From positions 3,782,001-3,846,000 of the forward strand of contig NZ_FNSC01000001.1 of NCBI RefSeq assembly GCF_900105355.1: 64,000 nt of DNA. The letters are read 5' to 3'. The first letter of the stretch is position 1. The number at the start of each line of letters is the position of its first letter. The stretch comes from Pseudomonas anguilliseptica (GTDB lineage: Bacteria; Pseudomonadota; Gammaproteobacteria; Pseudomonadales; Pseudomonadaceae). The notes below the pieces were generated by a model. That model did not search any database. It saw nothing but the letters and a program-made list of their open reading frames with translations, and had not been told where the DNA came from. Both the position numbers and the translations under genes were made by a program. Below are positions 1 to 64,000 of this stretch, piece after piece.

Positions 1-196
1 GCTAGCGCATGCAGGTTACAGACAGATGAAGGCTTGTTTGCACTGGCGACAATTACTGGGCTCTACGGCAACAGACGGTATGATTTTCAGCTATTTTTTC
101 GTCCGCTATGCTGCCTATTTATAGAGTTGGCGCTTTATACTGCGCGGCCTGATTTGGCGCCTGTGGCAGCCTGAGCATTTTCAAGGAGCGACTGTG

Positions 197-898
197 ATGC
201 GTATGACCGGTGCGAGCTGGATTGAACGATTGAGCCTGTTGATTGCTTGTACCGGCGTGCTGTTGCTGCCTGCACTGGCGCAAGCCAACGAAGAAGACCC
301 GTGGCAGGGTTACAACCGCTTTATGTTTCGGGTCAACGATAACGTTGATACCTATACCCTCAAGCCGTTGGCCAAGGGTTATCAGGCGGTGACGCCACAG
401 TTTCTTGAAGATGGCGTGCATAACGTCTTCCGCAATATCGGTGATATCGGCAACCTGGCCAACAACCTGCTGCAGGGCAAGTTGCATGATGCCGGGGTCG
501 ACGGTGGCCGCTTGATCTTCAATACCACCTTCGGCCTGCTGGGCTTCTTCGATGTGGGCAGCGCGATGGGCCTGCAGCGCAGCGATGAGGATTTCGGCCA
601 GACCATGGGGGTGTGGGGGCTCGATAGTGGGCCTTACGTCGTGCTGCCGCTTTTGGGGCCGAGCACCGTGCGTGATGCCTTCGGCAAGGTGCCGGACAGC
701 ATGCTGACTGCGCCTGCGTTTATCGATCATGTGCCGACGCGCAATGTGGTGAGCGGCGTTCAGGCGGTTGACCTGCGGGCCAGCTTGCTCAAGGCTGAGC
801 GCATGGTCAGCGGTGACAAATACATCTTTATCCGTAACGCCTACCTGCAGAATCGCGAATTCAAAGTGCGTGACGGTGAGGTCGAAGACGATTTTTGA
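197..898 (+). CDS. mlaA: MlaA/VacJ family phospholipid-transport protein
   Basis: Homologue of MlaA (VacJ), the outer-membrane component of the Mla system that removes phospholipids from the outer leaflet and passes them to MlaC. The conserved opening DPWQGYNRFMFRVND and the GLLGFFDVG and GPSTVRDAFG segments are family hallmarks. The N-terminus has a hydrophobic segment ending ALAQA, suiting signal peptidase I, although an LIAC sequence inside it could also be read as a weak lipobox. ATG 197 has AAGGAG 8 bases upstream; GTG 194 is an alternative. The following PilZ and RssB-like genes match the pseudomonad gene order, and a strong terminator follows directly. Confidence 0.93.
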   Translation: MRMTGASWIERLSLLIACTGVLLLPALAQANEEDPWQGYNRFMFRVNDNVDTYTLKPLAKGYQAVTPQFLEDGVHNVFRNIGDIGNLANNLLQGKLHDAGVDGGRLIFNTTFGLLGFFDVGSAMGLQRSDEDFGQTMGVWGLDSGPYVVLPLLGPSTVRDAFGKVPDSMLTAPAFIDHVPTRNVVSGVQAVDLRASLLKAERMVSGDKYIFIRNAYLQNREFKVRDGEVEDDF

Positions 899-912
899 TG
901 CCGTTGGGTCAA

Positions 913-944
913 TAAAAAGGCGGCCGTTACGGGCCGCCTTTTTA
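913..944 (+). terminator. Rho-independent terminator of mlaA
   Basis: A GC-rich stem AAGGCGGCC/GGGCCGCCTT with a short loop is followed by a T run, 15 bases after the mlaA stop. The leading A run means it could also serve the converging PilZ gene. Confidence 0.9.
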
Positions 945-957
945 TTGTCCGAGCATT

Positions 958-1257
958 TCAGCTCATGGAAATAATCGCCAAGCCTAATGCTTGGCGGCCG
1001 TCTTCCATCGTGCTGACGCGCATCACTTCGGCTTGGGCATCCAGGCCGCGTAATTCGTTGTGATCAGAGGCGATGTGTACACGTACCTTGTCGCCCATCT
1101 TTACTGCGCTTTCAGCTTCCAGCTGCATGCCTGTGCTGGACAGGTCGAGGCACAGTGCGGGAATTTCCTTGCCGTCATGGTGCAGGGTGACGGGGGTCTC
1201 TAGCCGCATGCGGATGTAATCGCGTTTTTCACTGTAGGCACGATCATTTTGGCTCAT
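958..1257 (-). CDS. PilZ domain protein (c-di-GMP binding)
   Basis: A 99-residue single-domain PilZ protein. The RxxxR c-di-GMP-binding motif is seen as RDYIR near residue 12, and the second motif as DLSSTG near residue 38. It is predicted to be a cytosolic c-di-GMP receptor, but the target is not visible. It is divergent from the response regulator at 1473 and converges on mlaA, as in other pseudomonads. The ATG has AAGAGGAAAAAG upstream on the minus strand. Confidence 0.9.
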   Translation of the reverse strand: MSQNDRAYSEKRDYIRMRLETPVTLHHDGKEIPALCLDLSSTGMQLEAESAVKMGDKVRVHIASDHNELRGLDAQAEVMRVSTMEDGRQALGLAIISMS

Positions 1258-1472
1258 GGGCTTTTTCCTCTTGTTATGGGGGCTGTCCTGCAGCTCTTAT
1301 AACCTTGGCCGATTTGAGGTGTAAAGTCGTGCGGCGACGACCGGCACACGCTTGAATCACGTAGCGGATGGGAGTACCGTCTGCGCCTTGAAGCAAGCCG
1401 AGTTCGCGCGTCCAGGCGGTTGCCCTGACGTATAAGCCAACCCATACCCGGCGCAGTTTGCCTGGATACCTC

Positions 1473-2657
1473 ATGCACAAAACCAGTGCCACGCTGCTGA
1501 TAATCGATGACGACGACGTAGTGCGTGCGAGCCTCGCAGCCTACCTGGAAGACAGTGGTTTTCATGTGCTGCAGGCTGTCAATGGCTTGCAGGGGCTGGA
1601 AGTCTTTCATGCCGAGTCGCCGGATCTGGTGATCTGCGATCTGCGTATGCCGCAAGTCGATGGTCTCGAGCTGATTCGCCGCATCAATGCCCTGCAAGTG
1701 GAAACCCCGGTAATCGTGGTGTCTGGTGCTGGTGTGATGAGCGATGCCGTCGAAGCCTTGCGCTTGGGTGCAGCCGATTACCTGATCAAACCCCTGGCCG
1801 ATCTTGCCGTGCTTGAGCATTCAGTGCGTCGTGCGCTGGATCGCGCCAATTTGCGCCTGGAAAACCAGCGCTACCGCGACGAGTTGGAAACCGCCAACCG
1901 CGAACTGCAGGCCAGCCTGCACCTGTTGCAGGAAGATCAGAACGCCGGGCGCCAGGTGCAGATGAATATGCTGCCGGTAACGCCGTGGCAGGCTGATAGC
2001 TTGAACTTCGCCCACCAGATCATTCCTTCGCTGTACCTGTCGGGCGACTTTGTCGACTATTTCCGCGTCGATGACAGTCGTATCGCTTTTTATCTGGCTG
2101 ATGTGTCCGGGCATGGCGCTTCTTCGGCATTTATCACCGTGTTGCTGAAGTTTATGACCACGCGCCTGCTGTATGAGTCGCGCCGCGGTGGCAACCTGCC
2201 GGATTTCAAACCCTCTGAAGTGCTCGGTCATATCAACCGTGGCTTGATCAACTGCAAGTTGGGTAAGCACGTGACCATGCTCGGTGGCGTGATCGACCAG
2301 GCAAACAACCGTCTGACCTATAGCATTGGCGGTCATCTGCCGCTGCCGGTGCTCTACAGCGAAGGCCAGGCGCGTTACCTGGAAGGGCGCGGCTTACCGG
2401 TTGGGTTGTTTGTCGAGGCCGAGTACAACGACCTGGAGCTGGAGCTGCCAGAGGCCTTCAGTCTGACGCTACTCTCCGATGGCATTCTCGATCTGTTGCC
2501 GGGCGATACCTTGAAAGACAAGGAAACCCTGTTGCCGCAGTTGATCAGCTCTGCGGGGGGCACCTTGGATGGCCTGCGTACGGCTTTTGGGCTGGCCAAT
2601 CTGGGGGATATGCCGGATGATATTGCCTTGCTGGTGTTAAGCAGGAACCTTGCATGA
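1473..2657 (+). CDS. Response regulator with PP2C/SpoIIE-type phosphatase domain (RssB-like)
   Basis: The N-terminal receiver domain (about residues 1-120) has the acidic cluster IIDDDD, the phosphoacceptor Asp in CDLRMP and the conserved Lys in IKPL. A coiled linker follows, then a C-terminal PP2C-like phosphatase (about 160-390) with GDFVDYF and LADVSGHGASSAF metal-binding motifs. This is the partner-switching architecture that dephosphorylates a STAS protein, and that partner is the next gene (overlap ATGA). A pseudomonad orthologue is linked to RpoS/biofilm control. ATG 1473 is preferred because the receiver fold begins straight after it; TTG 1458 is in frame upstream. Confidence 0.9.
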   Translation: MHKTSATLLIIDDDDVVRASLAAYLEDSGFHVLQAVNGLQGLEVFHAESPDLVICDLRMPQVDGLELIRRINALQVETPVIVVSGAGVMSDAVEALRLGAADYLIKPLADLAVLEHSVRRALDRANLRLENQRYRDELETANRELQASLHLLQEDQNAGRQVQMNMLPVTPWQADSLNFAHQIIPSLYLSGDFVDYFRVDDSRIAFYLADVSGHGASSAFITVLLKFMTTRLLYESRRGGNLPDFKPSEVLGHINRGLINCKLGKHVTMLGGVIDQANNRLTYSIGGHLPLPVLYSEGQARYLEGRGLPVGLFVEAEYNDLELELPEAFSLTLLSDGILDLLPGDTLKDKETLLPQLISSAGGTLDGLRTAFGLANLGDMPDDIALLVLSRNLA

Positions 2658-3148
2658 ACCCTGGGATAAGCCCCGGTAGAATCCAGTTTGCCGAACAAGA
2701 TGGCACCTTCATCTTGAAGTTTGTCGGTGAAGTGCGCCTGACCCTCTGTTTGGCGCTGGATTCGACCATCGAGAAAATCTTCACCGCGCTGAACTTCTCA
2801 GCCATCGTGATTGATCTGACCGAGACCCGCAGTATCGATAGCACGACTCTTGGGCTACTGGCCAAACTGTCGATTCTGTCGCGGCAGAAGATCGGTCTGT
2901 TGCCGACGGTGGTGACCACCCACGCCGATATCACGCGACTGTTGCAGTCGATGGGTTTTGATCAGGTCTTCAATATCGTCGATACACCGGTGCCGTGCCC
3001 GGATTGTCTGGATGACCTGCCGTCGCAGGATCAATCGGAAGAGCTGGTACGTGCCAAGGTGCTGGAAGCGCACCGCATACTGATGGGGTTGAATGACTCC
3101 AATCGCGAAGCTTTCCACGATCTGGTTAACGCCCTCGAGCATCATTGA
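2654..3148 (+). CDS. STAS-domain anti-anti-sigma factor-like protein (RssC-like)
   Basis: 164 residues. The STAS core includes IDSTTLGLLAKL near residue 58, where the Ser of DS is the usual phosphorylation site of SpoIIAA-like proteins. It overlaps the phosphatase gene by 4 bases, so the two are translationally coupled and likely work as phosphatase and substrate in a partner switch. The C-terminal 60 residues after the STAS core, including a CPDCLDDLP stretch, are of unknown role. Confidence 0.88.
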   Translation: MNPGISPGRIQFAEQDGTFILKFVGEVRLTLCLALDSTIEKIFTALNFSAIVIDLTETRSIDSTTLGLLAKLSILSRQKIGLLPTVVTTHADITRLLQSMGFDQVFNIVDTPVPCPDCLDDLPSQDQSEELVRAKVLEAHRILMGLNDSNREAFHDLVNALEHH

Positions 3149-3161
3149 CTTGTGGTTAAAC

Positions 3162-3191
3162 AAACGGGGCGCTCAATGAGCGCCCCGTTTG
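3162..3191. terminator. Bidirectional terminator between STAS gene and tal
   Basis: AAACGGGGCGCTC, a short loop, then GAGCGCCCCGTTT. A/T runs flank both arms, so it serves both converging genes. Confidence 0.9.
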
Positions 3192-3203
3192 CATTCAGGT
3201 CAT

Positions 3204-4130
3204 TCAGGCTTGAGCAGTCAGCAGTTTTTCCAGCTTTTCCTGATCGCGGGCAAACAGGCGAATGCCTTCTGCCAGCTTTTCGGTGCCCATGGCGTCTTCA
3301 TTCATGGCCCAGCGGAATTGGCTTTCGCTCAGGCGCTGCTTGGCTTCGGCAGCTTTGCCAGGGCTGAGCAGGCGCGCCAGTGGCTGCTGGTCATCGGCCA
3401 GTTGCTGCAGCAGTTCGGGGCTGATGGTCAGGCGATCACAGCCAGCCAGCTGTTCGATCTGGCCGATATTGCGGAAGCTCGCGCCCATCACCACGGTCTG
3501 GTAGGCGTTGGCCTTGTAGTAGTTGTAGATGCGCGTAACGGACTGCACGCCGGGGTCTTCTGCGCCGACATAATCACGGCCTTCGGCTTTCTTGTACCAG
3601 TCGTAGATGCGCCCGACGAAGGGCGAAATCAGAAATACGCCGGCATCGGCGCAGGCCTGCGCTTGGGCGAAAGAGAACAGCAGGGTCAGGTTGCACTGAA
3701 TGCCGGCTTTTTCCAGTTGCTCGGCGGCGTGAATTCCTTCCCAGGTCGACGCGATCTTGATCAGCACGCGTTCGCGGCCAATACCGGCTTCTTCATATAG
3801 GCCAATCAAGCGTTCGGCTCTGCGCAAAGTGGCCTGAGTATCGAAGGACAGGCGTGCATCCACTTCGGTGGAGATACGTCCGGGGATGATTTTGAGAATT
3901 TCACCGCCCACCGCGACGCCAAAATGGTCGCAGGCCAGACCCAAGTCGCCTTGGCTGGTCTTGACGGCATGCTTTAGCTGCTCGCTATAGCCGGGCATTG
4001 CGGCGGCTTTGAGCAGCAGGGATGGGTTGGTGGTGGCATCGACCGGCTTCAGGCGGGCAATGGCGTCGAGGTCGCCGGTATCGGCGACTACCGTAGTGAA
4101 CTGCTTGAGTTGATCCAGCTTGGAGGTCAT
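3204..4130 (-). CDS. tal: Transaldolase
   Basis: Pentose-phosphate pathway enzyme moving a dihydroxyacetone unit between sugar phosphates. Length 308 residues, normal for TalB-type enzymes. The N-terminal motif [13 protein letters not shown] and the Schiff-base lysine in [11 protein letters not shown] (near residue 132) are both present. An upstream in-frame ATG would add nine residues not found in the family, so 4130 was chosen. It ends at the shared bidirectional terminator. Confidence 0.96.
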
Positions 4131-4171
4131 GACACAGCCTTGTCGTTGCAGATGCACCGACCTTACCCGAG

Positions 4172-5179
4172 TCAGCGGCCTTGCAGCAATTGCGCCGCTT
4201 GATCGAACAGCGTTAGTGGCTCGCTGGTCTTGTGAATGTCCACCGAGAGCAGTTGGCGAAAGCGTCGCGCACCATTGAACCCCTGGCCCAGGCCGAGCAT
4301 ATGGCGGGTGATGTGGTGCATGCTGCCGCCTTCGGCGAGGTGCGCGGCGATATAGCCGCGCATACTCTGCATGGCCTCAAAACGGTTCATGGCCGTGCGG
4401 GAGGAACCGAACAGCTGCTGGTCAACCTGCGCCAGTAGATAGGGGTTATGGTACGCCTCGCGGCCCAGCATCACGCCATCGAAGGTCTGCAGGTGCTGTT
4501 GGCAGTCTTCAAGGGTCTTGATGCCGCCATTGAGGATGATTTCCAGCTCAGGGAAGTCCTGTTTAAGCTGCGCCGCCACCTCATAACGCAGAGGTGGGAT
4601 CTCACGGTTTTCCTTGGGCGAAAGCCCTTCGAGAATGGCGATGCGCGCATGCACGGTAAAGCTGCGGCAGCCGGCATCGCGCACGGTGCCGACGAAATCG
4701 CACAGCTCGGCATAGCTGTCGCGGCCGTTGATGCCAATGCGGTGCTTTACCGTTACCGGGATATCCACCGCATCCTGCATGGCTTTCACGCAGTCGGCGA
4801 CCAGTTGTGGATGGCCCATTAGGCAGGCGCCGATCATATTGTTTTGCACCCGGTCACTGGGGCAGCCGACGTTGAGGTTGACCTCGTTATAGCCCGCTTC
4901 CTGCGCCAGCTTGGCACAGGCCGCCAGATCCGCAGGCACGCTGCCGCCCAGCTGCAGCGCGAGCGGGTATTCGGCAGCGCTATGGCGCAGAAAGCGTGCC
5001 ACGTCACCGTGCAATATCGCACCGGTGGTGACCATCTCGGTATACAGCAGGGCGTGCTGAGACAACTGGCGTAGGAAAAAGCGGCAGTGACGGTCCGTCC
5101 AATCCATCATTGGAGCAACGGAGAAGCGCCGAGAAAGCATGGTTGGAGGCGTGTTGGCAGGTGCACAGTTATCGGGCAT
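4172..5179 (-). CDS. dusA: tRNA-dihydrouridine(20/20a) synthase
   Basis: FMN-dependent reductase making dihydrouridine in the tRNA D-loop. The start of the core, [20 protein letters not shown], and the catalytic Cys in [10 protein letters not shown] (near residue 105) are clear. The HRIGI and ILNGGI flavin-site segments follow. Its 335 residues match DusA rather than DusB or DusC. It lies 41 bases upstream of tal on the same strand, so they may be co-transcribed. Confidence 0.95.
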
Positions 5180-5414
5180 TGGAATCTATCTGTTTGGTGG
5201 CGGGCGCAAGGGCGGTGGCCGTGATTCGGTGGTGGTGCCGGGTGAAGGTAGCGTTAGATGCAATGCTCGGCAGTTTATCAGCCTGGAGAGGGTTTTCGTT
5301 TGTGCGTATGACTTGGGCATTGCCTGCCGGAAATTCGGCATTTTGCGTAGATAGGTTGGGGCATCGGCACTTCGTCGTTATGCTCTGCGCCACAAACAAG
5401 CCAATGGGTGAGTG

Positions 5415-6104
5415 ATGTTTCAGTCTGTGCGCGTAGTAAAGCTTCTGCCGTTTGCTCTGTCGTTTCTGCTCTCTGCCTGCGCCAGTGGGCCACAGCTGCT
5501 GCCTGAGACCAAGCGCCTGCCTGAGCGGGTCGAACTGGCCGATGTGCCGTTTTTCCAACTCAGTGATGCGCAGGGTGGGCCTTCGGCGTTGGCGGCGTTG
5601 CTCAATCATCATGGGGTGATCACCAGCCCTGGTTTAGTGGATGAGCGCATTCAGCAACTGACCAAAGGGCAAAGCGCGCAAGCCGGGCTTGAGGCGGTGG
5701 CGCGCTCTTATGATCTGCTGGTCTACCCCTTGCCCGGTAATCTGGATGTACTGATGCAGCAGGTGTCGGCAGGGCATCCAGTGCTGGTGATGCAAGATCG
5801 TCTGTTTGGCGGGCCGGGGGCGCATTTTGCGCTGCTGGTGGGCTATGACCAGCGCGAGCGTACGCTGGTACTGCGTTCGGGCAATACCCAGCGTTGGTAC
5901 ACCAGCTTTGCCAGCTTCGACGATGCCTGGGGCGAGGCGGGGCGTTGGGCGGTGTTGGTCATGCCAACCAATCAGCTGCCGGAGCAGCCGCTCAAGCAGG
6001 CGTGGTTGACGGCGGTGCAGGAGCTGCAAGAGCAAGGTCGTACGGCGGCAGCGCAGCGGGCGTTGCGTACGGCGCATCAGGTGTGGCCGGATGCGCAGCT
6101 GTAA
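5415..6104 (+). CDS. C39-peptidase-like lipoprotein lacking the catalytic cysteine
   Basis: 229 residues. A lipoprotein signal ends in LLSAC near residue 20. The rest resembles a papain-like peptidase C39 domain, with the His region GAHFALLVGYD near residue 140. At the place where active C39 domains read Q-x-CGPxAL, this one reads DAQGGPSALAALLNHHG, so Gly replaces the nucleophile. It may be a non-catalytic binding or bacteriocin-peptidase-like domain. ATG 5415 was chosen over GTG 5412. The 235-base gap upstream shows no further gene. Confidence 0.8.
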   Translation: MFQSVRVVKLLPFALSFLLSACASGPQLLPETKRLPERVELADVPFFQLSDAQGGPSALAALLNHHGVITSPGLVDERIQQLTKGQSAQAGLEAVARSYDLLVYPLPGNLDVLMQQVSAGHPVLVMQDRLFGGPGAHFALLVGYDQRERTLVLRSGNTQRWYTSFASFDDAWGEAGRWAVLVMPTNQLPEQPLKQAWLTAVQELQEQGRTAAAQRALRTAHQVWPDAQL

Positions 6105-6124
6105 AACCGTCGGAAGAGAGAATG

Positions 6125-6155
6125 AAAAACGGCACCTCTTAAGGTGCCGTTTTTG
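6125..6155. terminator. Terminator between C39-like gene and the oxidoreductase gene
   Basis: AAAACGGCACCT/AGGTGCCGTTTT stem with a four-base loop and flanking A and T runs, usable from both directions. Confidence 0.88.
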
Positions 6156-6170
6156 TTTGCGGGCTGGGCG

Positions 6171-7454
6171 TTAGACGCCCAGCTTGTCACGCAGGGTGTA
6201 GTACCAAGCACCCAGGGCACTGAATGGCACCTGGAACAGGCGGCCGCCAGGGAAGGGGTAGTGCGGCAGGTCGGCGAATGCGTCGAAGCGCTCTGCCTGA
6301 CCGCGCAGAGCTTCGGCCAGGACCTTGCCGGCCAGGTGGGTGTAGGTCACGCCGTGGCCGCTGCAACCTTGTGAGTAGTAGATGTTGTCGCCCAGGCGGC
6401 CGACTTGCGGCAGGCGCGACAGGGTCAGCAGGAAGTTGCCGGTCCAGGCGTAGTCGATCTTCACATCCTTCAATTGCGGGAAGGCCTCGAGCATTTTCGG
6501 GCGAATGATCGCTTCGATGTTCGCCGGGTCGCGTGCGCCGTAGACCACGCCGCCGCCGAAGATCAGGCGCTTGTCGCTGGTCAGGCGGTAGTAGTCGAGC
6601 AGGTAGTTGCAGTCTTCAACACAATAGTCCTGTGGCAGCAGGCTTTTCGCCAGTTCAGCGGACAGCGGCTCGGTGGTGATCACCTGGGTGCCGCACGGCA
6701 TCGACTTGGCCGACAGCTCCGGGATCAGGTTGCCCAGGTAAGCGTTGCCGGCGACGACCACGAACTTGGCTTTGACTCGTCCGTTTGGCGTGTGCACAAC
6801 GGGATTGGCACCGCGATCAATACGGATGGCCGGGGATTGTTCATAGATCACGCCGCCCAGTGATTCGACGGCTGCCGCCTCGCCCAAGGCCAGGTTGAGC
6901 GGGTGGATATGGCCGCCGCTCATGTCCAGCATGCCGCCCACGTAAACGTCGCTGTCCACCACTTCACGGATGCGCTTGGCGTCCATCAGTTCAAGCTGGG
7001 TGTGGCCGTAGCGTTCCCAGAGCTTTTTCTGCGACTCAAGGTGCTTCATATGTTTGGGGGTATTGGCGGCGAAGACGCCACCGTTTTTGAGGTCGCATTG
7101 GATGTTGTACTTGGCGATGCGTTCGCGAATGATGCGGCCGCCTTCGAATGCCATATCGCCCAGCAGTTTTGCCTGCTTGGGGCCGACGCTACGCTCGATC
7201 ACGTCAATGTCGCGGCTGTAGCTATTAACGATCTGCCCGCCGTTGCGACCCGATGCACCGAAACCGACCTTGGCGGCTTCGACAATGCTGACTTTAAAGC
7301 CATTCTCGAGCAGGGCTATGGCTGTCGACAGGCCGGTGTAGCCGGCGCCGACGATGCACACGTCAGTTTCGACTTCAGCATTCAATTCCGGGCGCGGTGG
7401 TACCGGGTTGGCGGAGGCCGCGTAATAGGATTGTGGATAAGCTGTGTGCGCCAT
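6171..7454 (-). CDS. puuB: FAD-dependent gamma-glutamylputrescine oxidase-like enzyme
   Basis: 427-residue DAO-family flavoenzyme. The dinucleotide-binding motif VGAGYTGLSTAIALLE is near residue 35 and GASGRNGGQIV near 68. The C-terminal flavin-contact region is SQGCSGHGVTYTHLAG near residue 375. Similarity is to PuuB/PauB, which oxidise gamma-glutamyl-polyamines; the exact substrate is inferred, since related oxidases differ. The gene stands alone with its own terminator. Confidence 0.82.
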   Translation of the reverse strand: MAHTAYPQSYYAASANPVPPRPELNAEVETDVCIVGAGYTGLSTAIALLENGFKVSIVEAAKVGFGASGRNGGQIVNSYSRDIDVIERSVGPKQAKLLGDMAFEGGRIIRERIAKYNIQCDLKNGGVFAANTPKHMKHLESQKKLWERYGHTQLELMDAKRIREVVDSDVYVGGMLDMSGGHIHPLNLALGEAAAVESLGGVIYEQSPAIRIDRGANPVVHTPNGRVKAKFVVVAGNAYLGNLIPELSAKSMPCGTQVITTEPLSAELAKSLLPQDYCVEDCNYLLDYYRLTSDKRLIFGGGVVYGARDPANIEAIIRPKMLEAFPQLKDVKIDYAWTGNFLLTLSRLPQVGRLGDNIYYSQGCSGHGVTYTHLAGKVLAEALRGQAERFDAFADLPHYPFPGGRLFQVPFSALGAWYYTLRDKLGV

Positions 7455-7599
7455 TTTGCAACCTCTGTTCTTTATTTTTTACGAATGGGCAGATGCTACC
7501 TGAGTTAAAAATGCCCGGCTAGTGGCCTGTGTGAAATATTAAACGCGCTGTAGAACAGTAAAAAATTCAGTTATTCAGGCAGTTAGCGCAAAAAATAGG

Positions 7600-7627
7600 T
7601 TGACAGTTTTTTGCGTGGCCGTAGAAT
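7600..7627 (+). promoter_or_regulatory. Sigma70 promoter of tRNA-Val
   Basis: TTGACA at 7600-7605 and TAGAAT at 7622-7627 are 16 bases apart and end 13 bases before the mature tRNA. A G/C-rich stretch (GCGC) sits at the expected start, as at stringently controlled promoters. Confidence 0.85.
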
Positions 7628-7640
7628 GCGCACCCATTGT

Positions 7641-7717
7641 AGGCACGTAGCTCAGTTGGTTAGAGCACCACCTTGACATGGTGGGGGTCGTTGGTTCGAG
7701 TCCAATCGTGCCTACCA
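7641..7717 (+). tRNA. tRNA-Val (anticodon GAC)
   Basis: 77 bases including an encoded CCA. The acceptor arms AGGCACG and CGTGCCT pair fully. The D arm TAGCTCAGTTGGTTAGAGC, the anticodon loop with GAC, and the T-arm GGTTCGAGTCC are all present. Confidence 0.97.
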
Positions 7718-7728
7718 GATTTGGTAGG

Positions 7729-7757
7729 AAAAGGGTCGCCTAGGCGGCCCTTTTTTA
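7729..7757 (+). terminator. Terminator of tRNA-Val
   Basis: AAAGGGTCGCC/GGCGGCCCTTT hairpin followed by a T run, 12 bases after the tRNA. Confidence 0.88.
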
Positions 7758-7959
7758 TTGGGTTCTTGCCAGCAAGCCCGGCTTTCTGCAAGCATCCGTG
7801 CGGTTAATCGCTGTTTAAAACCTCCAGTGACCCCGGTTCGGTTTTTGGTTGGCTGAAAAGCTCCCGCCACTGTATGGCAGGTATACCGCTGAATCGCTTA
7901 CTGGCTCATCCCAACCCATGTGGCCTTTGGTAGAGGTCGCCACTAGGAGAGGAGGCGCC

Positions 7960-9882
7960 ATGCCCATCATTACTCTTCCCGACGGCAGTCAGCGTTCGTT
8001 CGATCACTCGGTATCTGTGCTCGAGGTGGCGCAATCTATTGGTGCTGGCCTGGCTAAAGCCACGGTAGCTGGCAAGGTCAATGGCAAGCTGGTTGATGCC
8101 TGTGACCTGATTGATAGCGACGCAACCCTGCAAATCATTACGCCAAAAGATCAGGAAGGCCTGGAAATCATTCGCCACTCCTGCGCGCATTTGATTGGTC
8201 ATGCGGTCAAGCAGTTGTTTCCCGCTGCCAAGATGGTGATCGGTCCGGTCATTGAAGAGGGTTTCTACTACGACATCGCATCTGAGCGTCCTTTCACTCT
8301 AGATGATGTGGCGGCAATCGAGCAGCGCATGCAGCAGCTGATCGAGAAGGACTACGACGTCATCAAAAAAGTGACGCCGCGCGCCGAAGTTATTGATGTC
8401 TTCACCGCCCGTGGCGAGGAATACAAGCTACGTCTGGTTGAAGATATGCCGGATGAGCAGGCTATGGGTCTGTACTGCCACGAAGAATACGTCGACATGT
8501 GTCGTGGCCCGCACGTGCCGAATACGCGCTTCCTCAAGGCATTCAAGCTGACCAAGCTCTCCGGTGCCTACTGGCGCGGCGATGCCAAGAACGAGCAATT
8601 GCAGCGCGTTTACGGCACTGCCTGGGCTGATAAGAAGCAGTTGGCGGCCTATATCCAGCGCATTGAAGAGGCTGAGAAGCGCGATCACCGTAAGATCGGC
8701 AAGCGTCTGAATCTGTTTCACACCCAGGAAGAAGCGCCGGGCATGGTGTTCTGGCACCCCAATGGCTGGACTCTTTATCAGGTGCTGGAGCAGTACATGC
8801 GTGGCGTGCAGCGCGAGCATGGCTATCTCGAGATCAAGACCCCGCAGGTGGTCGATCGCTCGCTGTGGGAGAAGTCCGGGCACTGGGCAAACTACGCCGA
8901 GAACATGTTCACCACTGAGTCGGAAAGTCGTGATTACGCGATCAAGCCGATGAACTGCCCGTGTCACGTGCAAGTGTTCAATCAGGGGCTTAAGAGCTAC
9001 CGCGAGTTGCCGATGCGTCTGGCCGAGTTCGGTGCTTGTCACCGAAATGAGCCGTCCGGTGCGCTGCACGGCATCATGCGTGTGCGTGGCTTTACTCAGG
9101 ATGACGCGCATATCTTCTGTACCGAAGAGCAGATGCAGGCTGAGTCGGCAGACTTTATCAAGTTGACTCAGGCTGTTTACGCTGATTTTGGCTTTACCGA
9201 TATTCAGCTCAAGCTCTCCACGCGTCCGGATAAGCGTGTGGGTTCGGATGATTTGTGGGATCGTGCCGAGGCAGCGTTGGCGGCGGCGCTCGATAGCGCT
9301 GGGCTGGCTTATGATCTGCAGCCGGGTGAGGGCGCCTTCTACGGGCCGAAGATCGAGTTCTCACTGAAGGACTGCCTGGGTCGTGTCTGGCAGTGTGGTA
9401 CCTTGCAGCTCGACTTTAACTTGCCGGTGCGGTTGGGGGCGGAGTACGTCAGTGAGGACAATAGCCGTAAGCATCCGGTGATGCTGCACCGTGCGATCCT
9501 CGGTTCGTTCGAGCGTTTCATCGGGATTCTGATTGAGCACTACGAAGGTGCGTTCCCTGCTTGGCTGGCTCCGACTCAGGCCGTGGTGATGAATATCACT
9601 GATAAACAGGCTGATTTTGCCCTCGAAGTGGAGAAGTCGCTCAATCAAAGCGGTTTTCGTGCCAAGTCTGACTTGAGGAACGAGAAGATAGGCTTTAAAA
9701 TCCGCGAGCATACTTTGCTCAAGTTTCCCTATCTCTTGGTTATTGGAGATCGGGAGGTTGAGACGAAAACTGTCGCCGTGCGTACCCGTGAAGGTGCTGA
9801 TCTGGGCTCAATGCCCGTCACTCAATTCGCTGAATTTCTTGCGCAGGCGGTTTCCCGGCGTGGTCGCCAAGATTTGGAGTAA
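7960..9882 (+). CDS. thrS: Threonyl-tRNA synthetase
   Basis: Charges tRNA-Thr. Domains in order: TGS (about 1-60), editing/SAD domain with [14 protein letters not shown] near 75, class II catalytic core (about 240-535) with zinc-binding Cys in MNCPCH and [10 protein letters not shown] motif 2, then the anticodon-binding domain. The 640 residues match the family when translation starts at ATG 7960, which has the strong site AGGAGAGGAGG; an in-frame extension upstream is not typical. It begins the conserved thrS-infC-rpmI-rplT-pheST-ihfA cluster. Confidence 0.97.
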
Positions 9883-9887
9883 TCATT
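9876..9887 (+). promoter_or_regulatory. Ribosome binding site and rare ATT start of infC
   Basis: GGAG at 9876-9879, inside the end of thrS, is followed five bases later by ATT at 9885. The next usual codon, ATG 9900, has no ribosome site at the right distance. ATT starts are a known, conserved way for IF-3 to limit its own synthesis. Confidence 0.85.
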
Positions 9888-10433
9888 ATTAAGCGTGAAA
9901 TGAGACAAGATAAACGAGCTGCACCGAAGGCCCCGATCAACGAGAATATCTCGGCACGCGAGGTTCGGCTAATTGGCGCTGAGGGTGAGCAGCTTGGGAT
10001 TGTGTCAATTGAAGACGCGCTTCTTAAGGCCGAAGAGGCCAAGCTGGATCTGGTAGAGATTTCTGCCGATGCAGTGCCACCTGTTTGCAAGCTGATGGAC
10101 TATGGCAAATCGATCTTCGAAAAGAAGAAGCAGATTGCTGCGGCAAAGAAAAACCAGAAGCAGATTCAGGTTAAAGAAATCAAGTTTCGTCCAGGGACGG
10201 AGGAAGGGGATTACCAGGTAAAACTACGCAACCTGGTACGTTTCCTTAGTGATGGGGACAGGGCCAAGGTATCGCTTCGATTCCGCGGCCGTGAGATGGC
10301 GCATCAGGAGCTGGGCATGGAGTTGTTGAAGCGGGTTGAAGGTGACCTTGCTGAATACGGCACCGTTGAACAGCATCCAAAGATGGAAGGACGCCAGCTG
10401 ATAATGGTCATCGCCCCCAAAAAGAAGAAGTAA
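9885..10433 (+). CDS. infC: Translation initiation factor IF-3
   Basis: 182 residues, reading (M)[19 protein letters not shown] at the start. The N-domain includes [13 protein letters not shown] and the C-domain includes [16 protein letters not shown] and [13 protein letters not shown]-3 binds the 30S subunit and checks the start codon and initiator tRNA. The ATT at 9885 is read as start on family precedent and SD spacing; an ATG-only call would begin at 9900 and lose five residues. The gene begins 2 bases after the thrS stop. Confidence 0.95.
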
Positions 10434-10493
10434 CCACCAGGGCACGGCAGGCCTTGCGGTTATGTTTATCAACTGAATGCGGAGTATCCGAAC

Positions 10494-10688
10494 ATGCCAA
10501 AGATGAAAACTAAGAGTGGTGCAGCCAAGCGTTTTCTCAAAACCGCTAACGGCTTCAAGCACAAGCACGCTTTCAAGAGCCACATCCTGACCAAGATGTC
10601 CACTAAGCGTAAGCGTCAACTGCGCGGTAGCACCATGGTGCATCCGTCTGACGTAGCAAAAGTGGCGCGCATGCTGCGCGTTCGTTAA
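10494..10688 (+). CDS. rpmI: 50S ribosomal protein L35
   Basis: 64 residues, very basic, with the family opening [21 protein letters not shown] 60-base leader after infC could hold the L20-type autoregulatory structure known in enterobacteria; this was not resolved by eye. Confidence 0.97.
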
Positions 10689-10713
10689 TCGGTCAAGATA
10701 GAGGAAATTACTC

Positions 10714-11070
10714 ATGGCTCGTGTTAAGCGCGGCGTTATCGCTCGCAAGCGTCACAAAAAAATTCTGAAACTCGCTAAAGGCTATTACGGCGCACGTTCA
10801 CGCGTGTTCCGCGTTGCCAAGCAAGCGGTGATCAAGGCAGGCCAATACGCCTACCGCGACCGTCGCCAGAAAAAACGTCAGTTCCGCGCTCTGTGGATCG
10901 CTCGTATCAACGCTGGTGCTCGTGTTAACGGTCTGTCCTACAGCCGTTTCATTGCCGGCCTGAAAAAAGCGTCCATTGAGATCGACCGTAAGGTTCTGGC
11001 TGATCTGGCAGTGAACGAAAAAGCGGCGTTTGCTGCGATTGTCGAGAAAGCGAAAGCCGTACTGGCTTAA
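10714..11070 (+). CDS. rplT: 50S ribosomal protein L20
   Basis: 118 residues with [19 protein letters not shown] and [16 protein letters not shown], typical of L20, which binds 23S rRNA early in assembly. It follows rpmI by 25 bases with AGGAAA upstream. Confidence 0.97.
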
Positions 11071-11082
11071 GTCCCCGACAAT

Positions 11083-11147
11083 CACCGGGCTCGCCCGGTG
11101 CTAAACGTCACCAATAGGGGAAGAGCCTTCAAGCTCTTCCCCTATTT
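11083..11147 (+). terminator. Two stem-loops between rplT and pheS
   Basis: CACCGGGC/GCCCGGTG at 11083-11100, then a 14-bp perfect stem AATAGGGGAAGAGC/GCTCTTCCCCTATT at 11113-11146. The T tract is short. This is a partial terminator or attenuator ahead of pheST; no Phe-rich leader peptide is seen. Confidence 0.7.
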
Positions 11148-11165
11148 CGTATCTGGAGTCTGTAA

Positions 11166-12182
<1,017 letters not shown>

Positions 12183-12227
12183 CGCCCCCGCATTCCGTAA
12201 TCGAATTGGTTCAGGAGAACAGACAGT

Positions 12228-14606
12228 ATGAAATTCAGTGAACAATGGCTGCGTAGCTGGGTAAACCCGCAGGTTTCCCGCGACGATCTGGTTGCCCGCC
12301 TGTCCATGGCCGGTCTTGAAGTCGACAGCGTATCGCTGGCCGCCGGTGTATTCAGCGGTGTGGTGGTGGGTGAGGTGCTGAGCACCGAGCAGCACCCCGA
12401 TGCGGACAAGTTGCGTGTGTGCCAGGTCAGCAGCGGCGCGGAAACCTTTCAGGTGGTGTGCGGCGCGCCGAATGTGCGCCCTGGCCTGAAGATTCCGTTC
12501 GCCATGATCGGTGCCGAACTGCCCGGCGACTTTAAGATCAAGAAAGCCAAGCTGCGCGGTGTTGAATCCAACGGCATGCTCTGCTCGGCCTCTGAGCTGC
12601 AGATCAGCGAAGAAAATGACGGCCTGATAGAGCTGCCGGCTGATGCGCCGGTGGGCCAGGATATTCGTGTCTATCTGGATCTGGATGACGCCAGCATCGA
12701 GGTGGATCTGACCCCGAACCGTGGTGACTGTCTGTCGTTGGCTGGTCTGGCGCGTGAAGTCGGTGCTTTGTACGCCGCGCCTGTCACTCGCCCGGTAGTT
12801 GCGGCAGTTGCGCCGAGCCATGATGAAGTGCGCCCAGTTGAAATTCTGGCTGCGCAAGCCTGCCCGCGTTACCTCGGTCGGGTTGTACGCAATGTCGATT
12901 TGTCCAAGCCCACGCCGTTGTGGATGGTTGAGCGTCTGCGTCGCGCCGATGTGCGTAGTATCGATGCAGCTGTCGACATCACCAACTACGTGATGCTTGA
13001 ACTGGGTCAGCCACTGCATGCGTTTGACCTCGCCGAGATCAATGGCGGCATCCGCGTGCGTATGGCCGAGGAAGGCGAGAAGCTTGTCCTGCTTGATGGT
13101 CAGGAAGTCAGCCTGCGTAGCGATACGCTGGTGATCGCCGATCACAGCCGTGCCTTGGCCATTGCCGGCGTGATGGGCGGCGAACACAGCGGGGTCAACG
13201 AAAAGACCCGCGATCTGTTCCTAGAAAGTGCGTTCTTCGACACCATCGCCATCGCTGGTAAGGCTCGTTCTTACGGTTTGCACACGGATGCGTCGCACCG
13301 CTTCGAGCGTGGCGTGGACTGGCAGTTGGCTCGCGAGGCTATGGAGCGGGCGACTGCGCTGTTGCTAGAAGTCGTTGGTGGCGAAGCTGGGCCGATTATC
13401 GAAGTCGTCAATCAGGAGCACTTGCCGAGCGTTGCACCGGTCACGCTGCGTGCTGAGCGCATCGAGCAGATGCTCGGCCTGAAGATGGATGATGCCGAAA
13501 TTATCCGTTTGCTGGCGGCTTTGGGCTTGGGCATTAGTGCCGATGGCGAAGGGCAGTGGCAAGTGGGTGTGCCAAGCCACCGCTTCGATATCAGCCTGGA
13601 AGTCGATCTGATCGAAGAGCTTGCCCGCTTGTATGGTTACAACCGCTTGCCTGTGCGTTACCCACAAGCGCGTTTGGCTCCGCAGGCCAAGGCTGAAGCG
13701 GCTGTTGAACTGCCTGCGCTGCGTCGTTTGCTGGTTGCCCGTGGTTATCAGGAGGCGATCACCTACAGCTTTATCGATCCCAAGTTGTTCGAGCTGTTCA
13801 ATCCAGGTGTTGCGCCGCTGATGTTGGCGAACCCGATTTCTGCAGACATGGCGGCGATGCGTTCTTCTTTGTGGCCGGGTTTGATCAAGGCGCTCGAGCA
13901 CAACTTGAATCGTCAGCAGTCGCGTGTGCGCCTGTTCGAAAGTGGCTTACGTTTTGTTGGGCAGCTTGAAGGTTTGAAGCAAGAGCCGATGCTGGCGGGC
14001 GTGATTTGTGGTGGTCGTCTGCCTGAGGCTTGGGCGCATGGCCGCGATGATGTTGACTTCTATGATGTGAAAGCTGATGTCGAGGCGTTGCTGGCCAGTG
14101 CGGGTGCGGGCGACAGCTTTGCCTTTGTGCCGGGCGAACATGCCGCGCTGCATCCGGGGCAAACGGCGCGCATTGAGCGTGAAGGGCGTGTCGTCGGTTT
14201 CCTCGGCGCTATTCATCCTGAGCTGTCGAAGGCGTTGGGGCTGGATCAGGCTGTCTTTGTGTTTGAGCTGGTGCTGGGTGAGATCACTCAGGGCGTTATG
14301 CCTAAGTTCCAGGAGCTGTCGAAGTTCCCAGAAGTACGCCGCGACCTGGCTTTGCTGGTCGATCGGGACGTGCCTGCGCAGGATTTGCTCGGTGCGATTC
14401 GTGAAGCAGCAGGCGAGTGGCTGGCCGACCTCAAGCTATTTGACGTGTATCACGGTAAAGGTATTGATCCTCATAGAAAAAGCCTTGCCGTTGGCTTGAC
14501 CTGGCAGCATCCATCGCGCACTCTTAATGACGATGAGGTGAGCACCACAACGCAAAATATTCTCACCTCCCTGGAACAAAGGTTCAACGCCACGTTAAGG
14601 AAGTAG
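12228..14606 (+). CDS. pheT: Phenylalanyl-tRNA synthetase beta chain
   Basis: 792 residues, full length. It opens MKFSEQWLRSWV, followed by a tRNA-binding EMAP-like domain (about 40-150), B3/B4 editing domain, B5 (about 400-475), a catalytic-like fold, and a C-terminal FDX-ACB domain with FPEVRRDLALLVDRDV near 700. A ribosome site CAGGAG precedes the ATG. Confidence 0.97.
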   Translation: MKFSEQWLRSWVNPQVSRDDLVARLSMAGLEVDSVSLAAGVFSGVVVGEVLSTEQHPDADKLRVCQVSSGAETFQVVCGAPNVRPGLKIPFAMIGAELPGDFKIKKAKLRGVESNGMLCSASELQISEENDGLIELPADAPVGQDIRVYLDLDDASIEVDLTPNRGDCLSLAGLAREVGALYAAPVTRPVVAAVAPSHDEVRPVEILAAQACPRYLGRVVRNVDLSKPTPLWMVERLRRADVRSIDAAVDITNYVMLELGQPLHAFDLAEINGGIRVRMAEEGEKLVLLDGQEVSLRSDTLVIADHSRALAIAGVMGGEHSGVNEKTRDLFLESAFFDTIAIAGKARSYGLHTDASHRFERGVDWQLAREAMERATALLLEVVGGEAGPIIEVVNQEHLPSVAPVTLRAERIEQMLGLKMDDAEIIRLLAALGLGISADGEGQWQVGVPSHRFDISLEVDLIEELARLYGYNRLPVRYPQARLAPQAKAEAAVELPALRRLLVARGYQEAITYSFIDPKLFELFNPGVAPLMLANPISADMAAMRSSLWPGLIKALEHNLNRQQSRVRLFESGLRFVGQLEGLKQEPMLAGVICGGRLPEAWAHGRDDVDFYDVKADVEALLASAGAGDSFAFVPGEHAALHPGQTARIEREGRVVGFLGAIHPELSKALGLDQAVFVFELVLGEITQGVMPKFQELSKFPEVRRDLALLVDRDVPAQDLLGAIREAAGEWLADLKLFDVYHGKGIDPHRKSLAVGLTWQHPSRTLNDDEVSTTTQNILTSLEQRFNATLRK

Positions 14607-14609
14607 CGT

Positions 14610-14912
14610 ATGGGGGCTCTGACGAAAGCTGAGATGGCGGAACGTCTGTATGAAGAGCTGGGCCTGAATAAACGGGAAGCCAAGGAGTTGGTGGAGCTGT
14701 TCTTTGAGGAGATCCGCCAAGCGCTGGAGCTCAACGAACAGGTCAAGCTCTCGGGGTTCGGTAACTTTGATCTGCGCGATAAGCGTCAGCGCCCCGGTCG
14801 CAATCCAAAAACAGGAGAGGAAATTCCGATCACGGCTCGCCGTGTCGTGACTTTCCGTCCAGGCCAGAAACTTAAAGCCAGGGTCGAGGCGTATGCTGGA
14901 ACCAAGTCATAA
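14610..14912 (+). CDS. ihfA: Integration host factor alpha subunit
   Basis: 100 residues. [19 protein letters not shown] opens the dimerisation helices and the beta-arm carries [12 protein letters not shown] with the conserved intercalating Pro. It bends DNA with IhfB and would be needed for integration of the adjacent phage. It starts 3 bases after the pheT stop and overlaps the next gene by 20 bases. Confidence 0.97.
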
Positions 14913-15249
14913 CGACGAACTGCCCGTTATACCCGGCAAGCGCTATTTCACCATTGGTGAAGTCAGCGAGTTCTGTGCTGTCAAGCCGCACGTACTGCGT
15001 TACTGGGAACAGGAATTTCCACAACTCAACCCAGTTAAGCGGCGTGGTAATCGCCGCTATTATCAGCGCCAGGATGTGCTGATGATTCGGCAGATCCGGG
15101 CGCTCTTGTACGATCAGGGTTTTACCATAGGAGGGGCGCGCCAGCGCCTTTCTGGTGACGAAGCGAAAGATGACAGCACCCAGTACAAGCAACTGATCAA
15201 GCAAATGATTACTGAGCTTGAGGATGTCTTGTTAGTCCTTAGGAAATAG
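14893..15249 (+). CDS. MerR family transcriptional regulator
   Basis: 118 residues. The winged-helix MerR domain reads [20 protein letters not shown] and YWEQEFPQL, followed by [13 protein letters not shown] short C-terminal helix probably dimerises. There is no Cys cluster or obvious effector domain. It overlaps ihfA by 20 bases, the usual arrangement in pseudomonads and many other proteobacteria. Confidence 0.93.
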
Positions 15250-15338
15250 TTGCGCTACTGAAAAAGTTTCCGCATTTCAGAAGCTTAGTGTATAGTTCAC
15301 GACGTTTTCGGGTCTCTGAAAATGGATTCACGCCTAGT

Positions 15339-15415
15339 CGGGGCGTAGCGCAGTCCGGTAGCGCACTAGCATGGGGTGCTAGGGGTCGAGTGTTCGAATC
15401 ACTCCGTCCCGACCA
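15339..15415 (+). tRNA. tRNA-Pro (anticodon GGG)
   Basis: 77 bases with encoded CCA. Acceptor arms CGGGGCG and CGTCCCG pair (one G-T). The anticodon loop ATGGGGT carries GGG. TATAGT at 15291-15296 is a candidate -10 box. The phage integrase gene begins to the right, so the 3' half is the probable integration target. Confidence 0.96.
15377..15415. other. Probable phage attachment site (attL/attR) at tRNA-Pro 3' end
   Basis: Integrase is encoded within 80 bases of the tRNA 3' end and reads toward it, the classical arrangement for tRNA-targeting phages. The tRNA remains complete, so the phage carries its own copy of the 3' end at this junction or the core lies at its edge. The core length cannot be set without the distal junction, which is outside the window. 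Confidence 0.5.
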
Positions 15416-15431
15416 TATTTTTCAATGACTT

Positions 15432-15459
15432 AGCCACCTTCGGGTGGCTTTGTTGTTTC
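15432..15459 (+). terminator. Terminator after tRNA-Pro
   Basis: AGCCACC-TTCG-GGTGGCT with TTGTTGTTT after it. It ends tRNA transcription just short of the converging integrase gene. Confidence 0.85.
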
Positions 15460-15492
15460 TGGCGTAGTGACTTTTCAAGTGACTACTCATAT

Positions 15493-16680
15493 TTACCCGT
15501 GCTTCCTCCTGAGAATTGTCAGCGCCGGAGCGCGTGAGTCGGTGACCGAAACCTTGTTCGCAGCCGCAATCAGCTGATCAAGTTCTGCCGCCGAGTAGTG
15601 GCTGGTGATGCTGCCGTTCTTGTGGCCCAATAGCGCCTTGCGATCTTCCTCAGTGACACCAGCAGCCCGAAGCCGTCTACCAAACGTGTGCTTCAGGTCG
15701 TGGATGCGGATGGATCGGAAACCAGGGTGCGCAGCTGACTTGTGGTCCTTCTCCCATTTGTCAGCTGCTCTCACTCTCGCCTTCTTCCAAGCGCTGTCAT
15801 TCATCCGGTGAACCGGCCCTGATGGCTGCCCGTAAGGGAACACCCATTCAGGATCTAGTCCGCGCTGCCGGTTGATCACCGACTGCGCAACGCTATTCAG
15901 CACAACCAGGCGCTCATCGCCGTTCTTCACGCCAGAGCGCTCATTCCTGCCGCCGAAATCCGCGGGAATCAGGAACACGCTGGCACCTATCTCCGGCACC
16001 TTGATCTCCCAATCCCAGCGCAGCTTGCACACTTCTTGCTCCCGGCAACCCGTGTTGACCTTGTACAGCGCCATCCGGTGCAGGTGGTCTGGAAGCTCAG
16101 CAAACAGAGCCGACTGCTCATCCCATGAAAGCGGGTATGGCTTACGGCTCGCCTTTTTCTCTTCCAGCTTGGTCAGCAGCGGAACGCTATCCAGCCACGG
16201 CCGGCGCTCATCATCCCGCCATTTGCGCGTGCAGAGCGTCAAGATACGCACAACACGCTCAATCGAGATATTTATCGTCCGGTTGCTGACAGCCTTCTTG
16301 AGCTTCCCATCTTGCCCCTTGCTTTCCGTCAGCCTGTCCCGAATGAACGGGGCAAGCGCCTGGTCGTCGATATGGGTCAAAGGCATGGCGCCGATGTACG
16401 GGTCGAGTCCTGCCAGGTGGTGCGCGGACAGCTTGATTGAGGCCTGGTCCTTGAACTCAATCAGGAACCGTGTCGCCGCCTCCCGCCATGTACGCACCTG
16501 CCTGACACCGTAAACCTTCTCCTGGCGCAACTGCTCAAGTCGGTGGATCAGGTACTGCTCTGCTTCTTCCCGGTCACAAGTTCCAGTGCTTTCCTGAAAT
16601 CGTTCTCCTTTGTAGATTTTGTCGATCCTCCAGATCCCGTTCGGCTGCTTCTGGAGGCCCGTGATGGTTTTTCTTGCCAT
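15493..16680 (-). CDS. int: Tyrosine recombinase (phage integrase)
   Basis: 395 residues. An arm-type DNA-binding N-terminus is followed by a SAM-like core-binding domain (about 60-160) and the catalytic domain. Catalytic residues seen: Arg in NTGCREQEV, the H-x-x-R box in IHDLKHTFGRRLRAAG, His in LLGHKNG and the Tyr nucleophile in SITSHYSAAE near residue 360. ATG 16680 with GGAG upstream gives the normal N-terminus ARKTITGLQKQPNG. It should catalyse integration into tRNA-Pro. Its 5' end overlaps the excisionase-like gene by 133 bases in another frame. Confidence 0.95.
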   Translation of the reverse strand: MARKTITGLQKQPNGIWRIDKIYKGERFQESTGTCDREEAEQYLIHRLEQLRQEKVYGVRQVRTWREAATRFLIEFKDQASIKLSAHHLAGLDPYIGAMPLTHIDDQALAPFIRDRLTESKGQDGKLKKAVSNRTINISIERVVRILTLCTRKWRDDERRPWLDSVPLLTKLEEKKASRKPYPLSWDEQSALFAELPDHLHRMALYKVNTGCREQEVCKLRWDWEIKVPEIGASVFLIPADFGGRNERSGVKNGDERLVVLNSVAQSVINRQRGLDPEWVFPYGQPSGPVHRMNDSAWKKARVRAADKWEKDHKSAAHPGFRSIRIHDLKHTFGRRLRAAGVTEEDRKALLGHKNGSITSHYSAAELDQLIAAANKVSVTDSRAPALTILRRKHG

Positions 16681-16961
16681 GGCTTCTTGACTCCTTTGCC
16701 CTGGCACTCGCTGCGAGGGTCACTTTGGATTGCATGTGCGTGCTTTTCAACCGCCATCCGCCGAACGTAGCTATCCGCCCATTCATCAAGCTCCTGGCGA
16801 TCGAAACCGACACCCTGGACCCCAATGGGGAACTCGCTTACATGCGGCCTGACTGTTTTGTTGAACTCATCACGGCACATGCCAAGGTAGGCGGGAGCAT
16901 CCATGGCTCTGATGAATCTCGGGGCGATAGCCGCCCGTTGCTGCGCGATTGCTGCAGGCAT
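16548..16961 (-). CDS. Excisionase-like DNA-binding protein
   Basis: 137 residues. Residues about 18-70 form a winged-helix/AlpA-like domain (APAYLGMCRDEFNKTVRP, then VGFDRQELDEWADSYV), as in phage excisionases and AlpA regulators. The rest is basic, Ser/Thr-rich and probably disordered. Position directly upstream of int, with a long overlap, supports a role as recombination directionality factor; that role is inferred. GGAG lies seven bases upstream of ATG 16961. Confidence 0.7.
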   Translation of the reverse strand: MPAAIAQQRAAIAPRFIRAMDAPAYLGMCRDEFNKTVRPHVSEFPIGVQGVGFDRQELDEWADSYVRRMAVEKHAHAIQSDPRSECQGKGVKKPWQEKPSRASRSSRTGSGGSTKSTKENDFRKALELVTGKKQSST

Positions 16962-16973
16962 AGAAGTGCTCCG

Positions 16974-16992
16974 CGCCCGCTTAGCGCGGGCG
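16974..16992. other. Stem-loop between excisionase-like gene and the zinc protein gene
   Basis: CGCCCGC-TTAGC-GCGGGCG, a 7-bp perfect stem lying in the 43-base gap between two leftward genes. It lacks a T run in the leftward direction, so it is more likely an RNA-processing or partial termination structure. Confidence 0.5.
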
Positions 16993-17004
16993 TGTTTGTT
17001 GGGG

Positions 17005-17364
17005 TTAGGCGGCTTTCAGCTTGGCTCTGGCCAGCATTCGGCGATTGGCTATCTGCGCCCCCAGCCGGTAGGCGTGAAAGCGCCTGCCGTCCTGGGTGAC
17101 TATCTCCGGCGCCATGATCGAAAGGTCTTCTTCAAGCTGGCCGAAGTAATACAAATGGTCGTCGCCACCGCACCACTCAATTTGCGATGTTGCCCAATCG
17201 CGGGCCTCCAGACATGACATGCAGGTTTTGAAGGAGTGCATGCGGCCTTCCCAGCTGCCCGCTATTAACTGGTACTTCTGCCCAGGCTCTATGCTCCCCT
17301 CGCACTCGCAGCATTGGTGATGCTTGCGGGCGGTTGGTGTGCTTTCCGCTTGAAAGTCAGACAT
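17005..17364 (-). CDS. Small phage protein with Cys-rich zinc-finger-like motifs
   Basis: 119 residues of unknown function. Two pairs of cysteines (CCECEGS near residue 18 and CMSC near 48) resemble a zinc ribbon that may bind nucleic acid or protein. It belongs to the leftward early operon. Confidence 0.7.
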   Translation of the reverse strand: MSDFQAESTPTARKHHQCCECEGSIEPGQKYQLIAGSWEGRMHSFKTCMSCLEARDWATSQIEWCGGDDHLYYFGQLEEDLSIMAPEIVTQDGRRFHAYRLGAQIANRRMLARAKLKAA

Positions 17365-17413
17365 GACTTCTCCTATCCCGCCGTGGGCGGCAGGGTGATT
17401 GAGAGGGGGAGGG

Positions 17414-17647
17414 TTACTGCGCCAGGAGGCGCAGTTGCTTGATCAGTTCGGGCAGGGTTTCGGGCTGGATCAGAATGTCGCGGCCTTCCTGGGTGATGAT
17501 CAGCAGGCCAGAGGCATCGCGCTGAACTAGCAGGGCTGGCTCAGGATTGCCGGTATCTTCAATAAATGGCTGCCATATCACGGCCTGGGCGGCGCAGGTC
17601 ATGGTGTGGGATACGGTGGGCTTGCTCACTGCTGGGAGTCCTCGCAT
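17414..17647 (-). CDS. Small hypothetical phage protein
   Basis: 77 residues, no recognised domain. ATG 17647 has GGAG ten bases upstream; ATG 17602 is an internal alternative with no ribosome site. The C-terminal half (IQPETLPELIKQLRLLAQ) is helical and Leu-rich. It overlaps nothing when the opposite moron starts at 17696. Confidence 0.6.
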   Translation of the reverse strand: MRGLPAVSKPTVSHTMTCAAQAVIWQPFIEDTGNPEPALLVQRDASGLLIITQEGRDILIQPETLPELIKQLRLLAQ

Positions 17648-17695
17648 CTAAACTATTCTCCACACATAATTGGGCTTTCGGAGAGGATTTTATTT

Positions 17696-18358
17696 ATGGA
17701 TGGTAAACTGACTCAGTGGCTTGTTTGTGTACTCTTGTTTTTATGTGGTGGAATATTTTTCAAGTTATTGCCAAGTTTAAGTCTTAATTTGCAGTTAGAT
17801 TGGAATTCGTTGTCTGCAATAGGAACTCTATCTGCTGTTTTGGTTTCTCTTTGGTTGGCCCGATCTTCTGATCGGAAGACCCGCAGAGAAGAAAAACAGC
17901 GTGGAGAACTCGCGGCGTCGCGCATATGGCCAATAGCTGGGGCCATGAATGCTCAGCTTTCCGAGTTTGTGGGGTGGGTTTATTTTGACGATTTGGACTC
18001 ATCTGAGCCGATATCAGATATTCGGGATAAATTCAAAAAATTGCAGGTTTTTGCTGATCGCATTTCACGAGAGGATGTTCAGGATACTGTTTCTCTTGAT
18101 ATATCCGTGGCGAGCTATCTTGCTAGGGCGATAGGTGAAATTGAGGGTGTGATTGTTTCAGTGGAAAGGGAAATCAAGGAGTGGGGGCAAATATCGCGGT
18201 TGCAAAAAGAGTTTTTTCGCTCCACATGGGGGGATGCGGTTGTTAACTCCCGAGATCTTTTGTTGCTGGCTCTACCGACTTTGGAGTACGCGGCACAGAA
18301 AGCTGCCCCGTTGCCAGACTGGGCGAAAATTTATGCAACGGAACAACTAGAAGAATAA
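17696..18358 (+). CDS. AT-rich membrane-anchored protein (moron candidate)
   Basis: 220 residues, unrecognised. A hydrophobic segment (LVCVLLFLCGGIFFKLLPSL, residues 8-27) is followed after a short stretch by a second one (SAIGTLSAVLVSLWLA), then by a basic stop-transfer KTRREEKQR. The rest is a soluble, mostly helical domain, probably cytoplasmic. ATG 17696 has GGAGAGGA upstream. It runs against the leftward operon and is visibly richer in A/T than its neighbours, so it is probably independently expressed in the lysogen. The layout is the same as for the gene at 18941. Confidence 0.75.
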   Translation: MDGKLTQWLVCVLLFLCGGIFFKLLPSLSLNLQLDWNSLSAIGTLSAVLVSLWLARSSDRKTRREEKQRGELAASRIWPIAGAMNAQLSEFVGWVYFDDLDSSEPISDIRDKFKKLQVFADRISREDVQDTVSLDISVASYLARAIGEIEGVIVSVEREIKEWGQISRLQKEFFRSTWGDAVVNSRDLLLLALPTLEYAAQKAAPLPDWAKIYATEQLEE

Positions 18359-18402
18359 AACCCCGTCCGCATCTGGAAAAGAATGACTAGGCGCGGCGTT
18401 GT

Positions 18403-18876
18403 TCATTGCGTCACTCGCTTGAACTCGACCACCCACACCCAGGTGTTGGCGACCCATGATTCGGCCCCGTAGATGGACTCCCACAAGGCGCTAAACCAGC
18501 CAACAGGATCGGTTCTGCCTACGGCATCGCCGTTGAGATTGGGGAATGGACATCCCTCAGCCATTGCATCGCCCCGACTGATGTCCTGCAGGCGCTCGAT
18601 ACGCACGTCGGTAATCTCCAGCAGGATTTCATCGCTCACCAACAGCCGGTCACCTCGCTGGTCGTAGGGGCAGTCGACCGGAATGAAGCCCGCTCGCCAT
18701 GCCTGGTTGAGGTGCTGTGAGAGGGTGAGCCCTTCGACCCAGGCGCCCAGCTCACGAAGTCGTTCCTCTGTTGTGTCTGGTTGATCCTTGATCACGCGCC
18801 GGGTTACCGACTTCTGGCCGCCGAGGATGGCGCGCACCATTTCATCGTTGAATAGGATTGGTCTTTCAGTGGGCAT
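18403..18876 (-). CDS. ASCH/PUA-like domain phage protein
   Basis: 157 residues. The opening RPILFNDEMVRAILGGQKSV followed by TRRVIK, and the middle segment LQDISRGDAMAEGCP, match the phage subgroup of ASCH-like (PUA-fold) proteins that occur in many temperate phages. These are thought to bind RNA or modified bases; the precise role is unknown. Confidence 0.75.
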   Translation of the reverse strand: MPTERPILFNDEMVRAILGGQKSVTRRVIKDQPDTTEERLRELGAWVEGLTLSQHLNQAWRAGFIPVDCPYDQRGDRLLVSDEILLEITDVRIERLQDISRGDAMAEGCPFPNLNGDAVGRTDPVGWFSALWESIYGAESWVANTWVWVVEFKRVTQ

Positions 18877-18940
18877 GGAGATACCTCGCCGCCTAGCTAT
18901 GCACGGGGCATAATCTGGCGATCATTGCATTGGGGGTTGT

Positions 18941-19636
18941 ATGGGAAAGGATTGGTTTATTTGGTTCGGGTGTGTGCTGTTATTTGGCGCTGGAGCTATT
19001 TGGGGTGGTGTTAAAGCACCAGCAGATTTTTTTGTTATAAAGAATGTTCATGATCTTTCAGAAACTATTGGTGGATTTGCAACTGTTGCAGCACTGCTTG
19101 CGGCTGTTTCGGGAATAAATAGCTGGAAGCGTCAGATAAGAGCTGCTGAGGATCATGATCTTGCTAGGAGGTTGGCTGTAAGCCTTAGTAAGTATAAAGC
19201 CTCTGTCATTAGTTCTTGGTCATATGTTCGTGTTGTGGTTTCTGAGGTTAAGGCCTCTGATGCTGGTGTTGTTATTGAGAATAGTGAAGGATATCGTAAT
19301 TTAGTTAGGGTTGCGCGTGATTCGATTCTATTGGCTCGTGCTGAGATAGAGTCTATTGCTTTGGAGTGCGTTGCAGTATGGGGTGAAAGTTACGAAATTA
19401 AATTCCAAAAAATTTTGATGTTCGAAGATGCATGTACTAAATGCATTGATAGATATTTATTTTGGAATTCTGGTGGCTTGAGTGAGGTGGATAGTAAGTT
19501 GTTTTCGAGAGGAATAATTGCTGGTGGGGTTAGAGTTAATGGGTTTTATGCTGGTGATTATGATGGTGTGGTTGGATATGTGAAAGAAATTACTTGTGAT
19601 ATTGAAGCCGCTCTTAGTGAAAAACTTCTGAGCTAA
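18941..19636 (+). CDS. AT-rich membrane-anchored protein (second moron candidate)
   Basis: 231 residues, unrecognised. Transmembrane segments occur at about residues 5-22 (FIWFGCVLLFGAGAIWGG) and 41-60 (IGGFATVAALLAAVSGI), followed by a basic, then soluble helical region. GGGGGTTGT precedes the ATG. It is strongly AT-rich and oriented against the early operon, the same plan as the 17696 gene: two TM segments, basic stop, soluble domain. It is followed by a repeat that ends the converging gene. Confidence 0.75.
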   Translation: MGKDWFIWFGCVLLFGAGAIWGGVKAPADFFVIKNVHDLSETIGGFATVAALLAAVSGINSWKRQIRAAEDHDLARRLAVSLSKYKASVISSWSYVRVVVSEVKASDAGVVIENSEGYRNLVRVARDSILLARAEIESIALECVAVWGESYEIKFQKILMFEDACTKCIDRYLFWNSGGLSEVDSKLFSRGIIAGGVRVNGFYAGDYDGVVGYVKEITCDIEAALSEKLLS

Positions 19637-19665
19637 TTGTGTGCGATTAAAATTCTCCACTCGCG

Positions 19666-19710
19666 CGGTCAGCGCATCAGGCAAGGAACGACCGGGTAGG
19701 GTGGGGCTTA
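19666..19710. repeat. Cassette 3'-end repeat, copy 1
   Basis: 45 bases lying between converging genes. The last three bases (TTA) are the stop codon of the leftward gene. It is identical to copy 2 except at one base. Confidence 0.85.
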
Positions 19711-19956
19711 GAACTCTGTCGTCAGTGAGCCATCCGGCTGCACCTTCATAACGTCAACCTCAAGGTCAGGCTCTCTGATATCTCGAGCCCACGCTTCAGC
19801 GTTGTTCAAGGTGCTGCAGTACACATCGACCTGCTGGAACAGCGTTCCTGGGTTTAGCACTACTGCGAACTTGGCTGCTGGCGGCGGCTTCTGTTTGCGT
19901 TTCTGTTTCATTCCGCCGCCAGCGATTAGGTCGATTGCGCGCATATTGATTTCCAT
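19708..19956 (-). CDS. Small phage protein with a start region copied from the methyltransferase gene
   Basis: 82 residues from ATG 19956, 78 from ATG 19944, or 67 from ATG 19911. The first ten codons (MEINMRAIDL) and the leader are the same as those of the cytosine methyltransferase at 21680; after IAGGGMKQKRKQKPPPA the proteins differ. The downstream portion (basic start, then PAAKFAVVLNPGTLFQQVDV) looks like a distinct small protein. This junction suggests a recombination event that put a new gene behind an old start. Function unknown. Confidence 0.6.
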   Translation of the reverse strand: MEINMRAIDLIAGGGMKQKRKQKPPPAAKFAVVLNPGTLFQQVDVYCSTLNNAEAWARDIREPDLEVDVMKVQPDGSLTTEF

Positions 19957-19994
19957 GCAGGCGCTGCCCTCCGGTATCGGATGCAGCGTTGTGG
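19935..19994 (-). repeat. Cassette 5'-leader repeat, copy A
   Basis: Fifty-four bases (19935-19988) are identical to copy B at 21659-21712. On the minus strand it contains GCTGCATCCG and a ribosome site CGGAGGGCAGCGCC just before the start codon. Confidence 0.85.
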
Positions 19995-20124
19995 GTTTGA
20001 AATCGATGGGGTGGGGTGCTGACTGGTTATGGCCTTTTTGAGTGACCACACCTTTACCGTCAGCGCATCGTCGGGATCGAGCGCAAGATAATGAGCACCT
20101 CAAGCCAACTAAATGAGGTGCAAT

Positions 20125-20250
20125 ATGTTGCGTTTCGCCGAAGAGCTGCTGCTTCAGATGCTTGCTAATTTACTGCTGCCAAAGCTTTTACAGCTGATTG
20201 CATGGCTCGATGTATTGCTTTGGGAGCCATGGCGCGCACTACACTTGTGA
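20125..20250 (+). CDS. Small Leu-rich hydrophobic protein
   Basis: 41 residues: MLRFAEELLLQMLANLLLPK then LLQLIAWLDVLLWEPWRALHL. GAGG lies seven bases before the ATG. The peptide is amphipathic to hydrophobic with 14 Leu, so it could be a small membrane protein. It converges on the second copy of the cassette repeat, in the same position as the morons at 18941 and 21801, which supports it being a real gene. Confidence 0.5.
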   Translation: MLRFAEELLLQMLANLLLPKLLQLIAWLDVLLWEPWRALHL

Positions 20251-20262
20251 TCTCCGCCCCCC

Positions 20263-20307
20263 CGGTCAGCGCATCAGGCAAGGAACGACCGGGCAGGGTG
20301 GGGCTTA
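20263..20307. repeat. Cassette 3'-end repeat, copy 2
   Basis: 45 bases, one mismatch to copy 1. The terminal TTA would be the stop of a leftward gene, but only a start-less reading frame (about 20305-20436) remains, so the gene it once ended seems to have been lost. Confidence 0.85.
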
Positions 20308-20436
20308 GGTATAATCACGCCGGCCATCGAACGAGCAGTCTCTGCCAAGACCACTAAATGGACGTTCAGGCTGGTCTGTGTGTGCTTGCGCCCGGACTGA
20401 AAAGCCAAGTTTTTTGACTATGGACGGGAGGTATTT

Positions 20437-20712
20437 GTGTCCGCAGGTGTAGCTTTCTGGAGTGTTATAGCCCTTATCGCAGCGGCTCTTTCTGTGCCGT
20501 TCTTGACGAGCATGCAGGAGTATTTTCGCTGGCGGTCGCTGCCGCAAGTGAGTGACTACTTAGAGGCTAACCCCCAATGCAGGACACTGCGCGGCATTAA
20601 GTGTGTGGTCTGTAATTCCGGCAGTATCAAAAATTGGGGGCTTACACGGGCCAACGACGAAGACCGCGTTTTTATTTGCAATCATTGTGGTACGCGGCTG
20701 TATCGAAACTGA
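20437..20712 (+). CDS. Membrane-anchored zinc-ribbon-like protein
   Basis: 91 residues. GTG start with GGGAGG seven bases upstream. One N-terminal TM segment (VAFWSVIALIAAALSVPFL) precedes a C-terminal CVVC...CNHC pair, a likely zinc ribbon facing the cytoplasm. Function unknown. It is plus-strand in a leftward operon, so it is another moron candidate. Confidence 0.6.
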   Translation: MSAGVAFWSVIALIAAALSVPFLTSMQEYFRWRSLPQVSDYLEANPQCRTLRGIKCVVCNSGSIKNWGLTRANDEDRVFICNHCGTRLYRN

Positions 20713-20747
20713 GGGGGCCTTCTCTGTCGGTTGCGTTGTTATTCGAC

Positions 20748-21680
20748 TCATGCCGCACGCTGTAATGCCGTGATGATTCGCGAAACGGGCACCGGGCAAA
20801 CAGCGTTGCCCATCAGGTGAACCGCCAGCCGATGGTTGCTGGGTAGCTGGTAGTCGTCGGGGAATGACATAGCTGCTCGACATTCAAAGCGGTTCAGCAT
20901 CCTCATGCGGTCGCCATCCACCACTGCCCACCGATCCCTCGTTGTGATCGTCCCAATGGGCCGGTCAAGGCTCCGGCCTGTTAGGCCGCTGCCCGATTTG
21001 TAGTAGGGCATGATGAAGCGCTCGCCAAATGCCTTGCGCCCAGCTGCCACCCGGTCAAGGGTTGCCACCGCTCGCCCAGTCTTCTCTACTGGCGACCATC
21101 CCGCGCACTCGAAGTCGACAAAGCTGCGCGCCGTCATGTGCTGCTGGCGCTGCATCTGAAGCATGAGCGGCGCTTTCGCCTTGGCCAGCACCAAGAACAG
21201 ACGCACCCGGTTCTGCGGTGCGCCGTGGTCTGCAGCGTCGATGACGTGCGGCGCGACCGAGTAGCCAAGGGCATTCATTGCCAGCGCCCATGGGCGATAC
21301 AGCTGCCAGTCAAGGAACTCGGGGACATTTTCCACCAGCACAAAATCAGGCCGGTGATATTCGGCTGCCGAGACAACGGCCCAGGCCGTGCTGCGGCTGG
21401 CGTCATGCTGTGGATTGCCCTTGGCTTTGCCGCGGGCCTTGCTGTGGCCCTGGCAGCACGGCGAGGCAAGCAGCAGGTCATGCGCCGGAACCTTCGACCA
21501 GTCCGCCTGGTGCAGGTCTTGGCAGACGTGAACAGCGCCAGGGTGGTTGATGGTGTGCCACTCAACAGCTTCCGGCCAGTGGTTTGCCGCCCATACAACA
21601 TCGCACCCTGCCAGCTCTGCGCCAGTTGAGAAGCCGCCGCCACCAGAAAATAGGTCAATTGCGCGCATATTGATTTCCAT
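20748..21680 (-). CDS. DNA (cytosine-5) methyltransferase
   Basis: 310 residues. Motif I is seen as AIDLFSGGGGFSTGAELAG (SAM binding). The catalytic motif IV is replaced in outline by LLLASPCCQGHSKARG (Pro-Cys nucleophile), motif VI is FVLVENVPEFL and motif VIII is PQNRVRLFLVLAK. Motif X (HRLAVHLMGNAVCPVPVSRI) is near the end. No cognate restriction enzyme is adjacent, so it is a solitary phage methyltransferase that may protect phage DNA from host enzymes. ATG 21680 sits behind the shared GGAGG leader; ATG 21668 is possible. Confidence 0.9.
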   Translation of the reverse strand: MEINMRAIDLFSGGGGFSTGAELAGCDVVWAANHWPEAVEWHTINHPGAVHVCQDLHQADWSKVPAHDLLLASPCCQGHSKARGKAKGNPQHDASRSTAWAVVSAAEYHRPDFVLVENVPEFLDWQLYRPWALAMNALGYSVAPHVIDAADHGAPQNRVRLFLVLAKAKAPLMLQMQRQQHMTARSFVDFECAGWSPVEKTGRAVATLDRVAAGRKAFGERFIMPYYKSGSGLTGRSLDRPIGTITTRDRWAVVDGDRMRMLNRFECRAAMSFPDDYQLPSNHRLAVHLMGNAVCPVPVSRIITALQRAA

Positions 21681-21718
21681 GCAGGCGCTGCCCTCCGGTA
21701 TCGGATGCAGCGCTGTGA
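21659..21718 (-). repeat. Cassette 5'-leader repeat, copy B
   Basis: Contains the start of the methyltransferase gene and its ribosome site. It is perfectly matched to copy A over 54 bases. Confidence 0.85.
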
Positions 21719-21800
21719 GTTTGATATCGCCATGGTGGCGTGAGGGGTATATGTGGGGTAGGGTCGAGGGCCGGCATGGGGCCGAATAAAGGAGCTCGGT

Positions 21801-22001
21801 ATGGCTTGGGTTGTAAAGATGACTGGCGATGATGGCGTGTTCTACGGTTCTACCCCCGATCATGAGGGCCTTCGGTATCGCCTTGGTAACCAGGAGTCGG
21901 CTGAAATGTTCGACTCCAAAGAAGCTGCCGAAGCAGTCTTCTATTGGTTCCACCAGATTCGCGACCTGCAGAAGTACAGCCTTGAGGCCGTACTAATCTG
22001 A
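21801..22001 (+). CDS. Small acidic phage protein
   Basis: 66 residues, MAWVVKMTGDDGVFYGSTPD at the start, unrecognised. AAAGGAG lies seven bases upstream. It converges on the third copy of the cassette repeat. No TM segment is seen. Confidence 0.6.
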   Translation: MAWVVKMTGDDGVFYGSTPDHEGLRYRLGNQESAEMFDSKEAAEAVFYWFHQIRDLQKYSLEAVLI

Positions 22002-22022
22002 CCGCCTCCACCCTCCCGCCCG

Positions 22023-22060
22023 AGCATCAGGCTGTGAATGGTCGGGCATGGTGGGGTTTA
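22023..22060. repeat. Cassette 3'-end repeat, copy 3 (diverged)
   Basis: Shares GCATCAGGC, the CGGGCA block and the terminal GGTGGGGTTTA with copies 1 and 2. It again ends with the stop codon of the leftward gene. Confidence 0.7.
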
Positions 22061-22240
22061 GGCTGGATTCAGGTCGTCCCACTTTTTGCCGACCAAATCT
22101 TTTACGGCCTCCAAGCCATGCAGCAGGCCGTCCAATCTCTCTTCCTGGCTTGCAATCATCGCTTGGTTGAGAAATGCCGATTTAATCAGTCGCAGAATTT
22201 CATGGGTTTGCTTTCGATTGCTCTCCATCCGCTCAAGCAT
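22058..22240 (-). CDS. Small helical phage protein
   Basis: 60 residues, MLERMESNRKQTHEILRLIK at the start, charged and helical throughout. The ribosome site is weak (GAGGGT, 12 bases upstream). Stop lies within cassette repeat copy 3. Function unknown. Confidence 0.5.
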   Translation of the reverse strand: MLERMESNRKQTHEILRLIKSAFLNQAMIASQEERLDGLLHGLEAVKDLVGKKWDDLNPA

Positions 22241-22284
22241 GATGCTGACTTGACCCTCTGAACGCCTGACCTTCTCTGCCAGCG

Positions 22285-22509
22285 TCAGCTTTTCAGCTTT
22301 TCAGCTATCAGTTCGTCATCGTCGTCTTTGTCATAATCGCTGCCCAGTTGCTCGGTATCAGCAGCTCGCAAGGCCAACTCCTAAATCAGTAAGAGCATGT
22401 ATTCCTCGCGGTCGTTGTCTGGCTGTATTGCTCGCCTTAGCTCTAGCGGCGCAATGCTTTGACAGATCACCGGTACGCCTTTACGACCGATCAGAACTGA
22501 TGAGTGCAT
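22285..22509 (-). pseudogene. Small phage gene interrupted by an in-frame amber codon
   Basis: ATG 22509 with GGAG seven bases upstream opens a frame of 42 codons (MHSSVLIGRKGVPVICQSIA and on) to TAG at 22381-22383. The same frame then continues for 31 codons (ELALRAADTEQLGSDYDKDD and on) to TGA 22285. One base change, CAG to TAG, would explain the break. It could instead be a 42-residue gene followed by a TTG-started one. It sits behind leader copy C. Confidence 0.55.
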
Positions 22510-22519
22510 CGATGTTCTC

Positions 22520-22557
22520 CAGGTGCCGCCCTCCGTCACCGGATGCAGCGTTGTGAA
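22520..22557 (-). repeat. Cassette 5'-leader repeat, copy C
   Basis: On the minus strand, GCTGCATCCGGTGACGGAGG and then GCGGCACC upstream of the amber-interrupted gene. It shares the core with copies A, B and D. Confidence 0.8.
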
Positions 22558-22596
22558 TTAAGGGTGTCGTGCTGCGGGTGGCCGGGCGGGCGGCGC

Positions 22597-22839
22597 TTAC
22601 AGCACGGCGGCGATTCGTTCGCGTGTTGCCTTGGGCAAGCCGCTGGAGTGCGCACGGCTGATTTGCGTCAGCAGTTTGTGCATTTCGGCAACGCCAGCAG
22701 TGTGCAGGGCGCGCTCGGCGCCAAGCCGGTAGGCGTATGCCTGAACCTCGGCCACGCTGGTGGTAGCGCCGTCCTGGTCAGCCAGGTACAGCTCACGGTC
22801 GGCGGCCAGGGCATGGGTGTCTTCGTTGGCGATCTGCAT
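22597..22839 (-). CDS. Small hypothetical phage protein
   Basis: 80 residues, unrecognised and largely helical (VAEVQAYAYRLGAERALHTA). GAGG lies nine bases before ATG 22839. It is part of the leftward early operon. Confidence 0.6.
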   Translation of the reverse strand: MQIANEDTHALAADRELYLADQDGATTSVAEVQAYAYRLGAERALHTAGVAEMHKLLTQISRAHSSGLPKATRERIAAVL

Positions 22840-22933
22840 CTAGTCGTTCCTCGGCACTGGCGTGTGCCAATGCGTTACAAGGCTGCGGTAAGTGATAGGC
22901 GCGGCGCCGTGCTGGCGCCGGCAGAAATAGCGG

Positions 22934-23941
22934 CTAGATGCCGTTGCGCTTCAGCTGTTCCTTCAACTGAGTCGGAACGCGGCGGATCGTCAGGCAGTCA
23001 CGGGCGCTATCAAACTCAATTTGCGAGCCCAGCAAGTGAGACTCGAAGCTAATCGACAGGCCTTCGGCGCGGCCCGTGAATCGGCGGAACTGGTTGATGG
23101 TGCGCTTGTCCGCCGGGATCTCTGTCGACAGGCCGTAATCCTTGTTTCGGATATGGTCGTGGAAGGCTTTAGGCCGCTCTTCATCTATCAGTTCGGACAG
23201 CTCCACCAAGGTCATCGGTTCGCCGATTTTGGCCTGGCTGGTTGCATAGCCGAGCAGGGCGTCAGTTTTCTCCCGCGCCAGATCCTCCGGAAGATCTTCG
23301 CTTTCAACGAAGTCGCTAAACGCTTTGAGCAAGGTGCGGGTTTCGCTTGGCGCGTCCAGGCCTTCCTGGCAGCCGATGAAATCGCGGAAATATTCGGACG
23401 CCTTTCGCCCGTTCTTACCCTTGATGAACGAAATGTATTGCTTGGAGTTGGCGTTGTTCAGCCATTCTGAAATGTTGATTCGCGCGGCCAGGTGTAGCTG
23501 GCCGAGGTCGAGGTGCTTGGCCTGCGTCACGCACAGTGCGTCGGTGACGGTCACACCTTCGCTGTGCTGCAGCAGGGCGATGCTCAGGTAGTCCGTCATG
23601 CCTTGCTGGTAGTGGACGAACAGAACGTGACCGCCGGTGGAAAGGTTAGATTCCTCCATCAGCTTCACCAGGTGCTCCACGGCCTGACGGCTGAAGCTGA
23701 CAAAATCACGCTCGGTCCGAATGTACTCGCCAAGCCAGCGGCTGAGCGGGTAAACGCCAGATTCAGCGTGAAAGAAGCCCCAGGCCTTGCCCTGCTTGGC
23801 GTTGTAGCTGTCGTTGAGGTCGGCGTGCATGTTGTCGAGTGCCTGCGACTCTCCCAGCTCGCTGCTGCTGGTATACAGCACGGCGGGCGTGCCGTCTGGC
23901 TTCTTGTCGATCAGGTGGATGATGCTGTGGCGGATTGGCAT
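22934..23941 (-). CDS. YejK/NdpA-like nucleoid-associated protein
   Basis: 335 residues, the full length of the YejK (NdpA) family, which binds DNA in the gammaproteobacterial nucleoid. Shared landmarks include GKAWGFF, FLVHYQQ-like [63 protein letters not shown] and the C-terminal [20 protein letters not shown] phage-borne copy in the early operon could alter host nucleoid structure or compete with the chromosomal protein; this is inference. The gene is led by repeat copy D. Confidence 0.85.
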
Positions 23942-23956
23942 GTCGATTATCTCGGG

Positions 23957-23994
23957 TAGGCGCTGCCCTCCGTGACCGGATGCAGCTTGCTGGG
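23957..23994 (-). repeat. Cassette 5'-leader repeat, copy D
   Basis: Minus strand reads GCTGCATCCGGTCACGGAGG and then GCAGCGCC, 16 bases before the YejK-like start codon. Confidence 0.8.
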
Positions 23995-23998
23995 TTGG

Positions 23999-24295
23999 TT
24001 ATTCGGGCTCATCTGGAGCAACGAACTCGGCGAGTTCGCGCGCCACGCTTTCGCTTATGTGTATTTCGTGGCGCGGAATTGCGAAGGCTGGCGCTGATTG
24101 CTCGGCAGGCATGGCCGCCAGGTTGATCAGCATCAGCGACATGGCCTCACCTTTTTGCTTGATGCCGTGGCGTTGCATGAGGGTTGCTAGGGCGGCAGCT
24201 GTGCCCGGGTAGGTCTTGAGGCGCAACTCTTCAGCGCCGCGGGCTGCATCCTTTTCTGCTGAAGCCAGGTTGCGCTCCTGCTGGGACTTGGCCAT
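23999..24295 (-). CDS. Small hypothetical phage protein
   Basis: 98 residues. The middle (TAAALATLMQRHGIKQKGEA then MSLMLINLAAM) resembles a small DNA-binding helix pair, as in ribbon-helix-helix or MetJ-like proteins, but no family can be assigned. Highly charged N-terminus, acidic C-terminus. Confidence 0.6.
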   Translation of the reverse strand: MAKSQQERNLASAEKDAARGAEELRLKTYPGTAAALATLMQRHGIKQKGEAMSLMLINLAAMPAEQSAPAFAIPRHEIHISESVARELAEFVAPDEPE

Positions 24296-24416
24296 CAGGG
24301 GGCCTCCTTCACTGTTTGAGTCAGCGGCTCGCGCAGCTTTGGTGCGCGATCGCTATTACGCAGATCATGGTCTGCGATTCTCCGTGCCGCGATTTTGCGG
24401 ATGATTCGGATGCGTT

Positions 24417-24785
24417 TCACTCCGAAGCCGCCGGCCGCTTGAGCGTGATCTGGTAGCGCGCTGCCAGGCGCTCAACATCCGGCGAGGTCATGCAGATGCC
24501 GTGCGAGCGCAGCAGGCCGCGCATTTGGCGGGGCGTGCGCGGCGCGCTGCCTGTGTTGTCGGTGATGATCAGGTTGTCGCGCATCAGGGCGACGGCCTGA
24601 GTCTCTTTCTTGGCGGCGTCCCGGTAAGTGCTCGGCTTGGCGCTTTGCTTGCCGTAGCTGGTTGGCCGGTGTGGCGCGCGCTCGGTGTGGCTGAGTACCT
24701 GAACGCGGCCGGTGAAGGAGGCCATCAGTGCGGCAAGTTCGTTGCGCTCAGGCGCTTTGACTGCAATCAGTGCAGGTGCATACAT
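24417..24785 (-). CDS. Hypothetical phage protein
   Basis: 122 residues from ATG 24785. No recognised domain. The C-terminal 50 residues (TPRQMRGLLRSHGICMTSPD and on) have the look of a helix-turn-helix. It lies 48 bases after ssb in the leftward operon. Confidence 0.6.
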   Translation of the reverse strand: MYAPALIAVKAPERNELAALMASFTGRVQVLSHTERAPHRPTSYGKQSAKPSTYRDAAKKETQAVALMRDNLIITDNTGSAPRTPRQMRGLLRSHGICMTSPDVERLAARYQITLKRPAASE

Positions 24786-24833
24786 GGGAATGTCTCGGCA
24801 AAAAGAAGGGCGCCACATGGGCGCCCGAAGCGG

Positions 24834-25349
24834 TTAGACGATGAGGCAGCGGGAGCCTCGGTAGGGGTCGGCAAACGGTATGTCGTCATCGAAGCTGTCG
24901 TAGTCCGGTGCCGGCTGGCCGGTTGGCTGCTGCGTGCGTGGGGCTGGCTGGCGGGCTGCTTGATCTTGCGATGGGCGCTGCTGCTGCGGCGCCGTGCCAT
25001 CCTCACGCCTGCCGCCCAGCAACTGCATGGTGCCCTGCATGTCCACGACGATTTCAGTGGTGTAGCGCTTGATGCCGTCCTTCTCCCACTCACGGGTCTG
25101 CAGCTTGCCCTCGATGTAGACCTGGGAGCCTTTGCGCAGGTACTCGCCAGCAATCTCGGCAACCTTGCCGAACATGGCCACGCGGTGCCATTCGGTCTTT
25201 TCGACCTTCTGGCCGGTCTGCTTGTCCGTCCATTGCTCGCTGGTGGCCAGGCTCAGGTTGGTGACCGCGTTGCCGTTGGGCATGTAGCGGGTGTCAGGGT
25301 CTTGGCCGCAGGTGCCGACCAGAATGACTTTGTTTACGCCGCGGGCCAT
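24834..25349 (-). CDS. ssb: Single-stranded DNA-binding protein
   Basis: 171 residues. The OB fold begins [20 protein letters not shown] and includes [21 protein letters not shown] Gln/Pro-rich linker leads to DSFDDDIPF, the usual SSB-Ct tip, but a further 12 residues ([12 protein letters not shown]) follow it. It probably coats single strands during phage replication and RecT recombination. GGAGAGG precedes ATG 25349, one base from the exonuclease stop. Confidence 0.93.
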
Positions 25350-25350
25350 G

Positions 25351-25926
25351 TCAGAAAACCTCTCCGACAGGCTGAAGCGCCTGAATGCCAAAGTAAACGC
25401 GGGCGCAAGCGGCGGCGTCAGCAGCGGCGCGGTGCGCCTCGATCAGCTCTTCTCCGGTGAAGTGCTTGTAGGCTTCGCCCAGCTTTGGCAGCTTGTTCGC
25501 TGGAAGCGCCACAATGCTGCGCGACTGCTGACAGGTGCAGTATTTCGGGCCGGCCTTGAACTGATCTGCAATTTCCTCGCTGAAGTAGCGCTTCAGTCCG
25601 ATGCGGATAATGCGATCGTCAAAGTTGACGTTGTGGGCAATCCGCAAGCTGGCCTTTGCATGAATTGCCAGGAAGCCCTCAAGCGCTTCGGCCTCGCTGA
25701 TGCCAACGTCCATTGCCAGCTCGTTCGTAATGCCGTGAACAGCAATCACATCGTCAGGGATGATCCAGCCATCCGGCTTGATGATCGCCTCAAACTGCTC
25801 AACCAGTTCGCCGGCATCGTTGTAGAGCAGGGCGGCAAGCTCAACCAGGTGTGGCTGGCTCGGGTCATCGCTCGGGATCTTCCAGTTAGGTAAGCCGGTT
25901 GTTTCGGTATCGAATGCGTTCTTCAT
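25351..25926 (-). CDS. DEDDh 3'-5' exonuclease (DnaQ-like)
   Basis: 191 residues. Exo I is AFDTETTGL at residue 4, Exo II is [10 protein letters not shown] near 97, and Exo III with the catalytic His is [11 protein letters not shown] near 165. It resembles phage exonucleases of the DNA polymerase epsilon-subunit type and may trim ends during recombination. It lies between ssb and the YqaJ gene in a recombination block. Confidence 0.88.
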
Positions 25927-25982
25927 GAGCTGTTCCTAAATTATCCGGCAGCACGCTGTGCAGGCGTGCCGCCGTGATCGGG

Positions 25983-27626
25983 TTATGCCGCAGACGAATT
26001 AATCATGTCCGAGCAGTCGTAGTTGTAGGCGGCAGTGATCCAGCCGCCAAACGCCGTCATGCCCAAGGCAACGTCTTCAGTTGGCCCTTCGATAACGATG
26101 GTGATGCGCCGCACCTGGGCCTGTGTCACAGGCTCAGGCTGCGCGTTAGCAGCCGGCGCTGAGCGGGTAACGCTGCCGCGCGAGGAAACACCAACTGGTG
26201 CTGTTCCTGTCGCTGGAGAGGGCGCAACAGCGGCACTTGGTAGGACCTGCACCTCGCTCGCCGGAGGTGATGAATCTTTGCTTTTCTCTGCCAGGAGGGC
26301 GGCTGCAGCTTCCTCATTGGCTACGCGCTCTTCCTCGAGCTTTTTAGCTTTGGCTTGCTCTTCCTCGTACTCGTTAATGCGCGACTTGATCAGCAGCTCA
26401 AAGTCATCATTGGCCTTGAGAATCAGCGACTGCGCATCACGAAACAGAAAGGCATGGTCGGCTGCCAGAGTGCGCAGGCTTTCCAGGTTGATGCGAATTG
26501 CGTCGGCGATACGGTTGGCTTCGATCTTGGCGCGAGCCAGTTCGGAATCAACGGCATCGCGCAGACTGGCCAGCGTGCGCTTGTTCTTCATGGCGCCGGC
26601 AAAGTCGGTGGCCACCGAAGGCATGACCAGGCGGCCAAGGGTCTTGTTGATCGTGGCGATGTGATCGGTAAAGGCAGCCTCGGCCTTGGCCTTGATCGCT
26701 ACCTTGATCGACACCTCTTGCGATTTGACGCGCTTGTCCACCGCCAGGCGGGTGTCGCGGGCATAGGCCTTAACCCGGTCCAGAGCCTTGAACAGCTCTT
26801 CAATGCTGGCGGTCTGGCTTAGCGCCTGCTTCTTGGCTGCCTCAACAGCCGCCTCAACATCGCCGCACCACTTTACGGCCTTCTTGGCGTCGGCAAAGTC
26901 TTGGTCTGTTTGCAGGTCAGTTTTAACCGCCCCGATAACGGCCATGGCCGACTCTTCAAACACTTTCAGGTTGCTGGCGGTCACCATGCCAGTCAGCTCA
27001 ATGCGAAGTGCAGGCAGTTCATCCGGGGCCTTGCCTACCACTTCTTGGGGCTGCTCGACTGGTACGAACTCAGCCAGATCAGCCTCAAACTGAGCCCAGC
27101 CGGCCAGCAGCTGCTCGGCTCGGCCCGGCACTGGCCGGTATTCCAATTGATGGAAGTTCTCGGCAGTTCCGTCCGAGCACACGAAGATCGCCTTCTCGGC
27201 GCCGCTGACCAGCAGTTGCTGCTCAAGCTGCCAGTAATAGTGCGGTTCAAGTTCGCCGGCCTTGATCTGCGCTACCAGGCCTTGATTCAGCAGCTTGTGC
27301 TCAAACAGCACATCTTCAAGCATGGTCATACCGTCCATGCTGGCCAGCAGCATGCCGCTGGAGGCGACGACGGGGAAAAGATCCTCGCCGATCATGTCTT
27401 CAAGGATGGCGCGGGCCGATGCTTCTGCTGCATGGCCCTGGTCGAAGATGCGCTGCGTAGCCTGGTCAACGTCCGGCGCGATGCCGGACTTCTTCAGGGC
27501 CAGCAAGTCGGTGCGGGACTGGTACTTCGACACGCCCATCATGGCGGGCGCTTCGGAGGCGGTGAAGAACTTGGAGCGCAATGCCAGCCACTCCGGCGAG
27601 CCCTGTACCTCGGTATGGATTTTCAT
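25983..27626 (-). CDS. YqaJ-type viral recombinase exonuclease fused to a DUF1351-like region
   Basis: 547 residues. The N-terminal 190 match YqaJ/lambda-exonuclease-fold nucleases: GSPEWLALRSKFFTASEAPA, FDQGHAAEASARAIL, then EHKLLNQGLVAQIKAGELEP and HYYWQLEQQLLVSG, carrying Asp/Glu-x-Lys-like catalytic residues. Residues 210-450 are long helices like DUF1351 phage proteins. A Ser/Pro/Ala-rich linker and a 60-residue C-terminal domain follow. It supplies the 5'-3' resection partner for RecT, whose gene overlaps by 4 bases. Confidence 0.85.
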   Translation of the reverse strand: MKIHTEVQGSPEWLALRSKFFTASEAPAMMGVSKYQSRTDLLALKKSGIAPDVDQATQRIFDQGHAAEASARAILEDMIGEDLFPVVASSGMLLASMDGMTMLEDVLFEHKLLNQGLVAQIKAGELEPHYYWQLEQQLLVSGAEKAIFVCSDGTAENFHQLEYRPVPGRAEQLLAGWAQFEADLAEFVPVEQPQEVVGKAPDELPALRIELTGMVTASNLKVFEESAMAVIGAVKTDLQTDQDFADAKKAVKWCGDVEAAVEAAKKQALSQTASIEELFKALDRVKAYARDTRLAVDKRVKSQEVSIKVAIKAKAEAAFTDHIATINKTLGRLVMPSVATDFAGAMKNKRTLASLRDAVDSELARAKIEANRIADAIRINLESLRTLAADHAFLFRDAQSLILKANDDFELLIKSRINEYEEEQAKAKKLEEERVANEEAAAALLAEKSKDSSPPASEVQVLPSAAVAPSPATGTAPVGVSSRGSVTRSAPAANAQPEPVTQAQVRRITIVIEGPTEDVALGMTAFGGWITAAYNYDCSDMINSSAA

Positions 27627-28528
27627 GCTTGCTCTCCTTCAAGCGCCTCAAGCGCCTCGATCTGTTTGATTTGCTCGGGGCTGAGCGTGTACTTGGTGCT
27701 GATTTTTGCGATGACGTGGGCAGCGCTGCTCTTCTTTGCATCGAAGCTGGCGCTCCAGGCAGGCATGCTTTCTTCCAGCTTGCTGTCGGGGTATGGCGGC
27801 AGGTCAGGTGATGCAGGGGGCTGCGGAGAGGGCGGTGTCACATCGCGCGGCCCGCTTTCTGACTCTTCCAACTCATCCTTGGAATACACGCCCATGATCA
27901 CGTCAGGGCAGTACAGGCGGCTCCAGCGCTTGGTTGCCAGGTAGGCAAGCTGCTGCTTTGGATCGTCAGCCCACAGTGTTGAGTTGCGAGTGCGAGCCTG
28001 GGCCAGTAGCAAGGTCAGCTCGCGGGGCTCGTCCTCACCGCGCATGGTTGCCCACACCCGAACGCCAAGCCCTTTCTCGTCCTCCAGTTTCCAGTCAGGA
28101 AAACGGAATTTCTTGGGCTCGCCCGTGTCCTCGTCTTTTTTGCTCTTGCTTTCAACTTCACGGAAGCGGCCGATGATCTTTTCCCAAGGTCCAAACCACT
28201 CGTAATGCAGGCGATCTACAGTCGGCGCCATCGCAGTGATCACTGCGTTAACAAGCTGTGCCTCGTAGCCGAGGGTTCCGCTGACCACATGGGTCTTTTG
28301 CGCGACAGCGTAGGGGCTCATGCCCCATTGCATTGACTGGATAACCACGGCCATACAGTCGGCCGGGTTGTTGTGGAAGTGCTTTGGCACCGTGGCACGA
28401 CCGCTAGCCATCAGGTCGGCCAGCTTCATCATGCGTTCAAAACTGTCACCGGCCAGAACCAGGGAGCGGGTGTCTGCGTCGATTCGACTGACCTGGCTTA
28501 GCACCGGGTCGACTACTTTTTGGTTCAT
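27623..28528 (-). CDS. recT: RecT-family single-strand annealing protein
   Basis: 301 residues from ATG 28528, which has GGAG six to seven bases upstream. The core has RMMKLADLMASGRATVPKHF, DCMAVVIQSMQWGMSPYAVA and LGYEAQLVNAVI, typical of the RecT/Redbeta superfamily. A Pro-rich linker and a helical tail close it. It anneals complementary strands in concert with the coupled exonuclease. Confidence 0.92.
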   Translation of the reverse strand: MNQKVVDPVLSQVSRIDADTRSLVLAGDSFERMMKLADLMASGRATVPKHFHNNPADCMAVVIQSMQWGMSPYAVAQKTHVVSGTLGYEAQLVNAVITAMAPTVDRLHYEWFGPWEKIIGRFREVESKSKKDEDTGEPKKFRFPDWKLEDEKGLGVRVWATMRGEDEPRELTLLLAQARTRNSTLWADDPKQQLAYLATKRWSRLYCPDVIMGVYSKDELEESESGPRDVTPPSPQPPASPDLPPYPDSKLEESMPAWSASFDAKKSSAAHVIAKISTKYTLSPEQIKQIEALEALEGEQA

Positions 28529-28587
28529 GTAGATCTCCAGGCGCGCCAAAGCTGCGGCGCGCGCATTGGGTGAAGAGGGGGAAGGGG

Positions 28588-28707
28588 TTACAGCTGCTGT
28601 ATGGCGTCGGTAGCGGCCAGCAGCAGGCAGAAGAGGGTTACTACCAAGAACGCGACTGCAGATCCGCGCCAGTGGGCGATGCGCCTGGTGCGCTGGCGGG
28701 CGCTCAT
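28588..28707 (-). CDS. Small single-pass membrane protein
   Basis: 39 residues: MSARQRTRRIAHWRGSAVAF then LVVTLFCLLLAATDAIQQL. A basic N-terminus precedes one TM helix. It overlaps the stop of the upstream gene by four bases (ATGA), so it is translationally coupled. Function unknown. Confidence 0.65.
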   Translation of the reverse strand: MSARQRTRRIAHWRGSAVAFLVVTLFCLLLAATDAIQQL

Positions 28708-28838
28708 GCTTTTGCCTCGGCGATCCAGATGCCGTTTTCACGCATTGGCTGGCGGCTAAGCTGCTCTGGAAGGTACAGGCCGGCGGCGATTAGCTGGCCG
28801 ATCAGGCCGTTGATGCTCGGGTCGCGATATTTCTTCAC
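28704..28838 (-). CDS. Small hypothetical phage protein
   Basis: 44 residues from GTG 28838, starting (M)KKYRDPSINGLIGQLIAAGL. It is coupled at both ends by four-base overlaps (GTGA upstream, ATGA downstream), which supports it as a real gene although it is short. Confidence 0.65.
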   Translation of the reverse strand: MKKYRDPSINGLIGQLIAAGLYLPEQLSRQPMRENGIWIAEAKA

Positions 28839-29155
28839 GCTGCGCGCTCCTGTTCCGCCTGATTTGCGTCGAACACTCGACGGGCCTCGCACTCCATGAA
28901 CTCTGCGCGATGCTTGTCGGTGTGCTGGTCGATCTTGAAAATGACCAGGGCAAGATCTGGTGCCCGATCCATGATCACGGCCATCAGCTCTGGCCATGTG
29001 CCGCGGCGCGTATCGCTCAGCAGCGCCTTGCACAGCTCGGTTACCAGCGCGCTATCAATCCAGCCCGCGGAATGCTCGGCGTATGCGGCCAGGGTTTGCT
29101 CGTCGCCAGCGTCGATTGCTTCATGGATGCTTTGTTCGATCTGCTGCAGTTTCAC
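28835..29155 (-). CDS. Hypothetical phage protein
   Basis: 106 residues from GTG 29155, which has AGGAGG five bases upstream, far better than any other start. It is acidic and helical (QQIEQSIHEAIDAGDEQTLA). No family recognised. Confidence 0.65.
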   Translation of the reverse strand: MKLQQIEQSIHEAIDAGDEQTLAAYAEHSAGWIDSALVTELCKALLSDTRRGTWPELMAVIMDRAPDLALVIFKIDQHTDKHRAEFMECEARRVFDANQAEQERAA

Positions 29156-29184
29156 AGGTGCCTCCTGGCGCCGTTCAGCGCGCA

Positions 29185-29210
29185 CAAAAAAGCCCGAGCG
29201 AATCGGGCTG
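29185..29210 (-). terminator. Leftward intrinsic terminator within the PL operon
   Basis: Minus strand AGCCCGA-TTCGC-TCGGGCT followed by TTTTT, located 30 bases before the gene ending at 28835. It would stop PL transcripts unless they are antiterminated. Confidence 0.85.
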
Positions 29211-29665
29211 GTGTTGAATGTTTGCCGGGGTGCGCCGCTCCGGCCAGGCTTGCGGGGTATTGGTCCGCTGGCGAGCACTCCAGTGCTCGTGCCTACGATG
29301 TATCGTGACGCCTCACGGCGGGCCAAGTGCCTTACCAATGCCCAAAGCGGGCGTGATGCCGACGATATGTCTGCATCGGTAGAGCATCGAACCCAAGCTT
29401 CTTATGGGCGTCCTGCAAAACACATGGTTGCAGCCATGCTCGATGCTCTCCGATGCAGCCTGGTTGCCCAGGTGATCGGTCCCCCCTAATGCCACCCGCG
29501 GGGCTACGGGCCGTTGACGGCGTTATTGCCCGGCTTCTGTGTTTCCTGCTGGGACGCGAGAGCTGGCAGCTTAGGGCCGGCGAGCTAATCATCAGCAGAG
29601 GGCGGACACAGCGGCCGCTTGGTGCTCAGGTAGCCGCTAACGGCGGCGAGTCGTGGCGCTGGTTG
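29211..29665. other. 455-base stretch without a convincing gene, rich in inverted repeats
   Basis: Open frames here have no ribosome sites. Palindromes seen are CGAGCACT-CC-AGTGCTCG (29272-29289), a long-spaced inverted repeat with 16-17-base arms at 29373-29389 and 29441-29456, and small hairpins CCTGG-TTGC-CCAGG and CATGG-TTGCAG-CCATG. It may be a structured RNA leader or a protein-binding region. Confidence 0.5.
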
Positions 29666-29857
29666 TTACTTCAACACCTCAACCGCTTTGACTTCGCGGC
29701 TGTCGTAGATTGCTCGCTCGGCGGTTTCGCCATCCTGCAGGGTGAACGTCTCGATGACGCCGACCTCGCCGGTTGCGTGGTCTGTAATGCCCGTCACGGT
29801 GACGCGAACCTCTTTATCGTGACCGCAGTGGGCTGAGACTTTTACGTTACTGGTCAT
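29666..29857 (-). CDS. First gene of the leftward early operon, small hypothetical
   Basis: 63 residues from ATG 29857 with GGAGG six bases upstream. Sequence has CGHDKEVRVTVTG and GVIETFTLQDGETAERAIYD, suggesting a small beta-rich fold. It is not like known N antiterminators, which are basic. Function unknown. Confidence 0.65.
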   Translation of the reverse strand: MTSNVKVSAHCGHDKEVRVTVTGITDHATGEVGVIETFTLQDGETAERAIYDSREVKAVEVLK

Positions 29858-30227
29858 GGTGTTCCTCCGGTTGGTTTCCCAATGCACCCGTCGCCAGGTG
29901 CATCAGTGAAAATTCCGTGCTGCGTGTTGCTGCCTCAGTTATTCGGCACTGTGGGCTGGCCTGCCTTGCGGCGATCTAGTTGTGCGTGGTGCCGGAGTCT
30001 TCTCGCTGCCCAGGCGCGCTACTGGCGGGCCGGGTGGCTACACAACATCGCGTGCTTGCATGTGGAAGCACGGCCAGTTCCAGAGCTGGCGTGGCAGTCG
30101 AAATTTGTGGCTCGCGCTGTACGGATAAACCGGATCGACTGGCGAGGATCTTGGCGGTGGTAAAGAGCGTTTCGGTTGCCCGAGGCCTCTCGGCCTGTCG
30201 ATGCGGTGTTGCTGCGTCGACGGGTTA
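29858..30227 (-). other. Long untranslated leader between PL and the first leftward gene
   Basis: About 365 bases without a supportable gene. It includes the hairpin AGGCC-TCTC-GGCCT near 30183. A leader of this size could carry antitermination signals, but no boxA or nut-like motif could be firmly called. Confidence 0.45.
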
Positions 30228-30256
30228 AATATGCACTGGTGCATTACAGGTGTCAA
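30228..30256 (-). promoter_or_regulatory. PL early promoter
   Basis: Minus-strand TTGACA (30251-30256) and CATATT (30228-30233) are separated by 17 bases. Both boxes are embedded in or touch the repressor palindromes, so repressor binding would block them. Confidence 0.8.
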
Positions 30257-30329
30257 TGCACACGTGCATAAAAAGTTTGATTTCGGTGATATGCACCGTT
30301 TTTATCGAAAATGGTGGTTTTTGGTGCAT
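30231..30329. promoter_or_regulatory. Left operator region (OL)
   Basis: Two perfect palindromes ATGCAC-TG-GTGCAT (30231-30244) and ATGCAC-AC-GTGCAT (30256-30269) lie 25 bases apart. Half-sites ATGCAC at 30291 and GTGCAT at 30324 follow. The same palindrome recurs between cI and cro, so these are very probably CI/Cro operators. Confidence 0.85.
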
Positions 30330-30370
30330 ATTCTCTGGGCGTGTAAGTGAGTCAGGCCATTGGCGCCCAC

Positions 30371-30396
30371 AAAAAAGCCCGCTCGGTGGCGGGGCT
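30371..30396 (-). terminator. Leftward terminator, repeated copy 1
   Basis: Minus strand AAGCCCCGCC-ACCGA-GCGGGCTTTTTT. It is one of three near-identical copies in the immunity region. Confidence 0.8.
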
Positions 30397-30445
30397 TGGG
30401 TGTTCTGGATCAGTCGGCCAGGACGGCCGGGGGAGGGCGGTAACA

Positions 30446-30473
30446 AAAAGCCCCGCTCGGTGGCGGGGCTTTG
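30446..30473 (-). terminator. Leftward terminator, repeated copy 2
   Basis: Minus strand AAAGCCCCGCC-ACCGA-GCGGGGCTTTTT, 14 bases after the stop of the 30487 gene. Together with copy 1 it makes a tandem stop before OL/PL. Confidence 0.9.
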
Positions 30474-30486
30474 GTGTTGGTATCAA

Positions 30487-31215
30487 TCAGCCAATATTAC
30501 TAACGTTCAGTGCTGATGCTGCGGTGTATGTTGAATCAGGATTTCCAGACGCTATGCACGCAGCACGGATAGTCTGGAGCTTGGCAGGGCCTACACCTTT
30601 GAGGCTTAACAGTGTGTCATCCGCCGCTTCAGTAATTAACCGCGGGGTTGTTAAGCCTATAGCGATCATTGAGTCCTGAGTCTCGACGGACAGTCCGCTG
30701 ATAGTTGAAACGAATGGCGGGAAGAAGCGATTAATCAAAAAATCACTACCGCCATGGGCGCTGACATAGCTGGCCCAGCGATCATCAGTCAGTTCCTCCT
30801 GAAGTAAGCGCCGACGTCCATCTATGCTAGATCGCTTCTCTACGATGCTGCGGACGATTTTTAAGAAGCTCACATAACCAGTGTCATCAAATGGAATCGG
30901 GCCAATATCTGATGCCGTAGTTGTTCCTGTCCGCAAGGCGGCAAATGCAGGAGCCACCACTGGAATCCATATTCCATTAGCCATGGCTGGTTCATATGGC
31001 GGTGGTGTGCCGTCTGATGGGTGAGAGACTCTATGGTAGTTGAGCGCTTCAAGAGGCGTTCTCAGTTGCAGGGTTGCGCAGAACTCAAGGGTCGAGAATC
31101 CGTCGTCATTAAGTCCCATTCTCGAAATCTCGGCAGCAGTCTGGCCCGCATTGCTGGATTTTCCGGATATGTTGTTGGCTCCGAATATGCTCTTGATCGT
31201 CGATAAAAATCCCAC
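30487..31215 (-). CDS. Hypothetical protein with C-terminal helix-hairpin-helix motif
   Basis: 242 residues from GTG 31215, which has AAGGAG eight bases upstream. A single helix-hairpin-helix (LLSLKGVGPAKLQTIRAACI) lies near residue 205 and could contact DNA. The rest is unrecognised. It is a leftward gene in the immunity region, likely expressed in the lysogen, and is shielded from PL by two terminators. Confidence 0.65.
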   Translation of the reverse strand: MGFLSTIKSIFGANNISGKSSNAGQTAAEISRMGLNDDGFSTLEFCATLQLRTPLEALNYHRVSHPSDGTPPPYEPAMANGIWIPVVAPAFAALRTGTTTASDIGPIPFDDTGYVSFLKIVRSIVEKRSSIDGRRRLLQEELTDDRWASYVSAHGGSDFLINRFFPPFVSTISGLSVETQDSMIAIGLTTPRLITEAADDTLLSLKGVGPAKLQTIRAACIASGNPDSTYTAASALNVSNIG

Positions 31216-31325
31216 TGAGGCGTCTCCTTGTCTGTCCAGGCTATCCGAAGGCTTGTGTGATGAAAGGGGCCAATCGTTGTGTCATGGGGGGCAGCGCTTC
31301 AAGTGTGGACTGTAGGCGTCTTGCT

Positions 31326-31769
31326 TCAGCTCTGAGGTTGATCAAAGTCGCCGGCTGCCCACTTGCGTTGGAACTCGGCCTTGGCGTGACTCTTGAGGCT
31401 CAGGCATTCAACCATGTGTTGGTCGCTCTGCCAGTTATCGCACCCGCGAGGTTCTTGGTAGAACTTATCCCAGGCTGCGCTTCGGCGCCGCTCACGCTCA
31501 GCGCTCAGGCGCATCTCCTCTGCATCTTTGGCCATTTGATCCCGCTTGAGTTGCCGGATCGCTGCATCAGCTTGGGCTGCCTGTTGTTGGCGTGCCAGCT
31601 GCTGCTCTGTGATTTGCTGTTGAATACGTTGGGCGCTCAAGATTTGGCGTTCAGCCATGTTCTCGATAACAGCAATTCGGCCGTAGTAGCCAATCAGCGC
31701 AATGGCTACGGTTCCCACTAGGCCGACAAGCCAGGCGGTAGGGGATGATGGTCTACGGCGTCGTGCCAT
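31326..31769 (-). CDS. Membrane-anchored coiled-coil protein
   Basis: 147 residues. A basic start (MARRRRPSS) and one TM helix (AWLVGLVGTVAIALIGYYG) precede a long Gln/Ala/Arg-rich coiled coil (about 45-100) and a C-terminal domain with two Cys. Similar architecture occurs in phage inner-membrane proteins, but function is unknown. GGAG lies upstream of the ATG. Confidence 0.65.
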   Translation of the reverse strand: MARRRRPSSPTAWLVGLVGTVAIALIGYYGRIAVIENMAERQILSAQRIQQQITEQQLARQQQAAQADAAIRQLKRDQMAKDAEEMRLSAERERRRSAAWDKFYQEPRGCDNWQSDQHMVECLSLKSHAKAEFQRKWAAGDFDQPQS

Positions 31770-31836
31770 GACAGTGCTCCATGCAAGTGAGGCTTTATGC
31801 TATCTGGCGGGGGTATGGCGGGGAAGGGGCAGAAAC

Positions 31837-31862
31837 AAAAAGCCCCGCTCGGTGGCGGGGCT
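31837..31862 (-). terminator. Leftward terminator, repeated copy 3
   Basis: Same sequence as copy 2, placed 17 bases after the stop of the DUF3037 gene, so it ends the HipA-like/DUF3037 transcript. Confidence 0.9.
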
Positions 31863-31878
31863 TAGGCAGTGGAGTGGA

Positions 31879-32715
31879 TCAGTGGATTGTCGCGGGCATT
31901 CCCTGCTTTATCAGGCTTACAAGGTTGTTTTTGGGAACCTCATAATTAACCACTCTCACAGCTTCAAAGCTGCAAAGCTCAGCAGTAACCTCTGTATAGG
32001 CCTTAAGCAGCTTTGGCTTGCCGCCTGATGGTGGTGCCGCAATAAATAGAGTGTCTGTCGCCAACTTACCAGCCTTGTTCAGCCGCTTTATACGAGCTAG
32101 CCAAGCGTCACCATGCTCGTAAATTTTAGCTGGCTCGTCATGCCCTAAGTGAAGCGGCTTGATGGCCTGCACTGGTGTCTCGCCTTGAATGAGCACGAAT
32201 GGAAACTTTACCGGGTAATCTGCCGTTCCCAGCTTGCGCTCGCTATAACGCTGGCGCAGGTTCGAGTCAGCTAGAAGCCTTCCAAGCTGCTTCTCAAGCA
32301 CCGCCTCTTGATATTCCTTACTTGCAAAGCTGTGCTTCACATAGTGGTCAAACAGCGTTTTTAAGGCTTGGTCGGCGTTGTCTGTTGCCATGGTGCCTGG
32401 ATCGCTGAAGCGCATCATGGTTTCACGAGGGTGAATCAAGTGCTTGAACGTAGCGAGCAGTGCGGCGGTATCGTTGCGCTGCTGGGCTAGGAAGCCGCTC
32501 AGTCGCGTGAACTCGGCGTTCATTTCACGACGAGCGCGCAGAAATATCTTGTAGTCCAGGCTCGGGAAAAAATTGGTAACACGCTGCCGAGTTGGCTCGA
32601 TTCTGAAACGGAAATCACCATTGTTGGACAAAAGAACGATGCCAATATTCACGAACTCGCCAGTCTCTGGGTAAGGCAAAAATCTGAGGATAGAGTAGTT
32701 GCATATATATTTCAT
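31879..32715 (-). CDS. DUF3037 family protein
   Basis: 278 residues. The opening YSILRFLPYPETGEFVNIGI fits DUF3037, a family of unknown function often found beside HipA-like kinases. It overlaps the kinase gene by four bases (ATGA), so the two are made together. It could be substrate, antitoxin or regulator of the kinase; none of these is shown by the sequence. The transcript ends at the repeated terminator. Confidence 0.8.
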   Translation of the reverse strand: MKYICNYSILRFLPYPETGEFVNIGIVLLSNNGDFRFRIEPTRQRVTNFFPSLDYKIFLRARREMNAEFTRLSGFLAQQRNDTAALLATFKHLIHPRETMMRFSDPGTMATDNADQALKTLFDHYVKHSFASKEYQEAVLEKQLGRLLADSNLRQRYSERKLGTADYPVKFPFVLIQGETPVQAIKPLHLGHDEPAKIYEHGDAWLARIKRLNKAGKLATDTLFIAAPPSGGKPKLLKAYTEVTAELCSFEAVRVVNYEVPKNNLVSLIKQGMPATIH

Positions 32716-33455
32716 AAGGCTCCCCAGAACGGCTCTTCCCTGAATATTTCAAGCATCTCCAGCCGGCTGGCTAGAGTTGGTTGCGTTTCGTCGATATGGT
32801 CCAGGTCCCTGTAGACCCACTCAGCAGGTAAAAGGGCGGTGATCGTACCCCACTTCGACAGTGCCTCGCTAAGCATTTGAGCGTAATCCTGACGTATGAC
32901 GTAGTCTCTAAAATCAGCCCCTCTTTCGCGGAAGACATGGTTTTGAGTGAAAGCATTGCAGTCAAAAGTCCTGTCGAATGCGAGGTTGTGATCGATGACG
33001 CCGAGGTCCCCAGCGGCATCGAGAATTAGATTTACATTACCTCCTTTAGGCCCCAGGCATCTGTCTTCGTTCCGTATCCACCAGTCAAACAGCAAGACTA
33101 GCCGTCTCATTTCTACTGGAACGGAATTTATATGGCTTACGTTGAAGTCCGAGGCGTTTTCTACTGCCTGCGAAGCAAAGGCAAGGCCTCCGCTTAGGTC
33201 TGTCACGTTTGGTATGACGCTGAACTCGATAAGATCAGTCGGTATGTTGATTAGGCGCCATGGAGGGATTGGCAGCCCAAGATGCCTGCCTAGCTCGGCG
33301 CCAATCACTTCTGAAATTAATGCTGGTCCGCCAGCCTTTGCTAATCCTTTGACGAAGTACGATCGGTCATCCTCTGCACGCAGAATGAAGGGCTTTATTG
33401 AGTAGCCTTGCTGGCTTTGCCTTATGATTTCCGTGGCGGTGATGCTTTCAAGCAT
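32712..33455 (-). CDS. HipA-like kinase (HipA_2 type)
   Basis: 247 residues, shorter than classical HipA (about 440). Predicted ATP-site Lys at 36 (YFVKGLAKAGGPALISEVIG), a catalytic-loop-like DWWIRNEDRCLGPKGGNVNL with Asp 131 and Asn 142, and a metal-binding Asp 155 in GVIDHNLAFD. No HipB-type antitoxin is upstream; instead DUF3037 is coupled downstream. HipA proteins phosphorylate host targets such as aminoacyl-tRNA synthetases, but the target here is unknown. It lies in the immunity region and should be expressed in lysogens. Confidence 0.8.
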   Translation of the reverse strand: MLESITATEIIRQSQQGYSIKPFILRAEDDRSYFVKGLAKAGGPALISEVIGAELGRHLGLPIPPWRLINIPTDLIEFSVIPNVTDLSGGLAFASQAVENASDFNVSHINSVPVEMRRLVLLFDWWIRNEDRCLGPKGGNVNLILDAAGDLGVIDHNLAFDRTFDCNAFTQNHVFRERGADFRDYVIRQDYAQMLSEALSKWGTITALLPAEWVYRDLDHIDETQPTLASRLEMLEIFREEPFWGAL

Positions 33456-33491
33456 TACTGACGCTCCTTAGCGACCGTGAAGGGCAGGCCA

Positions 33492-34154
33492 TTAGTTGCA
33501 CACGTTCTCGCACGGCTTGCCATCCCCGTCCCGATCCAGTCCAGCCATTCCGCACTGAGTGAGGTGGTACTTCGCCTCAGCGCAGCTGGTCATCTGCTTG
33601 CAGTACCGCTTGGCGCCGCACTGGTAGGCGCTGGAGCTGGCCGTTACCGACTTGCTGCTGGCCACCTGCTGATTGAGCTGCTTGCCAGCCTTGCGCCACT
33701 CCCAGGGCGGCACGATGTCCGCTTGCGGAAGTGCCCATAGCCCGCGGCGCGATGCCTGAGCCTCAGCCTCTACCGCCAGCAGCGACTTGTCCTTGCTGTA
33801 CTGCCGGTAGACCCAGGCGGCGCCAAGGCGAACCATTTCCCGATTGGCGTCCTGGCCACCGGCACTGACGCGCGCCACGATCCGGCCATAACGATCCTTC
33901 GCTTGTGTGGCGAGCGTAACTTGCTTGCCGAACACCAGGGCGGAGAGTGCGGCCTTGGATTTCTGGCCGTATGGCTGGGCTTTCTCGGGGGTGTCGATCT
34001 CGGCCAGGCGCACCTTGATCTGGGTGCGCTCTGCGGTAAGGCAGGTAAGGGTGTCACCATCGCTGATGGCGACCACTTTGCAGGTTACGGGAGCGGCGAT
34101 GGCAGAGCAGCATGCGAGTAGAAGCAGGGCGGGCAGTAGGATCAAGCGGCTCAT
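33492..34154 (-). CDS. Exported thermonuclease-like (SNase) protein with Excalibur domain
   Basis: 220 residues. A signal peptide (MSRLILLPALLLLACCSAIA) is followed by an SNase fold with ISDGDTLTC, VRLAEIDTPEKAQPYG and the catalytic region KDRYGRIVARV. The C-terminus carries an Excalibur motif, DRDGDGKPCENVC, for calcium. The end of the signal also contains Cys residues (LLACC), so a lipoprotein form is possible. It is predicted to degrade nucleic acids outside the cytoplasm. Confidence 0.88.
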   Translation of the reverse strand: MSRLILLPALLLLACCSAIAAPVTCKVVAISDGDTLTCLTAERTQIKVRLAEIDTPEKAQPYGQKSKAALSALVFGKQVTLATQAKDRYGRIVARVSAGGQDANREMVRLGAAWVYRQYSKDKSLLAVEAEAQASRRGLWALPQADIVPPWEWRKAGKQLNQQVASSKSVTASSSAYQCGAKRYCKQMTSCAEAKYHLTQCGMAGLDRDGDGKPCENVCN

Positions 34155-34184
34155 CGGTAACGCGTCCTTGCGTGGTGTGTCGCT

Positions 34185-34724
34185 CTAGTTCGGCTCAGCC
34201 TGTATCGCCCGCAGCTTCTGCATGTACTCTGCGTATGGCAGGTTCTGCTGCACAAGCTCTGCCTCGCGCTCCGCTTTGCTTTTTCCCGCCGGCTTGGTGG
34301 CTGTGGTTGCTGATGGGGCCGAAGCAGCTGCCGTTGGCGACTGAGCCCCTAGGCGATAAACCTTCTGCTCATAGGTTGGCGGAGCATTCGGCGTCCTGTA
34401 AGCGGTGGCATCAATCCTGTAGGCGTTGTCATAGCAGCCATATTCAAGATTTGGCGTATCACGGCCCATGATCTGTACGTAGTCAGACCCAATCTTCAGA
34501 GCCTCATTGCGAAGCCGTATGACGGCGTTTGCGTACGATCCCTTGTAGCCAAAGCCGCCACAGCCCTCACCGTCTAGGGCGGAAATCTCTTGGAGATAGA
34601 CAGATCCTTGAGGTGGGTCGTTTTTGGCAACCTGAACTCTGTCGGCGCCTTCCTGAAGCCTGGGAGGGGTGGCGCAGCCAGAAGCGAGAAGAATTGCTGC
34701 GGCTAGCAGTATGAAGCGTTCCAT
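34185..34724 (-). CDS. DUF4156-like lipoprotein
   Basis: 179 residues with a clear lipobox (LLASGC at residue 17). The region GGFGYKGSYANAVIRLRNEA then LKIGSDYVQIM resembles DUF4156 lipoproteins. The tail is Ala/Thr/Pro-rich. It may be exposed on the lysogen envelope; role unknown. Confidence 0.75.
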   Translation of the reverse strand: MERFILLAAAILLASGCATPPRLQEGADRVQVAKNDPPQGSVYLQEISALDGEGCGGFGYKGSYANAVIRLRNEALKIGSDYVQIMGRDTPNLEYGCYDNAYRIDATAYRTPNAPPTYEQKVYRLGAQSPTAAASAPSATTATKPAGKSKAEREAELVQQNLPYAEYMQKLRAIQAEPN

Positions 34725-34749
34725 GCGTCCACCTTTTGATTGCCGCCTG

Positions 34750-35583
34750 CTAGAAAATCGAGGCGGGGAGTTTTGCGTCTACCACCATACCAATAATGGA
34801 GACATTTTCAGTTATTGGTATCACGGCAAATACCTGATTAAGCGGGTGCAGGTAGCCTGACCCGCTGTCGCGAAGGTATTGCTTAAAGGTAGTTTCCCCG
34901 GTGTCCAGCAACTTGGCGACATAGTACTTCCCGCTGACCAAATCAAAGTTTTCCGGCTTGACCAGTATCCGCATTCCGGGCGCAAAGGTCGGCAGCATTG
35001 ACGGCCCCCTTACCTCTAGCCAGTAGCCATGTGGCCCGGCATTCACGTCCGACCGTAACCACTCATCAGCATCGCCTGGATTAAAGTTGTCGCATGACTC
35101 TTCCCAGCATCCTGCCGCCACCCAGCTTATCAATGGGTACTCCTTGTCCTTTCGATATGGCTGCACCGCTTGCGTTACGTTTTGTCGGGCGTCGCGCAGG
35201 TCTGGCGGAATAGCACTACTGGCGGAAGACGATGATTTGCTCGTCAAAAAGGCGGACGAGCGGCTTAGATTGATGGGGCGGAGCTCTTCGAATTGCGGGT
35301 GAGGGGGCCGCATAGATTGCTTTACGGAAGGCTGAGCACTTAAGGGCTGGAGATCTTCCGGTAGCGGCTCTCTCCCACGAAGCTGGTCGGTGGAAATGCC
35401 GAAGAAGTCCGCAAGCGGCTTCACCTGAGTATCGGACGGCGACTTAATCCCCTTGGGCCCATTCGGCTTCAATATGCGAGAAATGGTCGACTGAGTGACG
35501 CGAGTAGCCGCGCTCAGGCTTACCTGATTGGCGCCCTTCAGCTTCATCAAGTGCTTAAGAACTTTGTCTATGGAATTGTGCAT
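34750..35583 (-). CDS. cI: CI-like phage repressor (HTH plus S24 peptidase)
   Basis: 277 residues. The N-terminal helix-turn-helix is QVSLSAATRVTQSTISRIL (residues 20-38). A low-complexity Ser-rich linker precedes the LexA/S24 domain: predicted Ala157-Gly158 self-cleavage site (WVAAGCW), Ser195 in GPSMLPTF and Lys234 in TTFKQY. It should hold PL and PR off and be inactivated by RecA-stimulated cleavage. ATG 35583 was chosen because it starts the HTH domain; an extra 12 in-frame codons upstream lie in the operator. Confidence 0.93.
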   Translation of the reverse strand: MHNSIDKVLKHLMKLKGANQVSLSAATRVTQSTISRILKPNGPKGIKSPSDTQVKPLADFFGISTDQLRGREPLPEDLQPLSAQPSVKQSMRPPHPQFEELRPINLSRSSAFLTSKSSSSASSAIPPDLRDARQNVTQAVQPYRKDKEYPLISWVAAGCWEESCDNFNPGDADEWLRSDVNAGPHGYWLEVRGPSMLPTFAPGMRILVKPENFDLVSGKYYVAKLLDTGETTFKQYLRDSGSGYLHPLNQVFAVIPITENVSIIGMVVDAKLPASIF

Positions 35584-35598
35584 ATGCGCAATGCTCGC

Positions 35599-35665
35599 GG
35601 CTGCTGGTGCATATATCAAGAGTGGGCTTGTTGACAGATATGCACCAGTGCATGATCATGTGCAT
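35599..35665. promoter_or_regulatory. Right operator region (OR)
   Basis: One perfect palindrome ATGCAC-CA-GTGCAT (35640-35653) and two half-matches ending GTGCAT (35599-35612 and 35652-35665). They lie between cI and cro and share sequence with OL. A further imperfect palindrome covers the cI start codon. Confidence 0.85.
35631..35659 (+). promoter_or_regulatory. PR early promoter
   Basis: TTGACA at 35631-35636 and GATCAT at 35654-35659, 17 bases apart. The operator palindrome covers the spacer and the -10 box, so CI binding would block it. Confidence 0.75.
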
Positions 35666-35688
35666 AAATCAACGGAGCGATCAAAGAC

Positions 35689-35883
35689 ATGAGCGAAGAA
35701 AAATTGCCCGAAAAGGTCGAGAAGCTGCTTAGCAGCGGCCTTACCTACAAGGTCATTGCGGGTCGCGCCAACTGCGATACCTCGACGATTTTCCGCATCA
35801 AAAATGGCGATATTGCTAATCCGAGTTACGCGGTTGGAACAGCCATAGACCAGATGTTTTCAGAGATCGCTGTTGCTGTTTGA
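35689..35883 (+). CDS. Cro-like regulator
   Basis: 64 residues. Helix-turn-helix LTYKVIAGRANCDTSTIFRI near residues 18-37. It is divergent from cI and first in the rightward operon, the position of Cro. GGAG lies 13 bases upstream of the ATG. It probably binds the same ATGCAC palindromes. Confidence 0.85.
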   Translation: MSEEKLPEKVEKLLSSGLTYKVIAGRANCDTSTIFRIKNGDIANPSYAVGTAIDQMFSEIAVAV

Positions 35884-35894
35884 GGACATTACAG

Positions 35895-36188
35895 ATGACC
35901 AAGGAAGAAAGAGCACGCAAGAACGCGTCGACGATCTTGAAGAGCATGCACAGCTTCGGCCAGTCGCATCTGGCCAAGGAGCTGGATGTCAGCGAATCAA
36001 CGGTGAGCAAGTGGAAGCCGAATGGCGATATCGACAAGACGGCAAAGATGCTGGCGGTGCTGGGGCTGAAGGTTGTCCCGGTGACGGCGCAGTGCTTTGA
36101 CCCTGAGTACGTCGAGCACTTGCGGGCCCTGGCGCAAATCGGCCTGACGATACCTGCGCAGGAGCAGGCGCTGGACTGGGAAGAGTAG
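35895..36188 (+). CDS. CII-like transcriptional activator
   Basis: 97 residues from ATG 35895 (GAGG ten bases upstream). The sequence KNASTILKSMHSFGQSHLAK then ELDVSESTVSKWK and DIDKTAKMLAVLGLKVVP matches the lambda CII/P22 C1 family. It would activate the repressor-establishment and integrase promoters. Those target promoters were not identified. Confidence 0.88.
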   Translation: MTKEERARKNASTILKSMHSFGQSHLAKELDVSESTVSKWKPNGDIDKTAKMLAVLGLKVVPVTAQCFDPEYVEHLRALAQIGLTIPAQEQALDWEE

Positions 36189-36190
36189 GG

Positions 36191-36232
36191 CCTGAATTTC
36201 AGGCACAAAAAAGGCGCCGGACAGGGCGCCTA
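36191..36232 (+). terminator. Two stem-loops after cII (tR1-like)
   Basis: GCCTGAA-T-TTCAGGC (36191-36205) and AGGCGCC/GGCGCCT (36213-36232). The T tract is poor, so this is probably a leaky terminator. Confidence 0.55.
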
Positions 36233-36260
36233 GTTCGTTACAGCAGTTCAGGGGGAAATT

Positions 36261-36518
36261 ATGCCGAACACCAACGAAAACCACAATGTCGGCCAAAGCC
36301 AGTGCGCGCAGATTCGCCGGCACCTTGAGGCGGGTAATTCACTGACAGGCCTGCAGGCGCTCAGCCAGTTCTCCTGCTTTCGTTTGGCCGCACGCATTGA
36401 TGACCTGAGAAACGCCGGCATGCTGATCAAGTCGCAGCCTATCTCAGTGATCAACGCCGATGGCAAGACTGTGCGGGTCGCTCAGTACAGTCTGATGAAG
36501 GCAGGGGTGGTTGCGTGA
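36261..36518 (+). CDS. Helix-turn-helix domain phage protein
   Basis: 85 residues. A winged-helix-like pattern (IRRHLEAGNSLTGLQALSQF then SCFRLAARIDDLRNAGMLIK) is typical of phage replication-module HTH proteins. It overlaps the O-like gene by four bases. Confidence 0.78.
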   Translation: MPNTNENHNVGQSQCAQIRRHLEAGNSLTGLQALSQFSCFRLAARIDDLRNAGMLIKSQPISVINADGKTVRVAQYSLMKAGVVA

Positions 36519-37282
36519 GTGTTCAGGCAATGACTTGGGCACTTGAGCAGCGTCTGGTAATGGCGCCTACGGCGCGCCATGTCCTCCTGTGCCTTGCAAA
36601 CTATGCCGACAAGGCTGGTAGAGGTGCATTCCCGTCGGCGAACAGCCTGAGCGAAGACACTGGCCTTGCTGTCCGCACAATACGCACCGCGCTTGAATCT
36701 CTGCGCGAGGCGGGCGCTATCAGCCTTGGAAATCAGGCTATCGCCGCCGCTTACATTGACCGGCACGATCGCCGTCCGGTGGTGTATGACCTGCTAATGC
36801 AACGGGGTGCAGATGCCGCACCCGGTACCGAACGGGGTGCAGCTAACGACAGAGCGGGGTGCAGCTCACAGCAGGACGGGGTGCAGCTGACGACAGAGCG
36901 GGGTGCAGCAGCTGCACCCAATCCACCAATTAACCATCAATTACCCGTCAATGAACAAAAGAGCGGTAGCGCGAAGGGTTCGCGCCTCGCCGCTGACTGG
37001 ACCATTCCATCCGAGTGGATTGAGCAAAGCGCGGCAAATCACCCTGAGTTTGATCAGCAGGCTTTGCTCGCCATCGCAGAAGACTTCCGCGACTACTGGA
37101 CGGCCAAGACCGGCGCCCAGGCCACCAAGCTCGATTGGCATGCCACCTGGCGCCGCTGGATACGCAACCAGAAACCTGTTCACCGCCAACGGCCAGTGAG
37201 TGCTCGCCCAGTTTCTCATTCGCCAAGCGCAGCCCCCGAAGGCCTGGTGCGCAAGGAGGACGGCAGCTATGGCTTTGCTTGA
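36515..37282 (+). CDS. Replication initiator, lambda O-like
   Basis: 255 residues, GTG start. The N-terminal winged helix (TARHVLLCLANYADKAGRGA then FPSANSLSEDTGLAVRTIRT) is typical of phage O/DnaA-like initiators. The linker is encoded by iteron repeats (see the origin entry). The C-terminus (DFRDYWTAKTGAQATKLDWH then ATWRRWIRNQ) resembles DnaT/O C-domains that contact helicase. It overlaps the DnaC-like gene by 14 bases. Confidence 0.85.
   Translation: MSVQAMTWALEQRLVMAPTARHVLLCLANYADKAGRGAFPSANSLSEDTGLAVRTIRTALESLREAGAISLGNQAIAAAYIDRHDRRPVVYDLLMQRGADAAPGTERGAANDRAGCSSQQDGVQLTTERGAAAAPNPPINHQLPVNEQKSGSAKGSRLAADWTIPSEWIEQSAANHPEFDQQALLAIAEDFRDYWTAKTGAQATKLDWHATWRRWIRNQKPVHRQRPVSARPVSHSPSAAPEGLVRKEDGSYGFA
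36803..36965 (+). other. Probable phage replication origin (iterons plus AT-rich segment)
   Basis: Five direct repeats CGGGGTGCAG start at 36803, 36833, 36855, 36877 and 36899; the last four are exactly 22 bases apart, about two helical turns. They lie inside the O-like gene, as in lambda. An AT-rich stretch with AATTAACC and ATCAATTACC (36920-36965) follows and could be the unwinding element. Confidence 0.82.
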
Positions 37283-38072
37283 TCTGACCATCAGCGAGAT
37301 TGAGCAGAAATTCTGCGGCGTGCTGGGGAAGCAGGAGGCCAATTGCGAGCAGCATGGGCCGTTTGTGTCGATCACAACGCGAAACAGTGAGCGCAGCAGT
37401 GGCTGCCCAGTCTGTGCTGACGAAGCGCAGCGCGAGCGTGACAATGCCGAGGCGCTGGACCGGGCGGCCAAGGCAAAAAGCAAACTCCTTGAGCAGCGCC
37501 TTGGTGCTTCGCTGATTCCTGCACGCTTCGCTGGAAAATCGTTTACCGAGTACCGCTGTGCGACCCAGCAGCAGGAAGCGAACCTGGCCACCTGCCGCGG
37601 TTATGCGCAGCACTTCGCCAGCCATTCCGCCGCCGGCCGGTGCCTGGCCCTGCTTGGCAATCCCGGTACCGGGAAGACGCACCTGGCGGCAGCCATCGCT
37701 CGCCACCTTATCAACCGCCTTGGCGTGACAGCCGTGTACCGCACCGTCGGTAGCCTGTTGCAGTACGTCAAGGGCAGCTACGACCGAGGTTCCGACTACA
37801 GCGAAGCGCAGGCATTCGCCAGCCTGGTGGAGCCCGCGCTGCTGATCATCGATGAGGTTGGAGCAACCAAGCCGACAGAGTTTGAGCAGGCAACCCTGTT
37901 CGCAGTTATCAATGGCCGCTACGAGGCGCTGCGCCCGACCGTAGTCATAAGCAACCTGTTCCCGGTTGATCTGCGCGAGGTGCTTGGCGAGCGCAGCTTT
38001 GACCGGCTGAGCGAGGCTGGCGGGATTGTTCTGGTGTTCGACTGGGCGTCTGTCCGGAAGGATCTCGCATGA
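37269..38072 (+). CDS. DnaC-like helicase loader ATPase
   Basis: 267 residues from ATG 37269. Zinc-like cysteines (CEQHG and CPVC, residues 27-48) precede an AAA+ ATPase: Walker A GNPGTGKTHLAAAIA near 135, Walker B LLIIDEVG near 195, and DRLSEAGG in the sensor region. It should load the host replicative helicase at the adjacent origin together with the O-like protein. Confidence 0.92.
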   Translation: MALLDLTISEIEQKFCGVLGKQEANCEQHGPFVSITTRNSERSSGCPVCADEAQRERDNAEALDRAAKAKSKLLEQRLGASLIPARFAGKSFTEYRCATQQQEANLATCRGYAQHFASHSAAGRCLALLGNPGTGKTHLAAAIARHLINRLGVTAVYRTVGSLLQYVKGSYDRGSDYSEAQAFASLVEPALLIIDEVGATKPTEFEQATLFAVINGRYEALRPTVVISNLFPVDLREVLGERSFDRLSEAGGIVLVFDWASVRKDLA

Positions 38073-38194
38073 CTAAGGCCTGCTGGATGATCACCACCGG
38101 GCGCTACACCTTCCCGATGCTGGGCGCCGTACTGGACTACAAAGAGGCGCTGGCTGCTGCCCGCGTGATCTGGCCAGGCGCGGAGGTGCGCTGA
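38069..38194 (+). CDS. Small hypothetical phage protein
   Basis: 41 residues, MTKACWMITTGRYTFPMLGA then VLDYKEALAAARVIWPGAEVR. It overlaps the loader gene by 4 bases and the NinB-like gene by 1 base, so it is a coupled gene of the operon. Confidence 0.7.
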   Translation: MTKACWMITTGRYTFPMLGAVLDYKEALAAARVIWPGAEVR

Positions 38195-38664
38195 TGGCTG
38201 AAAAAATCAGCGTCAACTGCCCAGCAAAGCTGTCAGAGGCCATCACCCGGCTGACAGCAGCCTACCGCGAGCACAAGTTCGTCGTTGTCAGCTTTCGCCC
38301 AGGTAGGGACCGCACGCTTGATCAAAACGCACTGTGGTTCGCCTTGTACCAGCGTATCGCACAGATGACAGAGATCGGCGACGTGGAAGACGCGCGCCGC
38401 TACTGCAAGTTGCACTTCGGCGTTCCGATCATGCGCAAGGTGAACGAAGACTTCCGCAATGCCTGGAATGTGTCGTTCCTGCTGCTGACCTACGAAACCA
38501 AGCTGGAGCTGATGGGGCCGTGTGCTCTGTTCGGTCCGGACGGTTTTCCGGTTACGCGTCTTTTCGACCGCGCCCAGGGCATCCAGTACACGGACCGCAT
38601 CGTTGCTGAGTTCTCGGGTAAAGGCGTGGTTTTCGATGATCTGTTGGGGGCCGAGGTCGCATGA
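38194..38664 (+). CDS. NinB-like recombination protein
   Basis: 156 residues. RTLDQNALWFALYQRIAQMT and RRYCKLHFGVPIMR correspond to conserved parts of NinB/Orf-type phage proteins, which assist RecA-like recombination on single strands. Position after the helicase loader fits the nin region of lambdoid phages. Confidence 0.72.
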   Translation: MAEKISVNCPAKLSEAITRLTAAYREHKFVVVSFRPGRDRTLDQNALWFALYQRIAQMTEIGDVEDARRYCKLHFGVPIMRKVNEDFRNAWNVSFLLLTYETKLELMGPCALFGPDGFPVTRLFDRAQGIQYTDRIVAEFSGKGVVFDDLLGAEVA

Positions 38665-38963
38665 GGATCGAAAGCAACAAGTTGCGGCAGTCGGCCCGCG
38701 GCCGAGATTGCACTTTGCGCCTGCCGGGCATCTGCCGGCGCGACTCTGAAACCGTTGTTCTGTGCCATCTGCCGGTGGGTATGAAGGGCATGGGCATGAA
38801 GTCACCGGATCTGTTCGCCGTGTTCGGCTGCGACTCCTGCCACGCGGTAATCGACGGCCGCGCCCGTGGTGAGTTTGACCAGGGCGATCTGCTGCGCGCC
38901 CTGGCCGAAACGCAGATGCACTGGGTTGAAACCGGCCTGCTGGTCGTGAAGGGGGCCGCTTGA
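38661..38963 (+). CDS. DUF1364 family protein (nuclease-like)
   Basis: 100 residues. RDCTLRLPGICRRDSETVVL and CHLPVGMKGMGMKSPDLFA, followed by CDSCHAVIDGR, match DUF1364, a small Cys/His-rich nin-region family thought to be HNH-like. It overlaps the preceding gene by four bases. Confidence 0.85.
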   Translation: MRIESNKLRQSARGRDCTLRLPGICRRDSETVVLCHLPVGMKGMGMKSPDLFAVFGCDSCHAVIDGRARGEFDQGDLLRALAETQMHWVETGLLVVKGAA

Positions 38964-39265
38964 GCCCGAGAGAGCTTGCCGTTTCAACCTGGGGCCAGCT
39001 CGCCGGCCTTGGGATTTTACCGCCACTGATGAGGATGACCGATGAAGCGCCTACTGCCGTTGTTGTTGCTGCCCCTGCTGCTGAACCCGGCCGTGCCGGT
39101 TATCTGGTACGCCTCCGGGGCGGTGCGGGCGCTCAAGTGACAGCCCCCGAGCCAGATCCGAACGAGCCTGCCAGCCAGATTGATGAGCTGGCGGCAGATC
39201 TGAACTTGCGCAACGTCGAGGACGAGTACCTGAGCGCACCTGGCAGTGTTGGCCACCGCCAATGA
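38960..39265 (+). CDS. Hypothetical nin-region protein
   Basis: 101 residues if it begins at TTG 38960 (TTGA overlap). The first 30 residues (SPRELAVSTWGQLAGLGILP) look like a genuine small domain; the rest is Ala/Pro/Glu-rich. The end overlaps the VRR-NUC gene by four bases. An alternative is two or three smaller genes: a nested ORF at 39042-39140 ends in a GTGA overlap with a GTG at 39137 in this frame. Confidence 0.5.
   Translation: MSPRELAVSTWGQLAGLGILPPLMRMTDEAPTAVVVAAPAAEPGRAGYLVRLRGGAGAQVTAPEPDPNEPASQIDELAADLNLRNVEDEYLSAPGSVGHRQ
39042..39140 (+). CDS. Possible nested small membrane peptide
   Basis: 32 residues, MKRLLPLLLLPLLLNPAVPV then IWYASGAVRALK, in another frame of the previous gene. 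TGAGGATG lies close upstream. The basic-then-Leu-rich profile is that of a TM segment or signal. It is uncertain because it sits wholly within another open frame. Confidence 0.35.
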   Translation: MKRLLPLLLLPLLLNPAVPVIWYASGAVRALK

Positions 39266-39696
39266 AGTCAGGGCTGAGTCAATTTCTTCCAGTGATCAGC
39301 AAGTCCGCGCGCAAGCCTGCAAAGCCTTCGCGCCTGGCTGGTGTACCGCTGGAAGAGGATGACCAGATTGCGCTGATTGCGTGGTTTGACGAGTGGGCGC
39401 CGGCCGAGCTGCAGGGGCGCCTGGCGGCATCGGCCGGCGGGGCGCGCATGGCCAGGAAAACGGCTTGTCGGCAGAAGGCCGCGGGCAACCGTAAGGGTTT
39501 TCCTGACCTGAATCTGTTGGTTCCGCGAGGCCAGTTTCACGGGTTGATCATTGAGCTGAAGCGCCTCAAGGGCGGAAGGCTGGAGCCCGAGCAAGCTGGC
39601 TGGCTCGATTTCCTGAATGGGCAGGGATACATGGCAGTGGTGTGCTGCGGCCTAGAGGCAGCCAAGAAAACGATCGTCAGCTACTTGGGCGAGTAG
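39262..39696 (+). CDS. VRR-NUC domain nuclease
   Basis: 144 residues. The VRR-NUC core shows GNRKGFPDLNLL (catalytic Asp) and GLIIELKRLKGGRLEPEQAG (Glu-x-Lys), the restriction-like fold of Holliday junction/flap nucleases. It occupies the place of lambda rap/rusA in the nin region. Confidence 0.9.
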   Translation: MKSGLSQFLPVISKSARKPAKPSRLAGVPLEEDDQIALIAWFDEWAPAELQGRLAASAGGARMARKTACRQKAAGNRKGFPDLNLLVPRGQFHGLIIELKRLKGGRLEPEQAGWLDFLNGQGYMAVVCCGLEAAKKTIVSYLGE

Positions 39697-39728
39697 CTGG
39701 CGAAAACATAGCGACAGCGGGGGTTGCG

Positions 39729-39932
39729 ATGCGTAGCGAAATGACTTGTGCGGCAAAAATGGAAGTCGAGCTGGAGATCGGCGGTGAAGTGGTGAAGCGA
39801 AGCGCGAAGGAGTGGGCGCTGATCATGTCCCTGAACTGGGACACGGTTCGTCAGCGCCGATACCGCGGGAGCAACTGGACTGAATCTCTTCAGCCCAAGG
39901 CTGCCCGGTCATCCTTCAATGACCGGCGCTGA
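39729..39932 (+). CDS. Small HTH-like protein at the antiterminator position
   Basis: 67 residues from ATG 39729. SAKEWALIMSLNWDTVRQRR then YRGSNWTESLQPK resembles the small helix-turn-helix segment seen in phage DNA-binding proteins. It is the last gene before the late region, where lambdoid phages encode Q. A role in late control is inferred from position only. Confidence 0.55.
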   Translation: MRSEMTCAAKMEVELEIGGEVVKRSAKEWALIMSLNWDTVRQRRYRGSNWTESLQPKAARSSFNDRR

Positions 39933-40223
39933 TCACTGCTCGTCGTAGCTGTCCGAAATTGCAACGTAGGCAGCATCCTCGCCGCTGCCTTCGATGACAG
40001 ACCGCAGATTGGCCAGCAGATTCTCGATCTGGTTGATCGCGTCCGCGTCGGCACGGCCAGACAGCACGGCGAAGTGGCCGCCCTGGTTGTCCAGGCTGAT
40101 CGCCAGCACTGTATGGGCGCTATGTTCTTCCATCGCCTGACCGGCCAGGGCCAGGCCTTCGGTGACGGCCATGAACTCGTCGTCATTCTCGTCTTCGATG
40201 TTGAAACCCGGTTCTTTGCTCAT
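39933..40223 (-). CDS. Small acidic phage protein on the opposite strand
   Basis: 96 residues from ATG 40223, acidic (NIEDENDDEFMAVTEG), unrecognised. It lies end to end with the HTH-like gene. A reverse copy of the late-region element stands 32 bases upstream of its start. Confidence 0.65.
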   Translation of the reverse strand: MSKEPGFNIEDENDDEFMAVTEGLALAGQAMEEHSAHTVLAISLDNQGGHFAVLSGRADADAINQIENLLANLRSVIEGSGEDAAYVAISDSYDEQ

Positions 40224-40254
40224 TTGGTTGCCCCTGTTTATGTCTGAAAACAGG

Positions 40255-40270
40255 GACGCTCTGTCACTGG
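40255..40270 (-). promoter_or_regulatory. Late-region element, reverse copy
   Basis: GACGCTCTGTCACTGG on the plus strand matches the reverse complement of the forward copy at 40292-40307 in 15 of 16 bases. The two form a large inverted repeat with a 21-base centre. Confidence 0.7.
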
Positions 40271-40291
40271 GAAAACGGTTGCAAGGCCGTG

Positions 40292-40307
40292 CCAGTGACA
40301 TAGCGTC
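40292..40307 (+). promoter_or_regulatory. Late-region element, copy 1
   Basis: CCAGTGACATAGCGTC in the gap before the holin gene, the head of the lysis/late region. Confidence 0.7.
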
Positions 40308-40429
40308 ATCGGCAAGGGGATAGCCCCGCCGAGTCGCCGCCTGGCGGCAGTGTGTGACCAGTTCAAGGAGTCGGCCTGTGACCCAAGCCGCACACGAAAT
40401 ATCGATTCGCCTCCCCGGGGGCTACCCCA

Positions 40430-40699
40430 ATGAGTAACACCATGGCTGATAAGGCGATGAATGCCGCCAGCTACGGTGGTGCTGCCGTATCTGTCACATC
40501 AGGCCTGACCCTGACCGAGTGGGGCGTGATAGCCGGTATCGTCACGGCGATCGTTACGCTGCTGGCCAACCTGTTCTACCAGTGGCGCAAAGACCGCCGC
40601 GAGCATGAGTTGTACCGGCTTGAGCTGGAAATGCGCCGGGCTGATGCCCGCTATGCAATGTCCAGCGCCTGCAGTGTCAGGGAGCCCATCGATGAATAA
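40430..40699 (+). CDS. Class II holin
   Basis: 89 residues. Two hydrophobic segments (YGGAAVSVTSGLTLTEWGVI and AGIVTAIVTLLANLFYQW) are followed by a charged tail KDRREHELYRLELEMRRADA, as in HP1-type holins. It should form membrane lesions or depolarise the membrane and so trigger the SAR endolysin encoded by the overlapping next gene. Confidence 0.88.
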   Translation: MSNTMADKAMNAASYGGAAVSVTSGLTLTEWGVIAGIVTAIVTLLANLFYQWRKDRREHELYRLELEMRRADARYAMSSACSVREPIDE

Positions 40700-41213
40700 G
40701 CGCAGCTACCTCTCTGCCGCAGTGCTGGCCCTGGTCATGGCGGGTGCTTCGGCGCCGGCCATCATGGACCAGTACCTGCTGGAGAAGGAAAGCAGCGGCA
40801 TTACGCCGCTCAAGGCCTACCAGGATGGTGCGCGGATCTGGACTGTCTGCGACGGCAAGACCGAAGGGGTTACCCGTTCCACGGTGATGACCAAGGCTCA
40901 GTGCGATGCCTGGCGCCAGACCGAAATCGGCCAGCGCCTGCAGCACGTCCACTCGATCATCAAAGTGCCCATGAGTGAGCCCGCCTGGGCTGGCGTGGGC
41001 AGCTGGTGTTTCAACGTGGGCAACACTGGGTGCGCGAAGGCCACCACCGTGAAGCTGATCAATCAGGGCCAGCAGGCCGCCGGATGCAAGGCGATTCTGC
41101 ACTGGCGCTTCATTACCCGTGACGGCAAGAAGGTCGATTGCTCTACCAAGCAGCCTTATTGCACCGGTTTGTGGGACCGGCGGAACGGAGAAGCGGAGCT
41201 GTGCGCGCTATGA
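40692..41213 (+). CDS. SAR endolysin, lysozyme family GH24
   Basis: 173 residues. The N-terminal weakly hydrophobic helix (SYLSAAVLALVMAGASAPAI) is a signal-anchor-release segment with no cleavage site. The catalytic triad region EKESSGITPLKAYQDGARIW then TVCDG has Glu33, Asp45 and Thr51; the Glu-Asp distance is 12, three more than usual. Seven further Cys suggest disulphide control. It overlaps the holin gene by 8 bases. Confidence 0.88.
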   Translation: MNKRSYLSAAVLALVMAGASAPAIMDQYLLEKESSGITPLKAYQDGARIWTVCDGKTEGVTRSTVMTKAQCDAWRQTEIGQRLQHVHSIIKVPMSEPAWAGVGSWCFNVGNTGCAKATTVKLINQGQQAAGCKAILHWRFITRDGKKVDCSTKQPYCTGLWDRRNGEAELCAL

Positions 41214-41590
41214 CAATCGACCCTGTGCGCTGTATCGCCCTGCTGCTGGTTTCCGTGCTGAGCGTGGCAACTGGCTGGCAGGTCCGTGACTGGAAGGCTG
41301 GCAGCGATGAAACCGCCCGCCTGGAGCGAAAAGCCGAGGCTGATGCCATGGCCCGCGAACTCATCGCCGGTGTGGCCGAGAAGACCCTGGCCGCCATCGA
41401 CGGCATCAAGGTGGTGAACACCACCATCTACCAGAAGACCCGCCATGAAATTACGCGCGACCCTGTTTACGTTGATTGCCGCATTCCTGCTGACGGGGTG
41501 CTGCTCATCAACGACGCGAGATCCGGTGCTGATCGATCAGGCGCTGCTGCGCCCGTGTCCGGATCTTCCTCAACTTCAGCAGGCCGATGA
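41210..41590 (+). CDS. Rz-like spanin, inner-membrane subunit
   Basis: 126 residues from ATG 41210 (ATGA overlap). N-terminal TM helix (CIALLLVSVLSVATGW) followed by a helical periplasmic domain (SDETARLERKAEADAMAREL). It pairs with the lipoprotein encoded inside its own gene. Confidence 0.85.
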   Translation: MTIDPVRCIALLLVSVLSVATGWQVRDWKAGSDETARLERKAEADAMARELIAGVAEKTLAAIDGIKVVNTTIYQKTRHEITRDPVYVDCRIPADGVLLINDARSGADRSGAAAPVSGSSSTSAGR

Positions 41591-41702
41591 CGGCACCGCC
41601 GCCATGGGTGAGCTGGTCCTGGCCGATGTCGCCAGTTCCGGGCAGTACCTTGAGTGCCAAAGGCTGCACCAGGGGCTGATCGAAGCGGTAAAAATCAAGT
41701 AA
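41445..41702 (+). CDS. Rz1-like spanin, outer-membrane lipoprotein
   Basis: 85 residues, embedded in another frame of Rz and extending past it. Lipobox LLTGC near residue 19. It completes the spanin that disrupts the outer membrane at lysis. It is larger than lambda Rz1 (60) but typical for overlapping spanins. Confidence 0.87.
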   Translation: MKLRATLFTLIAAFLLTGCCSSTTRDPVLIDQALLRPCPDLPQLQQADDGTAAMGELVLADVASSGQYLECQRLHQGLIEAVKIK

Positions 41703-41719
41703 CCGACAAGGGGGCTTCC

Positions 41720-42052
41720 ATGTCAAAGCGTCAAGTTTACCTTCCGCATGAGCTGCGATCCGGCCGTACCGTATTCATCGTGACGGCCGACTACTGCATT
41801 GGCCAGGGGCCCAGTTACGGCGTTGCGGAATACCTGATCACCAGTGCGCGTGAGCCGCAGCCAGAGTCCGGCACTCGCCACCCATACCGCATGCACCCGA
41901 AAATCGCAGCGTATGCACACGATGTGACCGACCTTTTCCGCACTCGGCGCGGTGCTACGCGAGAAGCGGCACGCCGTCAGGCCTGTGATGCCCGACAAAT
42001 CGCACAGCGCAACGCCGTGAAGGCAACAATGCGCCGGGGGATGTCCAAATGA
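41720..42052 (+). CDS. Hypothetical phage protein
   Basis: 110 residues from ATG 41720, basic C-terminus rich in Arg (ATREAARRQACDARQIAQRN). Possible nucleic-acid contact. It overlaps the next gene by four bases. No family recognised. Confidence 0.65.
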   Translation: MSKRQVYLPHELRSGRTVFIVTADYCIGQGPSYGVAEYLITSAREPQPESGTRHPYRMHPKIAAYAHDVTDLFRTRRGATREAARRQACDARQIAQRNAVKATMRRGMSK

Positions 42053-42486
42053 ATCAGGACGACACCCAGCTGAGCGCCGAGCAGGTCGCCAATTCGCTCC
42101 AGGGCAAAACCCTGGCTGAGATCTTCGACGAAGGTCCGCGCAAGCTATTCATCACGCGCAATATCCCCGGGCATGGCACTTACCGCCTGTACATCAGTCG
42201 CCCGTTTGGCGTGGTTAAGCCTGCCGGCCTGCGCTGGCGCGTGCAGATCAATGTCCAGTACGAGGGCAAGGAAGAGCTGCACAGCGTCAATGACGGCGTG
42301 ATCATTGTCCCGCTGGTCATGCTCGGAGCTGTCATCGTCGACGCTGATGAGCAGATGAGCGAGCACATCAAGGCTAATCGCCAGGTTGCCGCCCAGGTGC
42401 GCCGTGAGGCCATGAAGGCGCTGCAGCCGGAGGCGTTGGTGGTTGAGCCCATGACCATGGGGCGCCAGGGTGTGCTAGATGCCTGA
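42049..42486 (+). CDS. Hypothetical phage protein
   Basis: 145 residues, unrecognised. A beta-rich middle (GTYRLYISRPFGVVKPAGLR) is followed by a hydrophobic strand VIIVPLVMLGAVIVDA and a helical tail. It overlaps the small terminase gene by 8 bases. Confidence 0.65.
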   Translation: MNQDDTQLSAEQVANSLQGKTLAEIFDEGPRKLFITRNIPGHGTYRLYISRPFGVVKPAGLRWRVQINVQYEGKEELHSVNDGVIIVPLVMLGAVIVDADEQMSEHIKANRQVAAQVRREAMKALQPEALVVEPMTMGRQGVLDA

Positions 42487-43090
42487 GCAGAAAGCCCAGG
42501 CCCCGGCTCCAGACTGGGAGCGCATCGGCATTGATTACCGCGCAGGCATCTTGTCTGTGCGCGAGATTGCCGCTGCGCACGGGGTAAGCCATACCGCCAT
42601 CCAGAAGCGCGCCAAGGCCCATGGATGGGAGCGTGACCTAAAAGCCAAGATCCAAGCCAAGGCTGACGCACTGGTTGCCAAGCGCGAGGTTGCCAGCAAG
42701 GTTGCCACGGTAGACGCGGCAACCGAGAAGGGGATTATCGAGGGTGTGGCAACTGCCGTGGCTGACATTCGGATGTCGCACCGCACGGATATTCAGCGGT
42801 CCAGGCGCCTGGCCAACAGCCTGCTGGATGAGCTCGAAGGCCTCAGCGACAACCGTGAGCTGTTCGCGCAACTGGGTGAGCTGCTGACAGATCCTGAAGC
42901 TGACCGCGACACACTGAGCGAGCTGTACCACAAGGTCATCGCGTTGCCAGGCCGGTCGAAGGTGCTCAAGGAAATGTCCGACACCTTGAAGACGCTGGTT
43001 GCCCTGGAGCGCCAAGCCTACAGCATGGACGAGCAGCAGCACGATGAGCCGTATGAGGCGCGACTGAAGCGGCTGATGGGTGAGGACTGA
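42479..43090 (+). CDS. Terminase small subunit
   Basis: 203 residues. N-terminal helix-turn-helix (LSVREIAAAHGVSHTAIQKR) with AKAHGWERDLKAKIQAKAD after it, then a helical oligomerisation region, as in P22/SPP1-like small terminases. It recognises the packaging start. Unusually the large subunit is 4.4 kb downstream, with tail-fibre-like genes between. Confidence 0.85.
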   Translation: MPEQKAQAPAPDWERIGIDYRAGILSVREIAAAHGVSHTAIQKRAKAHGWERDLKAKIQAKADALVAKREVASKVATVDAATEKGIIEGVATAVADIRMSHRTDIQRSRRLANSLLDELEGLSDNRELFAQLGELLTDPEADRDTLSELYHKVIALPGRSKVLKEMSDTLKTLVALERQAYSMDEQQHDEPYEARLKRLMGED

Positions 43091-43093
43091 AAG

Positions 43094-43130
43094 CGCGCCA
43101 CACTTTTGGTAATGCGCAAAACGTGGCGCG
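43094..43130. repeat. Inverted repeat after the small terminase gene
   Basis: CGCGCCAC and GTGGCGCG arms (8 bp, perfect) around a 21-base loop. It could be part of a pac/cos region or an RNA structure; no function is shown. Confidence 0.6.
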
Positions 43131-43137
43131 AACAAAT

Positions 43138-43164
43138 AAGCCTGGCCCTGTGCTGGGCTTTTTC
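43138..43164 (+). terminator. Weak intrinsic terminator after small terminase
   Basis: AAGCC...GGCTT with an inner GCCC/GGGC and a run of five T, upstream of late-element copy 2. Confidence 0.65.
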
Positions 43165-43182
43165 ATGCCTTGCCATCGCTAC

Positions 43183-43198
43183 GCAGTGACATAGCGTC
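43183..43198 (+). promoter_or_regulatory. Late-region element, copy 2
   Basis: GCAGTGACATAGCGTC, 35 bases before the start of the gene at 43234. Fifteen bases are identical to copy 1. Confidence 0.7.
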
Positions 43199-43233
43199 AC
43201 CCGGCATTAGGAAATAACCGAGGCACAACCCCC

Positions 43234-43836
43234 ATGGCTCCTGAAGTCGAGTTGACGATAGTTCGCGGCAAAACGCTGGAGTTAGCGTTTCAGTACGCCG
43301 ACGAAGAGCTGCTATACCGGCCAATAACTAGCATGCCGAGCAAGGCACCTGTTCGCCTGGGCTCTGCGACACACGGAATACCTGACGGCTGGCCTGTGCG
43401 TATTGAGTCAGTTTCTTCGCCAGCTGAACTCAATACGCCAGAAGGCGAATCAATAGCAGCCAAGCGTGTAGATGCCGACACGATTGAGTTGAACTCAGAA
43501 AATGGCAGCACCTGGCGCAGCTTATCAGCGGGAGGCGTGCTGGTATTCAATACGCCGGTGGAGCTGGCTGGCTGGCAGGCACGCGCTGCCGTGCGTGATC
43601 GAGTTGGCGGCACCCTGCAGTTCACTTGGGACTCCAATGCACTGAATACCCCTGATGCGCTCATTACGGTCGACCTGGCCGCGCACGCTTTCGTGCTGCA
43701 CATGAGCGCAGACCAGGCTGCAGCCCTGACCTGGAGCAAAGGCGTGTGGGAGTTGGAGGCGATTGATCCTACCGGCCGCGTCTATCAAGTGATCGGCGTC
43801 AGCAAAGTGATGGTCAGCAGCGAGGTGGTCATCTAG
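43234..43836 (+). CDS. Tail-fibre-module protein (hypothetical)
   Basis: 200 residues. Beta-rich, low in charge. The first half (VELTIVRGKTLELAFQYADE) and the closing WELEAIDPTGRVYQVIGVSK resemble small baseplate or fibre-linked proteins of phages. First gene of a block ahead of large terminase. Confidence 0.65.
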   Translation: MAPEVELTIVRGKTLELAFQYADEELLYRPITSMPSKAPVRLGSATHGIPDGWPVRIESVSSPAELNTPEGESIAAKRVDADTIELNSENGSTWRSLSAGGVLVFNTPVELAGWQARAAVRDRVGGTLQFTWDSNALNTPDALITVDLAAHAFVLHMSADQAAALTWSKGVWELEAIDPTGRVYQVIGVSKVMVSSEVVI

Positions 43837-44180
43837 TGGGCCTGCTTACAGTGCGCGGCTCCGGCGATGGCCGGGTGGTGATTGTTGCTGACCGCAGCAG
43901 CTCGCGCGTGGTTGCAGGCCTTCGCCAGCAGACTTCAACAAAAGCTGTGATCGCCGCAGGGCAGCGGGGCGCACCGGGCGCCAGTGCAGCTGCATATCAG
44001 CACAACCAGCCGTCAGCGACAGACACCTGGATCATCAACCACAACCTTGGCTATCGGCCAGTGGTTGGGCTTTTCACTGTGGGCGGTGTGCTCATGCTGG
44101 CCAACGTGCAACACATCGACACCAACCAGGCTCGCGCCTTCTTCGACGGGCCGGTTGCCGGCTATGCCGTCTGTTCCTAA
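43836..44180 (+). CDS. Small tail-fibre-module protein with collagen-like turn
   Basis: 114 residues from GTG 43836, one base overlapping the previous stop. GQRGAPGAS looks like a short collagen-type triplet run. It is followed by DTWIINHNLGYRPVV, a motif common in tail-fibre tip domains. Probably structural. Confidence 0.65.
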   Translation: MGLLTVRGSGDGRVVIVADRSSSRVVAGLRQQTSTKAVIAAGQRGAPGASAAAYQHNQPSATDTWIINHNLGYRPVVGLFTVGGVLMLANVQHIDTNQARAFFDGPVAGYAVCS

Positions 44181-44195
44181 CAGGAGTAACACCCT

Positions 44196-44987
44196 ATGAC
44201 TCTTGACGTTCAAACCAGCCTGGATATGGGCAGTGCCCGTAAAATCCTCAACTTGCCAACGCCAACCAACCCCGGCGATGCGGTACCCAAGTCATACGTC
44301 GACTCAGCTGTAGAGGGTTTGTCGTGGAAGGACAGCGTGCGCGTGGCGGCGCAGGTCAACGTAACGGTAGCGTCACCTGGGGCATCCATCGACGGCATCG
44401 CCATGGTGGCCAACGACCGGGTGTTGCTGGGTAACCAGACCAGCACCCCGGAAAAGGGCATCTATATCTGGAACGGCGCAGCGGTCCCAATGACTCGCGC
44501 CCTCGATGCCAGCACCAGTGATGAGCTGGAAAACGCCGTGGTTGGCGTCGAAGAAGGCACCAGTGTTGGCACGACCTACCGTCAGACCACCGTTAATTTT
44601 GTGCTCGGCACCGGCAGCCCAGTGTTTACCACGTTCGGCACCAGTGCCCCTGCGGCGAGCGAGGCCACGGCGGGCATCGCCGAGATTGCCACCCAGCCAG
44701 AGGTCGATGCGCTTACCGATGACGCACGGTTTATCACGCCGCTGAAACTGGCCAACTGGTCCGGGCGCAGCAAGAAGTTCTCGCAGGTAATCGGCGATGC
44801 CGCGGCCACCAGCATCACTGTGACGCACAACCTCAACAGCCGCGATGTACATACCGAGGTCTACCGAAACTCGGGCAATTACGACTCGGTGATGGTGGAA
44901 ACCCGGCGCACATCGGTCAATGCGGTGACCCTGGTGTTCGACAACGCGCCGGCGCTTAACTCCTTCGTTGTTGTGGTGCGGGCATAA
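44196..44987 (+). CDS. Tail-fibre-like protein
   Basis: 263 residues. TNPGDAVPKSYVDSAVEGLS with WKDSVRVAA is a signature of phage tail-fibre repeats; ITPLKLANW near residue 185 is another. The C-terminal domain (TSITVTHNLNSRDVHTEVYR) resembles the NHNLG domain of the previous protein. Likely receptor-binding apparatus. Confidence 0.78.
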   Translation: MTLDVQTSLDMGSARKILNLPTPTNPGDAVPKSYVDSAVEGLSWKDSVRVAAQVNVTVASPGASIDGIAMVANDRVLLGNQTSTPEKGIYIWNGAAVPMTRALDASTSDELENAVVGVEEGTSVGTTYRQTTVNFVLGTGSPVFTTFGTSAPAASEATAGIAEIATQPEVDALTDDARFITPLKLANWSGRSKKFSQVIGDAAATSITVTHNLNSRDVHTEVYRNSGNYDSVMVETRRTSVNAVTLVFDNAPALNSFVVVVRA

Positions 44988-44990
44988 CCA

Positions 44991-45785
44991 ATGGCTACGG
45001 AAGCGCAGGGTGATATCCAGCTGGGCGGGCTGAGCGCCTTCTACGACCTGGTAGCGCTCGCGCCGCCTGCCGCAGGTGCACTCAACCTTAATGCGCCGCA
45101 GGAAACGGTGGTTGTTTCGCTCGATCAGAACGTAACCGCCATCACCATGCCGGCCGGCGTTACGGGGCGCGCCCTGAACAAACGCATCGTGTTCGTGCAG
45201 ACCGGCGCCGGCAACTTTACCGTGGCCGGATGGGCAGCAGCAGGCGTTGCTGTTGAGGGCAATGCGCCCGAGCCGGCACTGGCCACCGGGGCCGGCGCTG
45301 TCACCGAGATTATCCTGACGAATGTGCATAACCAGGGATGGCGCATGTACATCGACACGTCGGGATCAGCCACCTATGGCGAGGCAAACACGGCCGCCAA
45401 TATTGGCTCCGGCTCTGGCATTTACGAGGGCAAGAGCGGCGTACAGCTGCGCTTCAAGTCACTGAAAGCCGGTGCCGGGGTAACCCTAACGCCCGATGCA
45501 GACAGCATCACCATTTCCGCCGATGGTGGTGGGGGCGGCGGATCTGGTGACGTTGTGTCGACCAGCCTTGGCGATATGGTTTTCGGTACAGGTAGCGCGC
45601 CGTATGGTGCGCCGGTTGGCGCTTCACTGATCCAGCAGTCCTATAACAGCGTTGAGCAGACGATCATCGTGCTTGGCATCGTTGATTTCAGTGACGTGGC
45701 GAGCCAAACCACCGGCATGCAGATCGGCTATGCCACGACAAGCAACACGCTCGTTTATCGCTATTACAGACAGGAGCCCATCTAA
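44991..45785 (+). CDS. Tail-fibre-like protein
   Basis: 264 residues. Thr/Ala/Gly-rich beta structure. A segment GIYEGKSGVQLRFKSLKAGA followed by GVTLTPDADSITIS is typical of trimeric fibre stalks. A seven-Gly hinge precedes the C-terminal domain. It ends one base into the next gene. Confidence 0.75.
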   Translation: MATEAQGDIQLGGLSAFYDLVALAPPAAGALNLNAPQETVVVSLDQNVTAITMPAGVTGRALNKRIVFVQTGAGNFTVAGWAAAGVAVEGNAPEPALATGAGAVTEIILTNVHNQGWRMYIDTSGSATYGEANTAANIGSGSGIYEGKSGVQLRFKSLKAGAGVTLTPDADSITISADGGGGGGSGDVVSTSLGDMVFGTGSAPYGAPVGASLIQQSYNSVEQTIIVLGIVDFSDVASQTTGMQIGYATTSNTLVYRYYRQEPI

Positions 45786-46387
45786 TGGCCTACGGATGGA
45801 GTACTTGGATGGCAGTGACCGCTGCGCCACCAGCGAAGGCGGACAGCTCGGAAGCGCTGCTGGGCACAAACGATACGAAATACATCACCCCGCTTGGGCT
45901 GGATGCTGTGCTTGATGTGCGCCTGCCGCTGGCTGCAGTCATCAAGCGGATGACGGCCACACAAGCCAGTAGCTCGACGACTCCAGCGAACATCACCGAG
46001 CTATTCGCAGCGATGGAGGCGAATGCGGTCTACGAGGTTGAGGCTTTTGTTACCTTTCAGAGTGCGGCGACAACCACCGGCCTGGGCCTTGGGTTTACGT
46101 CGCCGACCGGCTGCAGGCCGCAGCTTGAAATTACTGTGCCGATCACCTCGACGGCGGCAGCATCACAGTTTCGTACTATCTTCCCGAATGCGACGGCACT
46201 GGAGTCTGGCGAAGTGCTGAGCACGGGCGTAACCGCCATCAACAGCAACCACACGGCGCATGTCCGAGGCGTTATTGCCAACGGGGCAAATGCCGGCAAC
46301 TTCCAGCTGCGCTTCCGTAGTGAGGTGGCAAGCTCTGCCATTACGCTGCAGATCGGCTCGACGCTGATCCTCCGCAAAATCGGGTAA
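45785..46387 (+). CDS. Tail-fibre tip-like protein
   Basis: 200 residues. It opens with a fibre-like segment (GTNDTKYITPLGLDAVLDVR) and closes with a beta-rich domain (TTTGLGLGFTSPTGCRPQLE and onward) similar to phage fibre tips. It is the last gene before the beta-propeller protein. Confidence 0.72.
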   Translation: MAYGWSTWMAVTAAPPAKADSSEALLGTNDTKYITPLGLDAVLDVRLPLAAVIKRMTATQASSSTTPANITELFAAMEANAVYEVEAFVTFQSAATTTGLGLGFTSPTGCRPQLEITVPITSTAAASQFRTIFPNATALESGEVLSTGVTAINSNHTAHVRGVIANGANAGNFQLRFRSEVASSAITLQIGSTLILRKIG

Positions 46388-46394
46388 CGTAACC

Positions 46395-47357
46395 ATGCTG
46401 ATGCCGATACTTAAAGCCTCCGGGGGCCAATGGCCTGCTCCCGTCCCCCAGGCTAAGATTTTTGCCGGCTGGTCAGAGGCCCCATTCGTGCGCAAGTACG
46501 ACGCCGACACCTGGGCATTGGAAAGCACGGGATTTAGCCTGACAGACGCATCGCCGCTTGCGATATCACCAAGTAATTCACTGGTCGCCTACGTCGAGGG
46601 CAATCTAAAGGTCAGAAACCTGGCCAATGGCGCGCTTGTTTATTCGTGGCCGATCAGCGTGGGGGCTGCATCCGATATAGCATTCAGCCCTGATGGCTCA
46701 ATGGTTGCTCTTGCCGGTAACAGTGACCTTTATCTTGAAGTCATTGAGCTGGCGACAGGTGCGTCAATCTCGATCAGCTCGCGCCCGGACAGTCCACGCT
46801 CCGTGAAGTTCAACGCCAGTGGTACCCGGCTGGCCGTTGGTGGGGTCGGCGCAACCAAGATTCAGGTTTATAGGGTCAGCGACTGGGCGACGTTGTGGAC
46901 AAGCACCACCTTCGGCAACTGCTGGGGGCTCACGTTTAGCCCTGACGATGCCCGGCTTTATGCCGCCAGGTCGGCAAACCCTGCGGTGCGGGCGTTAAAC
47001 CCCGACACGGGAGCCTTGCTTGGAACAACCTACGCGCCATCCTTTTCGGCTGTAGGCACGTCACAGGCGCGAGTTCGCGTTAATCCTGCCGGTACGCAAA
47101 TGGCCGTAGCTATGGACAACTACCCAGGATTGGCGCTGTTCACAATCAATAGCCCAACCAGCTTCACGCGAGTAGGCGCCGCCAATATCGATACGTCCAC
47201 GGCTGGGCTGATTGAATACTTGGCGGATGGATCGCAGATAGCAGTGGCAGACCTTGATAGCGGGCTGGCGCTCTACAACACCACTACCTTTGCCCGTAAC
47301 GTGCTCAATCCTTCAGGGATACTCACCGGCCTGGCCTGCAGCCCACTTGTGTCCTGA
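46395..47357 (+). CDS. WD40-like beta-propeller protein in the tail module
   Basis: 320 residues with about six repeated blades: SPLAISPSNSLVAYVEG, SDIAFSPDGSMVALAG, RSVKFNASGTRLAVGG, WGLTFSPDDARLYAAR, ARVRVNPAGTQMAVAM and IEYLADGSQIAVADL. This spacing of about 40 residues is a beta-propeller. There is no signal peptide. Placed with fibre genes, it may bind a host surface ligand; that is inference. Confidence 0.8.
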   Translation: MLMPILKASGGQWPAPVPQAKIFAGWSEAPFVRKYDADTWALESTGFSLTDASPLAISPSNSLVAYVEGNLKVRNLANGALVYSWPISVGAASDIAFSPDGSMVALAGNSDLYLEVIELATGASISISSRPDSPRSVKFNASGTRLAVGGVGATKIQVYRVSDWATLWTSTTFGNCWGLTFSPDDARLYAARSANPAVRALNPDTGALLGTTYAPSFSAVGTSQARVRVNPAGTQMAVAMDNYPGLALFTINSPTSFTRVGAANIDTSTAGLIEYLADGSQIAVADLDSGLALYNTTTFARNVLNPSGILTGLACSPLVS

Positions 47358-47448
47358 CCCCCCTGTAGGGGGCGCCTGATAAAATAATTCCAGCATCCAC
47401 CGCTGAAAAGTATGCACTGACCAAAGCGCAGGCATAGACGAAAGATGT

Positions 47449-47464
47449 CCAGTGACATTGCCTG
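47449..47464 (+). promoter_or_regulatory. Late-region element, copy 3
   Basis: CCAGTGACATTGCCTG, 27 bases before the large terminase start. The core AGTGACAT is conserved and the right half diverges. Confidence 0.6.
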
Positions 47465-47491
47465 CCCAGCATCACACCTGGGCACTGCTTT

Positions 47492-49036
47492 ATGTCGCAA
47501 GAAACCGATCAGTACCTGTCGCGCCTGATGGCTGATGACGAACTGTACTGCGCCAAGAATCTGAAGATCCGCGACAAAAACGGCGAACTGCATTCGTTCA
47601 TCTGGAATGAAGCGCAGCGCATGCTGCATGACCTGGTGGAGAAGCAGAAAGCCCAGCGCGGATGGGTGCGGGTACTGGTGCTGAAGGGCCGGCAGCAGGG
47701 AATCAGTACTTGGACGGCGGCCAGGTTCTACAAACGCACGTCGATGCAATTCGGCAAGCGCACCATGATCATCACCCACCTCGATGCGGCTACGCAGAAC
47801 CTGTTTGGCATCGCCAAAACCTACTTCGATCTGAGTGACGACACGCTGAAGCCTGCGGTAAAGGCCAACTCAGGAACGGAGCTGTCATTCTCGACGCTGC
47901 GCAGCGGCTACAAGGTGGCAACCGCCGGCAGCAAGAACGCCGGCCGATCGGACACGGTTCAATACCTGCACGGGTCCGAGTTCGCATTCTGGCCCAACGC
48001 CATCAACATCATGGCCGGCCTTGGCCAGACGGTTCCGCTTCTGCCCGGTACCGAGGTGATACTGGAGTCGACAGCCAACGGGCTGGCGAATATGTACCAC
48101 AAGATGTGGGTACTGGCCGTTGCTGGCAAGTCTGACTACCTGGCAGTTTTCATCCCCTGGTTCATCCAGAAAGAGTATCGCCGCGAAGTACCTGCCGACT
48201 TCGAACTGACCGCAGAAGAAGTCGAATACATGGAGGCCTTCGGGCTTGACCATGAGCAGATGGCTTGGCGTCAGGCCAAGATCTCAACCGAGTTTGCGGG
48301 CGATTCTGCTTGGTTTGACCAGGAGTACCCAGCCACGCCAGACATGGCCTTCCAGCGCGTAGGGCACCGGGCAATCGTCAATACCCTGGCCGTGGCCAAG
48401 GCTCGCAAGATCAATCCTGCTCACCTGAAAGCCATGGGCGCCCATGTGGTTGGTGTCGACCCAGCACGCTTCGGCGATGACGACACGGCAATCATCCACC
48501 GACAGGGCCGAAAGGCTTGGGGCCTGAGGAAAATTCACGGCTACGACACCATGCAGGTGGCCGGCGTAGTGGTCCGCATGCTTGAGGATGACAAGACCAT
48601 CAAGATGGTTTTTATCGACATTGGCGGCCTTGGTGCGGGCGTCTATGACCGACTGATTGAACTCGGCTATGGCGATCGCGTCACCGCGGTCAACTTCGGC
48701 AGTAGCGCTTCTGACGAGCGCAAATACTTCAACAAGCGCAGCGAAATGTGGGGGGAGGCTGCCGAGTGGATCGCAGACATCATCACGCCATGCCTGCCAG
48801 ATGACGACGGCCTGCACGCAGACCTTACAGCCCCAGGTTACAGCCACAGCTCAAACGGCCAGATCAAGCTCGACTCCAAGGAGAAGATCAAAAAGGAACT
48901 CGGAAAGTCACCAGACGCGGGCGATGCCTTAGCGCTCACTTTTGCTTTGCCAGTTGCTTCCAGTGACATAGAGATACCCGCATGGAAGCGGCGCCTGATG
49001 TCAGGACGAAGCCGAAAAACAGCGATGAGTGCGTGA
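47492..49036 (+). CDS. Terminase large subunit
   Basis: 514 residues. ATPase domain: Walker A-like VLKGRQQGIST near residue 65, and HGSEFAFWP near the Walker B region. Nuclease domain: VGVDPARFGDDDTAII near 320 with catalytic Asp residues and FIDIGGLGAGVYDRL near 380. It powers DNA packaging with the small subunit and cuts the concatemer. Confidence 0.93.
   Translation: MSQETDQYLSRLMADDELYCAKNLKIRDKNGELHSFIWNEAQRMLHDLVEKQKAQRGWVRVLVLKGRQQGISTWTAARFYKRTSMQFGKRTMIITHLDAATQNLFGIAKTYFDLSDDTLKPAVKANSGTELSFSTLRSGYKVATAGSKNAGRSDTVQYLHGSEFAFWPNAINIMAGLGQTVPLLPGTEVILESTANGLANMYHKMWVLAVAGKSDYLAVFIPWFIQKEYRREVPADFELTAEEVEYMEAFGLDHEQMAWRQAKISTEFAGDSAWFDQEYPATPDMAFQRVGHRAIVNTLAVAKARKINPAHLKAMGAHVVGVDPARFGDDDTAIIHRQGRKAWGLRKIHGYDTMQVAGVVVRMLEDDKTIKMVFIDIGGLGAGVYDRLIELGYGDRVTAVNFGSSASDERKYFNKRSEMWGEAAEWIADIITPCLPDDDGLHADLTAPGYSHSSNGQIKLDSKEKIKKELGKSPDAGDALALTFALPVASSDIEIPAWKRRLMSGRSRKTAMSA
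48960..48975 (+). promoter_or_regulatory. Late-region element, copy 4
   Basis: CCAGTGACATAGAGAT inside the 3' end of large terminase, about 60 bases ahead of the portal start. Confidence 0.55.
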
Positions 49037-49037
49037 A

Positions 49038-51173
49038 ATGACAGGCAAGCCCACCGAGGTTATGAGCGATAGCGCGCTGGCGACTGCCAACTGGAATCGC
49101 TACGAGTACGCCAAGCGGCGCGGCCACGACACCTATTGCGCCACTGCCCGCAAGTGCGAGGACTTTTACCTGGGCGGCGGCCGTCAGTGGTCCGCGGAAG
49201 ATCTTGAAGTGCTGGCCGAGGCCGGTCGCCCCGCGCTTGAGTTCAACCAGATCAAGCACAAGCTCAACACGGCGATTGGGTACCAGATCCAAAATCGCAT
49301 GGATATCAGCTTTCGCCCGCGCGGCCGAGGCGCTGACGAGGATCTAGCCAGCGTTCTATCGAAGGTCGCCATGCAGGTGGCCGACAACACCAAGTTGCAC
49401 TGGCTTGAAACCCAGGTGTTCAGCGACGGCATGATCCAGCAGCGCGGCTACTTCGATCTGCGCATCAGCTACCGCGACTCGATGCTGGGCGAGATCACCA
49501 TCGAAGATCTCGACCCGATGGACGTAATGCCTGATCCGGACGCCAAGAGCTACGACCCGGATAAGTGGCAGGACGTGACCGTTACGCGCTGGCTGACCTA
49601 CGACGACATCGAAGAGCTGTACGGGACTGTTGCTCGCCAGAAAGCCGAAAGCGAGCAGTCTGACGACGCTGATTTTGGCGACGACGAGGAAGAGGGCGAG
49701 GCCCGGTCAAAGTTCGGCGGCGACACCGGCGGCGTTGACCGCATGGACACCAGCACCATGACCGACGGGACACGCCGCGTGCGAGTTATTGACCGTCAGT
49801 TCTGGCGCATGGAGAAAACCAAGGTCGCTATCAGCATGACGGGTGATATTCGGCCCGTTGGCCACTTGAAGGACGATCAGGTTGCAGCGCTTAAAGGCGT
49901 GGTTGTGGCTGATCGCCGCATTCGCCGCGTGCGCTGGCTGATCACTACGCGCTCAGCGGTACTGCATGACGATTGGTCGCCGTTTGAGCACTTCACGGTG
50001 GTTCCGTTCTTTCCGTTTTTCCGCCGCGGGCAAACGGTTGGCCTGGTGGATGACGCTATTGGCCCGCAGGAACTGCTGAACAAGTCCATGAGCCAGTACC
50101 TGCACACAGTAAATACCAGTGCAAACAGCGGCTGGATCAGCTGGGCAAACACGATTGCCAACATGCGTGATGAGGATCTATCCGATCGCGGGGCCGAAAC
50201 GGGCCTGCATATTGTGCTCAAGAAGGACACCCCGAACCACCAGGTGCCGCAAAAGATTCAGCCAAACCAGGCGCCAACAGGTATTGATCGGATGATCGAG
50301 CGGGCTGGGGCCATGCTGTCCGAGGCTACCGGCGTGAATGACGCCATGAGTGGCGACCCGGGCAAGGAAGTCAGCGGCCTGGCCATTCAGGCCAAGCAGT
50401 TTGCCGCTCAGCAGGGGCTCGCAGTTCCACTGGATAACTTGGCGCGGACTCGCAACATGATGGGCTCGCGCATCCTGAAGCTGATCCAGTCCTTCTACGA
50501 CACCCCGCGCATCATCCGCATCACCGACAAGGCGCCGAACGGCAAGCCGACCACGACTGAGCTGCAGGTGAACGTGCCGGACGAAACCGGCGGCGTGCTG
50601 AACGACCTGACGATTGGCGAGTATGACGTCGTTGTCGCTGAGGTGCCGATGCAGGTCACCTTCGAGAACGGTCAGTTTGAGCAGGCGCTGAACATGCGCG
50701 ACAAGGGAGTTCGCATCCCTGACAAGTCGATAATCATGCACAGCAACCTGGCGGATAAGCACGACATCCTTGAGCAGATGGAGGGCGAGGCGCCGCCGGT
50801 AGATCCAACGCTTGAGGCCAAGGCCAAGCTAATGGGCGCCCAGGCTGATCTGGCCGCCGCCAACGTGACCCGCATCCAAAATGAGGCTGTGAATCGCGCT
50901 GTTGAAGCGCAATTCAGCGCAATCCAGACCGCCGGCGCTATCGCGACAAACCCGCAAGTCAGCGGGCTTGGCGATGCCCTTCTGCGCTCGGCCGGGTATG
51001 TCGACCGCGACAGCTCGCCAATTATCCCGCAAGCGGCCGCAGCACTTCAGGCGGGCGGCGGGCTGGGTGACTTTCCGCAGAACACCAATCCATCGACCCC
51101 AGTGAACCCAGCAAATCCGGCGGTTGGGCTGAATGCTGGGATCGAAACCAAGCAATTCGAAGGAGCAGCGTAA
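49038..51173 (+). CDS. Portal protein, P22-like
   Basis: 711 residues. Core region LEFNQIKHKLNTAIGYQIQN and DPMDVMPDPDAKSYDPDKWQ are typical of the P22-type portal family, whose 12-mer forms the DNA channel. An acidic insertion (SDDADFGDDEEEGEARSKFG) lies near residue 215. Long C-terminal helices form the barrel-like end. ATG 49038 was chosen; GTG 49029 overlaps the terminase stop. Confidence 0.9.
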   Translation: MTGKPTEVMSDSALATANWNRYEYAKRRGHDTYCATARKCEDFYLGGGRQWSAEDLEVLAEAGRPALEFNQIKHKLNTAIGYQIQNRMDISFRPRGRGADEDLASVLSKVAMQVADNTKLHWLETQVFSDGMIQQRGYFDLRISYRDSMLGEITIEDLDPMDVMPDPDAKSYDPDKWQDVTVTRWLTYDDIEELYGTVARQKAESEQSDDADFGDDEEEGEARSKFGGDTGGVDRMDTSTMTDGTRRVRVIDRQFWRMEKTKVAISMTGDIRPVGHLKDDQVAALKGVVVADRRIRRVRWLITTRSAVLHDDWSPFEHFTVVPFFPFFRRGQTVGLVDDAIGPQELLNKSMSQYLHTVNTSANSGWISWANTIANMRDEDLSDRGAETGLHIVLKKDTPNHQVPQKIQPNQAPTGIDRMIERAGAMLSEATGVNDAMSGDPGKEVSGLAIQAKQFAAQQGLAVPLDNLARTRNMMGSRILKLIQSFYDTPRIIRITDKAPNGKPTTTELQVNVPDETGGVLNDLTIGEYDVVVAEVPMQVTFENGQFEQALNMRDKGVRIPDKSIIMHSNLADKHDILEQMEGEAPPVDPTLEAKAKLMGAQADLAAANVTRIQNEAVNRAVEAQFSAIQTAGAIATNPQVSGLGDALLRSAGYVDRDSSPIIPQAAAALQAGGGLGDFPQNTNPSTPVNPANPAVGLNAGIETKQFEGAA

Positions 51174-51358
51174 TGGCAGCAGCAAAGAAGAAATCCACCT
51201 CGGTAGGCATATCCATTGATGACTCATGGCGCATCGAGGACGACCTGCGCTGCCTGCTTGAGGCCGCAAAGATCAAGCGCGATCCGAAGCGCATGGCCGC
51301 CGTACGCAAGTTGGCACAACAGAAAACCGCCGACATGCAGGCACTGAAGCAAATTTAA
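51173..51358 (+). CDS. Small basic phage protein
   Basis: 61 residues, MAAAKKKSTSVGISIDDSWR at the start, helical and basic. One-base overlap with the portal stop (TAATG). Likely head-assembly accessory, function unknown. Confidence 0.65.
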   Translation: MAAAKKKSTSVGISIDDSWRIEDDLRCLLEAAKIKRDPKRMAAVRKLAQQKTADMQALKQI

Positions 51359-51375
51359 CCACCAAGGGGCAATCC

Positions 51376-52446
51376 ATGAACCGTACCACTCTGGCACTGG
51401 CTATCGCTGCAGCATCCGGCGTGCTCAACATGAGCGACGACATCGACCCTGAGCTGCTTTACCAGGGCATTGAGGAAGAGGAAGAGGAAGAAGAAGAGGA
51501 CGACGACGAGGATGGCGATGACCTTGAACTCGATGATGACGGTGACGCGGATGATCGTGGTGACAACCTTGATCCAGACCTGCCGGCCGATGATGACCTC
51601 GACGAAGATGATGACGAAGAGGAAGAGGGCGACGAAGAGGAAGAGTCTGCCCTGAGCGATGAGGACGCAGCTTTGCTCGCTGAGCTGGCCGGCGATCCGA
51701 AGAAGTCCGGCATGGTCCCGCACTCTCGCTTCAATGAAGTGAACAACGCTCTTAAAAGCGAGCGCGCAGAGCGTCTTCGCCTTGAAGAAGAGTTGGCGCG
51801 TAGCCGTGGACAAGCCAAGCCTGCGGAAGAAGTGAAGCCGGAGCCGGCGCCAGCCGCGTTCGACTTCGATGATGCCGAAGACCGTTATGCAGAGGCGCTG
51901 CTGGAAGGCGACAAGGCGCTCGCTAAGGCGATTCGTACCGAGATCCGCACCGAAGAGCGCAAACAGTACGTCATCGAAGCCCAGCAAACCGTGCGCGAGC
52001 AGACACAGCAAGAGCGCGACGAGGCGGCTGCGGCCCAGCAGAAGGCTGATATTGGCGCAGCGGTGAATGCGGCCTATGCCAAGTATCCAGTCTTGGACCC
52101 GTCCAATAACGCGCACGACTCCGAGGCGCTACTGGATGTGGTAGCGCACCGCGACTTGCTCATCAGCAGAGGCATCCCGCCAGCAAAAGCAATCGCCCAG
52201 GCGGTCGAGCGGATCGGTTCTCGTCTTGAACCTGCGACCAAGCCTAAGCCTGGAAAGCTGGAAATGACCCGCGATCAGCTGGATCGTAATTTGGATCGTG
52301 AGAAGCAGATTCCGGCGCGGACTGGTGGAATCGGCGAGCGGAGCAAAGCGATCGACTACGCCAGCCTGACCGATGATGAATACGACAAGCTGAGCGATGA
52401 CGAGCGGCGCGCGGCCCGCGGCGACTTTGTGTCGAAAAAGAATTGA
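51376..52446 (+). CDS. Capsid scaffolding protein
   Basis: 356 residues. Extremely acidic low-complexity stretch (residues about 32-95, mostly Glu/Asp), then long helices with Ala/Glu/Gln and a charged C-terminus, the usual scaffold composition. It sits between portal and major capsid as expected. AAGGGG precedes the ATG. Removed or released after capsid assembly in related phages. Confidence 0.82.
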   Translation: MNRTTLALAIAAASGVLNMSDDIDPELLYQGIEEEEEEEEEDDDEDGDDLELDDDGDADDRGDNLDPDLPADDDLDEDDDEEEEGDEEEESALSDEDAALLAELAGDPKKSGMVPHSRFNEVNNALKSERAERLRLEEELARSRGQAKPAEEVKPEPAPAAFDFDDAEDRYAEALLEGDKALAKAIRTEIRTEERKQYVIEAQQTVREQTQQERDEAAAAQQKADIGAAVNAAYAKYPVLDPSNNAHDSEALLDVVAHRDLLISRGIPPAKAIAQAVERIGSRLEPATKPKPGKLEMTRDQLDRNLDREKQIPARTGGIGERSKAIDYASLTDDEYDKLSDDERRAARGDFVSKKN

Positions 52447-52456
52447 CCGTTAAAAA

Positions 52457-52472
52457 GCAGTGACATAACCAG
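52457..52472 (+). promoter_or_regulatory. Late-region element, copy 5
   Basis: GCAGTGACATAACCAG, 10 bases after the scaffold stop. It is followed by a hairpin GCCCCG/CGGGGC (about 52485-52507) in a 265-base gap before the capsid gene, where no convincing gene is seen. Confidence 0.6.
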
Positions 52473-52711
52473 TGAATCTCCAGCGATGCCCCGGCCTGTA
52501 CGGCGGGGCTCAATGGGCCAAGCAGTACCGCAGCAAACGCACCACCAGCAGCCTTGCGCTGCTCGCTCGCCGAGTCACGGCGCACCTCGCCAGCAGGGCG
52601 TAAAGCTGATCGCAGTACGGGTTCCTGGCTCCCCAAAAGCCTGTTTCCGCACGGGTAGGCGCACGACCCACAACACGAACGACTTATTTCCGACGATTAG
52701 GAGAGCCAATC

Positions 52712-53815
52712 ATGGCCGCTACTAACTTTGCTCGCCTGAACAGCAAGCAGAAAATCGTCTGGTCGCGCGATGTGTGGAAGGCCGCACGCGATCAGATGTT
52801 TGTGAAAAAATTCCTGGGTAATGGCGCAACCGCCATGATCCAGCGCATCACTGAGCTGACCAAGGATGAGCGCGGCGAGAAGGTGCTGATGCAGCTCGTT
52901 GCCGATCTGGTCGAAGACGGCGTGGTGGGCGACGACGAGCGCGAAGGTAACGAAGAAGAGCTGCAGAACTTCGAAATCGAGCTGAACATCGACCTGATTT
53001 CTCACCAGGTCCGCAACAAGGGCAAGATGTCCGACCAAAAGTCGGTGATCAATTTCCGCGAAACGGCCCGCGATCGCCTGGCTCACTGGCTCGCAAACCG
53101 TATCGACCAGCTTGTTTTCCTGACGCTCTCCGGCATTTCGTATGCCTTCCAGTGCAACGGGAAACCCCGTGTTGGGTCGCCGTTCCCATCGCTGTCCTTC
53201 GCCGCCGACGTGACTGCCCCCTCGTCCAAGCGCGGGATGATGTGGAACGGCACCAACCTCGTCACCTCCAACACCGCAACCATCACCAGCTCGTTCACTG
53301 CGAGCTACAAGATGATCGTTGACGCTGTTGCCTACGCCAAGGACCACTACATCAAGCCACTGATGAACGGTGGCAAAGAGTATTACGTCCTGCTGGTTAA
53401 GCCCGGCACCCTGGCCCAGCTGAAGAAGGATGCTGACTATCAGCGCGCCATCGTCAACCTGGCGCTGAAGGATGGCGCGAACAGCCCGTTCTTCACCGGC
53501 GGCACCGTCACCATCGACGGCGCAATCATCCATGAGCACCGCCTGGTGTACAGCACTACTGGCGCCGCATCCGGCTCTAAGTGGGGCGCTGGCGGCCTGG
53601 TGGATGGCACTCGCACCCTGCTGTGTGGTGCTCAAGCCCTCGGCTTCGCTGAAATCGGCACCGGTGACTGGGTAGAGAAACGCTTCCAGTACGACAGCCG
53701 TGTGGGTATCTCGGTCGACAAGATGTTCGGTTTGCTCAAGCCGAAGTTCTACTCGATCTACGACGAATCGATCGAAGACTTTGGCGTTCTCGCCATCGAC
53801 CACTTCCTCGGCTAA
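52712..53815 (+). CDS. Major capsid protein (N4 gp56/DUF4043 type)
   Basis: 367 residues. Opening MAATNFARLNSKQKIVWSRD, then KKFLGNGATAMIQRITELTK, matches the capsid family that includes N4-like gp56. Central PGTLAQLKKDADYQRAI and the ending SIEDFGVLAIDHFLG are also conserved there. Strong ribosome site TAGGAGAG upstream. It forms the icosahedral shell on the acidic scaffold. Confidence 0.9.
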   Translation: MAATNFARLNSKQKIVWSRDVWKAARDQMFVKKFLGNGATAMIQRITELTKDERGEKVLMQLVADLVEDGVVGDDEREGNEEELQNFEIELNIDLISHQVRNKGKMSDQKSVINFRETARDRLAHWLANRIDQLVFLTLSGISYAFQCNGKPRVGSPFPSLSFAADVTAPSSKRGMMWNGTNLVTSNTATITSSFTASYKMIVDAVAYAKDHYIKPLMNGGKEYYVLLVKPGTLAQLKKDADYQRAIVNLALKDGANSPFFTGGTVTIDGAIIHEHRLVYSTTGAASGSKWGAGGLVDGTRTLLCGAQALGFAEIGTGDWVEKRFQYDSRVGISVDKMFGLLKPKFYSIYDESIEDFGVLAIDHFLG

Positions 53816-53864
53816 CGGCCCTGGCTAGCGGCTTCGGTCGCTAGCTCCAGCCCAAGGAGCATTT

Positions 53865-54257
53865 ATGCCTATCAAGAAAAACGCCAACCGCCAGCCTCCG
53901 CTGCTGGCCTACGTCGATATCAACCTGGCCGACATCGTGAGCGGTGTAGCGCAGGGTGCCATCGAGCTGCCGGCCGGCGCCACCATCATCGGCGGCAGTG
54001 TAGAGCCGATCGTCAGCTTCAACGCCGCCACCTCCGCGTCGATCGCGGTAGGCGATGCCGCAGTGGCTAACCGCTATCTCGCTGCCGGTGACGTGAAGGC
54101 GATGTCTCTGGTTCCGCTGGTTCCGACCGGCTTCACCACCACCGCGAAGGGTGACGTGACCGTGACTGTAACTCTGGTCGGTGCCACCACCACCGGAAAG
54201 CTGCGCCTGTGCGTGCAGTACTTCAAAGACGGCCGCGAGCTTTCGAGCCAAGGCTAA
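53865..54257 (+). CDS. Head-associated structural protein
   Basis: 130 residues, beta-rich, Ala/Thr/Val-rich (LPAGATIIGGSVEPIVSFNA). It directly follows the capsid gene with AAGGAG upstream. The position suggests a decoration or stabilising protein; no family can be named with confidence. Confidence 0.65.
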   Translation: MPIKKNANRQPPLLAYVDINLADIVSGVAQGAIELPAGATIIGGSVEPIVSFNAATSASIAVGDAAVANRYLAAGDVKAMSLVPLVPTGFTTTAKGDVTVTVTLVGATTTGKLRLCVQYFKDGRELSSQG

Positions 54258-54315
54258 AACCGCCAGGGCCGGGGAGATCCGGCCCTGACACCTCCATTGC
54301 AAAAGGGGCGACACC

Positions 54316-54723
54316 ATGAGCAATAACCCACGTTTCCTGCCACCTGAAGGCCGCATGAGCATTCAGCTGGCAAATACCGACGGCCACTCGTTTGTGATCG
54401 ATGCGATCAACCCAGACGACGGCAAGCCAGGCACCGAGGTGCCGCTGCGCTTTCGCAAAATGGCAATCGCTGAAGGCTGCGGCATTGTTGGCATCGATAC
54501 CGGTGACGGTCAGGACAACACCAGCGACACCGAAAAGACCGACCTCATCATCAAGGCTATCGCTGCAGTGATGGAGCGCCAGGCGCCAGAAGAGCTAAAT
54601 GGCGACGGCCGCCCGACTATTGCAGCGTTGAAGAAGCAAGCCGGCTTCGGTGTCAACAAGGGCCAATTTGAAGCTGCATGGCCTTTGTACGTTGAAAGCT
54701 TGGACGACGACCAGGACGAATAA
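54316..54723 (+). CDS. Hypothetical virion-module protein
   Basis: 135 residues, acidic end (LDDDQDE), unrecognised. MSIQLANTDGHSFVIDAINP suggests a small beta domain, followed by a helical half. It lies 2 bases before the adaptor gene. Confidence 0.62.
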   Translation: MSNNPRFLPPEGRMSIQLANTDGHSFVIDAINPDDGKPGTEVPLRFRKMAIAEGCGIVGIDTGDGQDNTSDTEKTDLIIKAIAAVMERQAPEELNGDGRPTIAALKKQAGFGVNKGQFEAAWPLYVESLDDDQDE

Positions 54724-54725
54724 TC

Positions 54726-55388
54726 ATGGCCGCCGAGACTGTCAGCGATCTGATCAAGAACTTCCGCGACGATGAGAAGGATGCAGTCGAGCCGTATTTC
54801 TGGAGCGATTCGCAGCTGGTGCGGTTTTTCAATCAGGCGCTGACAGCCTTTGCTGAAAAGACACGGATCGTCATCGATGACAGCAGCGATATAACTGCTG
54901 TCGACTTTTCTGCAGGTCAGGCCTTGCTTGACCTGGCGCCTCAGATCATCGACGTGATCGAGGCTGTGGCGCTGATCAATGGCCGCCCCGAGAAGCTGGA
55001 TATCATGCCGCCCGGTAGCGTATCCCGCGCACAGTCCAGTACCGGCATGCGCCCGCGCATGGTCGTGCTCAGCGAGACTGCAAACACAATGCGCCTGCAC
55101 CCAGTGCCTTCTATTGCCGGCCAGGTGCTGCTCACTGTCGTGCGCAGACCATTGAAGGAGCTGGCCAAGACTGACCGCATTGCCGATGTGCCCGCGCATA
55201 ATCGCCATGCCCTGCTGCTGGGCATCAAGCACTATGCCTATCGGGTTGCTGACGCTGAGCTGTTCGACCCGGCCAAGGCAGTCAACTTTGGCGATGAGTT
55301 TGATCGCGAGTGTCAGTCCATATATGAGGCGGCTCTTCTGCGGCGTGCCGGCGCATCGCGCGCCACTCGGTTCAGGTGGCTTTCATGA
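54726..55388 (+). CDS. Head-tail adaptor protein
   Basis: 220 residues. SDQLVRFFNQAL-like FWSDSQLVRFFNQALTAFAE and the C-terminal FDRECQSIYEAALLRR match the adaptor family of podoviruses that follows the capsid gene and binds the portal. It overlaps the next gene by four bases. Confidence 0.78.
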   Translation: MAAETVSDLIKNFRDDEKDAVEPYFWSDSQLVRFFNQALTAFAEKTRIVIDDSSDITAVDFSAGQALLDLAPQIIDVIEAVALINGRPEKLDIMPPGSVSRAQSSTGMRPRMVVLSETANTMRLHPVPSIAGQVLLTVVRRPLKELAKTDRIADVPAHNRHALLLGIKHYAYRVADAELFDPAKAVNFGDEFDRECQSIYEAALLRRAGASRATRFRWLS

Positions 55389-56563
55389 AAGAAGCCCGCA
55401 CTGACAACTGGGCAAAGGGCGCCAACAACTTGGCTAGGCCAGAGCGCTTGCCTGAAGGCTTTGTGCGCAGCCTGACCAATCTCGACCCGGCTGCAGGCGG
55501 TCAACTTGATCTGCGTGCCGGCTACGAGCGGGTTGCAATCGGCAATGTGCGCCTAGCTGTCGCTATGACCGAGCAGGTGATCTATGTCGCAGGCGCTGTG
55601 ATTGGCTGTCACTCGATCAACACAAATTCGGCGCGCGCCATTGGCAGCGTGTCGCCTAATGGCGAGATCGCGGGTGTCGAGCTAAACGGGGAAGTGTTCA
55701 TTGCCTCGGTTGCCGACAGCCTGCGCACCAATGGTGAGTGGGTTAAGCCGTGGGCCGTTCCTGAGCCTGCCATGCGTGTGGAGGTTATAGACGGCGCACT
55801 GCCAGCGGGTATTTACAAGATAGCGGTAACGGCGCTGGGCGCGGACGGCGAAGAGTCAGGCGCAGATCCTCTGATTGTGCGCCTGGTGGAAGGTAAGGCG
55901 CTGCGCGTCACCTCGACTGATCCGCGAGCGCTGCGCCTGTATGTGTCGAAAGAAAACGGGGCCACGCTCTACAGCCAGGGGCCGCTGATAGCCGGCGCCA
56001 TGGCCGTCACCCGCGTTGCTGATGACGCTGAGCGGCTGACCACTGGCGGCCTGGTTCCGCTGCCAGCGTGCTCCATGCTGGCGGTGTACAAAGGCGTGAT
56101 TCTCGGCGTGTACGACACCTTTGTGCTGATGACCGCGCCCATGCTGCCGCACTTGTTTGATCCAGTTAGCGGCTTCTTTCAATTCCCGGTAGCGCCCAGC
56201 CTGATCGCCCCAACCGATGGCGGCGTGTATGTCGCTGCCGGCGACAAAACCTATTTTCTCACCCTGCTGGAAACGGCCACACCCTCGATGCGCGTAGTGC
56301 TTGAGGTCGGCGCCGTACAGGGATCTGCCGTGAAGCTGCCTGACGGCAGCGCTGCATGGTTCACCCGTTACGGCTTGGCCATTGGCGGGGCGGGCGGCGA
56401 AATCAGCCTGCCCAACCGGCAAACCTATGCTCCCGATCTTGCCGCTCGCGGCGCGTCTGGCGTGCTTGAGCACCGCGGTAACTCGATGGTCATTACCACC
56501 ATGCGAGGGGCAGTCACCGCGAACAACCTAGCGACCGGCGACTTTGCCGAATTGGAGACTTGA
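55385..56563 (+). CDS. Tail/nozzle-like structural protein
   Basis: 392 residues. Beta-rich throughout, with DLRAGYERVAIGNVRLAVAM and the ending GAVTANNLATGDFAELE. Its position after the adaptor and its length suggest a tail tube/nozzle component of a short tail. The family was not recognised. Confidence 0.62.
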   Translation: MKEARTDNWAKGANNLARPERLPEGFVRSLTNLDPAAGGQLDLRAGYERVAIGNVRLAVAMTEQVIYVAGAVIGCHSINTNSARAIGSVSPNGEIAGVELNGEVFIASVADSLRTNGEWVKPWAVPEPAMRVEVIDGALPAGIYKIAVTALGADGEESGADPLIVRLVEGKALRVTSTDPRALRLYVSKENGATLYSQGPLIAGAMAVTRVADDAERLTTGGLVPLPACSMLAVYKGVILGVYDTFVLMTAPMLPHLFDPVSGFFQFPVAPSLIAPTDGGVYVAAGDKTYFLTLLETATPSMRVVLEVGAVQGSAVKLPDGSAAWFTRYGLAIGGAGGEISLPNRQTYAPDLAARGASGVLEHRGNSMVITTMRGAVTANNLATGDFAELET

Positions 56564-56564
56564 T

Positions 56565-57083
56565 ATGCAGAAAGAAGGCTTGAAGGTTCTTGGCTTTCGC
56601 CACGAACTGCAGATTTTTGATATTGCCACGGGCGAACTCATCGAGAACGAAGTTAAGTTCAACCGCATCCCTCAGGCTGGTCTGGATTTTCTGATTCAGT
56701 CACCGTTTGGCCTGGTCGCGGCAGTTCCCAACTTCTATTGCGCGCTGTTCAGCGAAAACTTCTTGGCTGACGCCAACACCAGCGCCGCCGATCTTCCGGG
56801 CGCAATGGGTGAGTTCACCGCCTACAGCGAAGCTACCCGCCCAGCATGGGTGCATACCTACAACGGCGCCGGGACCATCGATAACTTTGCCAGCAAGGCG
56901 ATCTTTACGCCTACCGCAGATGGTGTGGCCTACGGCTCAGTGATCGTCGCTAACCCAACCAAGGGCGCTAACTCCGGCCTGCTGCTCTCGGTGGCGCGCT
57001 ATTCAACCGTCAAACCGCTTTCTGTCGGCATGGAGGCCAAGCTTCTGTGCGGCATCACCTACATTCCGGCCAACGTACTTTAG
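56565..57083 (+). CDS. Virion structural protein
   Basis: 172 residues from ATG 56565 with GGAG nearby. Mixed beta structure; VLGFRHELQIFDIATGELIE at the start. It has the same general layout as the next gene, suggesting paired small tail proteins. Function unknown. Confidence 0.62.
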   Translation: MQKEGLKVLGFRHELQIFDIATGELIENEVKFNRIPQAGLDFLIQSPFGLVAAVPNFYCALFSENFLADANTSAADLPGAMGEFTAYSEATRPAWVHTYNGAGTIDNFASKAIFTPTADGVAYGSVIVANPTKGANSGLLLSVARYSTVKPLSVGMEAKLLCGITYIPANVL

Positions 57084-57092
57084 GGAGTCACC

Positions 57093-57533
57093 ATGATTAA
57101 GCTCAGCACCAAACTGCGTGAAGACATTGCTATCGGCGGCTCTTTGAAGTCATTGCTTGATGGCGGCCTGGTTAAGATCTACTCGGGCGCTGTTCCGGCC
57201 TCTGCCGATGCCGATCTGGGCGCTGCCGTTCTGCTGAACACGATCAGCGCGGGGGGCGCTGGAACGCCTGTTACTTTCAACGCCGCTGCACCAGGCGGCG
57301 TGTTGTCCAAAACCACCGCCGAGAACTGGACCGGCAACAATGTGGCGGGCGGCACGCCGACCTTCTTCCGCTATGCCCTGGCCGCCGATGATGGCTCGGC
57401 CAGCGTTACCGCACGCCGCATTCAAGGTACGGCTGGCGCCCTTGGCAGCGATATGTTCATTGGTACGCTGCCGATGGTGCAGGGCGCGCCGCAGTCGTTC
57501 CAGCTCTTTCAGCTTGCAGTGCCTGAGCAATAA
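57093..57533 (+). CDS. Virion structural protein
   Basis: 146 residues, Ala/Gly/Thr-rich and beta-rich (FRYALAADDGSASVTARRIQ). It follows the previous gene by 9 bases. Likely tail component, not recognised. Confidence 0.62.
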   Translation: MIKLSTKLREDIAIGGSLKSLLDGGLVKIYSGAVPASADADLGAAVLLNTISAGGAGTPVTFNAAAPGGVLSKTTAENWTGNNVAGGTPTFFRYALAADDGSASVTARRIQGTAGALGSDMFIGTLPMVQGAPQSFQLFQLAVPEQ

Positions 57534-57536
57534 CCA

Positions 57537-59438
57537 ATGCCCAATCGCCTAGACAAGCCACAAAAGCTGGTCTACGTCGCTGCCGTTCCTGCAATACAGG
57601 CGCGGGCGGGATATTGCGTCACCGCGCCCGTGACACAAAGTTATGGTGGCGCTGGCGCTAGCGTTCAGCCAACCACGACGATGACCTACAGCTATGTCGT
57701 TTCAGACTCGCTGGCCGGGCCTGGGCCCGGTGGCGGCAGTTGGCTGGCGAACCGCCCAAGCGGACAATCAAGCTACAAAATTGCTGGGTATCAAGGTGAT
57801 GGGTACAGCGCCTACAGACCCGCCCAGGTGCCGGTAAAGACGTGCTATCCAACAATTGTCGGGCAAGCTGGATCGCCTGCGCGCACAAATGCTTTTGATA
57901 ACTTTGGCTGGAATGCTGGGGCCCGATCGGTAGAGCCGATTCCAGAGTCGGGGTTTATCGCCGCCACAATGCCGCCATCACCGATCGGCGTACAGCTTGG
58001 CCTGACCGGTCCATCGCCGGCGTACTACTACGGCGAAATGGCGCACAGCCTGGTGGTGCGGCACGATGAATTGACGGTGGTTGAGCGCGGCAACGTGGTC
58101 GCCGGGCCGTTTACGGTGCCGCCTTCGGTTGCTGTAAAAGTACAGCGCACAGCCGGCGTGGTGAGCTATTGGGCTAACGGCATAGTGCTCTACACGTCGG
58201 AGCAGGCATCTGCAGGCGAGGCTTACGGCGGCGCAATGCTATTCAGCACCATCGACTACGTTGATTCACCATCGATAGGCGAGGTCACGATTCCGCTTAG
58301 TTTTTCCGGTCTGATCCCGGCCTTTGCCAGCGCCATCTCTGAAAGCACCTATGACTTCGCGCTAGCCGAATTGCCCGCGCTACGCCTCACGGCCGTGCTT
58401 GATGAGGTGCAAGGGGTAAGCAATTTCTCGGTAGAGCTTCCAGGCTTGATACTGGCTGTCAGCGAATCGGCCGCCGTGTCATGGGTGCGCGGCAGTCTGC
58501 CGGCGCTCAGCGTGCAGGCCGAACTGGTTAATGCCGAGACTACCCCCGACAGTTTTATTGGCCTTACCGCGCCACTGACGCTAACCGCCAGCCTGCGCGA
58601 TGGCGGCTCGATCTACTTTGCCGGTGACATTAGCCTCGCGCTTGCCGTGTCAGAGACTAGCAGTATCGTCAAAGTTGACGCGCTGCTGCCTATCCGCATG
58701 GGGCTGGCAGTCGTTGAGCCTTACTTGCCCGCCGACACAGCGGACGGCAGCGATGCCAGCATTCTTGCCGACTGGAGCAGCATAGAAACGGCGCTGTTGC
58801 TGATCGCAATGGAGTCTTTGGACGTAAGCGGCCAGGCCAGCATTGTTATGGTGCTGGAACTGGCCGGCATGGACAGCCTTGGCGTTGGCGAGCACGCCAG
58901 CTTCGGCTCTATCGTAGAGCTGCTGGCGATGGAGCAAGTGGCGGTAATGAGCCATGCGTCGTCGGCCCGGCAGCAGGCGCTGCAATACGCGGTTAATTAC
59001 ATGACCGGGGCGCTCACCAGCTACCAGGACTTTGATTTTGCCGGGTTTACCCATAGCGGGGGCCGCGCTTTTGCGTGGAATGCCAACGGCCTGTATCGCC
59101 TCGGCGCCGATCGAGACAATGGCGAGGTGATCAATGCGCTGGTTGATTTTGGCGCAACGGACTACGGCGATTCGCATGTTAAACGCGCCGAAACCGCCTT
59201 TGTCGGCGTGCGTACCGATGGCGAGTGCTATGTACGGCTGACCGCCGACGATGACATTGAGCGCGTTTACCGCCTGATTGGTGGCGGAAATCAGAAGCGT
59301 TCCTTGCTCGCCAAGGGCGTATCCAGCCGGTACTGGAATGTTCGACTTGAGCTTACCTCTGCCTCTTTCGCAACCCTTGATAGCGTTGAGCTGGAGGTTG
59401 GGGTGACTCAGCGCCGCAGCTTCAATCGCCGGAGCTGA
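57537..59438 (+). CDS. Large tail protein with internal repeats
   Basis: 633 residues. Residues about 250-400 hold five weak beta repeats (LPALRLTAVL, LPGLILAVSES, LPALSVQAEL, LTAPLTLTASL, SLALAVSE). Residues about 415-470 hold three helical-type repeats ending AMESLDVSGQAS, GMDSLGVGEHAS and AMEQVAVMSHAS. The C-terminal 140 residues (FAWNANGLYRLGADRDNGEV and onward) resemble a conserved tail-protein domain. Confidence 0.68.
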   Translation: MPNRLDKPQKLVYVAAVPAIQARAGYCVTAPVTQSYGGAGASVQPTTTMTYSYVVSDSLAGPGPGGGSWLANRPSGQSSYKIAGYQGDGYSAYRPAQVPVKTCYPTIVGQAGSPARTNAFDNFGWNAGARSVEPIPESGFIAATMPPSPIGVQLGLTGPSPAYYYGEMAHSLVVRHDELTVVERGNVVAGPFTVPPSVAVKVQRTAGVVSYWANGIVLYTSEQASAGEAYGGAMLFSTIDYVDSPSIGEVTIPLSFSGLIPAFASAISESTYDFALAELPALRLTAVLDEVQGVSNFSVELPGLILAVSESAAVSWVRGSLPALSVQAELVNAETTPDSFIGLTAPLTLTASLRDGGSIYFAGDISLALAVSETSSIVKVDALLPIRMGLAVVEPYLPADTADGSDASILADWSSIETALLLIAMESLDVSGQASIVMVLELAGMDSLGVGEHASFGSIVELLAMEQVAVMSHASSARQQALQYAVNYMTGALTSYQDFDFAGFTHSGGRAFAWNANGLYRLGADRDNGEVINALVDFGATDYGDSHVKRAETAFVGVRTDGECYVRLTADDDIERVYRLIGGGNQKRSLLAKGVSSRYWNVRLELTSASFATLDSVELEVGVTQRRSFNRRS

Positions 59439-59439
59439 C

Positions 59440-60378
59440 ATGGCCTCAACAATCGATGCCAACATAGAGAAACTGTTTGACTTCGCCAGGGGCGCACTCA
59501 GCGATGCCAAGGGCGTGTCGGGGCGCATTAGCGCCTTTGTGCCCACTATCGGCGGTGCGGATTTAGATTACAGCGTTACCGCCCCGGCCATGAAGTCGCC
59601 GGTTGTGCTAACGAATTTCTTGCAGCTCGACAGCAGCCCAACGACGCTGAAGTTTATTAGCGAGGAAACGGAGGGCCTCATAACCAAGTTCTTCCCCGAG
59701 ATACAGGCCGGCGCCTTGGCAAGCTCGCCAGAGGAATGGCTGGCCGGGATTATTACAGGGCAAAAACCGTTCGGCCTTAGCCGTGATGTTTTTGAAGCGG
59801 TATGGCACGCCGGGCGCGACCGCGAGTATCGGTCACGCAATAGCGCGGTCGCACAACTGCGCAGCGAGTTTTCCGCGCGGGGATTTAGCCAGCCGCCTGG
59901 CGCAATGATGCAGGCCATTACCCAGGCAGAAGAGCGTGCGAGCGATGCTATCGGTGAGGTAAATCGCACGCAGACGGTCAGGGACGCCGAGATTAAGCTG
60001 GATCTGTTGAAGTTTGCTGAAGAGCAAGCGATTCGCCTGAAGCTCGGTATTTTTGACGCCATCGGTAACTACTACCGCGTGCTGATGGACTTGCCCAGTA
60101 AGGACATTGAGGCCACCAAGGCGAAGGTGGCGGCTTACGCATCCCTGAACAGCTCAATGGCCGAGTTCCATCGCGTTGAGCTTGGGTTTGAGCAGCTACG
60201 CCTGCAGGCCGCAAACCTGCGCATGAATGGCAAACTTGACGAGACACGCCTGCGAGTTGCCTCGCAAGACGGTTCTCGCAACAGCGCATTCGCGCAAGCG
60301 ACCAACGCCTTTGCGGACGCAGCGGCAGCCGCGGTAGGTGCAGCATCGACGCTCAACGCCAGCGTTGTAACGGGCTGA
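59440..60378 (+). CDS. Helical virion protein
   Basis: 312 residues, mainly helical, with a long central coiled region (ITQAEERASDAIGEVNRTQT and FHRVELGFEQLRLQAANLRM). Composition resembles phage internal or tail-needle-like proteins. Overlaps the next gene by one base. Confidence 0.6.
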   Translation: MASTIDANIEKLFDFARGALSDAKGVSGRISAFVPTIGGADLDYSVTAPAMKSPVVLTNFLQLDSSPTTLKFISEETEGLITKFFPEIQAGALASSPEEWLAGIITGQKPFGLSRDVFEAVWHAGRDREYRSRNSAVAQLRSEFSARGFSQPPGAMMQAITQAEERASDAIGEVNRTQTVRDAEIKLDLLKFAEEQAIRLKLGIFDAIGNYYRVLMDLPSKDIEATKAKVAAYASLNSSMAEFHRVELGFEQLRLQAANLRMNGKLDETRLRVASQDGSRNSAFAQATNAFADAAAAAVGAASTLNASVVTG

Positions 60379-62204
60379 TGCTGGTTACTGGACGCTCAGC
60401 AACCGGCATGGGGGCGCGCTGGGTTAAGCGGGCAATGCAGATGGCGCGCCGGTTACTGGCCGCCAAGCTGCGTTACGACAGCAAGCATGAGGTTGTGGAC
60501 GGCTACCTGTTGAGCGCCATACGCACCAACACTCGCGCACGCGGTACGGTGCTGGATTTGCCGCAGCACGTCCTATGCCCGAACCTTGCCCGTGGGTCAG
60601 TAGGTTCCGGCAGCTTAACCAGTGAAGGCTTGAGCTTCCCGTCCACTGTTCGGGACTTGTGGCAGCCCGACTACCTGCCCGACATAACAGACCCCAAGCT
60701 GCCGACACTCAAGCATGAGGCATGGCGCCTGGCGACGAACAGGGGCTACGCATTCGGGGGCGAGGGCGCTGGATGGGGGCAAGTGCTATCAAGCGGAGCT
60801 GCCGCCAACGTGCCCTATGGCGATGGGATCGGAACAACTGTGCATCAAGTGAATAGCCTTGGTGATACGGGTTTCTACAACGCCGAATCGCCATCGTTGC
60901 AGCGGTTCTTTACGCGGTTTTGGGCGAGCTGGGTCAGCGCCGATCAAGAGACTGTGCTTGCTGGCGACTCAATACCTATTAGCGAAAAGCACACCAAGGC
61001 CATCATGTTTGATACGGCCTTTGTGGACACCCTTGCGAATGGATGGGTGGCTATTCCACGCGCCTCACCCGAGTTCACCCCCGCCAACCCCCCGGCCTGG
61101 AACAATCTTGTTGGAATATGGGGCCGCTCTTACCGCATCAAGGCGGTTGAGCAGAGCGACACCCCGGCTGCCGTCAAGTATGTGATGCTCGCTCGGCTGT
61201 TTAATGATGGTGTGAATGGCGCTTCCTCCAAGCCATACCATGAGGCTGGTGCTGTGCTGGTGGCCACTTCTGAGGTGTCAGCCATCCTGGTTGAAGGCGA
61301 TTATCAGCACGCCGGCAGCCTGCTTGGCGCGCAGGTCTACAGCACCGCGCGGCCCTCACGGTTTCGTTCGCCCGAGGCATGCGCGGTCACCGATGGTGTG
61401 CATGTACTGCTGCACGCCGACGTTATTCGCGACGAGCAAACGCCTGACCTGCTGTTTGGCGAAAACACCTATACCGTGGTCTGTGCCAAGGCGGTCGGTG
61501 ACGGCATTGCGCTGAGTTTTTTGGCGATTGATCGGGACAACGACACCAATGCCAGTCGGCAGTTTTATGGCGGCGCCTCCCCGGACGGGGTGACCAGTTA
61601 CTTTCTATACCCAGCTTTCAATCAGGGCTCGCCCATGATGAGCGTGCTGGCCTGTAACGGCGCATCCGTCACGTTGACCAATGTAGCAACCCAGGCGCCA
61701 TTCCAGCTTCCAAGTTGGGGCTACACCGCCACGACGGGCCTGGTCTGCCATATCGGCGCCGGGAGACTTGGTTTTGTGGTCACGCTGGCTGCTAAGCCGG
61801 AGGGCAGCGATCTGTCCGTCACACCGTTCGATGTAACCTTTTGCACCTACAACACCTTGACTGGTGCCGTTGAAATCATAGGCCAGATAGCTTTGGCCAC
61901 GTTGCTCTATGTGCCTGGCTATCCCTGCACCGCAGGAGGTATCGGCGCAATCACGGTAGTACAAGAAGAAGTGCTGAACGATGTAGGCGAATTGCTGACC
62001 CGCGCCGTGTTGCTCTGGACCACCAGTAGCGGTCTGAACGCAGGTGCAGGCGGGAAAAACTTCGTCGGGGCCACCTATATCAGTTACGACTCGGGCGCGT
62101 CGTGGCACTCAATCAGTGACACCGTGGGCGATTTCCGAGGTGTTGTATTCGTAGGTAGCCAGTTGCGCCCGGTTACCCCTGGACACGCTTGGTTCGCACC
62201 TTAG
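60378..62204 (+). CDS. Large tail/virion protein, unrecognised
   Basis: 608 residues. A basic N-terminus (MGARWVKRAMQMARRLLAAK) leads to a long beta-rich body. Near the end, VGATYISYDSGASWHSISD contains a BNR-like Asp-box (S-x-D-x-G-x-S-W), the kind found in sialidases and other beta-propellers. It may therefore be a propeller-type tail protein. Confidence 0.6.
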   Translation: MLVTGRSATGMGARWVKRAMQMARRLLAAKLRYDSKHEVVDGYLLSAIRTNTRARGTVLDLPQHVLCPNLARGSVGSGSLTSEGLSFPSTVRDLWQPDYLPDITDPKLPTLKHEAWRLATNRGYAFGGEGAGWGQVLSSGAAANVPYGDGIGTTVHQVNSLGDTGFYNAESPSLQRFFTRFWASWVSADQETVLAGDSIPISEKHTKAIMFDTAFVDTLANGWVAIPRASPEFTPANPPAWNNLVGIWGRSYRIKAVEQSDTPAAVKYVMLARLFNDGVNGASSKPYHEAGAVLVATSEVSAILVEGDYQHAGSLLGAQVYSTARPSRFRSPEACAVTDGVHVLLHADVIRDEQTPDLLFGENTYTVVCAKAVGDGIALSFLAIDRDNDTNASRQFYGGASPDGVTSYFLYPAFNQGSPMMSVLACNGASVTLTNVATQAPFQLPSWGYTATTGLVCHIGAGRLGFVVTLAAKPEGSDLSVTPFDVTFCTYNTLTGAVEIIGQIALATLLYVPGYPCTAGGIGAITVVQEEVLNDVGELLTRAVLLWTTSSGLNAGAGGKNFVGATYISYDSGASWHSISDTVGDFRGVVFVGSQLRPVTPGHAWFAP

Positions 62205-62240
62205 CTATGCGATGACGCAATTTGTAATGGAGTGTTGGCG

Positions 62241-62900
62241 ATGGCAATTCTGTTTGACGACACGTTCGGTGATCACCCGGACGGTACATTTCTAGGGGAT
62301 TACCCCATACCAAAGTGGGAGAACACCCCCGGACTGGGTTACGGGCTGGGGCTAGAGCATCTACGGGTAGATGGGGGGTGGGTTAGGCCCGTATATGTCT
62401 CATCGCCCCAAGGCAGCGTAGGCTCTTACTATGATTACATAACCCCGATTGGGCCTCCTGGGTGGGGAGAGGTTACCGGGGTAGCGCTTGAAGTGAAGTT
62501 CGACTGGTCGAACGAGACTCGCGGCGTCCAGGTGGTAGCCCGTAGCGGCGATACCACAACATATCTGTGTAGTCTGAACCACCAAGGGGTTACCGGGTTC
62601 CGCCTGTACATAGGCAGCAACGCTTACGTCATCCCCCCAGTTACCCAAGGGATTGCTGCCGAGCTGCGTGTAGAGGTCGCAGGATCGCTTGTAAGCGTAT
62701 TCGTGGACGACGTACTCCAAGGGACTTCACTACTGGCTCCTTTTGCCGGCGCGGTGGCCATTAAGATAGCTAGTGATACCCCATCTCCATTCACTGGCGA
62801 TGGTCTACTTAGTGTCGGGCGTATTTCGGTGTACGGCGCCACACCACCGGAACCATCTGCGTTCTGGACGGCGCTGCGCGATACAAGCGAATCCGTCTGA
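62241..62900 (+). CDS. Jelly-roll/LamG-like tail protein
   Basis: 219 residues from ATG 62241 with GGAG eight bases upstream. It opens LFDDTFGDHPDGTFLGDYPI and has VSVFVDDVLQGTSLLAPFAG, a pattern common in concanavalin-like carbohydrate-binding domains. Possible glycan-binding role, inferred from the fold pattern. Confidence 0.6.
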   Translation: MAILFDDTFGDHPDGTFLGDYPIPKWENTPGLGYGLGLEHLRVDGGWVRPVYVSSPQGSVGSYYDYITPIGPPGWGEVTGVALEVKFDWSNETRGVQVVARSGDTTTYLCSLNHQGVTGFRLYIGSNAYVIPPVTQGIAAELRVEVAGSLVSVFVDDVLQGTSLLAPFAGAVAIKIASDTPSPFTGDGLLSVGRISVYGATPPEPSAFWTALRDTSESV

Positions 62901-62918
62901 TTCGATTGCGTCTGTCCG

Positions 62919-62934
62919 CTAGTGACATAGCGTT
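62919..62934 (+). promoter_or_regulatory. Late-region element, copy 6
   Basis: CTAGTGACATAGCGTT, 32 bases before the start of the gene at 62967, about the same spacing as copies 2 and 3. Confidence 0.65.
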
Positions 62935-62966
62935 GTTGGCAAATCGCCAAAACGAGATCACCTGCG

Positions 62967-64000
62967 ATGGAAAATATCAGCCTGTCGGGCGCCATTCAGG
63001 GCGACCTAAAGGACGCCAGCAAGAAGAAGCTGCAGACCCCTGGCAACCAAGCCAGGGCGTCTGCCATGCAGGCCCAGTATCAGCAGCCAGTGATCGGCCC
63101 GCGCACCGGCGTCACTCCTGCTAACACGCCGCCCAAGAACACCTCCATTGGCCTTGATGACATCCTGCAGGGTGCTGGAAATCTGCCGGTTTCAGCTGCG
63201 CGCGACTTTGCAAACAACATCGGAACCGATATTCGCAACGTGGCGGCATCTGCGGTAGACGGCAAGCAAGTCCCCCGACCTGGCTATCCACACACGCAGG
63301 CTGCTTACGAGCAGATGAAGCGGGGAGGCGATCGATTTGCTCAGGCAAATATGTCCCTTGGCACAAACGCAAAACCTGCCATGCGTGAAACACTAGGGCT
63401 TGAGGTAGACCCGCGCGCCGTACAGCAGCCAGTCACTGCTGCTAATACGCCTGCGAACGGTTATACCTCGGCTGAGTTCGATCAGTGGGCGCAAGGCCAG
63501 ACTGCACAGCCGACAGTTACTCAAGAGTCCCCAGTTATATCTGGTGCTCAGCAATCGACCCCGCAGGATGGATTTGTTGATACCGGGCTTGGCCAGGGGC
63601 TGCAGGGTGGTTCTATTGCAGCTCGCCGCGGCGCTGGTGGCGTAATGGAGTTCAGCAATGACGCCAAGGTTCAGGCCGGCGCAGGCGCAATGCCTGCTGG
63701 TGGCGTTGGAGGTATCGGCGATGGCATAGGCACCTTCAGCCAGGGTCAGGCTGGTGACAGCAAGCTGGCACTGGATCGCTTTGATCGTGCCAATGCCATC
63801 CGAGCGCAAACCATACAAGACGGGCGGCGTGGCGTTGTGGGCGAGGGCGGCGGGCGCCTTACCGTTGTCGCCGACAGCAGCCGAAGCCCAACCACTCAGG
63901 ATCTTCAGCATGCCCGCCTAAATGAGCGAGTGGCGCAGACCGCCGCACTGGGTAAACGCGATGCCCGCGAGGATCAGCAGCTTGCGCTGAATGTGAACCG
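62967..64000 (+). CDS. Large virion/ejection-like protein, truncated by the window edge
   Basis: 344 codons are open to the right edge, so the gene continues. It begins MENISLSGAIQGDLKDASKK and is rich in Gln, Ala and Gly with a charged end, without a TM helix or signal. Such composition and the position at the end of the late region suggest an internal or ejected virion protein. No family was recognised. Confidence 0.6.
   Translation, partial: MENISLSGAIQGDLKDASKKKLQTPGNQARASAMQAQYQQPVIGPRTGVTPANTPPKNTSIGLDDILQGAGNLPVSAARDFANNIGTDIRNVAASAVDGKQVPRPGYPHTQAAYEQMKRGGDRFAQANMSLGTNAKPAMRETLGLEVDPRAVQQPVTAANTPANGYTSAEFDQWAQGQTAQPTVTQESPVISGAQQSTPQDGFVDTGLGQGLQGGSIAARRGAGGVMEFSNDAKVQAGAGAMPAGGVGGIGDGIGTFSQGQAGDSKLALDRFDRANAIRAQTIQDGRRGVVGEGGGRLTVVADSSRSPTTQDLQHARLNERVAQTAALGKRDAREDQQLALNVN

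Follow-up and report, generated by a model that had tools for sequence, protein, structure and literature searches.

Putative late promoters of a Pseudomonas anguilliseptica prophage share a spacer box that is most likely read by a 67-amino-acid phage protein

The window (the whole 64-kb stretch of DNA analyzed here) holds a prophage whose rightward early operon appears to end, in the place that Q occupies in lambda, with a gene for a 67-aa helix-turn-helix protein (39729..39932, + strand). We propose this protein as a late activator on the grounds of homologues beside a shared box, a structural model, and covariation, all described below. The adjoining gene encodes a conserved 96-aa protein (39933..40223, – strand) and is transcribed towards the proposed activator gene; its product has homologues, 29–43% identical, in many related phage loci, and no NCBIfam match. 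Further to the right lie the holin and endolysin genes (40430..41213, +; phrog_20 and phrog_7), and the genes for the large terminase subunit (47492..49036, +; phrog_2, E 1.3e-29), the portal protein (49029..51173, +; phrog_156, E 1.1e-111), and the major head protein (52712..53815, +; phrog_334, E 7.7e-88). Named phage records gave no DNA match to 39000–49000, and no protein match to the product of 39729 or to that of L165.

A word scan of the window with the core AGTGACATAGCG, allowing 0–2 mismatches, located copies at 40294, 43185, 47451, 48962, 52459, and 62921 on the plus strand and at 40257–40268 on the minus strand. The same scan gave 12 matches in the 64-kb window versus 4.05 expected (at most nine in 100 shuffles), and five of the 12 fall outside this set of seven. 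We also scored the window with a matrix trained solely on sites of other phages, in which window sequence was never included. The seven copies took ranks 1–7 among all window positions on both strands, with scores from 35.3 to 20.3, and the next-ranked position (57629, +) scored 14.4; the six forward copies and one reverse copy listed by an earlier sequence-only reading are thus present and stand at the top of an independent ranking. That reading had also placed the copies at gene boundaries, which is true of six; the seventh, at 48962, falls within the final 75 nt of the gene for the large terminase and is the only intragenic copy (1/7) by the gene calls made here, so the element does not occur as often inside genes as between them. 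Across the whole 5.23-Mb genome there are three exact matches to the 12-mer, all of them within the prophage. With one mismatch it was found at ten places (five in the prophage and five elsewhere) and a reversed control word at 69, while TTG-N12-AGTGACAT was found eight times (four in the prophage, four elsewhere) and its control not at all. Exact 13-mers were near the control level in 199 genomes of the genus (16 versus 12), hence no host regulon was seen. Two other readings of the repeats were discarded: a palindrome, GTGAC-N5-GTCAC, visible at 43185 is not retained in most other copies, and no top-ranked site lies near the repressor gene, as a cI operator would.

Each copy can be read as a candidate late promoter. 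Two of them form a divergent pair, which is also present in related phages. The putative lysis-cassette promoter (40279..40306, +; rank 1) combines TTGCAA, the box AGTGACAT at 40294, and a –10 of TAGCGT. Its minus-strand partner (40256..40284; rank 5) has TTGCAA at –16, the box AGTGACAG at 40261–40268, and a –10 of GAGCGT, in which the first T is replaced by G; it faces the 96-aa gene, which bears out the earlier remark that the reverse copy precedes a minus-strand gene. The candidate ahead of the gene at 43234 (43170..43197, +; rank 3) has TTGCCA, a box at 43185, and TAGCGT, and a terminator-like hairpin (43144–43159) lies immediately upstream. Ahead of the large terminase gene, the element (47451..47463, +; rank 7) has the box AGTGACAT without a TTG. 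The presumed portal promoter (48947..48974, +; rank 2), which lies within the end of the terminase gene, has TTGCCA, a box at 48962, and a –10 of TAGAGA. The copy ahead of the major capsid gene (52443..52471, +; rank 6) has TTGACC at –16, a box at 52459, and TAACCA, and the last (62906..62933, +; rank 4), with TTGCGT, a box at 62921, and TAGCGT, precedes the last late gene (62967), which extends beyond the window. We noted that the distance to the gene can be long: the 52459 copy is 253 nt ahead of the capsid gene, and the 40294 copy 136 nt ahead of the holin start.

Homologues of the 39729 product accompany the box in related phages, most of which carry several copies of it; in the per-phage comparison, L155, L170, L178, L193, L194, L203, and L204 were flagged as duplicates. 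We selected 91 dissimilar copies by the 8-mer AGNNACAT alone; neither TTG nor T at +12 was a selection criterion. For this profile, identical 60-nt contexts were counted once, L191 and L192 were omitted for having little downstream DNA, and L190 and L193 contributed one copy each. A TTG stands 15–16 nt upstream of the box in 83 of the 91 copies, compared to 0.9% per position elsewhere, T is found at +12 in 85, and TANNNT at +7 in 67. The resulting architecture is TTGCC-N16/17-TAGCGT, with the phage box within the spacer. Of 122 sites, 17 have a terminator-like hairpin in the 60 nt ahead of them and two have one in the 60 nt searched downstream; in the window as a whole such hairpins are not in excess (13 versus 11.3 by chance). 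Moreover, a Shine-Dalgarno-like word with a start codon follows within 88 nt at 57 of the 91 sites. The early halves of 39 loci (351 kb) contain one bipartite site. None was found in L135, L136, L137, or 42 kb of Acidovorax phage AP1, despite their related late genes. Nor did the sequence covered of two portal relatives, AP1 and KPP25, reveal a set of boxes; for KPP25, of which 40 of 64 kb was covered, two unlike single matches were noted. A homologue of 39729 was found in none of five whole control records, KPP25 included, and L137 is a 10.8-kb fragment; an empty answer of this kind is weak by itself. Searches that started from words alone were less discriminating. De novo 12-mer counts were dominated by GC-rich words; after Markov correction, the box or an overlapping 8-mer was among the top six words for L153 and L175 and not for L165 or L173; and when IMG/VR was scanned for the pattern CAGTGACATAGCGT, 109 stretches matched, not above chance by a rough estimate, some of which later proved to be relatives.

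Collectively, the conserved –35 and –10 in 91 dissimilar copies, the upstream hairpins, and the Shine-Dalgarno-like words and start codons nearby support, at the level of sequence, the earlier suggestion that the seven copies are late promoters of the phage. The same reading had offered recombination boundary sequences as another possibility, and indeed six of the seven copies stand between modules of a mosaic group (for example, the holin and endolysin of L144 are 83–91% identical and the portal 55%). The portal copy, however, is kept as codons: TTG CCA, three varying codons, and AGT GAC ATA are found in the terminase genes of all eight phages of the RQ class, several of which are near copies, and in none of 19 others aligned. 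A promoter architecture on a fixed strand, retention codon by codon inside the terminase gene, and the covariation with a protein helix described below are not expected of a recombination linker, and we consider this explanation extremely improbable.

We propose instead that the copies are sigma-70-type late promoters that are switched on by the 39729 product acting at the spacer box, a reading to which we assign a probability of about 0.72. Each promoter would have a –35 like TTGCC, a spacer of 16–17 bp, and a poor –10 like TAGCGT, with an activator box of 8–9 bp (CAGTGACAT, about –20 to –12) that directly precedes and overlaps the –10. As a monomer, the 67-aa protein would occupy the asymmetric box that adjoins the –10, its predicted target being CAGTGACATAGCG, and would help the host RNA polymerase to open the weak –10; transcripts would start about 19 nt past the first A of the box. 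If the weak –10 is opened in this way at every copy, the genes for lysis, fiber, terminase, portal, and capsid and the last virion gene would be turned on together. What the computation establishes is the promoter layout, its conservation, and the association of the box with the protein and its helix; we infer binding, the sign of regulation (activation rather than repression or antitermination), the monomeric state, timing, and start sites.

Sites in the spacer are also used by repressors and by Q-type antiterminators. A repressor would cover the spacer and the –10 until something else lifts it late. Operators often overlap the –10 and the spacer, and outside late modules the box immediately precedes the gene of the protein itself, an arrangement typical of autorepression. 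There would be little to repress, however, because TAGCGT is poor and a consensus scan found no sigma-70 promoter in 39.5–53 kb. Furthermore, 14 of the 15 sites ahead of the own gene lack a TTG at –15/–16 (the exception being L195), a near-absence that would suit a site dependent on activation. Gene 39729 is also the last of the lytic early operon and is not a neighbor of the cI repressor. Repression is hence quite unlikely.

The case for 39729 as the reader of the box rests on its predicted recognition helix. An AlphaFold model of the 67-aa protein, of moderate quality (pLDDT 76), shows a beta hairpin and short helices, among them 26–32 and 37–45. The latter (WDTVRQRRY) is the predicted recognition helix, in which residues 38, 41, 42, and 45 are spaced for a common face. 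The protein matched no Pfam family at E 0.1 or 1, no NCBIfam entry, and no PDB chain by sequence, and a fold search returned no significant solved relative. Each phage has one main box variant, which tracks the helix between phages: Q42 goes with AGTGACAT, M42 with AGTCACAT or AGCCACAT, and K41-K42 with AGGGACAT. Among 32 phages, several of them near copies, not one of the 272 pairs with unlike residues at position 42 has a box in common, while a common box is found even between phages with terminases 26% identical when residue 42 is common. Under a fixed rule, one box came out best for 26 of 38 protein representatives, and in every one of these it fits residue 42 (Q or K with G in nine, M with C in 17). 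The remainder comprise two ties, one that disagrees (L235), and nine without a box by the rule, some of which have a box elsewhere or a near match; L207 was omitted from the table as its match was cut off. L257 and L258, two nearly alike loci from another genus that were fetched later, each have AGGGACAT twice, behind TTGACA. Their helix, WETVKKRVQRG, was read only after the sites, and its KK fits the pairing with AGGGACAT. For L256, whose helix is of the R-M type, 18 kb of sequence contained no bipartite site. L216 and L220 both have S38 yet unlike boxes. Independent switches of helix and box are few (five changes on the terminase tree). Co-occurrence and covariation thus favor the recognition by 39729 that had been floated earlier: because the box and the predicted DNA-contacting residues covary across related viruses, the 39729 product is most likely the protein that reads the box.

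The box could instead be read by a different phage protein, for instance the 96-aa one encoded at 39933–40223, or by a host factor, with 39729 merely travelling along; the 96-aa gene is likewise conserved beside the divergent pair. Against this, no 96-aa homologue was detected at loci that have the box and the helix-turn-helix protein without a late module, the box varies with the helix residues, and no host regulon was seen. Neither an RNA polymerase nor a sigma factor was recognized among ten early proteins scanned. We regard a reader other than 39729 as highly unlikely. A phage RNA polymerase gene, which promoters of the single-subunit polymerase type would call for, was not seen among the prophage proteins scanned, a subset of its genes.

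An antiterminator like Q or AlpA would load at the spacer box on a paused polymerase and pass terminators without raising initiation. Gene 39729 does occupy the position of Q, and Q and AlpA also bind between –35 and –10. Moreover, a hairpin (47463–47484), classed as terminator-like in the window, lies between the 47451 box and the terminase start codon, and an inverted repeat, mostly without a T run, is found at the expected leader start of the large-terminase copy in all eight RQ-class phages. The activator model does not explain this repeat. Q-type loading, however, requires a –10-like pause element, and from +13 to +69 TANNNT reaches at most 2/91 at any place and the looser -A---T at most 8/91, although a degenerate, variably placed element could still exist. 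Terminators just downstream of the sites are rare, as noted above, and 67 aa leave little room for an RNA-exit-channel ring as in 21Q and AlpA. Since the promoters are many and the leaders short, antitermination would also be unnecessary; we consider it unlikely, and activation accounts better for the sites.

A phage activator that serves several late promoters is a known kind of regulator, and the mark of that class, one element recurring in front of a number of late modules, was found here. GcrA-type activators bind between –10 and –35 and act with sigma-70, and the box here is similarly close to the –10; GcrA is, however, far larger than the 67-aa protein, which is phage-borne and has no GcrA match in Pfam. 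A weak similarity to phrog_3377, the DNA-binding tails of HNH endonucleases, was found over the helix-turn-helix of L173 (E 6.5e-5) and L165 (E 0.015), and maps to the C terminus of an HNH protein from an Enterococcus phage. A nuclease domain is absent here, and the window's own 67-aa protein gave no match. The sites of Ogr are located well upstream of the –35, unlike the box here, which is within the spacer. According to the sections cited, P4 Delta is a satellite's own homologue of the P2 activator Ogr, and the two act on the late genes of phage and satellite alike (PMC8628076); the 67-aa protein resembles them as a small phage-encoded protein proposed to activate late promoters, with homologues on satellite-like elements, and differs in having no Ogr/Delta zinc-binding domain, or any Pfam match, and in the helix/box covariation. 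Mu C, in the portions cited, is one phage activator that serves four late promoters with a non-consensus –10 and binds upstream of the –35 (PMC4461284). The proposed activator would likewise be a single protein for several such promoters, except that its box abuts the –10, downstream of the TTG in 83/91 sites. As described in the cited excerpts, Q and AlpA have their site between –35 and –10, and a lone AlpA molecule binds there by means of a helix-turn-helix (PMC6606751, PMC9371919). The AlpA site, GGGACG, is at –25 to –20. The 67-aa protein shares with them a helix-turn-helix, an associated element in the spacer of sigma-70 promoters, and the gene position of Q. It differs from AlpA in the place of the box, about –20 to –12, and from both in that no fixed pause element was found, leader terminators are rare, and there is little room for a ring.

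Outside phage late modules, a matching box lies 28–48 nt ahead of the protein's own gene in 15 of 26 loci. In L185, L202, and L216, a second AGTCACA takes the place of the TTG at –15/–16. These satellite-like elements encode a primase and in some cases a small terminase; large terminase, portal, and capsid were not detected in them, and the single element covered over its full length has an integrase. Since the protein is encoded there too, downstream of its matching box, a helper phage that shares the helix class could turn on the satellite, and the satellite could likewise act on the helper. We tentatively suggest, at somewhat less than even odds, that these proteins form a novel family of miniature activators (about 55–110 aa, Pseudomonadaceae) that bind the spacer by the –10 of phage late promoters, with a specificity largely readable from helix residues 38, 41, and 42 that would serve as a compatibility code between helper and satellite. 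The 67-aa family, the position of the box, and a readable helix/box pairing did not turn up in searches of an open-licence literature library; of 21 papers matching the box sequences, the ten listed look unrelated by title. An undescribed family of small proteins gains a probable job and a testable target, which may explain how late genes are switched on without Q in a group of podovirus-like prophages of Pseudomonadaceae. The pairing would represent a natural protein-DNA recognition code across separate phage backbones and satellite-like elements and, if true, would predict which phage could activate which satellite.

A scan of the window located the seven copies of the late-region element where a sequence-only reading had placed them. 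The exact 12-mer occurs at three places in the 5.23-Mb genome, all inside this prophage, and with one mismatch allowed at ten, five of them in this prophage. When both strands of the 64-kb window were scanned with a ranking matrix built from the sites of other phages, the window being left out of training, the seven copies took the first to seventh ranks (scores 35.3 to 20.3; next-best position 14.4). The eighth-ranked site, CGTGACACAAAGT at 57629 (plus strand), lies within gene 57537 with TTGCG upstream, and is perhaps a weak internal promoter or a chance match. Across 199 genomes of the genus, counts of an exact 13-mer were near control level (16 vs 12).

The genes around the copies encode holin, endolysin, small and large terminase, portal, major head protein and further virion proteins. 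IMG/VR contigs that carry the motif or a related portal are arranged as in the window, with a divergent pair ahead of the lysis genes and copies ahead of fibre, terminase, portal and capsid genes. In two relatives from the genus, the element is altered in one and the same way at the copies seen: AGGGACATAG in G284 (six sites, one of which has T in place of C behind the second AG; seven when counted by 8-mer) and AGTCACATAGCC in G086 (two copies). Since each phage has one variant and the variants are unlike between phages, this points to a phage-encoded factor.

The candidate is the product of 39729 (39729..39932, plus strand), a 67-aa helix-turn-helix protein. The early arm comprises cI, a CII-like protein, a winged helix protein, replication proteins, a NinB-like protein (weak Pfam match, E 0.039), YbcO and a VRR nuclease, and because this order ends in the 67-aa protein, 39729 occupies the position of lambdoid Q. 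Homologues adjoin the element in related loci L081, L106, L077, L037, L094, L134/L045, L147 and L144; in a satellite-like locus, L152, homologue and element are both present, 1.5 kb apart. A search with an alignment of seven homologues returned 41 IMG/VR loci, and a closer alignment returned 23 loci in an 84,980-species collection, titled Pseudomonas, Stutzerimonas, Azotobacter, Halopseudomonas, Thiopseudomonas and 'gamma proteobacterium L18'. By profile search, the protein was found in 17 of 398 genomes sampled from the family and in 2 of 293 sampled from the order, namely the window's own and one weak match. The window protein matched nothing in Pfam, PHROGs or NCBIfam, nor did its profile match PDB sequences; homologues in L173 and L165 show weak similarity to an HNH endonuclease family, at its tail. 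The AlphaFold model (mean pLDDT 76, pTM 0.53) has two strands and helices at residues 26-32 and 37-45.

Residues 38, 41, 42 and 45, spaced i, i+3, i+4, i+7 on the predicted helix 37-45, vary between classes of the 8-9 bp box, the variable part of the element. Boxes of the class AGTGACAT accompany R41-Q42 (the RQ class, which includes the window), AGTCACAT accompanies Q38-K/R41-M42, AGCCACAT N38-K41-M42, and AGGGACAT D/E38-K41-K42. Under one fixed scoring rule applied to 38 protein representatives, 26 had one best box, in accord with residue 42 in 26 of 26 (G at the fourth base for five Q and four K, C there for 17 M). Two others tied (L182, L209), one was contrary (L235), and nine were without a scored box, four of which (L162, L196, L213, L214) carry the expected variant outside the rule. 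Residue 38 does not explain everything, since L216 and L220 both have S38 yet carry AGTCACAT and AGCCACAT, respectively. Comparing 32 phages in pairs, 0 of 272 pairs with unlike residue 42 have one box in common; among pairs with the same residue 42, 51 of 224 are unlike in box, all between three N38 and seventeen Q38 phages. Even where terminases are only 26% identical, one box is found if residue 42 is the same. On the terminase tree the box label needs five changes, with AGTCACAT and AGGGACAT each on two unrelated backbones, which implies few independent switches. What lends the covariation its strength is that several sites within each phage change together. Of eight stretches added afterwards, two (L254, L259) lay at places that had been judged before, which leaves six. 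The near-alike L257 and L258, from another genus, each carry two AGGGACAT boxes with TTGACA; WETVKKRVQRG is the sequence of their helix, which was read only once the sites were known. In L252 and L253 (helix WETVRKRRYRG, a class without a firm prior prediction), AGTGACAT stands behind TTG about 4 kb before the gene. L255, with an interrupted homologue, has AGTCACAT right before the gene, and none of the box was found in the stretch of L256 (R-M helix).

For promoter architecture, the only criterion in gathering 122 non-identical sites was the 8-mer AGNNACAT, taken for each phage in the variant commonest downstream of its protein gene (one copy each in L190 and L193). With the box's first A taken as position 0, 96 of these sites have TTG at -15 and 17 have it at -16; also outside the 8-mer, C occupies -1 in 83%, A occupies +8 in 79% and T occupies +12 in 90%. 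When the sites are grouped into 91 clusters that are below 70% identity, 83 of them contain TTG (TG boxes 18/22, TC 52/52, CC 6/6, GG 7/11), over a background of 0.9% per position in the same stretches; T at +12 is found in 85 and TANNNT beginning at +7 in 67. Judged from these alignments, the element is a sigma-70 promoter, TTGCC-N16/17-TAGCGT, whose variable box lies within the spacer and touches the -10. In 57 of 91 clusters, a Shine-Dalgarno-like word with a start codon comes within the next 88 nt (median 45 nt from the box). The early halves of 39 phage loci (351 kb) hold one TTG-N12/13-AGNNACAT site, and a 40-kb KPP25 control gave two single hits, unlike each other. Such a site is absent from L135, L136, L137 and 42 kb of Acidovorax phage AP1, which have related terminase or portal genes. 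At E 0.01 the protein profile matched none of five whole control records, an empty answer that is weak alone (L137 is just a 10.8-kb fragment); as positive control, the same profile recovered the window's own copy at 5.9e-25.

The portal promoter at 48962 lies inside the terminase reading frame. All eight aligned RQ-class phages, four of them near copies, have there the codons TTG CCA, three varying codons, then AGT GAC ATA, a run found in 0 of 19 other terminases aligned. In 19 late genes counted, serine is encoded by AGT in 38 of 439 cases and isoleucine by ATA in 32 of 297; retention of the same codons, AGT and ATA included, argues that the DNA is kept and not the protein alone.

Activation of the late promoters by the protein proposed to read the box is the most likely mechanism that these sequences suggest, because the -10 is poor, a consensus scan of 39.5-53 kb of the window found no sigma-70 promoter, and the box abuts the -10. 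Antitermination of the Q type must nevertheless be taken seriously, as the sites of Q and AlpA likewise lie between -35 and -10 (PMC9371919, PMC6606751), and a degenerate pause element together with the terminase hairpin leaves room for it. Against this, no fixed pause element was found (TANNNT in at most 2 and -A---T in at most 8 of 91 at any place), nor, as a feature, the nearby downstream terminator that such a mechanism needs: a terminator-like hairpin follows 2 of 122 sites within 60 nt, and 17 of the 122 have one in the 60 nt upstream. Terminator-like hairpins as such are not above chance in the window (13 vs 11.3). The large-terminase copy in the window is without TTG. Directly behind its box and before the start codon is an inverted repeat (47463-47484), seen in all eight RQ-class phages (also L153, L154, L156, L158, L159, L160 and L161) with four different stems. 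This copy does not fit well, as a start near +19 would leave the repeat's left arm untranscribed from there. On sequence alone, repression of these promoters is a less likely alternative. The main interpretation of the sequence-only reading, late promoters perhaps recognised by the product of 39729, finds support here and is extended. The class is already known; the libraries and literature searched yielded no description of the protein family, of where its box lies or of the readable helix/box pairing.

Facing the minus-strand promoter at 40257 is a conserved gene for a 96-aa protein (39933-40223, minus strand), which runs towards the proposed activator gene, 39729; a single base separates the ends of the two. 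Were transcription from this promoter to continue further, the RNA would be antisense to 39729, and we speculate that this could act as a brake.

In some loci that carry the protein, no homologue of large terminase, portal or capsid was detected, several of these loci being just 3-5 kb and too short to judge. In 15 of 26 such loci (L185/L205, L201/L223 and L208/L224 being the same elements twice), a matching box lies 28-48 nt ahead of the protein's own gene. No matching box was found there in phage loci, L179 and L188 having unlike 8-mers. Of 15 sites inspected ahead of the protein gene, one (L195) has TTG at -15/-16; in L185, L202 and L216 a second AGTCACA begins 18 nt upstream. A conserved ATCTGGA(C/T) occurs some 17-26 nt past the box, close to where transcription is expected to start, in L185, L206, L209, L210, L212 and L216. 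An element of about 15 kb in Pseudomonas marincola (L196:8392-20135 with L250:9678-13500, G042:C18), likewise with no large terminase, portal or capsid detected, encodes an integrase, a KilA-N protein, a DUF927 primase, a small terminase, the activator homologue and a 488-aa protein homologous to the product of the last late gene in the window. L201, L208, L209, L212 and L214 have related primases, and a small terminase follows the protein gene in L196, L206 and L212. Just behind the primase genes of L196, L208, L209, L212 and L214, on both strands, are clusters of GTGGCAAC, GTGGGAAC, GGGGGAAC or GGGGAACA, perhaps replication iterons. In L209, a BstA abortive-infection protein (12974-13924; phrog_6287, E 2.5e-92) adjoins the activator homologue. 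A phage and a satellite-like element share AGTCACAT in P. californiensis, Pseudomonas sp. A-1 and Pseudomonas sp. M47T1 (L198/L210, L200/L201, L204/L205), which is weak evidence since this is the commonest box. In this the satellite-like loci are similar to P4, in which delta is homologous to P2 ogr (PMC8628076). From their gene content, we infer that these elements are satellites of these phages.
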